DNA from: a virus
Length of the DNA stretch: 25,397 nt
Strand: one strand, 5' to 3'
IMG/VR virus record: IMGVR_UViG_3300025873_000042
Span: 1-25,397 of that record
In this document: positions 1 through 25,397 of the stretch, one piece after another
How the letters are laid out: the number at the start of each line of letters is the position of its first letter
How positions within the stretch are numbered: position 1 is the stretch's first letter
The notes under the pieces: generated by a model
Seen by the model: the letters and a program-made list of their open reading frames with translations, nothing else
The model's database searches: none
What the model was told of the DNA's origin: nothing
Program-made: the position numbers and the translations under genes

Positions 1-570
1 GTTGACGGTGTCCTCACGGACGGCGAGGCATGGGTCGGTATCGCCACGACGACGGTGAGCGGTACATCGACTGCGACGATTACGTTCACCAGTCCCGACG
101 ATGGGAGTTCAACCGACTGGTCCCAGTTCATGGATCTCATTCTCATCAGTTACGCAGCGGGTGAGGCTGTCGGTGGAACAAACTCGTCGTATGTCCGATT
201 CAACTCGGACACAGGCAACAACTATCCCTACCAATGGCTTTACGGCGACGGTGCGAATGACACGGCGGCGTCTGGAGCAGCAGGCGCTTCATACACCAAC
301 CTGATGTATATCGACGCTACGCCGGGTACTGCTTCCCCTCAGCCTTGGGGGTGCAGCGTATTGACCATGTTCGATATCAACTCGGGGAAATACAAGTCGG
401 CATTCTCTCAGTTTGCTGGTGATCGAGATGGTGCGGGGATGGTGGGCATCTATGCAAGCACTTGGCAGTCGCAGGCGGCGATCAACAGGATCGACATTGC
501 GTGCGGCTTCGACTACTTGCCCGATTCGACGTTCTCGCTGTTTGGTGTGCTGCCAAGGATGGTTGCCTGA
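1..570 (+). CDS. Phage surface/adhesin-like protein, paralog 1 (5' partial)
   Basis: The reading frame is open from the first base, so the true start lies upstream; the GTG at 55 is only an internal codon. The visible 189 residues carry a glycine/serine/threonine-rich beta pattern with the motif RFNSDTGNNY followed by a LYGDG turn, and the protein ends near FSLFG. The next two genes share this architecture and both end in FTLYG, so the three are tandem paralogs. Proteins of this type are common and uncharacterised in aquatic phage genomes, usually beside tail-fibre genes. A virion surface or receptor-binding role is inferred from that context. The stop TGA overlaps the next ATG (TGATG), which suggests coupled translation. 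Confidence 0.8.
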   Translation, partial: VDGVLTDGEAWVGIATTTVSGTSTATITFTSPDDGSSTDWSQFMDLILISYAAGEAVGGTNSSYVRFNSDTGNNYPYQWLYGDGANDTAASGAAGASYTNLMYIDATPGTASPQPWGCSVLTMFDINSGKYKSAFSQFAGDRDGAGMVGIYASTWQSQAAINRIDIACGFDYLPDSTFSLFGVLPRMVA

Positions 571-1094
571 TGGCTGTGATCGAAGCAATCGCCACAACGT
601 ATTTGGAGGCTGATGCTGCGTCGGTGACGTTCTCGTCGCTGGGGTCGTATGAGCATCTGCAACTGCGGATGAACCTGAGAACTGTCCGTGCCAACAACCA
701 TGAAACAATCGGGATTCGGTTCAACGGCGACACGGCCAACAACTACTCCACACACAGGATGTACGGCACGAATACTTCTACGGCTGCTGGACCTGAAACG
801 GCTACGGACCGTGCCTATGCGGCAGGGCAGATGGTTACTGCCACGATGCAGCCTCGCACCGTGTACGGCTCTGCAATAGTTGACATCCTTGACTACCGAA
901 ATACAAGCAAGAACACGACTCTGATGTTCTTGTCTGGCGAGGTCGGCACCTCTGCGGACCCGTACCTCACGTTTGGGAGCGGGTTGTGGGATGCCACGGC
1001 TGCGGTGACCAGCCTGTTGCTGTACCCGGCGAACGGGTCAGCGGGTTTCGCCCGTGGTTCTGAGTTCACCCTCTACGGATTGAACTCCTCCTGA
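570..1094 (+). CDS. Phage surface/adhesin-like protein, paralog 2
   Basis: 174 residues from the ATG that overlaps the previous stop (TGATG). An open frame continues upstream to 462, but it lies inside the preceding gene, and the overlap junction marks the start. It shares with its neighbours an N-terminal strand rich in hydrophobic and Thr residues, the central RFNGDTANNY motif with RMYG after it, a DILDY segment, a GLW(D)(A)TAAV segment and a terminal FTLYG. No signal peptide or transmembrane segment is visible. Function is unknown; a beta-sandwich virion decoration or tail-tip adhesin is inferred from the family's usual position. The stop overlaps the start of paralog 3. Confidence 0.85.
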   Translation: MAVIEAIATTYLEADAASVTFSSLGSYEHLQLRMNLRTVRANNHETIGIRFNGDTANNYSTHRMYGTNTSTAAGPETATDRAYAAGQMVTATMQPRTVYGSAIVDILDYRNTSKNTTLMFLSGEVGTSADPYLTFGSGLWDATAAVTSLLLYPANGSAGFARGSEFTLYGLNSS

Positions 1095-1624
1095 TGGCTG
1101 CTTTCACTGTCATAGACCACACCGAACTCACGGGGTCTGCCACAACGTGGAGTGAGAGCAGTATCTCGGCGTCCTACGATCACTTGTACCTTGAGGTTTC
1201 GGCCCGCTCGGATCGAGGTTCTTCGTACAGTGATGAGATTTACGTCCAACTGAACGGTGACACTGGCACCAACTATTCGCTCACCCAACTGTACGCAAAG
1301 ACTGGCACGCCAGCGTCACAGCGCGACTCAGGTGTGGCTTCGATCCAAAAGACCTACTTGCCAGCGTCGTCCAGTACCGCCGGCACATTCGGCACGGGCA
1401 CCTTGTGGATTCCCCACTATTCAAACACGGCGAACTTCAAGCAGGTTCTGATCCAAGGAACCGCCGAGGGTGCTACGACGACCGACTACCAGTGGGCGCT
1501 TTCTATGGTCGCTGGCCTGTGGTCCAGCACGGCAGCGGTGGATCAGATCACGTTGGGGCCAGTTACGGGCACAAACTTTGTCCAATACAGTACGTTCACC
1601 CTCTACGGAGTAACAGGAGCATAG
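1094..1624 (+). CDS. Phage surface/adhesin-like protein, paralog 3
   Basis: 176 residues starting at the ATG of a TGATG overlap. The motif QLNGDTGTNY aligns with RFNSDTGNNY and RFNGDTANNY of paralogs 1 and 2. The later GLWSSTAAVDQI matches GLWDATAAVTSL of paralog 2, and the end is FTLYG. Sequence between the motifs differs clearly among the three copies, so this is old duplication with diversification rather than a recent repeat. That pattern fits receptor-binding or surface-display proteins under selection, but no known adhesin domain is recognised. The next gene starts two bases after this stop. Confidence 0.85.
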   Translation: MAAFTVIDHTELTGSATTWSESSISASYDHLYLEVSARSDRGSSYSDEIYVQLNGDTGTNYSLTQLYAKTGTPASQRDSGVASIQKTYLPASSSTAGTFGTGTLWIPHYSNTANFKQVLIQGTAEGATTTDYQWALSMVAGLWSSTAAVDQITLGPVTGTNFVQYSTFTLYGVTGA

Positions 1625-1626
1625 AA

Positions 1627-2055
1627 ATGGCTAGACAGAAGGTTGTCAACGGGGTCTACTACGACCTGACAGCGGAAGAAGAAGCAGAACTGGTCGCACG
1701 GGCTGAGGCTGCCGATCTGGACCTCAGCCAGATCCGCAGCCAGCGCAACGGCAACCTCGACCGCACCGACCGCACACAGATCGCAGACTTCCCGCTCGGC
1801 TCCGACTCACTAGAGGACTGGCAGACGTACCGGCAAGAGTTGCGCGACCTGCTCGCCACCGCCGGGCTACGGAACAGCAACGTCGTCTGGCCCAAGTCAC
1901 CGCCTGTCACGACCGCCGGGACTGACGCCTATCAGCCCGCCTACGACGCCGAGATCGCCAAGGAAGGCTCAGGTGTGGTCAAGGCCACGGCAGCGGGTGA
2001 GGCAGCGAGGACGGCTGCTGAGGGTGCGGCTGGCTATCCGGGACCGGGGATCTAA
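1627..2055 (+). CDS. Tail assembly chaperone-like protein
   Basis: 142 residues from the ATG two bases after the previous stop; the same frame is open upstream to 1405 but only as a shadow of paralog 3. The N-terminal part contains LTAEEEAEL, then RNGNLDRTDRTQ, and then WQTYRQELRDL. This order (a helix, RN..L..TD.TQ, then W..YRQ.LRDL) is characteristic of the small phage tail-assembly chaperone-type proteins found beside tail fibres. The C-terminus is an Ala/Gly-rich tail ending GYPGPGI. Its place right after putative tail adhesins agrees with a role in fibre assembly. Family assignment is from motif recall, not from a search. Confidence 0.7.
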   Translation: MARQKVVNGVYYDLTAEEEAELVARAEAADLDLSQIRSQRNGNLDRTDRTQIADFPLGSDSLEDWQTYRQELRDLLATAGLRNSNVVWPKSPPVTTAGTDAYQPAYDAEIAKEGSGVVKATAAGEAARTAAEGAAGYPGPGI

Positions 2056-2346
2056 GTGGGTTTGGCACGCGACGCTGCGTCAGCGTATGGGGTGTTGAAG
2101 GGCGACGAGTCGTTGACCGTTTCGTCCACCGCTGTTGCGTTGGCGTCGATTCCGTCAGGATCGTTGACGGCGTTGATAACGAACGGGGCAAACCAGATCC
2201 GTGTCAGGTGGGGTACCCCCACGGCTTCGGTTGGTCATGTCCTCCAACCTTTCAGTGTGCTAACCGTCTACAACAGTATGGACGTGGTGAAACTGATCCG
2301 CACCGGGTCATCAGATAGCACGATCTTCGTGACCTACTTCGGCTAG
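2056..2346 (+). CDS. Small phage structural-type protein
   Basis: 96 residues from a GTG directly after the preceding TAA, with no spacer. No Shine-Dalgarno is evident, so translation is probably coupled. The sequence is beta-rich with alternating hydrophobic residues: a VSSTAVALASIPSG segment, then WGTPTASVGHVL, and a terminal LIRTGSSDSTIFVTYFG. The last segment resembles short proteins encoded beside tail fibres in aquatic phages. No enzymatic motif, cysteine or transmembrane segment is seen. A small virion component is inferred from position only. Confidence 0.7.
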   Translation: MGLARDAASAYGVLKGDESLTVSSTAVALASIPSGSLTALITNGANQIRVRWGTPTASVGHVLQPFSVLTVYNSMDVVKLIRTGSSDSTIFVTYFG

Positions 2347-2354
2347 GAGGCAGC

Positions 2355-2621
2355 ATGGGTGGGCGAATAGACCAACGAATCGACCAAGCACCGACCGGGG
2401 ACATCACCGAAATCGCCGTGTCGAATGGCGTGGCCGGGGGGGGCACCACCGGGGTGGTGAGTTTGACGTTGGATACTGATTCCAAGGGTGATCTGAACGT
2501 GGGCACAGGTGCGGATACGTCGTCCCTTTTGGGGGTCGGTAGCAACGATCAGGTGTTGACCGCTGATTCGACTGAGGCAACCGGGGTCAAGTGGGCTGCT
2601 GTTCAAGCGGTGCTCGGCTAG
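2355..2621 (+). CDS. Small tail-fibre-type repeat protein
   Basis: 88 residues, preceded by a strong AGGAGG site at 2345-2350 that overlaps the previous stop. The C-terminal half carries LNVGTGADTSSLLGVGSNDQ and then VLTADSTEATGVKW. This glycine/serine motif recurs in phage tail-fibre and appendage proteins, where it usually forms part of a much longer fibre. Here it stands alone in a short protein, so it may be a fibre-tip subunit or a remnant. The stop codon lies inside the proposed -10 element of the endolysin promoter. Confidence 0.7.
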   Translation: MGGRIDQRIDQAPTGDITEIAVSNGVAGGGTTGVVSLTLDTDSKGDLNVGTGADTSSLLGVGSNDQVLTADSTEATGVKWAAVQAVLG

Positions 2622-2631
2622 CATCGAAGCC
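2596..2631 (+). promoter_or_regulatory. Candidate leaderless promoter for endolysin
   Basis: A TAGCAT -10 element at 2619-2624 is followed after 7 bases by the GTG start at 2632, the same spacing as in the TTGCAT promoter family elsewhere in the window. The -35 region (CTGCTG, 2596-2601, 17-base spacer) is poor. The GTG has no Shine-Dalgarno, which agrees with a leaderless start. Weak evidence on its own. Confidence 0.35.
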
Positions 2632-3375
2632 GTGAACATTCCAACCACGAAGTCCAGTGTCAAACTGGATTTGCTGCACCCGAAGTTCGTTCAGCGCCTT
2701 GAGGCGTTCTTCTCTGATTCCCGCATTGAGGGCCGGGTGGCTGTGTCGTCGGCATGTAGATCACTGGCTGACCAGCAGTATTTTTATGACCGGTACAAAT
2801 CTGGGCGGTCCAAGATCCTCGCGGCCAATCCGGCGCGCCGGTTTGGGCCGAAGGGCATGGACGGTCTCGGAATCTGGAGGGGAAGTTGGCACATGCAACA
2901 GGGTGCCGATGGATGGTGCTACGCGGTTGACCTGCACCAGTTGGACAGGAAACTTCCGAAGCCTGACATCAACAAGATCGCAACTGAGTTCGGATGTCGC
3001 CCAACGGTGGCGAGCGAATGGTGGCATCATCAGCCGCGCATGTCCACGGACTGGTTCCCGGCTCCGGCCCTGACCGGCGAACCCTACGAACGCCACGACG
3101 CGCCGAAGCACAAGATGGACTGGAAGGGAATCGCCGCGGCAATCCACGCGCAACGCCAGACGGTGATCTCAACGCCGTTGAAGCGTGGGTCGCGGGGTGC
3201 AGCAGTCAAGACCGCCCAGACGTTGCTTGGCAATAGGGGTATCCGTGTTGGCGCTGCCGACGGGATCTACGGTAGGAAGACCCAGACAGGCGTTCGGGCC
3301 TTCCAGAAGAAGGAAGGGTTGACCGCCACAGGCGTCGTTGATGTCAAGACATTCGACGCCCTGTTCACCAGTTAG
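2632..3375 (+). CDS. Endolysin: M15 peptidase plus peptidoglycan-binding domain
   Basis: 247 residues. Residues about 12-140 form a zinc-dependent M15 (D,D-carboxypeptidase/VanY-type) domain: SACRS near 40, SWHMQQGADGWCYAVD with H87 and D100 as probable zinc ligands, and EWWHH with E129 as general base and H132 or H133 as third ligand. Residues 184-246 form a PG_binding_1 domain with the DGIYGRKTQTGVRAFQ signature. The enzyme would cut peptide bonds in host peptidoglycan at lysis. No signal peptide is seen, so export by the downstream holin is expected. The GTG start has no Shine-Dalgarno; a promoter-like -10 lies 7 bases upstream. It heads the lysis cassette. Confidence 0.9.
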   Translation: MNIPTTKSSVKLDLLHPKFVQRLEAFFSDSRIEGRVAVSSACRSLADQQYFYDRYKSGRSKILAANPARRFGPKGMDGLGIWRGSWHMQQGADGWCYAVDLHQLDRKLPKPDINKIATEFGCRPTVASEWWHHQPRMSTDWFPAPALTGEPYERHDAPKHKMDWKGIAAAIHAQRQTVISTPLKRGSRGAAVKTAQTLLGNRGIRVGAADGIYGRKTQTGVRAFQKKEGLTATGVVDVKTFDALFTS

Positions 3376-3383
3376 GAGAAGAC

Positions 3384-3755
3384 ATGACCGACCGATCGTG
3401 GCTGAGTGTCACCACGGCAACCAACACGCATGATGTTCGTGCGTTGCAGGAATCGTTGCGGGAGTTGGGCCACCTGTCACTTATTGACGGGCGCTTCGGC
3501 ATCGGTACGCAGCGGGCTGTTGTCGCTTTCCAGAACGAGAAGCACCTTGCTGCCGATGGGAATGTAGGCCCGGTGACGTGGGGTGCGTTGGACAAGTCGG
3601 CGCATCCGACAGCGGCCAAGCCAAAGGCGAAGGCTGCCGAGAAGGCCGCAGAACCGGAGGCAGCAGAGCCGGAGGTTGTGAAGCCCGCAGCCAAGAAGGC
3701 TCCCGCTAAGAAAGCCCCTGCTAAGAAGACTGTGAAACCATCGGTGACGACATGA
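3384..3755 (+). CDS. Peptidoglycan-binding domain protein with Lys/Ala-rich tail
   Basis: 123 residues, ATG preceded by AGGAGA overlapping the endolysin stop. Residues about 15-70 form a single PG_binding_1 domain (VRALQESLRELG, DGRFGIGTQRAVVAFQ, GPVTWGAL). From residue 75 on it is low-complexity Ala/Lys/Glu/Pro, first acidic-mixed and then strongly basic with AAKKAPAKKAPAKK, resembling histone H1 tails. There is no catalytic domain. It may help the endolysin bind the wall, or link wall to DNA or acidic polymers through the tail; both are inference. The stop is overlapped by the ATG of the holin gene. Confidence 0.85.
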   Translation: MTDRSWLSVTTATNTHDVRALQESLRELGHLSLIDGRFGIGTQRAVVAFQNEKHLAADGNVGPVTWGALDKSAHPTAAKPKAKAAEKAAEPEAAEPEVVKPAAKKAPAKKAPAKKTVKPSVTT

Positions 3756-4015
3756 TGATGAAACTGGACTTCGACCAACTCAAGGATGTCGCCGAGAGGG
3801 CCATTTCAACCTACGTCCAAAGCGTGGTTGGGCTGATCGTGGCGTCTGGGATGACTGACCTTGACCTGTCCACGATGAAAATGATCGCGGTTTCCGCGGC
3901 TCCGGCTGCGCTGTCGATTCTCAAGTCGTATGCTGCGAGCATCCTCCCAATCGGGGACGCTAGCGGTTCGCTAGTCAAGACCTCAGCAGACCCAGCAGAG
4001 TTGCCGGAAGACTAA
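3752..4015 (+). CDS. Holin, r1t-like
   Basis: 87 residues from an ATG in an ATGA overlap with the previous stop. The N-terminal segment LKDVAERAISTYVQSVVGLI matches the start of r1t-type holins, which have an ERAI.T..Q helix. A first hydrophobic segment lies near residues 20-37 and a second at about 45-65 (MIAVSAAPAALSILKSYAAS), followed by a short acidic soluble tail. Two transmembrane helices, small size and the position behind the endolysin support a role in forming membrane lesions that time lysis. Confidence 0.82.
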   Translation: MMMKLDFDQLKDVAERAISTYVQSVVGLIVASGMTDLDLSTMKMIAVSAAPAALSILKSYAASILPIGDASGSLVKTSADPAELPED

Positions 4016-4051
4016 TGTACGACCACTAAGTACCAGTAGATGTAGTGCCCG

Positions 4052-4073
4052 TCGTGGCCGGATGGAGCCACGA
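4052..4073 (+). promoter_or_regulatory. Hairpin over a start codon
   Basis: TCGTGGC (4052-4058) and GCCACGA (4067-4073) can pair over 7 bp with an 8-base loop that contains the purine-rich GGATGGA. The right arm ends on the A of the ATG at 4073, so folding would hide both the ribosome site and the start. A role in delaying translation of the membrane protein is inference. Confidence 0.4.
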
Positions 4074-4531
4074 TGGACGACGATCAAACAACGGAAGCCC
4101 TGCGGAGCATCCAGCGTACTCTTGACGAGCACTTTGCAACATCGTCTGCACCCCCTTACCTGAACGTCCCCCCGCCGGGGATTTCGTCACCGGGGATCTC
4201 AACACGGGTGGAACAAGCCACCGGCCTGATCGACAAGATCAAGGACAACATCGCGTACATCGTCGGCCTGCCCGCGACCCTCGGTGGCGCATTTGGTTTC
4301 TTGAGTGACCACTCAGATTCCCAAGCCCAACTCCAACATCAGGTCACCATGCTGGAAGGTGCCGTCGCCGACCTGAAAGCGGAAGGCGACCTACTGGGGG
4401 GCGGCACCAAGAACTTCTCAATCGACATGAGCGGAGCACCCGGCGGGTCCATGACCGTCATCCTCGTCGCCGCGGTTCTGGTCGTCGGAGTTGGTCTCCT
4501 GTTCTGGTACCAATCCCATCGTCGTCGTTGA
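4073..4531 (+). CDS. Lysis-module membrane protein
   Basis: 152 residues. After a soluble start and a proline-rich stretch (about 26-42) there is an amphipathic or short membrane-active segment at about 58-78. A helical region with coiled-coil character follows (about 82-108, [17 protein letters not shown]), then a clear C-terminal transmembrane helix (about 127-146) and a basic SHRRR end, predicting a tail-anchored protein with the short basic end inside. The position between holin and a lipoprotein suggests an accessory holin, antiholin or spanin-like function, but no family is recognised. The stop overlaps the TTG of the next gene (TTGA). A hairpin covers the start. Confidence 0.75.
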
Positions 4532-7500
4532 CCCGGCGTCTATGGCTAGCCGTCCTCACGGCGCTTCTGGCAGTCTCCTGTGGGGGGAAAGCCGCTACCC
4601 CTGCTGAGGCTCCTCAGACGGTCACCACAACGGCTCCAGAACCGACTCAGAGCACTTCAACGACCAGCGGTCCTCCTACAGCCACGACAACGGTTGCACC
4701 GACGGCCACGACGATTGCCGACCCAACCCCGGAAGCCACAGGGGTGGGGGCGTCGCTGCGGTACACCCCCGACCGCGATGGCTTCTCATTTGAGAACTTT
4801 GGAGGCGGTGAAGCCCCTGCCGAGTTGACCGTCAACATGGCCCGACGGCTCTACGGCGACGGACAGGTCTGCTCGTCGGTAGTGGACAACCAATGCACCC
4901 CGTACCCGGTCATCCTGCAACTCATCCAGCAGGCCAACCGGTCGATGCGCGGAGGGCTGTGTGAAGGACTCACCGTCCTGTCGCTACGCCTCGCTAATGA
5001 TCCGGTCACCTTGTCGTCGTTCCAGAACGTCGATGATGTCGCCGCTCTGGTCAAGGCCGACCCGGCGCTGCTGTCAGAGATCGCCTACTGGTATGTCACC
5101 CAGTTCGCCACCGAGGTACAGGAGCAGGCGTCAGCGTTCCTTGAACTGTCCCCGCTGGCTCTGGCCCGCATCCTGTACGAAGACTTCGCAGCAGCCGAAG
5201 CCGGGGAACCGTCCGTCGGCTACACGGTCGGTATCTACTCGGAGCACGGAGGGCACGCCGTCACCCCGTACAAGGTCACCACCGACGGGGACCGGTGGCG
5301 CATCCACATCTACGACTCCAACTGGCCGACCTCGGAACGGTGGATCGACGTAGACGAGAAGGGCTGGGCCTACGCCCTTGCAGCAACCAACCCGACCGAA
5401 GCATCCGAGGCGTGGGGTGGCGGTACCGGGACGATGGAGTTGACGCCAATGACCTCCCGGTCGGGGCCGTTCACATGCGGGTTCTGCCCCACCGACGACG
5501 AAGAAGCCGGAACGATGCTCACCGTTGCCGCATCAGGCGACAAGCAAATGTCCATCCAGATCGAAACCGAATCGGGCGACCGGCTCGGCTACTACGACGG
5601 CACGTTCGTCAACGAAATCGAAGGGGCGACGTACCGGTACCTGATCTCAGGGCCAAGCACCGCTGACCCGGTGCTGGTGTTCCTCCCGCCCGGCGTTGAT
5701 GACTTCACCGCCGACGTTGACGTTATTGACGTTCCAGCGCCAGCGGAGGTCGAACCAAGCCGCCCAAGTAGCCCCTCAAGTACCGAAGCCCCGCTGGAGC
5801 CGGAACCCGAAGAGGATACCACCCAAGAGTTTTCGCTTCTGATCCTTGACGACGAGCGATCTGTCCAGATCGAAGCCGAGGTGCCCACCGGGCCGGAGCC
5901 TGAGCCTGAGCCGGTAGCACCGGGAGAACCGGAACCGGAGGGCGAACCAACGTCGCTGATCCAGTTCTCCGAGGAAGCCGTAGCGGTCGCCGACATCGAA
6001 GAAGCGACTGTGGCGATCGCGGTAGACGCCCTTGAGGTTGAAATAGAGATAGAGCACGGCCAACAAATCGCCGTCCAGTTCGTTGCCGCTCCCCCCGTTG
6101 AACCGTTGCCCGGAGGGCCAACCCCAGACGAGCCGGGCGTGGTTGAACAGCCGTCGGTGCTGTCGATCGCCATAGCCGACGACGCCGGAGTTGAGTTAGC
6201 CACAGTCGAAGTGGACCTGACTGCCTACCAAGTGGAAGCCCCGGTAGCGACCCCGCCGACGGACCCGGCACGACCAGAACCCACCACACCCCCGCTGCCG
6301 CAAGCCCCGGTGGTGCTGGCGATCACCTTCGATGAGGACACCGGAGACATTGACCAGCAGGAAGAAGAGATCGAAGCGTGGGTCGCGTCGGACGCTGAAT
6401 ACTTCCAAGCGGTCGCCGAGGACCGGGTGGAAGAGGTGCTCGGTGGGTCGTATGTCGAAGAGATCGAAGAACGCGGCGAATGGGAACCCCCGCCGGAGTT
6501 TGATGACGCGCCGGGCCTCGCCGAAACGCTGATCGTCGCCGATGACTACTGGGAGGACGAACAGTGGGATGAGGTCACCTACGACGACGAATGGTTTGAG
6601 GACCAAGCCGAGGCAGTAGCGGAGACGTTCGCTGCTGTGGAGGAGGAGGAGTGGTGGGACGCCGACCCGGAGGTGTGGGTCGAAGAGTTCGTTGAGGAGC
6701 ACGCGGACGACCGGGTGGTGCTCGCTGCTTGGGAACCTGACCCTGAACCCGAACCGATCCCCGAACCCGAACCGGAGCCGGAGCCTGAGCCGGAGCCGGA
6801 GCCTGAGCCGGAGCCGGAACCTGAGCCTGAGCCGGAACCTGAGCCTGAGCCGGAACCAGAGCCTGAGCCGGAACCGGAACCGGAACCGGAACCGGAACCC
6901 GAACCGGAACCCGAGCCGGAGCCGGAGCCAGAACCGGAGCCGGAGCCAGAACCGGAGCCAGAACCAGAGCCAGAACCAGAGCCTGCACCCGAACCGGAAC
7001 CGGAACCAGAGCCGGGAGTAGATGAAGAACCACTACCGGCCACAACTACGCCACCGGCTACGACCACACCCCCGGTCACGACCACACCCCCGGTCACGAC
7101 CACACCCCCGGTCACGACTGTTCCGGTCACGACCGTCCCGTCATGGGACCAATACTCCGGGTGTCGGGGCACACCAGCCTGCGAGGACGCCCCCGGCGGC
7201 TTCGCCACTTGGGATGATTATGACGCGGCGCACAACCCGGCCTATTACGACGACTGGGGTGCAGTCCCGGCGGGGTTCACCGGGTGGGCCGCGGTCGTCG
7301 TGGCTGTCGAAGCAGGAGACGTTGACGCCGATGTGGCGGGTGAGGTGCTGCCCGACTTCGTGTTAGATCAGGGGATAGTGGAGGTGTATGTGGCACCGGT
7401 CCATGTCCCGACCATGACATCCCAGACGACCGTTGAGGCTCTGTCGGAAACCCTGTCCACTGTCGTCGTCACAACCCAGACGGGAACCGAGACAACAACC

Positions 7501-8289
7501 AACGTCACAACCTCGTTGACGAACAACTCTTATGACACCTACTGGTACGAGGCAGTCGCAACGGCGACGACGGTGACCAACACGCTTGTGGACACGACAA
7601 CCGTGGTGGCCCGCGCCGGGTCTGACACCGTGACCTGTACCTACGTTGACAACGTGGAAAGCGGTTGCAGCACTCAGCGGGCTTGGGAAGACTCCGAGAC
7701 GATGGTCACCGCGGGCGACTCATACACGGCGGCGACTACCACAACAGCCAACTCCACAATCCCGGCATCATGTAGCCAAGGCGGGTGGACCGGACTGGGC
7801 GATTGGTGCATCGTCGAATCAGAGAGCCGCACAGATTATGAGTACGTCTCGTTCCAGTTGACGGCATCGACCGACATCCGTATCGACGCCGACACGAACC
7901 TGACGTATGCCCAGTTCATCGCAGGGAACAGCCAGTTCGCCGATCCGTACATCTTCCTCAACTACGACACCGACACTGACGAAGGGGCGCACTCCGGGGA
8001 CACTTCGGAGATCACGGTCGGTGCCCAGATCGCCTACAACGACGATGGTGGCCGTGACTGTGGAAGCACCTGCGCGAACCCGCCGAGCAACGCGACAGAC
8101 CCGGACGAGTTCCCGAACTCGGTCATCGCATGGGATGACGGCGACACCCCGGTCATCGTCAACGTGTCCGACTCGTGGGACAGCCGCATTGAACAGACAT
8201 TGGCTCCGGGTGATTACGTTGTCAGGGGTTCCGTTTACAGCACAGGGCATGACGGGTGGTACCGGTTGACTATCAGAGAGAACGACTGA
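4528..8289 (+). CDS. Giant predicted lipoprotein: papain-like domain, Glu-Pro repeat, PPC-like C-terminus
   Basis: 1253 residues from TTG at 4528, which overlaps the previous TGA (TTGA) and gives a good lipoprotein signal: Arg-rich start, hydrophobic core and LAVSC with lipidation at Cys18. A Thr/Pro linker (about 25-70) leads to a domain (about 75-300) with [22 protein letters not shown] (Cys145), [10 protein letters not shown] (His243) and IHIYDSNWP (Asp263/Asn265). This Cys-His-Asp/Asn order resembles papain-like (C39-like) peptidases of secreted actinobacterial proteins. Next come long acidic, Trp-containing segments, about 95 residues of mostly Glu-Pro, Thr-Pro repeats, and a C-terminal domain (about 1100-1250) with DPYIFL, NDDGG and [10 protein letters not shown], like pre-peptidase C-terminal (PPC) beta domains. 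It may be displayed on the infected cell or be a virion or lysis-stage protease or adhesin. The architecture is clear; the function is inferred. Confidence 0.82.
6733..7017 (+). repeat. Glu-Pro coding hexanucleotide repeat
   Basis: About 95 codons of almost uninterrupted Glu-Pro, built on the hexamer GAR-CCN with shuffled synonymous codons and a few Ile, Asp and Ala substitutions. It lies inside the giant lipoprotein gene. A polyglutamate-proline stretch is stiff and highly charged, suited to a wall-spanning stalk. The hexamer can change length by slippage without a frameshift. Confidence 0.9.
7061..7114 (+). repeat. Three perfect 18-bp tandem copies (Thr/Pro linker)
   Basis: The unit CGACCACACCCCCGGTCA occurs three times head to tail at 7061, 7079 and 7097, followed by a diverged partial copy. 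It encodes a TTTPPV-type linker just after the Glu-Pro repeat. Perfect identity at the DNA level, including third positions, points to recent expansion. Confidence 0.9.
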
Positions 8290-8411
8290 TCGGCCTGCGC
8301 CGGTCGTGGCGTAACCTGCGCCACCAGTCCAGTCAGGCCCGCGTCGCGTTGGAGAAGTCCATCGCGTCTGACCCGCCCGTCTACACTCAACGACTAACCG
8401 GAGGTCAAAGC

Positions 8412-8780
8412 GTGAGCAGCAGCAACCTGTTTCATTACCGAGCAACAGTGGATCGTGTTGTGGATGGTGACACCATCGACGTAACTATGGATCTCGGTTT
8501 CGACATCCAGATGAAGGGCCGGGTTCGGTTCCACGGGGTGAACGCCCCAGAGTCTCGGACCCGTGACGCCGTGGAGAAGCAGGCGGGCCTCGCCGCGAAG
8601 CGGTACGTCGAAGACTGGGTGAGCGGGATGGAAGGCAGCGTCATCATCCAGACCACCCTTGATGACAAGGGCAAGTATGGCCGCATCCTTGGGCGCATCC
8701 TGAACAACGAGGGTGAGTGCCTGAATGATGAGATGGTCAGCCTCGGTCACGCGACCCCATACTTCGGTGGGAAGCGTTGA
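8412..8780 (+). CDS. Staphylococcal nuclease-like (thermonuclease-fold) protein
   Basis: 122 residues from a GTG with GGAGGT at 8400-8405, six bases upstream. The frame is open back to 8256, overlapping the lipoprotein gene, but that extension has no good ribosome site. Family motifs: VVDGDTIDV (Ca-binding aspartates near 19-23), VRFHGVNAPE (Arg39 and Glu47, matching catalytic Arg35 and Glu43 of the S. aureus enzyme) and DKGKYGRILG (Arg91, matching Arg87). All key residues are present, so an active Ca-dependent nuclease of DNA/RNA is likely. No signal peptide is seen with this start, so a cytoplasmic role such as host DNA degradation is more likely than secretion. The 122 bases before it hold no other gene. 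Confidence 0.88.
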   Translation: MSSSNLFHYRATVDRVVDGDTIDVTMDLGFDIQMKGRVRFHGVNAPESRTRDAVEKQAGLAAKRYVEDWVSGMEGSVIIQTTLDDKGKYGRILGRILNNEGECLNDEMVSLGHATPYFGGKR

Positions 8781-8806
8781 CCACTTGGCGATGAGCGACT
8801 AACCGT

Positions 8807-9016
8807 TTGGGCACCGTTCCGTTGTCGGCGTCTGGTCGGCCCATCCCGCCACCACCGCGGGCGCAGGAACCCTGCGTTGAACACGACTGGCACCGAACCG
8901 ATCTTGTGTCTGAGGTCGTAGAGATCCCCGGATCGAAGCGTCTGTTCTGGGATGGCTGTTCACGGTGCGGGAAGCAGCAGTTCGTCGTGGATGGTGGTGA
9001 AACGCTCACCGGGTAG
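8807..9016 (+). CDS. Small zinc-knuckle-like protein
   Basis: 69 residues if the TTG at 8807 is used; a second in-frame TTG is at 8822. No Shine-Dalgarno is obvious, so the start is uncertain. The C-terminal half has CVEHDWHR and then WDGCSRCGKQQF. This Cys-His pair followed by CxxC looks like a one-zinc treble-clef knuckle, often found in phage miniproteins. It is the last forward gene before the convergent reverse block. Function unknown. Confidence 0.55.
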   Translation: MGTVPLSASGRPIPPPPRAQEPCVEHDWHRTDLVSEVVEIPGSKRLFWDGCSRCGKQQFVVDGGETLTG

Positions 9017-9017
9017 C

Positions 9018-9042
9018 AGAAAGCCCCGACCGAAGCCGGGGC
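9018..9042 (-). terminator. Rho-independent terminator with UUCG tetraloop
   Basis: Read on the minus strand, an 8-bp stem (GCCCCGGC/GTCGGGGC, with one G-T pair) closes a TTCG loop at 9042-9023 and is followed by TTTCTG. C(UUCG)G loops are exceptionally stable. It sits 13 bases past the stop of the last reverse gene and between convergent genes, so it most likely ends the reverse operon. The forward side has no T run. Confidence 0.75.
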
Positions 9043-9055
9043 CAACCGCTAGGCG

Positions 9056-9304
9056 TTAGAAGCCGAACTCTGCTTTGGCTTCGGCTACCAAGTAGGCCAC
9101 CTCTTCCTCGGCGGCGGTGATCGCTACCAAGAACGAACCCCTGTCGGTGCCCCACACCGCCCCGGCGAGGTAACCGTACTTGCCCAGCGCGTAGAGGCTG
9201 CCCTCATACAAGCCGTAGGTGCCGGAAGCACCAAGCAACCGGTCCTCGTCGCCAGCCTTGCTGACGTACTTACACTGGGCCTTGGTCGGTACAAACTCGC
9301 TCAT
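9056..9304 (-). CDS. Hypothetical small protein, last gene of the reverse block
   Basis: 82 residues from the ATG at 9304, preceded on the minus strand by AAGGAGAGCAGAC; the frame is open upstream to 9415 but without a comparable site. The sequence has one Cys and a central Gly/Tyr/Leu-rich stretch (SGTYGLYEGSLYALGKYGY), then an acidic-Ala helix ending AEFGF. No transmembrane segment or known domain is recognised. It is followed directly by the terminator. Probably co-transcribed with the genes up to 10017. Confidence 0.72.
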   Translation of the reverse strand: MSEFVPTKAQCKYVSKAGDEDRLLGASGTYGLYEGSLYALGKYGYLAGAVWGTDRGSFLVAITAAEEEVAYLVAEAKAEFGF

Positions 9305-9338
9305 GTCTGCTCTCCTTTTTCCTTTGTCGATTGGTCGG

Positions 9339-9563
9339 TCACCGGACTGAGAGGCTGCCGTCCTCAAAGCCCAGACAGACGACCCGCTTCGTGTTGAAGC
9401 CAGCCGCTTTGGCAACGAACGTGCCGTTCCAGCCGAAGGAGCCGTCGAACCCCTTGACTTTCTTGGAGCACCAGACCCACTCCACTGTCACATCGGCAGC
9501 GTCAGGGTTGGCCCGCTTGAAGTTGGCAACCGCCTTCTTCTTGAACTGTGCCTGAGTCTTCAC
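9339..9563 (-). CDS. Hypothetical small basic protein
   Basis: 74 residues from GTG at 9563 (minus strand), preceded by AAAGGAGAGCAA and overlapping the stop of the upstream gene (GTGA). The N-terminus is Lys-rich (QFKKKAVANFKRANP), then VEWVWCSKKVKGFDGSFGWN and a short beta-like end. The basic N-terminal half could bind nucleic acid, but no family is recognised. The start junction resembles three forward junctions near 23637, 24013 and 24237, which share a GAGAGCAAGTGA-type sequence. Confidence 0.72.
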   Translation of the reverse strand: MKTQAQFKKKAVANFKRANPDAADVTVEWVWCSKKVKGFDGSFGWNGTFVAKAAGFNTKRVVCLGFEDGSLSVR

Positions 9564-9763
9564 TTGCTCTCCTTTTCATCATTGAGTTTGACAGGGGGAA
9601 GCGTCACGACCGTGGGGGCCACGAAGTAGGTCACGCCGTCGTCACCGGCAGCGAGCGCCCCTTCCACGATCCTGCCGTCGGCACCGAGCACCGTCGCGGC
9701 CACGCCGTTTGGCAGCCGCACCCGGTCCCCACCCTTGAAGGGCCAGTTCGTCGCGGCGCTCAT
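9560..9763 (-). CDS. Small SH3/KOW-like beta protein
   Basis: 67 residues from the ATG at 9763, overlapping the previous stop (TGATG). FKGGDRVRLPNGVAATVLGADGRIVEG has the GD.V.L.nG..ATV pattern of small SH3-like barrels, such as KOW or hypervirulence-associated folds, which bind nucleic acids or partner proteins. The C-terminus is acidic and ends DEKESK. Function unknown; the fold guess comes from the pattern only. Confidence 0.7.
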   Translation of the reverse strand: MSAATNWPFKGGDRVRLPNGVAATVLGADGRIVEGALAAGDDGVTYFVAPTVVTLPPVKLNDEKESK

Positions 9764-10017
9764 CAGACGACCACCGAGCAGCCCCACCGGGCGGTCGAAG
9801 CAGCGAACTCTTCGATCGTCCAGCCGGTGACGACCGCGCTCTGGACCCGCTGGGCCTGCCGCCAGCCGACGAACCAAACGGCGGCGTCTTCGGCACCGAA
9901 CCGAACGGCCCGCCGCGCCCGCCGCCAAGAGAAGACGACCGCCGCCCGGTAGAAACCGTGCCGCGCCCGCTCCCACTGGAACCGGACCCGAACCTCGTGG
10001 AACCGCTGCTCACTCAC
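9763..10017 (-). CDS. Arg/Trp-rich small protein with leaderless start
   Basis: 84 residues from GTG at 10017. The frame is open to 10089, but a TTGCAT / 17-base / TACGAT promoter ends six bases before this GTG, so the upstream part is not expected in the mRNA. The first 60 residues are very rich in Arg, Trp and Phe (VRVRFQWERARHGFYR, FSWRRARRAVRF), giving an amphipathic basic helix pattern. The rest is neutral. It could be a nucleic-acid or membrane-binding peptide; no family is recognised. The stop overlaps the next ATG. Confidence 0.65.
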   Translation of the reverse strand: MSEQRFHEVRVRFQWERARHGFYRAAVVFSWRRARRAVRFGAEDAAVWFVGWRQAQRVQSAVVTGWTIEEFAASTARWGCSVVV

Positions 10018-10052
10018 GAACTCATCGTAGTCCCATGTGTAGCGCCATGCAA
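10018..10052 (-). promoter_or_regulatory. Leaderless promoter, TTGCAT family copy
   Basis: Minus strand: TTGCAT at 10052-10047, 17-base spacer, TACGAT at 10029-10024, then GAGTTC and the GTG at 10017. The GAGTTCGTG that joins -10 and start recurs at 12188 and, with one or two changes, at 14313, 15453 and 23015. It would drive the last four reverse genes. Confidence 0.75.
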
Positions 10053-10159
10053 CATCATGGAGCCTAAGGGTCAGGAATGACCCCCACAAAACCGCAGGTC
10101 AGAGGGGGTATTTAGAAACCGTCAAGAAATCTCAAAGAAATCCTGACGAGGCTCCCAGA

Positions 10160-10489
10160 TCACAGCCAGTTTTCGCCATCCAACCCCGGTCGCCCCAACG
10201 CCGAACGGATCGCGTCGGCGATGTGACGCACCACCACCGGGTCGTTGACTCCGGTCCCGAACTTCTCTTGGACGTACCGGTCGGTGAGTGTCCCGGTCTT
10301 CGCCATGACGTAGGTGTGTCCGATGCCCCGGTCGTGGGGACGCCACACGGTGACGACCACATAGTCGTCAGGGCTGCCGCCTCCCATGAAACCGTGATGG
10401 GGGAGTTCGGAGATGAGCACCGAGTAGGACCAGCCGTCACCGGGCTGGTGGTCGTAGGTGTGGGGCATCTGCCCGTTGAGGGCGCTCAC
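10160..10489 (-). CDS. Hypothetical protein
   Basis: 109 residues from GTG at 10489 in a GTGA overlap with the gene before it. It has a His-rich first third (MPHTYDHQPGDGWSYS, LPHHGFMGGGSPDDYVVVTVW) and a later helical segment (DRYVQEKFGTGVNDPVVVRHIADAIRSAL). No cysteines, transmembrane segments or known motif. The roughly 70 bases after its stop hold only the start of the downstream promoter region and no convincing terminator. Function not recognised. Confidence 0.68.
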   Translation of the reverse strand: MSALNGQMPHTYDHQPGDGWSYSVLISELPHHGFMGGGSPDDYVVVTVWRPHDRGIGHTYVMAKTGTLTDRYVQEKFGTGVNDPVVVRHIADAIRSALGRPGLDGENWL

Positions 10490-10665
10490 CGGATCGCGTT
10501 CAGCACGGCTGCGGTCATCGTCAAAGAGTAGTCATTGACGAGGCGGTCGGCTTCGGCCCGGCTCAACAGTTCAGCCTGCCGGTGATCCAACCCCTCGCGG
10601 AGTTCGCATACGCACTCCAACGAACCTTCGTCGTCGTAGCAGATCATCCGGTGTTGTTCGGTCAT
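10486..10665 (-). CDS. Small hypothetical protein (59 aa)
   Basis: Found by following the overlap chain on the minus strand. ATG at 10665 overlaps the stop of the upstream gene (TGATG), and TGA at 10488-10486 overlaps the GTG of the downstream gene (GTGA). The protein starts MTEQHRMICYDDEGSLECVC and continues as a charged helix (LREGLDHRQAELLSRAEADRLVNDY). Three cysteines lie in the first 20 residues. Both exact overlap junctions support it as a real gene despite its size. Function unknown. Confidence 0.72.
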   Translation of the reverse strand: MTEQHRMICYDDEGSLECVCELREGLDHRQAELLSRAEADRLVNDYSLTMTAAVLNAIR

Positions 10666-10910
10666 CGGATTTCCTCCTCAATCGTTGCGGTGTAGAGGCC
10701 GGATGCGAGCCGGGGTACGACGTAACCGGCGGCGGTCCACCCGGCGCTATCGGTGCCTTCGACAGTGACGGTGACGGAGCCGTCCGGGTTTGGTCCGCTG
10801 TAGGCGACGGCGTAGTTGGCGGGCAGGTAGGCGTCAATCTTCCGCACGATGTCTGACGTTGATCTACCGTCGGCGTCGAACTTCGACACGTTCACTCGGA
10901 TGACCGTCAT
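10662..10910 (-). CDS. Hypothetical small protein
   Basis: 82 residues from the ATG at 10910, with GGAGGAGA on the minus strand about 7 bases upstream. Alternating beta and helix pattern: MTVIRVNVSKF, DIVRKIDAYLP, AVAYSGPNPDGSVTVTVEG, ending in acidic TIEEEIR. This could be a small alpha/beta fold, but none can be named. It lies between the ART-like gene and the 59-residue gene in the reverse operon. Confidence 0.75.
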   Translation of the reverse strand: MTVIRVNVSKFDADGRSTSDIVRKIDAYLPANYAVAYSGPNPDGSVTVTVEGTDSAGWTAAGYVVPRLASGLYTATIEEEIR

Positions 10911-10936
10911 CGGATCTCCTCCATGTTTCTATTCTC

Positions 10937-11371
10937 CTATTTTGGCATGTCCAACTGGTAGACGTTCCAGTCGAAGTTGTACGGGATCTCCCCGTCGTAG
11001 GTGTATGACTCGGTGTCGGCGGGAAACGCCGCCGGGTCGTGGTCGCCAGACTCGCCCAGTTTCGTCGGGTCTAGTTCATCGACTGGGATTTCGATGACGT
11101 AGATGTGGTCATGCTGGACGAAGTTTGGGATGGTCGCCGTTTTGCCATCGACCTCTACTTCGGTGTACCCGTCGAACTCGCCGCCCCTCATGGCGACGAA
11201 CATCGCGGCGTGGGCGGGCTTCGGTCCGGCAAGGTAGACGCAGCCATCGAAGCCGGGCTGGAGACCCTTCTCCATGATCGACCCAAGGTGGGTCTGCCAT
11301 GTCGCGTGGTACAGCGCCCGGCTTGTCGGAGCCGTGTACGTCGTTCCATCAGGGACAAACAGGTCGCTCAT
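10937..11371 (-). CDS. ADP-ribosyltransferase/2'-phosphotransferase-fold-like protein
   Basis: 144 residues from the ATG at 11371 in an ATGA overlap with the DUF3846-like gene. Features recall the ADP-ribosyltransferase fold as used by RNA 2'-phosphotransferases and many phage homologues: ALYHATWQTHLGSIMEKGLQ with His22 at the first strand, CVYLAGPKPAHAAMF with Tyr46, HIYVIEIPVDELDPTKL, then ESYTYDGEIP with Glu128. The order H-Y-E with YH.T....SI...GL.P and VYLA..P..A matches what is known of that group. If active it would use NAD to modify a host or phage target. No database check was possible; a catalytically dead relative is an alternative. Confidence 0.65.
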   Translation of the reverse strand: MSDLFVPDGTTYTAPTSRALYHATWQTHLGSIMEKGLQPGFDGCVYLAGPKPAHAAMFVAMRGGEFDGYTEVEVDGKTATIPNFVQHDHIYVIEIPVDELDPTKLGESGDHDPAAFPADTESYTYDGEIPYNFDWNVYQLDMPK

Positions 11372-11799
11372 GCGTCCTCCTTGGCTTCGTCCATGCGGGC
11401 CTTGATTTCTTCGATCGTGTGGACCAGCAGGAGCACGTTGTCGGACTGGAACCTCGGGGTCAACTCCACACCCTTCTGCACGGAGTCGGCGATGAACCCC
11501 GCCGGGCAGGGCAGCGTGTTGCCTTCGTCGTCGTGTGCTGCGAACACGACCGGGCCGACAAGGTTGTAGCCGGGGTTCCCGGTCCAGCCGCGAACCATGT
11601 AGGTGCCGAGCAGGTTGTATCCAAGGTCGTCGCGGTACAGCCCCTCTTCGTTGACCCATGCGTCTACCTGACCGGGGAGGGCGACACATTCGACCCAGCC
11701 ATCCACCAGAGTTTGGAGGTCGGCTAGTGAGTCGTCGGTGGTTTCCGCGAGGAACGCGTCACCGCCGGGGGTGATGACTAGGTAGACGGAATCGGCCAT
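11368..11799 (-). CDS. DUF3846-type protein
   Basis: 143 residues from ATG at 11799, which overlaps the preceding stop (TGATG) and is served by an AAGGAGG site on the minus strand. The order DLQTLVDGWVECVALP, DAWVNEEGLYR, YNLLG and then LVGPVVFAAHDDEGNTLP matches the DUF3846 pattern, a small domain frequent in phages and mobile elements of Gram-positive bacteria with no known biochemical role. The C-terminal 45 residues form a helical extension (VLLLVHTIEEIKARMDEAKED). It is likely co-translated with the ART-like protein. Confidence 0.75.
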   Translation of the reverse strand: MADSVYLVITPGGDAFLAETTDDSLADLQTLVDGWVECVALPGQVDAWVNEEGLYRDDLGYNLLGTYMVRGWTGNPGYNLVGPVVFAAHDDEGNTLPCPAGFIADSVQKGVELTPRFQSDNVLLLVHTIEEIKARMDEAKEDA

Positions 11800-12152
11800 C
11801 ACTTGACCTCCTTGGTGCATGGGAAGACCCGAGCCTCGAAACTGTTTCCGGCATCGGCGTATTCTTCGGGGGTCATGCCGTAGTCAGAAGAGATCCCACA
11901 GGCGAACAGGTCAAGGTCAACGGCCCGGACAAGATCATCGCCGTCGGTGACGGTGATGTTGTAGGTCTGGTTGACGAGTCCCTGTCGTTCGGCCCGTGCG
12001 ATGTCGCGGCAGCCGACCTTGTGGACGCCGTAGTCGTATTGCATATGGTTGACGACGGTGTATTCGGTGGTTTCCACGCCCTTGATGCGGGCTAACGCTT
12101 CTTGCTTGTCTTGTTCCAGCATTTCTTGTACCGCCGGATCGCTCATGTCCAT
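11799..12152 (-). CDS. Short form or separate gene inside the long frame
   Basis: 117 residues from ATG at 12152, with AAGGAGAG a few bases upstream; a leaderless GTG at 12182 would add ten residues. The protein has an acidic helical start (VQEMLEQDKQEALARIKGVE), then TTEYTVVNHMQYDYGVHKVGCRD and a beta-rich acidic end with three cysteines in total. It shares the leader peptide pattern M-T-x-T-D-x-QGE-T with the genes at 15459 and 23021. It is given separately because promoter and ribosome site make independent expression likely. Function unknown. Confidence 0.5.
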   Translation of the reverse strand: MDMSDPAVQEMLEQDKQEALARIKGVETTEYTVVNHMQYDYGVHKVGCRDIARAERQGLVNQTYNITVTDGDDLVRAVDLDLFACGISSDYGMTPEEYADAGNSFEARVFPCTKEVK

Positions 12153-12635
12153 TGTCTCTCCTTGGTGGTCGGTCTCGGTCACGAACTCAGTGTAGCACGG
12201 TCTAGCCCTGTGGTGCAACTCAGCGGCCTCGCTGTACCTAGCAGCGATCTTGTCCCAGCCATTCCTCGGGGGCACCGTTTCGACTCCGGCCTCGGCGGCG
12301 GCAGCGAACTGCTTGGCGACCTTCCCCCACTGGCCGCGAGGGCGAGCCTTGCCAACGATGTCGGTCAGGAAGCGGGCGAAGTTGGCGTGGTCCTCGGAAG
12401 TGCCGTTGACGCAGACGTACCAGCCGTCTTGGACCTCCGACATCATCGGGCGGCGTGGTGCGCGGCTTCCGACGACGGCCTCTCGGTAGCGGTTGTCGCA
12501 GTCAACGAACGGGCGACCGAACTCGGGGGACATCACCTGCCACGCCGGGAGAACCTTCCACGCGAGGAAGAGGTGCTGGGCCTTCGACAGAACGACGAGG
12601 ACCGAATAGGTGGCGGTGGTCGGGGTGGCGATCAT
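11799..12635 (-). CDS. Hypothetical protein, long form reading through an internal promoter
   Basis: 278 residues from ATG at 12635, six bases after a TACACT -10 element, so probably leaderless. Residues 1-145 hold VLVVLSKAQHLFLAWKVLPAWQ, a middle DGWYVCVNGTSEDHANFARFL and a basic helix with KARPRGQWGKVAKQF. Residues 146-160 are encoded by a complete second promoter of the same family, and the frame continues without a stop into a 118-residue domain that also has its own start at 12152. The two parts may once have been separate genes whose stop was lost, or the long form may be genuine. No family is recognised. The frame is open further upstream to 12884, but that part overlaps the terminase gene and lies outside the promoter. 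Confidence 0.6.
   Translation of the reverse strand: MIATPTTATYSVLVVLSKAQHLFLAWKVLPAWQVMSPEFGRPFVDCDNRYREAVVGSRAPRRPMMSEVQDGWYVCVNGTSEDHANFARFLTDIVGKARPRGQWGKVAKQFAAAAEAGVETVPPRNGWDKIAARYSEAAELHHRARPCYTEFVTETDHQGETMDMSDPAVQEMLEQDKQEALARIKGVETTEYTVVNHMQYDYGVHKVGCRDIARAERQGLVNQTYNITVTDGDDLVRAVDLDLFACGISSDYGMTPEEYADAGNSFEARVFPCTKEVK
12183..12218 (-). promoter_or_regulatory. TTGCAC promoter with leaderless GTG and in-frame second start
   Basis: Minus strand: TTGCAC at 12218-12213, 18-base spacer, TACACT at 12194-12189, GAGTTC, then GTG at 12182. Thirty bases further is an in-frame ATG (12152) behind AAGGAGAG. Downstream sequence GTGACCGAGACCGAC matches the copy at 15459. The element lies inside an open reading frame. 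Confidence 0.72.
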
Positions 12636-12672
12636 GGACTGAGTGTAGCACGATCTAGCACTCATGGTGCAA
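12636..12672 (-). promoter_or_regulatory. Leaderless promoter of the reverse operon
   Basis: Minus strand: TTGCAC at 12672-12667, a long 19-base spacer containing GCTAGATCGTGC, TACACT at 12647-12642, then six bases to the ATG at 12635. The spacer and -10 closely match the copy at 12218-12189 (GCTAGACCGTGCTACACT), so the pair is clearly related. It lies back to back with the terminase start region. Confidence 0.65.
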
Positions 12673-12692
12673 CTTGTTGTCGGAGTACGGTC

Positions 12693-12704
12693 TAGTCTTC
12701 CGAT
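12693..12704 (+). promoter_or_regulatory. Candidate -10 element before the terminase gene
   Basis: TAGTCT at 12693-12698 lies six bases before the GTG at 12705, the same geometry as the other leaderless starts, and no Shine-Dalgarno precedes the GTG. No good -35 box is seen at 17-18 bases, and the region overlaps the divergent promoter at 12672-12642. Confidence 0.4.
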
Positions 12705-14270
12705 GTGACACTGGATCTCCTGTTCGACCTCCCACCCGAGGAACGCATCCGGCTCCTGATGGCCGAAGGCCCACACGCGTGGGAAGCGATCGAAGCCGAA
12801 CGCGGAACCAAGTGGGCGGCGTTCGCCGACTGGCCCGAAGGGTTCGTAGAGATCGCCCTCGGCGAGTTCCTCTGGTCGAAGCAACGCGACATCCTCCGAT
12901 CACTGGTGGACAACAAGAGGACAGTTGTCCCGGCGTGCCACGCCCCCGGCAAGTCCCACATCGCAGCACGGGCCGTCGCATGGTGGGGCGCAGTCCACCC
13001 TCCCGGCACGGCGCTCGTCATCACGACCGCTCCCACGTTCCGTCAGGTGCGAACCATCCTGTGGCCGCACATCCGACGGGTCCACGCCATGAACGGTCTG
13101 CTAGGAGAGATGACCACGACCGAATGGAAGGTCGGACGCGACCTTGTGGCGTTCGGGTTTTCACCGTCAGACCACGACGAGTCCGCGGTGCAGGGCATCC
13201 ACGTTCCGCACCTACTCATCATCGTGGACGAAGCCGGAGGTATCAGCCCGACACTGGGACGCAGTTTTGAGTCGCTGATGACCGGGGGCCACACCCGCCT
13301 GCTGGCGATCGGCAACCCACCGTCGGACGATTCGGACACTTGGTTTGAGCGGGCTGTCGAATCCGGCAACTACGAGATCATCCGTATCGGCGCTCACGAC
13401 ACTCCGAACTTCACCGGGGAAGAGTGCCCGCCGGAAGTCGCCCGCCAGTTGATCGGTCCTGAGTGGGTGGACGATGTGGTTCGCGAGTTCGGCGAGGATT
13501 CGTCCTACGTCGAAGCCCGCGTCCATGCCCGCTTCCCGAGGGACAGCGGCAACCGGGTCATTCCGATCGACTGGATCGAACAGTCGATGGAGAACGAAGA
13601 CCCGTCGGCGTCCGACCAGATTCGCCTCGGGGTGGATGTCGCAGCGGGCGGTGGTGACGAGGTGGCTGTGGCTCGCGCTGAGGGGTTCACCGTGCGTATC
13701 GTTTACAGCCAAGGTGGGGCGGCGAACCTCAACGCTGTCGATGTTGCCGGGCAGGTGCTTCGCCAGATCGAAGAAGCCGAGCGGCTGGCGGCGACGGGGC
13801 CGTGGCGCAAACCGGTCAGGGTGAAGATCGACTCGGTGGGTGTCGGTTGGGGGGTGTCTTCGATTCTGGAAACGTGGAAGTCGGAGCATCGCCATTCGGC
13901 TGAGATTGTCCGGGTCAATGTTGGTGAGCGGTCGGGGTCGCCTCAGCAGTTCGCGAATCAGCGGGCTGAGATGTGGTGGAACGCTCGCACGTTGCTCCAG
14001 CCGGACAGTGGGGGTCGTCAGGAGATCCGGTTGGACATCGACCGGAAGACTGCTGCCCAGTTGTCGGTGCCGCGGTACGGGTCGGATTCGTCGGGGCGCA
14101 TCGCGATAGAGAAGAAGGACGCGATGCGAAAGCGGGGGGTGCCGTCGCCTGACCGGGCTGAGGCGATCCTGTTGGCTTTGTATGAGACGCCGAGGGGGCG
14201 TGTCCCGGTGGTGGGGCCGACTGGGATTGAGCAGGCGAATCCTTGGCAGATGAAGGGCAACTACTCCTAA
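12705..14270 (+). CDS. terL: Terminase large subunit (packaging ATPase/nuclease)
   Basis: 521 residues, full length for the family. ATPase domain: CHAPGKSH (Walker A-like, 78-85, Lys83), TTAPTFRQV (107-115), LLIIVDEA (Walker B, Asp175-Glu176) and AIGNPPS (coupling motif, 201-207). RNase H-like nuclease domain: GVDVAAGGGDE (Asp311), VKIDSVGVGWGV (Asp376) and GVPSPDRAEAILLAL (Asp483). These are the expected three acidic metal ligands. The protein pulls phage DNA into the procapsid and cuts it. The GTG start has a -10-like element 6 bases upstream. No small terminase subunit, portal or capsid gene lies next to it, which is unusual. A 358-residue antisense frame is a codon-bias shadow. Confidence 0.93.
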   Translation: MTLDLLFDLPPEERIRLLMAEGPHAWEAIEAERGTKWAAFADWPEGFVEIALGEFLWSKQRDILRSLVDNKRTVVPACHAPGKSHIAARAVAWWGAVHPPGTALVITTAPTFRQVRTILWPHIRRVHAMNGLLGEMTTTEWKVGRDLVAFGFSPSDHDESAVQGIHVPHLLIIVDEAGGISPTLGRSFESLMTGGHTRLLAIGNPPSDDSDTWFERAVESGNYEIIRIGAHDTPNFTGEECPPEVARQLIGPEWVDDVVREFGEDSSYVEARVHARFPRDSGNRVIPIDWIEQSMENEDPSASDQIRLGVDVAAGGGDEVAVARAEGFTVRIVYSQGGAANLNAVDVAGQVLRQIEEAERLAATGPWRKPVRVKIDSVGVGWGVSSILETWKSEHRHSAEIVRVNVGERSGSPQQFANQRAEMWWNARTLLQPDSGGRQEIRLDIDRKTAAQLSVPRYGSDSSGRIAIEKKDAMRKRGVPSPDRAEAILLALYETPRGRVPVVGPTGIEQANPWQMKGNYS

Positions 14271-14282
14271 CGCTAGATAGAG

Positions 14283-14317
14283 TTGCATCCACGCTCCACG
14301 CAGGCTATGATTAGTTC
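14283..14317 (+). promoter_or_regulatory. Leaderless promoter, TTGCAT family copy
   Basis: TTGCAT at 14283-14288, 17-base spacer, TATGAT at 14306-14311, six bases, then GTG at 14318. The upstream flank GCTAGATAGAG is shared with the copy at 22985. This copy has the closest -10 to consensus and lacks the later Shine-Dalgarno (CCAAGAAG in place of CCAAGGAG), so the GTG is the only plausible start. Confidence 0.8.
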
Positions 14318-14614
14318 GTGACCGGGACCGAGACCTTCCAAGAAGTGTGTGGCCGTGCCGTCAAGGTCAGGATCAAGCAGGACTGTGGAGACCACAGCGG
14401 TGCCACAAGGCGCGAGATCGTGGTCGGCGGCGAGATCGTCGGGCAGGTCACCCAGCGGGTCACTCGGTGGGGGGCGGGTGCGTGGCGGCTCACTTTGACG
14501 GACTCCGACAAGCAGGCCACGGTGCTGGAAATAGGCAACGGCTACAACGACTTCTCCTATCTCGCTGAGGTCAGGGCAGCCGTGGCCGCAGCATTTGCCA
14601 CGGAAGCCAAGTGA
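14318..14614 (+). CDS. Hypothetical protein with leaderless start
   Basis: 98 residues from GTG at 14318, placed exactly at the expected transcription start of the promoter upstream. It begins MTGTETFQEV, a diverged form of the MTxTD.QGE leader seen at 12182 and 15459. Then a basic beta-like part (VKVRIKQDCGD, GEIVGQVTQRVTRWGAGAWRLTL) and a helical Ala-rich end (YLAEVRAAVAAAFATE). No known domain. Its TGA overlaps the ATG at 14614 and it is co-transcribed with the zinc-finger gene. Confidence 0.75.
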   Translation: MTGTETFQEVCGRAVKVRIKQDCGDHSGATRREIVVGGEIVGQVTQRVTRWGAGAWRLTLTDSDKQATVLEIGNGYNDFSYLAEVRAAVAAAFATEAK

Positions 14615-15420
14615 TGACTGAGACCACGACGATCCTCCGGGGTGACATCCCGAAGCCGCGCAAGGTTCCCGTCCGACGGGACTGCACCCGTTGTGGTGGC
14701 GCAGGTGGTTGGAAGGGCTGGCCCGGCTTCACCTGTTTCCGATGCAGCGGCTTCGGCAGCGACCCGGTGGACGGCAAAGACTGGAAGTTCCCAACCGGGT
14801 GGACTGACGCTGAGGTCGAAGAGTTCCTCGCGAAGAAGGAAGCCCAGCGGGAAGCCCGAGCCGAGAAGCGGAAGGCAAATCAGGTCGCTAAGGCGCAGGC
14901 CAATAAGGATGCCTTCGCCGCTGTCCACCCGGAACTGTGGGCGGCGATGGAAGCCGCCGAGGGCGGGTTCCTGTCCAGCCTCGCAATGCAGGTCACCTAC
15001 CACGGGGTTCTCAGCGACAAGCAGATCGACGCCGCCGAGCGGGCAGTCGAACACGATGCTGAGTGGGTAGCCAAGCAGGCCGTGTGGGACGCCGAGAAGG
15101 CAGCCGCCGCCGATGCCCCGACCGGCAAGGTTGAGGTCGAAGGTGAGGTCGTTTCGATGAAGTGGACCGAGGGTCGGTTCCCGGCGCACAAGATGATGGT
15201 CAAGGCCGACACCGGCTACCGGGTGTGGGTCACCGTTCCCGCTTCTCTTGATGGTCGCAGCAGCGATGATGGACGGGATTGGATTGTCGGGGTTGTGAAG
15301 GGTGACCGGGTTCGGTTCACCGCCACGCTGGAGCACAGCGACGACGATGCGACGTTTGCTTTCGGTAAGCGTCCGACAGGTGCGGAACTTGTGAGCACCG
15401 AGCCACAGGGCACCCGATAG
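14614..15420 (+). CDS. DnaJ-type zinc-motif protein with C-terminal OB-like domain
   Basis: 268 residues from the ATG in a TGATG overlap (GTG at 14611 is an alternative). Two CxxCxGxG motifs, CTRCGGAG (Cys24/Cys27) and CFRCSGFG (Cys41/Cys44), form one DnaJ-like zinc site. A long charged helix follows (about 65-100, EEFLAKKEAQREARAEKRK), then a helical middle. From about residue 170 comes a beta-rich domain: VEVEGEVVSMKWTEG, KMMVKADTGYRVWVTVP, GDRVRFTATLEHS and FAFGKRPT. The last part resembles the nucleic-acid-binding-like domain of similar proteins in actinophages. A DNA metabolism role is inferred; it is not a DnaJ chaperone because there is no J domain. Confidence 0.78.
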   Translation: MTETTTILRGDIPKPRKVPVRRDCTRCGGAGGWKGWPGFTCFRCSGFGSDPVDGKDWKFPTGWTDAEVEEFLAKKEAQREARAEKRKANQVAKAQANKDAFAAVHPELWAAMEAAEGGFLSSLAMQVTYHGVLSDKQIDAAERAVEHDAEWVAKQAVWDAEKAAAADAPTGKVEVEGEVVSMKWTEGRFPAHKMMVKADTGYRVWVTVPASLDGRSSDDGRDWIVGVVKGDRVRFTATLEHSDDDATFAFGKRPTGAELVSTEPQGTR

Positions 15421-15422
15421 AG

Positions 15423-15458
15423 TTGCATCACGCTACACGAGGCGCTATGCTGGAGTTC
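15423..15458 (+). promoter_or_regulatory. TTGCAT promoter with leaderless GTG and in-frame second start
   Basis: TTGCAT at 15423-15428, 17-base spacer, TATGCT at 15446-15451, seven bases, then GTG at 15459. A second in-frame GTG at 15492 follows AAGGAG at 15478-15483. The promoter starts three bases after the preceding stop. This is one of the two best matches in the family. Confidence 0.8.
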
Positions 15459-15491
15459 GTGACAGGGACCGACTACCAAGGAGAGAAGACA

Positions 15492-15845
15492 GTGGAGACA
15501 CCAGTTGTTCAGGATCAGGGCGTTCAGGTCGGAGACCTCTTCGCCTGCTCGTGGGGCTACGACCAGACTCAGGTCGATTTCTACGAGGTCGTCGGTTTGA
15601 CGCCTTCGGGCAAGAGCGTCAAGGTCAAGCCGGTCGAACAGGTGCGGACTAGCGCACCGGGGCCGTCTGAAACCGTGGCTCCTGTCAAGGGCAGCGCATG
15701 GGGCGAGGCCAAGACCTACCGGATCAAGGATGTGACTTGGGGCAGCGAGGTCAAGTACGCCTTCCGGGTCAGCAGTTACTCCAGCGCCTACTCGGGCGAC
15801 TGGGACGGTCAGTGGACTGTCACAGGCTGGGGGTACGGTCGATAA
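15492..15845 (+). CDS. Hypothetical phage protein (GDLF-CSWGYDQT type)
   Basis: 117 residues from GTG at 15492 with AAGGAG eight bases upstream; the leaderless GTG at 15459 would give 128 residues starting MTGTDYQGEK. The core VGDLFACSWGYDQTQVDFYEVVGLTPSGKSVKVKPVEQV is a recurrent motif in small early phage proteins, with a compact SH3-like beta pattern. The end is aromatic and Ser/Gly-rich (YSSAYSGDWDGQWTVTGWGYG). Function unknown. The TAA overlaps the next ATG (TAATG). Confidence 0.8.
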   Translation: METPVVQDQGVQVGDLFACSWGYDQTQVDFYEVVGLTPSGKSVKVKPVEQVRTSAPGPSETVAPVKGSAWGEAKTYRIKDVTWGSEVKYAFRVSSYSSAYSGDWDGQWTVTGWGYGR

Positions 15846-16015
15846 TGGCTGAGATAACGAGCGGTAAGAACCTGACCGTCATCGTGCTGGATGAGGATGA
15901 GGCCCGCCTGCTGGGCGATCACCTTGGTCACGAACCGACGTTCCCGACACACGAAGAGCGCCGACGGCTGCACGCTCTGGTAGAGGCGCTAGCCGAAGCG
16001 TTGGTGAGTGCGTGA
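15845..16015 (+). CDS. Small hypothetical protein (56 aa)
   Basis: Starts at ATG 15845 in a TAATG overlap. It is a short, largely helical acidic/basic protein: LTVIVLDEDEARLLGDHLG, then an Arg/Glu-rich helix (THEERRRLHALVEALAEALV). The size and helix pattern could suit a small regulator or partner-binding protein, but no DNA-binding motif is clear. Its TGA overlaps the next start (GTGATG). Confidence 0.7.
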   Translation: MAEITSGKNLTVIVLDEDEARLLGDHLGHEPTFPTHEERRRLHALVEALAEALVSA

Positions 16016-16221
16016 TGGCTGCCAAGCGGTACACCTACGAGCCGGTCGGCTACGACCTGTTCAGCCCGACCGGGCACGCGCCGGAGACGGGGACGGTGGT
16101 TGTGAAGACGCAGCCACACGGATGCCCGAGGAACGGCACGATGGGTCACTGTTACGTCAAGGATGCTGAGACCGACGAGTTCTATGGGCTGGTCTTGGTC
16201 AACAGTCTGGAGGCTGTGTGA
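16015..16221 (+). CDS. Small hypothetical protein (68 aa)
   Basis: ATG at 16015 overlaps the preceding TGA; GTG at 16012 is an alternative. The protein is aromatic near the start (KRYTYEPVGYDLFSP), with two Cys-containing turns (HGCPRNGTMGHCYV), and ends in a beta hairpin-like EFYGLVLVNSLEAV. It lies in a run of short co-translated genes. No family is recognised. Confidence 0.7.
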   Translation: MAAKRYTYEPVGYDLFSPTGHAPETGTVVVKTQPHGCPRNGTMGHCYVKDAETDEFYGLVLVNSLEAV

Positions 16222-16574
16222 TGACTGCCAAGTGGGAGAGGATCGAAGCCGGGCATTACGTCCACAAGTCGGACGACGGCTACACAGCGACCGTGTTCAA
16301 CGCCGGGTGGGATGGCTACTACAAATATTGGAAGTGGTGCGTTGTGGTGACCACACCAGCGGGCGAAGTGTGGTGGGACAGTGTTTACAGGGATATGAAA
16401 ACCTGTCGCTACAACGCTCTGCGCGCCATTGACCACGACCCAATGTTCAAGTATTGCGGGGTTCCCTACCCGCAGTCCGACGGTACACCGAGGGTCCGTA
16501 CCTGTACCGCCGACGACCTTGCCCGCTATCCGAAAGCGATGCTTGACTTCGTTTCGCCGGTTGGGGCTAAGTGA
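16221..16574 (+). CDS. Hypothetical protein, paralog of the gene at 24237
   Basis: 117 residues from the ATG at 16221 (GTG at 16218 also possible). The N-terminus AKWERIEAGHYVHKSDDGYTATV aligns with AEWKKVEAGRYVLTTDDRYTATV of the gene at 24237, showing a shared domain of about 40-60 residues. Here it is followed by Trp/Tyr-rich sequence (GYYKYWKWCVVVTTPAGEVWWD), a fit for a small beta sheet. The C-terminal part has three cysteines. Function unknown; the duplication hints at a modular early protein. Confidence 0.75.
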   Translation: MTAKWERIEAGHYVHKSDDGYTATVFNAGWDGYYKYWKWCVVVTTPAGEVWWDSVYRDMKTCRYNALRAIDHDPMFKYCGVPYPQSDGTPRVRTCTADDLARYPKAMLDFVSPVGAK

Positions 16575-16882
16575 TGAAACCGACGTACCTAGAACTTGAA
16601 ACCCGAGCGTTGGACGAAATAGAGAGCGACGACCACCAGCGAAACGTCCACCCCCAAGGTAGCGACTGTCCTTCTTGCAAGATGTTCTGGCTGTTGAGGG
16701 ACTGGGACACCTACGAGCGGTCGGGAGGCATCTCACGACCTAAGGGTGAGGTTCCTTTCCGCACGGACAACTTGGGGCCACTGACCCCAACCAAGTTCCA
16801 CCAGAGTCAGCGGAACTACGTCCGAGCCTCAGACTTGATCTACGGCGAGGGTAATGCCCCGCTGGTGGTGTCCGATGACTGA
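16574..16882 (+). CDS. Hypothetical protein with CxxC
   Basis: 102 residues from ATG at 16574 (TGATG overlap). An acidic helical start (YLELETRALDEIESDDHQRN) precedes HPQGSDCPSCKMFWLLRDWD. HxxxxxCxxC could contribute to a zinc site, though only two cysteines are present. The remainder is polar with LTPTKFHQSQRNYVRASDL. Function unknown. Its end overlaps the next gene by eight bases. Confidence 0.7.
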   Translation: MKPTYLELETRALDEIESDDHQRNVHPQGSDCPSCKMFWLLRDWDTYERSGGISRPKGEVPFRTDNLGPLTPTKFHQSQRNYVRASDLIYGEGNAPLVVSDD

Positions 16883-17141
16883 CCCTGACTACGAGACGCT
16901 CTACAAGGATCTCTGGCAGGGCGTCTCGCACCTTGTCCTGAACGAACGCAGCAGCCTCGGCGGGCCGTTTCGTCTTCATCTGGCTGTCCTGTTGAGGGGC
17001 GGCGAAGAGGGGCGACCGTTGACGCCGGAAAACAAGGAGCGGTTGGCTGCGCTGCTCGGTGTCCTACCTGACCCGCCTTCGTTTCGGGGGTGGCTGTCAC
17101 ATGCGCTTGCTACTCTGAGTTCCAAGGAGGGAACCCCATGA
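16875..17141 (+). CDS. Hypothetical helical protein
   Basis: 88 residues from ATG at 16875, overlapping the previous gene by eight bases. Mostly helical: DYETLYKDLWQGVSHLVLNE, FRLHLAVLLRGGEEG, ENKERLAALLGVL. No cysteines or known motif. The 3' end of the gene holds a promoter-like TACTCT element and the ribosome site for the next gene, and its stop overlaps the next ATG region by four bases. Confidence 0.7.
   Translation: MTDPDYETLYKDLWQGVSHLVLNERSSLGGPFRLHLAVLLRGGEEGRPLTPENKERLAALLGVLPDPPSFRGWLSHALATLSSKEGTP
17111..17137 (+). promoter_or_regulatory. Truncated promoter/leader relative with strong SD
   Basis: CTTGCTACTCTGAGTTCCAA resembles the -10 plus GAGTTC junction of the TTGCAT family (TACTCT at 17111-17116, GAGTTC directly after). 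The conserved GTGAC...GACTAC part is missing, and the sequence goes straight to CCAAGGAGGG and the ATG at 17138. No good -35 box is present, so it may be a ribosome-site relic rather than an active promoter. Confidence 0.35.
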
Positions 17142-17359
17142 GCATAAATACCAAACCTACATCCCCCGGATGCCTGCCGACGGGTCCACCATGCGACGAG
17201 TGTGGTGCCCCGCGTGTGCGTGACTACCCGCTAGATCCACGCAACCTGTGTCTGGGATGTCTGGACGAGGCTGACCCGATGTGGCGGGAGAAGAAAATGG
17301 GCATCAAGGTGATCGACACTCGCCCCACATGCGGCGAGTGTGGCAGGAAACTACCATGA
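17138..17359 (+). CDS. Zinc-ribbon-like small protein
   Basis: 73 residues from ATG at 17138, with AAGGAGGG just upstream. CDECGAPRVRDYPLDPRNLCLGC forms a CxxC...CxxC zinc-ribbon pattern, and a second PTCGECGRKLP sits at the C-terminus with two more cysteines. Such miniproteins in phages often bind nucleic acid or host polymerase, but no specific homologue is recognised. The stop overlaps the next ATG (ATGA). Confidence 0.75.
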   Translation: MSINTKPTSPGCLPTGPPCDECGAPRVRDYPLDPRNLCLGCLDEADPMWREKKMGIKVIDTRPTCGECGRKLP

Positions 17360-17952
17360 GCATCACAACAGCGGATCTTCACGACCGCTTTCGTACCGGT
17401 GAGCACCTGACCGAAGGCGACACCGGCTCCGACGGTCTCCGCAAGGGCGTCTCGTCGCAGATCGACTTTGCGTTGATGAACATTCTGGCTGCGTTGGAGA
17501 CGTTGGATCAGCAGATCGCTGTGGAGTTGGAAGACCCTCCGAGTGCCCGGTGCCTGTTCACATGGTTGGAGACGATCGAAGCGATCCGTCGCTCGTTGGC
17601 TTTTCATACTCCTGACATCGCGGCGGCGATAGCGAAGCAGGTCAAGTCGAACGAGCCTCAGGTGGACGTACCGTCTGCCCCGGTTGTGAAGTGGTCGAAG
17701 TCGTCCAGCCAGTGGGACAACGAAGCCCTTGAGGGGGCGGTCCGTAAGGGGCTGGTGTCTGAGGCTCGGGACGCCGGGTTGGATGAGGGCGCTGTCGGGA
17801 TCTTGAATACGACGATCACGCAACTGGGTCGCATCTACCGGCTGGCCGGGTCGAACGTCCGGTTGACGGCACTCAAAGAGTTGGACATTGACCCTGACGA
17901 ATACTGTGCTCGTGGCGAAGCGAAGCCACGGGTCCAGTTCTTCCCATCGTGA
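17356..17952 (+). CDS. Hypothetical early protein
   Basis: 198 residues from ATG at 17356 (ATGA overlap). Two regions: an N-terminal helical part (QIDFALMNILAALETLDQQI, WLETIEAIRRSLAFH) and a C-terminal part with WDNEALEGAVRKGLV, an internal helix pair, and RLTALKELDIDPDEYC. The latter segment looks like a small helical domain that recurs in actinophage proteins, although I cannot name it. Just upstream of a winged-helix gene and of the recombination/replication genes, so a role in DNA metabolism or its control is possible. Confidence 0.72.
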   Translation: MSITTADLHDRFRTGEHLTEGDTGSDGLRKGVSSQIDFALMNILAALETLDQQIAVELEDPPSARCLFTWLETIEAIRRSLAFHTPDIAAAIAKQVKSNEPQVDVPSAPVVKWSKSSSQWDNEALEGAVRKGLVSEARDAGLDEGAVGILNTTITQLGRIYRLAGSNVRLTALKELDIDPDEYCARGEAKPRVQFFPS

Positions 17953-18371
17953 CCGGGGGACAATCGTCGTTCTGGTCGGACTACACCGAGGACCAGATCA
18001 CCGACGACGTGACGGGTGGCCCGGTGGGTCGTGACCATCCCGATACTTCCAAGCGGGCTGCGGCGAAGGTCCGGTCCGGGTCGCAGCGGTACAAGGTGCT
18101 CCACTTCTTGTACGACTTGGGGGGCCAGACGGCGTTTGAGTTGTCGAAGAGGGTGACCCATGACGATGGTCGGGCGATCGCGGCGAATCAGATAGCGACG
18201 CGGTTGGGTGAGTTGCGCGACCTTGGTCTGGTGGTTCGATCACGCCAGTTCCCTGACGGACCCACGCTGGAGCGGGCTACAACGCCGGGCAACCGTGGCA
18301 TTGTCCATGAGATCACGCTAGGTGGGATCGAAGCCTTTCTAGCGGTAAGATACAGAAACGACACGAAGTAG
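17949..18371 (+). CDS. Winged helix-turn-helix DNA-binding protein
   Basis: 140 residues from GTG at 17949 (GTGA overlap). The segment DHPDTSKRAAAKVRSGSQRYKVLHFLYDLGGQTAFEL followed by AANQIATRLGELRDLGLV is a winged HTH: helix, turn, recognition helix (ANQIATRLGELRDLG), then a wing-like VVRSRQF. DTSK.AA..V..GSQR is a typical lead-in of phage HTH proteins of this kind. It may regulate the early promoters or help replication. The recognition helix is intact and there is no truncation. Confidence 0.82.
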   Translation: MTGGQSSFWSDYTEDQITDDVTGGPVGRDHPDTSKRAAAKVRSGSQRYKVLHFLYDLGGQTAFELSKRVTHDDGRAIAANQIATRLGELRDLGLVVRSRQFPDGPTLERATTPGNRGIVHEITLGGIEAFLAVRYRNDTK

Positions 18372-18387
18372 CGAAAGAGAGCAAGCC
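18346..18387 (+). promoter_or_regulatory. Candidate promoter and SD for the recombination/replication genes
   Basis: TAAGAT at 18346-18351 is a fair -10 element in a locally A-rich leader, followed by an AAAGAGAG ribosome site before the GTG at 18388. The -35 region is poor. A 5' leader of about 30 bases would result, unlike the leaderless family. Confidence 0.35.
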
Positions 18388-19032
18388 GTGGATGAGCACC
18401 AGCCAATCGAAATCCTTCTGCATCGCGTGATGACCGACATCGGCGCGGTGGAGAAGACAGGACGCAACCAGTCCCAACAGTTCAACTTCCGAACCATTGA
18501 CGACACGATGAATGCGGCGCACAAGGCGCTCACCATTCACGGCGTGATCGTCGCCCCGGAGATCGTGGACAAGTTCAGCGAACGGATCGCCACCAAGAAC
18601 GGCAACCTAGCGCAGCGCGTGGAGTTGACCGTCCGGTACCGGTTCATCGGCCCGAAGGGCGACGAGGTGTTGGCAACGGTCGCGTCGGAGGGCATCGACT
18701 ATGGGGACAAGGCCACATCGAAGGCCATGTCGATGGCGTTGAAGTATGCGCTCTTTCAGACGTTGATGATCCCCACCGAAGAAGCCGACCCTGACGCCCA
18801 GACCTACGAGATCGCTTCGGAACCGACGGTCAGCGAAGAAGAGGTCGTCCAGATCCAAAACTGGTTCATCGGTATCACCGACGACGAGCGGCGCAAGGTG
18901 CTCAAGAAGGACTTCATGGACAGGTACGGGTGCCCTCCAGTAGAGTTGCCTTCCCGCTTGATGAACGACTTCTACGATTGGGCGGGGCAGGTGCTAGCCG
19001 TGGAAGAGACGAAGGAGAAGCAGAGTGCCTAG
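18388..19032 (+). CDS. erf: ERF-family single-strand annealing protein
   Basis: 214 residues from GTG at 18388. ERF signature: KTGRNQSQQFNFRTIDDTMN (23-42), then a beta-rich middle (LTVRYRFIGPKGDEVLATV), and EGIDYGDKATSKAMSMALKY with ALFQTLMIPTEE (101-132), the conserved GDKA..KA.S.ALKY core. ERF proteins form rings on single-stranded DNA and anneal homologous strands in phage recombination and genome circularisation. The C-terminal third is acidic and helical, probably a partner-binding tail. The stop overlaps the start of the replication initiator gene by eight bases, linking recombination with replication. Confidence 0.9.
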   Translation: MDEHQPIEILLHRVMTDIGAVEKTGRNQSQQFNFRTIDDTMNAAHKALTIHGVIVAPEIVDKFSERIATKNGNLAQRVELTVRYRFIGPKGDEVLATVASEGIDYGDKATSKAMSMALKYALFQTLMIPTEEADPDAQTYEIASEPTVSEEEVVQIQNWFIGITDDERRKVLKKDFMDRYGCPPVELPSRLMNDFYDWAGQVLAVEETKEKQSA

Positions 19033-19789
19033 TCGCCTTTGGAGCGACACCGGCCCGTTCACAATCATCCCCGAATGGCTGCTGGATTCTCCCATCAGCG
19101 ACGGTGCTGTCCGGTTGTACGGGATACTTGGCCGGTACGCCAATGATGAGGACGCAGCGTGGCCGTCGCGTGGCCTGCTGGCAAAGAGGATGGGTACCAC
19201 CACAAAGTCGGTGGACCGTCGGATCGCTGAACTGGTGAAGGCTGGGGCGCTTGCTGTGGAGCATCGCCTCGCTGAGAGTCCGACCGGGAACAGGTTTCAC
19301 CGGTCGAACATCTATCACCTCAAGCGTGTAGACCCTTCGGGGGTAGGGACACAGTTGTCCCTACCTAGAGACGCTGATGTCCCCACGGTGGCGACAGTGG
19401 TGTCTCTGGGTGGGGACACTGTTGTCGCCCTGAACGAGAGCCATGAACTAGAGCCAATAGAACGAGACGTGCGCGTCGAAAAGCCAGAGGCATCTGTTCT
19501 CTGTGATCGACTCGCTGACCTGATCGCAGCGGACGGTTCCAACAGGCCGACCGTGACGAAACGGTGGATCGAAGAGATGGATCGCCTCGTCAGGATCGAC
19601 GGCTACGACATGGCAGCGGTATCGGAGATGATCGACTGGGTGACAACCGAGGACTTCTGGTCATCCAACATCCTCTCCCCGCAGAAGTTACGAAAGCATT
19701 ACCCCCGGTTGATGAAGCAGCGAAGGCGCTTGAACGGCTCAGTTGCCACCGGGCGCACCGACCGGTTGCTGGCGGTGCTTGATGACTAA
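19025..19789 (+). CDS. Replication initiator/replisome organiser with HTH domain
   Basis: 254 residues from GTG at 19025. The N-terminal 100 residues form a helix-turn-helix domain (TIIPEWLLDSPISDGAVRLY, SRGLLAKRMGTTTKSVDRRI, ELVKAGAL). A central, probably unstructured segment (about 105-145) is encoded by four DNA iterons. The C-terminal part (about 170-240) has MDRLVRIDGYDMAAVSEMI, TTEDFWSSNILSPQKLRKHY and a basic end, as in phage replisome organisers that recruit a helicase or loader. It lies between ERF and a loader-like gene, the usual replication module order. It most likely binds the iterons inside its own gene and opens the origin, as lambda O does. Confidence 0.85.
   Translation: MPSRLWSDTGPFTIIPEWLLDSPISDGAVRLYGILGRYANDEDAAWPSRGLLAKRMGTTTKSVDRRIAELVKAGALAVEHRLAESPTGNRFHRSNIYHLKRVDPSGVGTQLSLPRDADVPTVATVVSLGGDTVVALNESHELEPIERDVRVEKPEASVLCDRLADLIAADGSNRPTVTKRWIEEMDRLVRIDGYDMAAVSEMIDWVTTEDFWSSNILSPQKLRKHYPRLMKQRRRLNGSVATGRTDRLLAVLDD
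19342..19430 (+). repeat. Four iterons inside the initiator gene: candidate replication origin
   Basis: Four direct repeats start at 19342, 19364, 19387 and 19409 (spacing 22, 23, 22). Examples are GGTAGGGACACAGTTGTCCC and GGTGGGGACACTGTTGTCGC. Eleven of the first 20 columns are identical in all four, including G.GAC....G.TGTC.C. Each is a quasi-palindrome GGGACA-N4-TGTCCC; in copy 1 the arms pair perfectly over 10 bp (19342-19351 with 19356-19365). The spacing is not a multiple of three, so the repeat is kept for DNA, not protein. The sequence after them (about 19433-19500) is less GC-rich. Confidence 0.78.
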
Positions 19790-20204
19790 GGACGAAGCCA
19801 AGCAGGTTCTCCAAATGCTGCTCGGGGCGTTCCCTCGGCATGGGCTGGATGACAACGGGGTGAGGATGTGGGGGGAGTCCCTCAGCCGCTCCGATTTTGA
19901 TGTTGCCGTGGCAGCGGCTCGCCAAGTGATTCAACGAGACGAGTTCATGCCATCCATCGCGAAGTTCTCTGGCGAGATCAGGCACGCGGTGAACCTCAGC
20001 AAGCGGCGTCCTAGCAGCGACGACTGCACGAATCCCGACGGTTGTCAGGGGTGGTGGCTGAAACAGAGTGAAAGCGCAGTTGTGAACGGTGACGGTGAGG
20101 TTGTGGAGGTCAGAACTGTGGAGAAAGCAACTCCGTGCTCCGAGTGCCGACCCGACCTGTTCGCCCGGTGGAAAGACGGTTCCCTACACAAGTCGAAGAC
20201 ATGA
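19782..20204 (+). CDS. Helicase-loader-like protein
   Basis: 140 residues from ATG at 19782, overlapping the initiator gene by eight bases. The N-terminal part TKDEAKQVLQMLLGAFPRHG, VRMWGESLSRSDFDVAVAAA and DEFMPSIAKFSGEIRHA follows the pattern of G39P-type phage helicase loaders (three or four helices; W...L...D...V; F.PS...). The C-terminal part has CTNPDGCQGWW and CSECRPDLF, two Cys pairs that could bind zinc, which is not typical of that family. It probably loads a host or phage helicase at the origin. Confidence 0.7.
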   Translation: MTKDEAKQVLQMLLGAFPRHGLDDNGVRMWGESLSRSDFDVAVAAARQVIQRDEFMPSIAKFSGEIRHAVNLSKRRPSSDDCTNPDGCQGWWLKQSESAVVNGDGEVVEVRTVEKATPCSECRPDLFARWKDGSLHKSKT

Positions 20205-20998
20205 TCTACCGGGTTGGTGCTGCGTTCGTCGCATCGGTGGCGATGATTACCTGTTCGGCTGCGGGCACCGACACGGGGGCCGGTAATCTCTCTGCTGGCC
20301 CCGTGACCACCGCGGCTGTGCGGCAAGCCGTCTCTGAGCCTGTGCGTCGTGCTCAGAGCATTGTGAGCACGCACACCGTGGCTCCCGACACGAGCACGTC
20401 AAGTGATCCTCTGATGGGTACGACCAGTGGGAGCGTGAACTCCATTCAGTCCATGATGGCATCAACCACTACAATACCGCTTACTTACAACGACTTGTTG
20501 TATCACGAGTTTGCAATGTATGAGCGGGGTGGCGATGTTATAGCCCTCCAAATGCACCTTGGGTTGAAAAGTGTGGACGGTATCTACGGTCCTGTGACGA
20601 GGCGGGCGCACGTTGACTACTTCGGAGGACCACTAGCGGCGCTCGCTGTGTTCCACCCACAGGTCGTCTACCCGGTTGCGTCTGGTGACACGACCCTCGG
20701 TGAACTGATCGACCGGTACTTCCAATCCGCTGACCGGGCGTGGGCACGTCAGGTCGCGTTCTGCGAATCAAGCGCACAAACGCATCACACCGGATCGGAG
20801 GTGGTGTCGTCAGCGTTCGCGATCGGCTGGTTCCAGCACCTCGCCAAGTTCTGGGACGAACGCTCCGAGAAGGCCGGGGTGCCGGGTGCCAGCCCGTTCG
20901 ATACCGAAGCGAACGTCGCTGTCGCTGCATGGTTGCTCTATGAGGGCGGCGGTGCCCGGCATTGGAATCCATCACGAACCTGTTGGGAGACAGAATGA
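20201..20998 (+). CDS. Secreted peptidoglycan-binding transglycosylase
   Basis: 265 residues from ATG at 20201 (ATGA overlap with the loader gene). A signal peptide (MIYRVGAAFVASVAMITC) has a possible lipobox at Cys18, followed by a Ser/Thr-rich linker. Residues about 105-142 form a PG_binding_1-like domain (GGDVIALQMHLGLKSVDGIYGP, TRRAHVDYFG). Residues about 175-262 resemble lytic transglycosylases/lysozymes: ARQVAFCESS with Glu189 as probable catalytic acid, FAIGWFQHLAKFW, and EANVAVAAWLLYEGG then HWNPSRTC. An exported wall-cleaving enzyme translated with replication genes is unusual. Options are superinfection exclusion, an accessory lysin, or a virion enzyme for DNA entry. Confidence 0.82.
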   Translation: MIYRVGAAFVASVAMITCSAAGTDTGAGNLSAGPVTTAAVRQAVSEPVRRAQSIVSTHTVAPDTSTSSDPLMGTTSGSVNSIQSMMASTTTIPLTYNDLLYHEFAMYERGGDVIALQMHLGLKSVDGIYGPVTRRAHVDYFGGPLAALAVFHPQVVYPVASGDTTLGELIDRYFQSADRAWARQVAFCESSAQTHHTGSEVVSSAFAIGWFQHLAKFWDERSEKAGVPGASPFDTEANVAVAAWLLYEGGGARHWNPSRTCWETE

Positions 20999-21168
20999 CG
21001 GACATGACTGTGGACCAGATATTGGCGATGACCGAGGAAGCCATGAGGCGGTGGCGGGCCAAGCAAGAACCCGATCTGGACTTCACCGACTACGGCGACC
21101 ACAACCTGCATCCTCGCACGGGGACATGTGGGCATTGCGGCGGCACGCTCGGTGGGTGCCGATGCTGA
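20995..21168 (+). CDS. Small zinc-knuckle protein (57 aa)
   Basis: ATG at 20995 overlaps the previous TGA (ATGA). The first half is an acidic helix (MTDMTVDQILAMTEEAMRRW). The second half ends TGTCGHCGGTLGGCRC, with four cysteines in CxxC...CxC and a histidine, a compact zinc-binding pattern. Function unknown. It overlaps the secreted-protein gene downstream by seven bases. Confidence 0.72.
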   Translation: MTDMTVDQILAMTEEAMRRWRAKQEPDLDFTDYGDHNLHPRTGTCGHCGGTLGGCRC

Positions 21169-21833
21169 GGGTCATCCTCGTCGCCGCGATGATCTTCGCC
21201 GGGCTGTCGGTGACCCCAGCAGGAGCCGATCACGACATGGTTTACGCACCTTGCGATCCGGAGGACACCCGCTCATACGACGAGCGTGTCTGGTACATCG
21301 ACTACCAGAGCGGCGACATGCTCCGCTTCGATGACCCGTGGTGGGGTGAACGTCCGGGTTTCGGGAGGTACACGAACTGGCGTCACCAGTGTCGGTTGGG
21401 GATGACCGGCGTCTGGCAGGCCGCGCCCATCCTCCCCTTGCCCCACCCGCCGACCCACACAATCGAGAGCCGGGACGCGATCAGGGCGACAACAACCACG
21501 ACCACGGTTGTCCCGACGACTACTACAACTCTGGCTCCGACCACCACGACGACTACGACGACCACGACGCCTCCAGAACCGGAGCCTCCCGCAAACGAAC
21601 CAGAGGCCATGCCAGCGCCCGACCTGCTCTCGGCAGCAGACACCCCCGACGACTACGACCTGTTCGACGCCGAGTGGGACGGCTACCCGTTTGAGCAGAC
21701 AATCCTGTTGCTGGAAGAGCGGTACCCGCCGGGTACGCCTGACCGGTTCCATTTCCGGCTGTCTATCGCTGTTGAGTTCTTACGGGGTGGAGGCATGGTA
21801 AAAGGTCTGGACAACCTGTGGGAGAACGGCTGA
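21162..21833 (+). CDS. Secreted Thr-rich linker protein
   Basis: 223 residues from ATG at 21162. A signal peptide (MLRVILVAAMIFAGLSVTPAGA) is followed by a roughly 80-residue region with two cysteines and many aromatics (VWYIDYQSGDMLRFDDPWWG, WRHQCRLGMTGVWQ). A low-complexity stretch of nearly pure Thr with Pro/Val (about 107-137) leads to PPEPEPP and a C-terminal segment with EQTILLLEERYPPGTPDRFH. The layout, a small exported head, a Thr linker and a short tail, parallels the giant lipoprotein at 4528. No enzyme motif. Probably displayed on or released from the cell; role unknown. Confidence 0.78.
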   Translation: MLRVILVAAMIFAGLSVTPAGADHDMVYAPCDPEDTRSYDERVWYIDYQSGDMLRFDDPWWGERPGFGRYTNWRHQCRLGMTGVWQAAPILPLPHPPTHTIESRDAIRATTTTTTVVPTTTTTLAPTTTTTTTTTTPPEPEPPANEPEAMPAPDLLSAADTPDDYDLFDAEWDGYPFEQTILLLEERYPPGTPDRFHFRLSIAVEFLRGGGMVKGLDNLWENG

Positions 21834-21991
21834 TGGGGTTCGACGGCTTCAACTTTTCCACCAATCACCTTGTGGACAAGAAGTACGGCAAGGATGGCCT
21901 GCCCGCCATAGTCTGTGGGTGTGGCCGGGTGACAACGGATCACACCCCGAGGGAACTTCGACGGTGCCGGGTGGAACAGGAGGCGGCGTGA
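21833..21991 (+). CDS. Small Cys-containing protein (52 aa)
   Basis: ATG at 21833 overlaps the preceding TGA (TGATG) and TGA at 21989-21991 overlaps the next GTG (GTGA). The protein contains FDGFNFSTNHLVDKKYGKDG, then IVCGCGRVTTDHTPRELRRC, with CxC, His and a further Cys as a possible one-zinc site. It is supported by the exact overlap chain on both sides. Function unknown. Confidence 0.72.
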   Translation: MGFDGFNFSTNHLVDKKYGKDGLPAIVCGCGRVTTDHTPRELRRCRVEQEAA

Positions 21992-22167
21992 GCAGCACGG
22001 TGCGAGGGCCAGCACGCCGTCAGGTTCGGTTGTATCTGACGATCGAAGACCTGATCTCTTTGAGCGGCGTGGATGGTGGGGTGAACCTGTCGGTGTCCCA
22101 TGTGGACCATGCTCCTGACAGTGATGTGGCTGCGGTGAGGGTGTGCATGGTGGAGGAATCGGAGTGA
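21988..22167 (+). CDS. Small hypothetical protein (59 aa)
   Basis: GTG at 21988 in a GTGA overlap. The sequence starts basic (STVRGPARRQVRLYLTIEDL) and becomes acidic, with a beta-like middle (GVNLSVSHVDHAPDSDVAAV). Only one cysteine. It ends EESE, overlapping the HNH gene start (GTGA). No family is recognised. Confidence 0.68.
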   Translation: MSSTVRGPARRQVRLYLTIEDLISLSGVDGGVNLSVSHVDHAPDSDVAAVRVCMVEESE

Positions 22168-22487
22168 AGCGCACCCCGTTGACGCGCAAGACCCGGCTTC
22201 GGTCGGTGAGTCCGAAGCGGGCCAAGGTCCAGCGTCTCCGGCGCACGATGGTTGCTGAGGAACTCGCGAAGCGGGAACTGTGCGAGGCCGGGGCACGCAT
22301 TACGCAAGCCGGGCATGACGCCCGGTGTCACGGTTTAGCGGTCGAACTCCATGAACCGTTGACCCGTGCGCGAGGCGGGTCGATACTTGACCCAGCGAAC
22401 ACTGTGGCGATCTGCCGATCTTGCCACGATTGGATTCATGTCAACCCGGCTGCTGCTACTGGTCTCGGGTTGTTGGTGTCGTCGTGA
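22164..22487 (+). CDS. HNH endonuclease
   Basis: 107 residues from GTG at 22164 (GTGA overlap). A basic start (KRTPLTRKTRLRSVSPKRAK) is followed by RELCEAGARITQAGHDARCHG, AVELHEPLTRARGGSILDPAN and VAICRSCHDWIHVNP. The HE of LHEPL, the Asn of DPANTVAICRSCH and the final H of CHDWIH make the H-N-H metal site, with two CxxC-like Cys pairs as structural zinc. Phage HNH enzymes often sit by terminase genes and help packaging; here it is about 8 kb away, so packaging, recombination and homing-like roles all remain open. Confidence 0.85.
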   Translation: MKRTPLTRKTRLRSVSPKRAKVQRLRRTMVAEELAKRELCEAGARITQAGHDARCHGLAVELHEPLTRARGGSILDPANTVAICRSCHDWIHVNPAAATGLGLLVSS

Positions 22488-22627
22488 GTTGGTGCTCTTG
22501 TGGTGAGCGGGCCGACTATGGGATTAGGCGTCGGGTTGGTGGCTGGTTGAGGTTGTGTGCTCAGTGTGCGAGTGGGTGCGCGGCGAAGGAAGTGTTGGTT
22601 CCTATGGAGGTGATTGGGCGTGCGTGA
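22484..22627 (+). CDS. Small zinc-knuckle protein (47 aa)
   Basis: GTG at 22484 in a GTGA overlap with the HNH stop. MSWCSCGERADYG and then RLCAQCASGCAAKE give CxC, CxxC and a further Cys, a compact zinc-ribbon pattern with an Arg-rich strand between (IRRRVGGWLRLC). The stop overlaps the next gene by eight bases. Function unknown. Confidence 0.7.
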   Translation: MSWCSCGERADYGIRRRVGGWLRLCAQCASGCAAKEVLVPMEVIGRA

Positions 22628-22967
22628 CATGGTGACTCAGGGTGGGATCGAATCTCAGATCCTTTCTCTGGTCGATGAGTTGGAGGAATACACGGATGCG
22701 TATGCGACGGTTTGTGAAGAGGCGGCGCGTGCCGATGTTGCTCACAAGCGTGCGTTCACTCGGCATCTGGTGACGTTGGCTGCGGACGATCCGAAGATGA
22801 CGGTTGCGTTACGGGAGGCGAAGGCGACGCAGAAGGCGATTGACGAGATGGCGGTGGCTCGGATCATGGCTGCGAAGGAGCGGGCGATTCGGGAGAAGTT
22901 GACGAGCCTGCGTGCTCGGTTGGATGCGTTGCGTACTTTGTCGGCGAACGTGAGAGCACAGACGTAA
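22620..22967 (+). CDS. Coiled-coil hypothetical protein
   Basis: 115 residues from GTG at 22620, overlapping the previous stop by eight bases. Nearly all helical: ESQILSLVDELEEYTDAYAT, a long charged Ala-rich stretch, and AKERAIREKLTSLRARLDAL with heptad spacing of Leu/Ile. No cysteines except one near residue 40. It could be an oligomeric scaffold or an RNA/DNA-binding coiled coil. It closes the operon; the next promoter begins 17 bases after the stop. Confidence 0.75.
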   Translation: MRDMVTQGGIESQILSLVDELEEYTDAYATVCEEAARADVAHKRAFTRHLVTLAADDPKMTVALREAKATQKAIDEMAVARIMAAKERAIREKLTSLRARLDALRTLSANVRAQT

Positions 22968-22984
22968 CACTGTGCTAGATAGAG

Positions 22985-23020
22985 TTGCATCCATGCTCTA
23001 GGGAGGCTATGCTGGGGTTC
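22985..23020 (+). promoter_or_regulatory. TTGCAT promoter with leaderless GTG and in-frame second start
   Basis: TTGCAT at 22985-22990, 17-base spacer, TATGCT at 23008-23013, seven bases, then GTG at 23021. An in-frame ATG at 23057 follows AAGGAGAG at 23046-23053. The upstream flank GCTAGATAGAG is the same as at 14273. Confidence 0.82.
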
Positions 23021-23056
23021 GTGAGTGAGTCCCCAACCACCGACCAAGGAGAGACC

Positions 23057-23500
23057 ATGGTTGTTACGTCCAAGCCGGTTTCAGCATTGAAGCCTGCGGA
23101 GAAAAAGGCGTTCTACGAGAGCGTCCATGCTGCGGCCCACGCTGCTGGTTGGGAGGCTGCCGAAGCGGCGGTCCTTCCCCAGTTCGTTGCGGTCCAGCAC
23201 GCGAACCCACTGGACGACTCGTCTGAGATCGTCAAGGTTTGGGAGCAGCCGTTTGAGTTGTGCGGTTTCGCGAGCGTCCAGATCAAGGGCGCAAACAAGG
23301 GCTACGGCAAATGGGTCGTCGCCTCTGGAACCGGCGGTACCGATTCGTACAACGGCGGTGCCTACATCTGGGTGAAGAAGTTCGGCCAGAGCCACGGGAG
23401 GAAGGTCGCTTACGCGAGCGCCTACGCGGAGAGCGCGGCAGCGGCACTCGCCGAGGCCGGTGAAGAGACCTACGTCTGGGTCTCAGAAAGGTTGGACTGA
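23057..23500 (+). CDS. Hypothetical protein behind TTGCAT promoter
   Basis: 147 residues from ATG at 23057 with a strong AAGGAGAG; the leaderless GTG at 23021 would add 12 residues (MSESPTTDQGET). Sequence: a helical start (LKPAEKKAFYESVHAAAHAA), a middle beta part (FELCGFASVQIKGANKGYGK, GAYIWVKKFGQS) and an Ala-rich helix near the end (ASAYAESAAAALAEAGEE). The segment GFA.V.IKGANK..GKW resembles small phage proteins of unknown function. It is the first gene of the last operon in the window. Confidence 0.78.
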   Translation: MVVTSKPVSALKPAEKKAFYESVHAAAHAAGWEAAEAAVLPQFVAVQHANPLDDSSEIVKVWEQPFELCGFASVQIKGANKGYGKWVVASGTGGTDSYNGGAYIWVKKFGQSHGRKVAYASAYAESAAAALAEAGEETYVWVSERLD

Positions 23501-23640
23501 TGAGTAGCCCAGTTCCGATATGCGGGGTCTGCGGAGATGGAGGCCACGGCATCCAGTTCCCGCTGTTCCCCAAGACGGAAGGCGAGACGTTCGGCACGAT
23601 CTGTGTCGGGTGCGATGACAAAGAAGGGGAGAGCAAGTGA
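23500..23640 (+). CDS. Zinc-ribbon miniprotein (46 aa)
   Basis: ATG at 23500 in a TGATG overlap. CGVCGDGGHG near the start and CVGC near the end give CxxC...CxxC with a histidine, a simple zinc ribbon. The last residues GESK and the following GTGACGAAGA form one of three near-identical gene junctions. Function unknown. Confidence 0.75.
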   Translation: MSSPVPICGVCGDGGHGIQFPLFPKTEGETFGTICVGCDDKEGESK

Positions 23641-23738
23641 CGAAGACCAAGTGTGTGGAGTGCGAACGGGAGTTCGACCTGTTCGATGAGGTCGATGCTC
23701 AGGAGTGGTTCTACGGGCACGACTGCGAGGTGGCGTGA
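23637..23738 (+). CDS. Zinc-knuckle miniprotein (33 aa)
   Basis: GTG at 23637 (GTGA overlap), TGA at 23736-23738 overlapping the next ATG. The protein starts MTKTKCVECEREFDLFDEVD and ends WFYGHDCEVA. CxxC followed about 22 residues later by HxC is a classical short zinc finger of the C2HC type. Despite its size, both exact overlaps and the motif support it. Function unknown. Confidence 0.72.
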   Translation: MTKTKCVECEREFDLFDEVDAQEWFYGHDCEVA

Positions 23739-24016
23739 TGACCAACTTCGCCACCCGCCGGTACCGGACGGAGCGGGCGGGGACGATGACCGTGAGGGTC
23801 TACCGACTGTCGGATGACGCCTACATGGGGCTGGTCTGGAAGACGTACCCCGACGGGTACAGCGCGAGGAATGTTGCCGGTCGTCTGGTCGTGAATGATT
23901 CGCCCATCAGCCGGGCGACGGCCATAGGCGTCTTGGGCCAGAGGCAACAAGACATCAACTACATGCTTCTGGACGCGAACGAACGAATCGCAACAACCAA
24001 AGGAGAGAGCAAGTGA
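23738..24016 (+). CDS. Hypothetical protein
   Basis: 92 residues from ATG at 23738 (TGATG overlap). Beta-rich with basic and aromatic residues: RRYRTERAGTMTVRVYRLSD, MGLVWKTYPDGYSARNVAG, then a helical end (INYMLLDANERIATTKGESK). The terminal GESK is shared with the gene at 23500. No known family. Confidence 0.72.
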   Translation: MTNFATRRYRTERAGTMTVRVYRLSDDAYMGLVWKTYPDGYSARNVAGRLVVNDSPISRATAIGVLGQRQQDINYMLLDANERIATTKGESK

Positions 24017-24240
24017 CGAAGATCAACGACTCGGACTGGGAGGCGGCTTTCGCGGCCTACACAGTCAAGGCTGAACAGGCCATCCAGATTGCCAAGCGGA
24101 TCATTCGGATTCAGGCGGCGATCAACGAATCGGATACGCCTCTCACCTCGCCGGAGATGGCCTTCAAGAAGATGGTCGCCTTCGTACAACTACACGAGAT
24201 GGCTGTTGAGGCTGGTTTCGGTGGGGAGGAAAGCAAGTGA
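24013..24240 (+). CDS. Small helical hypothetical protein
   Basis: 75 residues from GTG at 24013 in a GTGA overlap whose flanks repeat those at 23637. Helical throughout: WEAAFAAYTVKAEQAIQIAK, RIIRIQAAINES and a Leu/Met/Ala-rich helix (AFKKMVAFVQLHEMAVEAG). It ends EESK. Possibly a small oligomeric helper; no family is recognised. Confidence 0.72.
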   Translation: MTKINDSDWEAAFAAYTVKAEQAIQIAKRIIRIQAAINESDTPLTSPEMAFKKMVAFVQLHEMAVEAGFGGEESK

Positions 24241-24653
24241 CGAACAAGGCTGAGTGGAAGAAGGTTGAGGCCGGGCGTTACGTCCTGACCACCGACGACC
24301 GCTACACGGCGACCGTCCGCAAACGACGGTCCTTAGTAGGGGCGTGGACCGCTGAGGCTGCTTCGCCGTCCGGCAGGGTCCGGGGAGAAGAGGTCTGTGG
24401 AGCGTGGAGCAACCATAAGACTATGGCCGACGCTAAACGCTGGGTGCTCGGTCAGATCGACGTTCTCGTCCAGCAGGACGAAACCGAACTGCTCGCCAGA
24501 GCGTTACGCCCGATGCGGCGTGTTGGCTCTCTCACCGTCCGCGGCCAGAAAAGCGAGGTTGTGATGAGTGGCCCCGGCGACCAGACCGCTTCGTTCACCA
24601 TCGAAGGCGAGCATCACACCTACAAGGTGACTGTCGAAAGGTGGAATGGCTAG
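24237..24653 (+). CDS. Hypothetical protein, paralog of the gene at 16221
   Basis: 138 residues from GTG at 24237 (GTGA overlap). The N-terminus AEWKKVEAGRYVLTTDDRYT aligns with the gene at 16221. Here the shared part runs into a basic and Ser/Gly stretch, then an acidic helical segment and a beta-rich C-terminal part (VGSLTVRGQKSEVVMSGPGD, FTIEGEHHTYKVTVERW). The C-terminal domain has no counterpart in the paralog, so domain exchange is likely. Function unknown. Confidence 0.75.
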   Translation: MTNKAEWKKVEAGRYVLTTDDRYTATVRKRRSLVGAWTAEAASPSGRVRGEEVCGAWSNHKTMADAKRWVLGQIDVLVQQDETELLARALRPMRRVGSLTVRGQKSEVVMSGPGDQTASFTIEGEHHTYKVTVERWNG

Positions 24654-24668
24654 CGCGCTGGAATCCGC

Positions 24669-24712
24669 TACACTGGACCCAACGATCGCTAGGCCAAGTA
24701 CGGAGGAAGACT
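24669..24712 (+). promoter_or_regulatory. Candidate -10 element and SD upstream of 24713
   Basis: CCGCTACACTGG at 24666-24677 repeats the GCTACACT form of the -10 seen in the reverse promoters; no good -35 is visible. A GGAGGA ribosome site follows at 24702-24707, six bases before the ATG at 24713. The short gap between genes (24654-24712) supports a regulatory function. Confidence 0.4.
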
Positions 24713-24985
24713 ATGGCGCAACTGTTAGATAGGTTCCCTGCACGGGACTACCCGTGGGAAGAGTGGCTAGACGGGCATCCGTATGGCCTGAAACGTGGTG
24801 TCGATTTCGATACTGATGTCGCGTCGATGCGGGTGACGGTGTATCGGGCTGCGAAGCGCCGAGGGATTCGGGTTCGCACGATGGTCGAAGGCGGCGTGTT
24901 GTCGATCCAGCGGCGGTGGACGGATGCCGAAGTGGCTGCTGATGAACCAGACCCCAACTGGAGAAGGGTTGGAGAATCGGGTTAG
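24713..24985 (+). CDS. Small hypothetical protein
   Basis: 90 residues from ATG at 24713 behind GGAGGA; the frame is open to 24641 but overlaps the previous gene. Sequence: MAQLLDRFPARDYPWEEWLD, GHPYGLKRGVDFDTDVASMR, then VYRAAKRRGIRVRTMVEGGV and a charged end (WTDAEVAADEPDPNWRRVG). VASMRVTVYRAAKRRGIRVRTMVEGGVLSI-type segments occur in small phage proteins and suggest a compact alpha/beta fold that could bind nucleic acid. No specific family. Confidence 0.72.
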   Translation: MAQLLDRFPARDYPWEEWLDGHPYGLKRGVDFDTDVASMRVTVYRAAKRRGIRVRTMVEGGVLSIQRRWTDAEVAADEPDPNWRRVGESG

Positions 24986-25020
24986 AACACGCTAGACTGA
25001 GGGTGGAAAGGAGAACCAGA
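24969..25020 (+). promoter_or_regulatory. Candidate promoter with SD for the HD hydrolase
   Basis: TTGGAG at 24969-24974, 18-base spacer, TAGACT at 24993-24998 preceded by CGC, then a leader with AAAGGAGA just before the ATG at 25021. Unlike the leaderless group it has a conventional leader of about 15-20 bases. Confidence 0.5.
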
Positions 25021-25397
25021 TGAAGGTACTGAAACTGGTGCCACAAAGCGTGCGAGCCGCTGCACTAGCAGCCAAGCATCACGCCAACCAGACAGACCTC
25101 GCTGGTCGGCCCTACATCAACCACCTTCGCAGGGTCTCCCGCCAGACAGCAACCGTTGAGGAATCGGCGGTCGCTTGGCTCCACGACATCATCGAAGACA
25201 CCCCGGTGACTGCCACAGACCTACGGGATCTGGGCTTCTCCGAACGGGTGGTCGAAGCGGTCGTTGCCATCACCCGGCCCAAGAGCATGGAGTACCCGGT
25301 CTACACCGAACAGGTGCTAGCCAACGAACTCGCTGTCACAGTCAAACGGTACGATCTCCTAGACCACGTTGAAGAGGGGCATGGAGCCGAGGGCAGG
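25021..25397 (+). CDS. HD-domain hydrolase, (p)ppGpp-hydrolase-like (3' partial)
   Basis: 125 residues are visible before the window ends, from ATG at 25021 with a strong ribosome site. AKHHANQTDLAGRPYINHLRRVS is the opening of RelA/SpoT- and MESH1-type HD hydrolases, with His21 matching the first metal His. AVAWLHDIIEDTPVTATDLRDLG carries the HD pair (His55-Asp56) and the following ED. Then VVEAVVAITRPKS (TR..) and VKRYDLLDH with Asp112 as last ligand. All four expected metal ligands are visible, so hydrolysis of a 3'-pyrophosphate on ppGpp or a related nucleotide is plausible. A synthetase domain cannot be excluded because the gene is cut. Confidence 0.82.

Follow-up and report, generated by a model that had tools for sequence, protein, structure and literature searches.

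A dispersed promoter and start-codon cassette in an uncultured phage, with predicted leaderless starts and a possible role in gene exchange

The sequence analysed here (the window) is the 25.4-kb IMG/VR virus record IMGVR_UViG_3300025873_000042, positions 1–25,397, from an uncultured phage. Six of its genes begin with copies of one sequence cassette, which we consider likely to be a host-sigma-type promoter combined with a leaderless start, supplemented in about half of the cases by a second in-frame Shine–Dalgarno (SD) start, and to double as a recombination joint for gene exchange. Each copy would be a portable 5' end for a gene, about 50–90 bp long and made up of an upstream flank, a promoter of the host sigma-A type (-35 TTGCAY, -10 TANNNT), an RTG located at the predicted +1, and 7–14 initial codons that run in frame into a small, unrelated accessory gene. 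Transcription by host RNA polymerase would begin at the R of the RTG and produce a leaderless mRNA on which 70S ribosomes could begin directly. In copies of the SD type, AAGGAGAG followed by a second ATG or GTG 30–36 nt on would permit a second, leadered initiation, and because the two frames agree the product of either start would be the same protein, differing only in the presence of an extension of 10–12 residues. The common DNA could also act as a homology patch, with genes exchanged at fixed slots, plausibly through the Erf-type single-strand annealing protein encoded by the phage (18388–19029, plus strand; PF04404, E 4e-22).

The terminase of the window, assigned to PHROG 2, was used to place the phage among its relatives. 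It shares 97% protein identity with the terminases of G001 (IMGVR_UViG_3300010153_000008, 55 kb), of G002 (a 93-kb record that repeats G001 as a near-duplicate) and of G003 (IMGVR_UViG_3300008952_001330), and 83% with that of G004, a 56-kb relative with 42% GC. Among cultured phages the top terminase relatives, at about 50% identity or less, infect Arthrobacter, Microbacterium and Streptomyces, so the host is probably an actinobacterium, as judged from sequence similarity. A terminase search of genome_contigs found no relative, and the Rfam and tRNA scans were empty. Neither a sigma factor nor an RNA polymerase nor an integrase is in the Pfam list for 60 G001 proteins, and host RNA polymerase is therefore the likely reader of the promoters.

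Copies of the cassette in the window and its relatives

The pattern TTGCAY-N17-19-TANNNT-N6/7-RTG has exactly six matches in the window compared with 0.01 expected, and none of 100 shuffled sequences attained six. All six copies lie at the places and on the strands given in a preliminary description of this DNA, and the spacers (17, 18, 19, 17, 17 and 17 bases, in the order of the copies below) and the gaps between the -10 and the start codon (6, 6, 6, 6, 7 and 7 bases) agree with those claimed there. Three copies are on the minus strand. Copy 10052 (10015–10052; TTGCAT-N17-TACGAT-N6-GTG) has its GTG at 10017, opening an 84-aa ORF that starts MSEQRFHEV, and the same slot and gene are found at G001 46364 and G003 8119, both with an in-frame TAG 6 nt ahead of the GTG. 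Copy 12218 (12180–12218; TTGCAC-N18-TACACT-N6-GTG) leads to GTG 12182, which begins MTETDHQGETMDMSD, and copy 12672 (12633–12672; TTGCAC-N19-TACACT-N6-ATG) to ATG 12635, which begins MIATPTTATYSV. On the plus strand are copy 14283 (14274–14320; TTGCAT-N17-TATGAT-N6-GTG), whose GTG 14318 begins MTGTETFQEVC, copy 15423 (15423–15461; TTGCAT-N17-TATGCT-N7-GTG), whose GTG 15459 begins MTGTDYQGEKTVET, and copy 22985 (22976–23023; TTGCAT-N17-TATGCT-N7-GTG), whose GTG 23021 begins MSESPTTDQGETMVV. PHROGs and Pfam searches of the cassette genes returned almost nothing: gene 15459 matches phrog_37844, a family of unknown function, and a single weak relative was found for gene 12635 (minus strand).

A position weight matrix built from eight cassette copies was used to scan both strands of the window. 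The six copies score 48–64 bits, no seventh was found, and the remaining matches above 9 bits are register shifts of the known six; Markov-simulated sequence gave no score above 12 bits. Matches of equal strength inside genes, which would have spoken against the promoter family as originally described, were not found, and the six copies stand apart on both strands.

The family extends to four related contigs, with seven copies in G001, three in G003 and one each in L097 (IMGVR_UViG_3300032278_002294) and L179 (IMGVR_UViG_3300008216_001826), while the near-duplicate G002 is a fifth contig bearing it. The copies in G001 and G003 account for all matches there, with none left over. A scan of IMG/VR with the cassette pattern returned 42 stretches, mostly single chance matches in unrelated contigs without an open frame; the match in L097 is genuine. 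A separate scan for GTTC-GTGA together with an SD leader matched G001, G002 and G003, and also L157 and L158.

Sequence conservation goes beyond the promoter elements. Five copies share GTTCGTGA across the start codon, as had been noted, and the sixth (12672, minus strand) carries GTCCATGA instead. The flank TAGATAGAG, located 5' of the -35, does recur as described, at 14274 and 22976 rather than at 14275 and 22978, and an additional copy with two mismatches is present at 15414. The recurrence of this flank would be expected if the conserved DNA served mainly to bind a phage regulator that controls the genes jointly, with the leaderless starts being incidental, and a GCTANAY-like element 5–7 bp upstream of the -10 in most copies, as well as in the GC-poor G004, points in the same direction. 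However, that element has no fixed spacing, is a poor match in the G001 42617 copy and in the 22985 copies, and resembles the -10 itself, and no regulator gene is tied to it. We regard such an operator or activator set as decidedly unlikely.

Start-codon geometry and the second in-frame start

The copies from the window, G001, G003, L097 and L179 form a set of 18 whose common ancestry means that the following counts are not independent. In 18 of 18 copies the -10 hexamer lies 6–7 nt 5' of the ATG or GTG, which places the predicted +1 at the R of the RTG; the RTG opens the downstream reading frame in all 18, and the base before it is invariably C, the base preferred at -1 of actinobacterial leaderless starts. 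Two of the 18 copies (12635 and G001 19752) have ATG in place of GTG, a G to A change that retains the start codon. An in-frame TAG precedes the RTG by six bases at 14318, G001 29423, G001 46399 and G003 8084 and rules out any earlier start at these four genes. No Shine–Dalgarno sequence was found near the start in copies 10052, 12672, 14283, G001 42617 and G001 29458, and for the copies that lack one altogether there is no better start in the vicinity.

In roughly half of the gene types, three of the six in the window among them, AAGGAGAG is also present and a second ATG or GTG is located 30, 33 or 36 nt past the RTG, always in frame, despite differences in leader length and junction. In copy 12218 the second start spans 12150–12163 on the minus strand, with AAGGAGAG at 12163–12156 and ATG 12152 located 30 nt past GTG 12182. 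In copy 15423 it spans 15478–15494 on the plus strand (AAGGAGAG at 15478–15485; GTG 15492, 33 nt past GTG 15459), and in copy 22985 it spans 23046–23059, also on the plus strand (AAGGAGAG at 23046–23053; ATG 23057, 36 nt past GTG 23021). This layout, the coding extension of the cassette and its presence at gene-swap joints were all overlooked in the preliminary description.

The agreement in frame was assessed at TANNNT-N(d)-RTG sites upstream of SD-led starts in the window, G001, G003, G004 and 76 relatives. The RTG was in frame at 16 of 20 sites with d = 6–7 compared with 9 of 51 at gaps of 2–5 and 8–12, a contrast whose significance (P = 1.6e-6 by Fisher's exact test) is inflated by shared ancestry. 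Counting only the approximately ten independent SD-type junctions, all of which are in frame, gives P = 1.7e-5. The first codons vary mostly at non-synonymous positions, so the N-terminal peptide is not visibly conserved; that the frame is kept although the peptide is not would be expected if ribosomes initiate at the first RTG. G004 shows the same dual-start layout with a promoter of its own at 6786, 21085 and 28818. One dual-start site, with a perfect TTGACA, is present in L079, and in the cultured Arthrobacter phage Laroye the annotated gene 79 (47292, minus strand) has TTGACA-N17-TACACT-N6-ATG and, beyond it, an in-frame CAAGGAG with a second ATG. The Microbacterium phage ValentiniPuff has no dual-start site.

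The same features could in principle arise from an ordinary leadered promoter, where base preference would place the transcription start at the G or A of the RTG, the 30 nt that follow would be a 5' UTR containing the Shine–Dalgarno sequence, only the second start would be used, and the copies lacking an SD would be decayed or weak-start versions. This explanation fits the invariance of AAGGAGAG in all SD-type copies of the window, G001 and G003 family, where neighbouring positions vary, and it fits G004 17157, where the RTG frame reaches a TAA just before the SD-led ATG and the extension is consequently not made. It does not readily explain why all clear SD-type junctions are in frame, with a probability of about (1/3)^10 if the frame were irrelevant, why the RTG is retained when its first base changes, or why the RTG opens the frame in the half or so of gene types without an SD, several of which have a stop just upstream. 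We consider the leadered promoter unlikely, and infer that transcription starts at the RTG and that both starts of the SD-type copies may be used.

The proposal that the start codon forms the first bases of the mRNA is thus well supported by the comparison as far as predicted geometry and frame are concerned, whereas for copies 12218 (minus), 15423 (plus) and 22985 (plus) leaderless initiation may represent only half of the translation, the second starts there having been missed. The weaker relatives that had been listed at the endolysin and terminase genes have the TANNNT-N6/7-GTG geometry and lack the rest of the cassette. The terminase large subunit start (12693–12707, plus strand; TAGTCT-N6-GTG) keeps this geometry in G001 and G003 and has TACTTT-N6-ATG in G004, while the endolysin start (2619–2634, plus strand; TAGCAT-N7-GTG) keeps it in G003, has TAACAT-N6-ATG in G004 and does not keep it in G001. 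Across the 76 relatives a gap of six is in excess, with 109 occurrences compared with a background near 35, although the excess shrinks to 38 compared with 9–43 at other gaps when protein families are counted once. Together with the terminase and endolysin starts, this excess indicates that leaderless geometry is widespread in the lineage rather than peculiar to the cassette.

Shared first codons and gene replacement at fixed slots

Comparisons of the cassette proteins with each other by BLASTP show that unrelated proteins have in common only residues 1 to 7–14. The products of window gene 12182 and G001 44266 match over residues 1–12 (E 9e-8), those of window gene 14318 and G001 29423 over 13 residues (E 2e-7), and G001 42582 and L097 over 7 residues. 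As the matches are confined to the N-termini, the first codons belong to the cassette and continue in frame into different bodies. A grouping of window gene 14318 and G001 29423 as one gene family was rejected, since only the 13 N-terminal residues are shared.

The region around the terminase gene illustrates the replacement of genes at these positions. The terminases of the window, G001 and G003 are near-identical, with 93–95% DNA identity, and the gene behind them differs, starting MTGTETFQEVC in the window, MTETAKTNV in G001 and MTETHYQGEKTV in G003, with the alignment ending at 14329–14330. On the other side of the terminase the alignment ends at 12632, at copy 12672, and three different genes occupy this position in the three phages. 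Homology to G001 and G003 resumes at 15412–15416, at copy 15423. A slot at G001 29458 likewise holds three different genes, MTETETFQEVC in G001, MTETAKTTPR in L097 and MSEQTIQKG in L179. Three of the six cassettes in the window coincide with alignment breaks, and 3 of 28 alignment breakpoints are within 15 bp of a cassette compared with 1.6% coverage (P = 0.010), an excess that rests on three sites. At copies 10052 and 22985 the relatives remain colinear, so not all cassettes are recent joints.

Four slots are shared with G004, which carries its own version of the cassette on either side of the terminase, at the position of copy 22985 and at that of G001 29458. Homologues in G004 are lacking for six of the seven cassette genes of G001, as against 12 of the 47 other genes. 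G004 28818 and G001 19752 were considered as an orthologous fifth slot and rejected, as the two do not lie on the same side of a conserved gene.

In any mosaic phage some breakpoints are bound to lie close to repeats, and with three sites only, the cassette might be a neutral repeat that recombination has copied and dispersed, serving neither as a joint nor in expression. Against this, all copies are located at gene starts in the correct orientation with none at random positions, and the slots are kept between relatives of 61% and 42% GC. A neutral origin appears highly improbable. Assuming instead that the cassette functions as promoter, start and joint, Erf would be a candidate agent of the exchange. 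It is also conceivable, and in our estimation close to an even call if somewhat short of it, that the cassette is a portable front end that accepts unrelated genes at fixed slots and guarantees transcription as well as leaderless 70S and SD-led initiation for any frame-matched gene.

Comparison with known systems

Leaderless starts themselves are nothing unusual in actinobacteria, and T4-like phages are already known to have promoter joints; what looks new is the combination, a dispersed gene-swapping cassette with an in-frame second start. It bears on the open question of how orphan genes that a phage has recently acquired can be expressed without upsetting the phage's own regulation, to which a cassette supplying promoter, start codon and first codons offers a testable answer. 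The cassette set is also clean natural material in which leaderless initiation can be compared with SD-led initiation on the same mRNA, and a warning that the start-codon annotation of genes of this type is ambiguous.

The mRNA of the lambda repressor gene cI transcribed from PRM begins at its AUG, and the cassette genes are similar in that their mRNAs are predicted to begin at the start codon; leaderless mRNAs of the cI type come from single regulatory genes, whereas the cassette is a dispersed set. The PeSL elements of T4-like phages reportedly consist of an early promoter and a stem-loop and end before the gene. In contrast, the cassette includes the start codon and the first codons and has no stem-loop: terminator-like sites at 9000–25397 are not above chance, and only one (12658–12670, plus strand) overlaps a cassette. 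As far as they are portrayed in PMC4503421, which cites Arbiol 2010 and Comeau 2014, PeSL are repeated promoter modules linked to small-gene shuffling between relatives, and to that extent the cassette resembles them in being a repeated promoter module at gene-exchange joints.

Repeats at actinophage gene starts are also represented by the SAS and ESAS of cluster K mycobacteriophages and Microbacterium cluster EF phages, which are conserved with the gene family; the SAS, a 13-bp motif resembling GGGATAGGAGCCC, occupies the ribosome-site position directly before the start (PMC3203893, PMC7302621). No such 13-bp ribosome-site repeat was found before the shared RTG, which is preceded by the -10 and 6–7 nt; unlike the SAS, the cassette repeat comprises promoter and start, and its SD lies inside the open frame. 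The closest parallel in translation is provided by the leaderless transcripts of mycobacteria and other actinobacteria, which have RTG at +1 and C at -1 and do not need an SD, and among which in-frame upstream leaderless starts have been reported (Shell et al. 2015, PMC4633059). The cassette has the same RTG at the predicted +1 and the same C at -1, but the actinobacterial leaderless genes are host genes at scattered positions, whereas in the phage a single sequence family precedes unrelated genes, often with an in-frame SD start.

Sequence elements around the cassette promoters

A GCTANAY-like element located 5-7 bp upstream of the -10 hexamer is recurrent in the phages with 61% and 42% GC. 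It is found in the window at 15429-15445, at 10030-10046 and in other cassette spacers, and at 17145, 21073 and 28805 in G004, the 42% GC relative. The element could possibly represent a regulator site or a second -10.

Two promoter-like sites with a cassette-style -10, at 24660 (+; CGCTACACT) and 24987 (+; CACGCTAGACT) of the window, are followed by a normal leader and a Shine-Dalgarno sequence, unlike the leaderless layout, and an ATG or GTG near +1 is missing or out of frame.

Open reading frames in the window

A 278-aa open frame (11802-12635, minus strand) starts from the ATG at 12635. No stop occurs between this ATG and the cassette at 12218 (-), and the frame runs through the cassette into the next gene; the internal promoter therefore sits within an open reading frame. 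Elsewhere, a 1253-aa frame (4528-8289) contains a long run of Pro-Glu dipeptide repeats at 6738-7015.

Related contigs and a cultured phage

Every cassette of the 55-kb relative G001 is found again in the 93-kb record G002 (IMGVR_UViG_3300037585_001448), each shifted by the same 37,810 bases; G002 therefore appears to be a redundant assembly of the 55-kb G001 genome. The G001 matches (L148-L150) include a zeta-toxin-like kinase in Pfam and an RNA ligase in PHROGs.

In several terminase-bearing "viral" contigs (L015, L019, L035, L076), gene starts resembling, by eye, those of proteasome beta subunits and WhiB-like proteins also have the leaderless geometry; these contigs may be proviruses or pieces of host.

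The cassette-type layout is also present in a cultured phage, Arthrobacter phage Laroye (KU160654.1), where annotated gene 79 starts at a perfect TTGACA-N17-TACACT-N6-ATG at 47292 (-), and a Shine-Dalgarno sequence and second ATG lie in frame with the first ATG.

Follow-up and report, generated by a model that had tools for sequence, protein, structure and literature searches.

In bacteriophage lambda the origin iterons lie inside the gene for the initiator O (PMC7466680), and the locus described here has the same plan. In phage SPP1 oriL is found within gene 38, where direct repeats and an AT-rich opening element are embedded in the gene for a 256-amino-acid initiator; a small loader gene, gene 39, comes next and overlaps it (PMC6316719). 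The RepA_N plasmid pSK41 carries four Rep boxes inside rep that are bound by the winged-HTH N-terminal domain of the protein, and the protein can do without the linker that the origin encodes; in the hybrid pPR9 a phage-type PF13730 module, together with its origin, replaces the N-terminal one of pSK41 and the plasmid replicates (PMC5703833). For mycobacteriophages, repA and its flanks are sufficient for plasmid replication and the origin is suspected to lie inside repA (PMC7157519). Short tandem repeats beside initiator sites are known as the 13-mers of RK2, to which TrfA binds as single strands in a strand-specific manner (PMC4081077), and the DnaD recognition element of B. subtilis is also bound as a single strand (PMC10201434). 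Of the phages known from sequence alone, hardly any has a mapped origin.

We propose that a stretch of viral DNA of 25,397 nucleotides (here called the window) very probably contains a phage replication origin made of two parts, both of which lie where its own initiator gene encodes a linker. The plan is ordinary in kind and, judged from sequence, well supported as that of an origin. The part that appears to be new is a shared box, AACKAGARCCA, for which no description came to light in the literature that could be searched.

The initiator gene (19025 to 19789, plus strand, GTG start) encodes 254 amino acids and consists of an HTH_36 winged domain, a linker and an O-like C-terminal domain. HTH_36 (PF13730) was matched by Pfam at amino acids 24–74 (3.5e-10), and the C-terminal helical domain (amino acids 149–238, 19469 to 19738, plus strand) is defined by phrog_391, 'replication initiation O-like' (1.2e-21), by phrog_277, by BLASTP to lambda O and by the structural model. 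In an AlphaFold2 model built with 29 aligned initiators two confident domains flank residues 108–142 (19346 to 19450, plus strand), which have a pLDDT below 50 and are predicted to be disordered; this coded linker contains the iterons and the boxes. A sequence search of the PDB returned no relatives of the initiator, and a PDB fold search gave modest matches (E about 1e-3 to 1e-2) that include DnaD and entries titled as an initiator and a Rep-DNA complex, while a viral fold library yielded phage proteins with HTH domains, among them an Arthrobacter initiator. Upstream lies a gene for an ERF single-strand annealing protein (18388 to 19032, plus strand; PF04404 4e-22, phrog_155 6e-30), and downstream a helicase-loader-like gene (19782 to 20204, plus strand; phrog_2289 3.4e-6, a weak match), the ATG of which overlaps the 3' end of the initiator gene. 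A preliminary description of this DNA had named the same neighbours around an HTH initiator, and the PF04404, PF13730 and phrog_2289 matches bear this out. Directly behind the replication module, at 20135–20998, a reading of the translation suggests a peptidoglycan-binding or transglycosylase-like gene, which stands apart from the other lysis-type gene at 2632–3375. Two further features of the window may be recorded here: a 38-bp sequence, 89% identical between 14272–14309 and 22974–23011 and each time in front of genes, which may be a repeat of this phage associated with starts or with regulation, and a 1253-residue open reading frame at 4528–8289 with a TTG start and a very long Glu-Pro repeat tract (about 6670–7055).

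Four iterons occupy 19343–19431 within the linker: GTAGGGACACAGTTGTCCCTAC (19343 to 19364), CTAGAGACGCTGATGTCCCCAC (19365 to 19386), GTGGCGACAGTGGTGTCTCTGG (19388 to 19409) and GTGGGGACACTGTTGTCGCCCT (19410 to 19431). Their starts are 22, 23 and 22 bp apart, and the iterons therefore stand in different codon frames, so that both the spacing and the break of frame noted earlier hold, with the range given then, 19342–19430, being correct to about one base. The quasi-palindrome previously ascribed to every unit holds in full for iteron 1, a perfect dyad GTAGGGACA-N4-TGTCCCTAC with 9/9 outer pairs, but iterons 2–4 are only partly symmetrical (5–6 of 9), although iterons 1, 3 and 4 have the exact core GACA-N4-TGTC and iteron 2 differs from it by one base. 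When spacer length was scanned, N4 gave the peak, and N2 and N6 were raised as well because the dyad arms run on, which lends modest support. The chain of four iterons has 14 mismatches to its consensus, compared with 22 for the best of 300 synonymous recodings made with window codon usage, a test that is partly circular since the consensus was derived from the repeats themselves. A consensus-free dyad test within the gene was not significant (25 vs up to 27 in 60 recodings), and chance was thus excluded by way of relatives instead.

The closest relatives, L001 (93% protein identity), L002 (grouped with L001 at 93%) and L003 (67%), all keep four iterons at the identical spacing of 22, 23 and 22 bp. 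Between the window and L003, third-position identity is 72% in the linker and 34% outside it, whereas protein identity is lower in the linker (60.5% vs 67.8% outside). Moreover, among codons for the same residue, 23/26 are identical in the linker and 46/133 outside (Fisher p=3.7e-7), which indicates that the constraint on the linker acts at the DNA level, as had been proposed, and on these counts a peptide-level cause of the repeats was rejected. We also looked for the case that would speak against this, a protein kept with its repeat spacing lost, and L003 proved to keep the repeats and their spacing better than the protein. The earlier suggestion that the coded linker is free to vary agrees with its disorder in the AlphaFold2 model and with its lower protein conservation in L003.

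Wider relatives found by protein searches comprise viral contigs of 44–54% identity, Arthrobacter phages, a Vibrio phage and a Jatrophihabitans genome bin. Nearly all of them have direct or dyad repeats at 21–25 bp spacing directly after the HTH domain; the iteron sequence is lineage-specific and its place in the gene is the same. PF13730 is matched by 29/29 aligned initiators, and is the only Pfam family matched by the window protein. The Arthrobacter phage homologues are annotated 'RepA-like replication initiator', and on the features tested the window initiator fits this kind of HTH_36 phage initiator with an in-gene origin. In the Jatrophihabitans bin there is a second initiator copy (L009, 5001–5300) next to the longer copy L008; the similarity of L009 fades shortly beyond the first repeat, and this is perhaps a decayed prophage.

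The preliminary description had the element end at 19430, but a second and more widely shared repeat follows at 19433–19456. After a gap of one base from iteron 4, the plus strand reads AACGAGAGCCA-TG-AACTAGAGCCA, in which both copies (19433 to 19443 and 19446 to 19456) match AACKAGARCCA exactly, the two copies being offset by 13 bp and differing in codon frame; copy 1 is a probable opening element. A degenerate third candidate, AACGAGACGTG (19461 to 19471, plus strand), agrees at 7 of 11 positions and is weak, being drawn from sequence only. In homologues found by protein alone the box (one mismatch or fewer) is present in 10/15, and the density of its sense-strand matches at the same threshold is 35-fold higher inside the initiator gene than outside it. 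L008, L010, L012, L014 and L015 have no match within one mismatch, and thus the box is not universal. At L015 2752–2850, in the initiator of Vibrio phage K67, three iterons are followed by a CTAACA-type tandem repeat at the place of the box, and hence the opening repeat may have lineage variants.

We then scanned 2.9 million viral contigs for paired boxes by motif only. The pair AACTAGAACCA-N1-5-AACTAGAACCA was found in 67 contigs and a GAG variant in 11, a total of 78, compared with 7 contigs for a reversed control motif of equal composition, of which 0/7 were initiator-like. HTH-initiator ORFs, recognised by a profile built only from the N-terminal domains found by protein, hold 52/67 and 8/11 of these matches (60/78), with repeats just upstream. 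Many of the 78 are near-identical, leaving 47 non-redundant initiator or origin-like cases, and since these copies were chosen by motif, figures for box conservation drawn from them are biased. Seven matches lie in non-coding DNA (L055, L057, L072, L076, L080, L108 and L109), and five of the seven are preceded on the same strand by a stand-alone HTH ORF from this family, which terminates 56–79 bp short of the box, the interval containing iteron-type repeats. These five (L055, L057, L076, L108 and L109), in which both dyads and box are non-coding and the contigs are otherwise unlike the window, look to be the unfused form, that is, the same origin without fusion to a C-terminal domain. The other two have a non-coding box pair behind direct repeats (L072 218–243, L080 6151–6176) and no HTH gene recognised upstream; in L080 an SSB-like gene lies downstream. 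The remaining 11 matches fall in seven low-complexity genes, three other replication-like proteins and one unrelated gene (L104). In L043, L046 and L087 the linkers of another type of replication-like protein contain ELEP repeats, encoded by a 12-bp form of the box that stays in frame; this may reflect low complexity arising by chance or represent one more variant of the origin.

The exact box pair is absent from 397 actinobacterial genomes, a plasmid collection had no blastn match to a 41-nt box query, and the Arthrobacter variant pair AACTTAGAACCA was found in 0 viral contigs. In mycobacteriophage Miko repA dyads follow the HTH and the box was not seen, nor was it seen in TP901-1 rep, which has a 15-bp in-gene repeat and an HTH_36 match just below the cut-off. 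A search of the literature for the literal box on both strands, in a collection that omits most subscription journals, found no origin paper.

Might selection on the peptide that the linker encodes have produced the DNA pattern incidentally? Many relatives do have LTRTTELEP in common where the box lies, and some motif matches are simply low-complexity ELEP genes. However, box copies occur in at least two codon frames in 41/43 genes and encode NESH, LTRT or ELEP according to frame, the DNA is better kept than the protein in L003 and the same element also occurs in non-coding DNA, which together make this explanation extremely unlikely.

The geometry of the two parts is also conserved. Among 43 non-redundant initiators, iteron spacing is exactly 22, 23 and 22 in 15 and the last two intervals are 23 and 22 in 23, while the distance from the last iteron core to the box is 3–4 nt in 36, the window having 4 nt. 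In duplex instability the 40 bp at the box rank, in the median case, at the 99th percentile of their locus, as compared with the 35th for the iterons, and it is most likely that the box is the opening element. Within the window's initiator gene, the 40 bp of lowest stability begin at 19429, and instability at the box reaches the 93rd percentile of the whole window, a weaker signal than the group median. An analysis of GC skew, which had been suggested as a check for an origin, was run and has no turn at the iteron and box site within this fragment. The array could instead be a set of operators through which the HTH protein represses or paces the replication operon by way of its own gene, with the origin elsewhere: winged-HTH proteins of such size are often repressors, some Arthrobacter homologues are annotated as transcriptional repressor, and dyads about two turns apart would suit repressors too. 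This is unlikely, as the array is placed mid-gene and not at a promoter, at a position that matches lambda ori, the protein carries an O-like or DnaD/DnaT-like C-terminal domain, and a conserved unstable box follows at a fixed distance.

As to which domain reads the iterons, iteron-profile distance over 43 phage initiators follows the recognition helix (partial r 0.35, p=0.0005) as well as the remainder of the N-terminal domain (0.36, p=0.0005), and shows no relation to the C-terminal domain (partial r -0.03, p=0.66). In addition, in the natural swaps L077/L026 and L037/L029 the C-terminal domains are near identical and the recognition helix and iterons have both changed. The case that the N-terminal domain reads the iterons, as the preliminary description had supposed, is therefore strong but not final, because related sequences are not independent and permutation leaves shared ancestry partly in. 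This result also bears on the idea that the array serves partition, packaging or recombination. Inverted-repeat arrays do occur at parS-like and recombination sites, and ERF adjoins, but the iteron reader appears to be the initiator itself, the gene order of annealing protein, initiator and loader is that of a replication module and the neighbouring genes that we examined include none recognisable as a partition gene; we regard such a site as very unlikely.

For an origin in the linker, we infer the following sequence of events. Dimers of the N-terminal winged helix would bind the four dyad iterons, with half-sites one helical turn apart, and form a nucleoprotein complex, which would open the adjoining strand-asymmetric AACKAGARCCA array. 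One strand of the box would then probably be held single-stranded, and the O-like C-terminal domain, together with the loader-like neighbour, would recruit the replicative helicase. A broader proposal, to which we give an even chance, is that AACKAGARCCA is a portable and widely shared phage origin-opening signal, kept in genes and non-coding DNA alike while iterons and DNA-binding domains diversify in matched pairs and C-terminal domains swap, and read by an invariant winged-helix surface or a common host protein. This raises the question of what reads the box, which is constant while the iterons, the recognition helix and the C-terminal domain change. The composite of dyads about 22/23/22 bp apart, 3–4 nt and tandem AACKAGARCCA would allow origins to be found by pattern alone, natural matched initiator-iteron pairs, including near-isogenic swaps, are available for recognition studies, and small modular replicons for little-studied Actinobacteria may follow.

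Compared with the systems outlined above, the window resembles SPP1, as known from its published description, in its 254-amino-acid initiator and overlapping loader-like gene. pSK41 and pPR9, the latter likened by its published description, differ in being plasmids and in having another C-terminal domain; no match to PF06970 (RepA_N) was found in the window initiator, and the resemblance in fold is modest. Opposite AACTAGAACCA the complementary strand reads TGGTTCTAGTT, in which every third base is T, like the TnnT of the DnaD element, although the GAG..GCC variant of the window box interrupts this series; the RK2 and DnaD boxes are bound by other proteins, and for the window single-strand binding is hypothetical, by analogy. 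The closest likeness is to lambda O and ori-lambda, which also have four dyad iterons mid-gene, with reading by the N-terminal domain being predicted for the window. Iteron starts are 20, 24 and 23 bp apart in lambda (as annotated) and 22, 23 and 22 in the window, both totalling 67 bp, and the A-rich opening tract of lambda lies directly 3' of the iterons, the place taken by the box in the window. The C-terminal domains are homologous (shared phrogs, BLASTP 2e-8). However, the N-terminal domain is HTH_36 (PF13730) in the window and Phage_rep_O (PF04492) in lambda O, the iteron sequences are unrelated, and the window has a specific tandem box in GC-rich DNA where lambda has a plain A-rich tract. 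The earlier label 'lambda-type' is thus apt for the design and the C-terminal domain, but not for the DNA-binding domain, and since the latter is not Phage_rep_O we do not file the window under the lambda O family; what these comparisons indicate is an origin that works like lambda ori, with an initiator that is not a strict member of that family.
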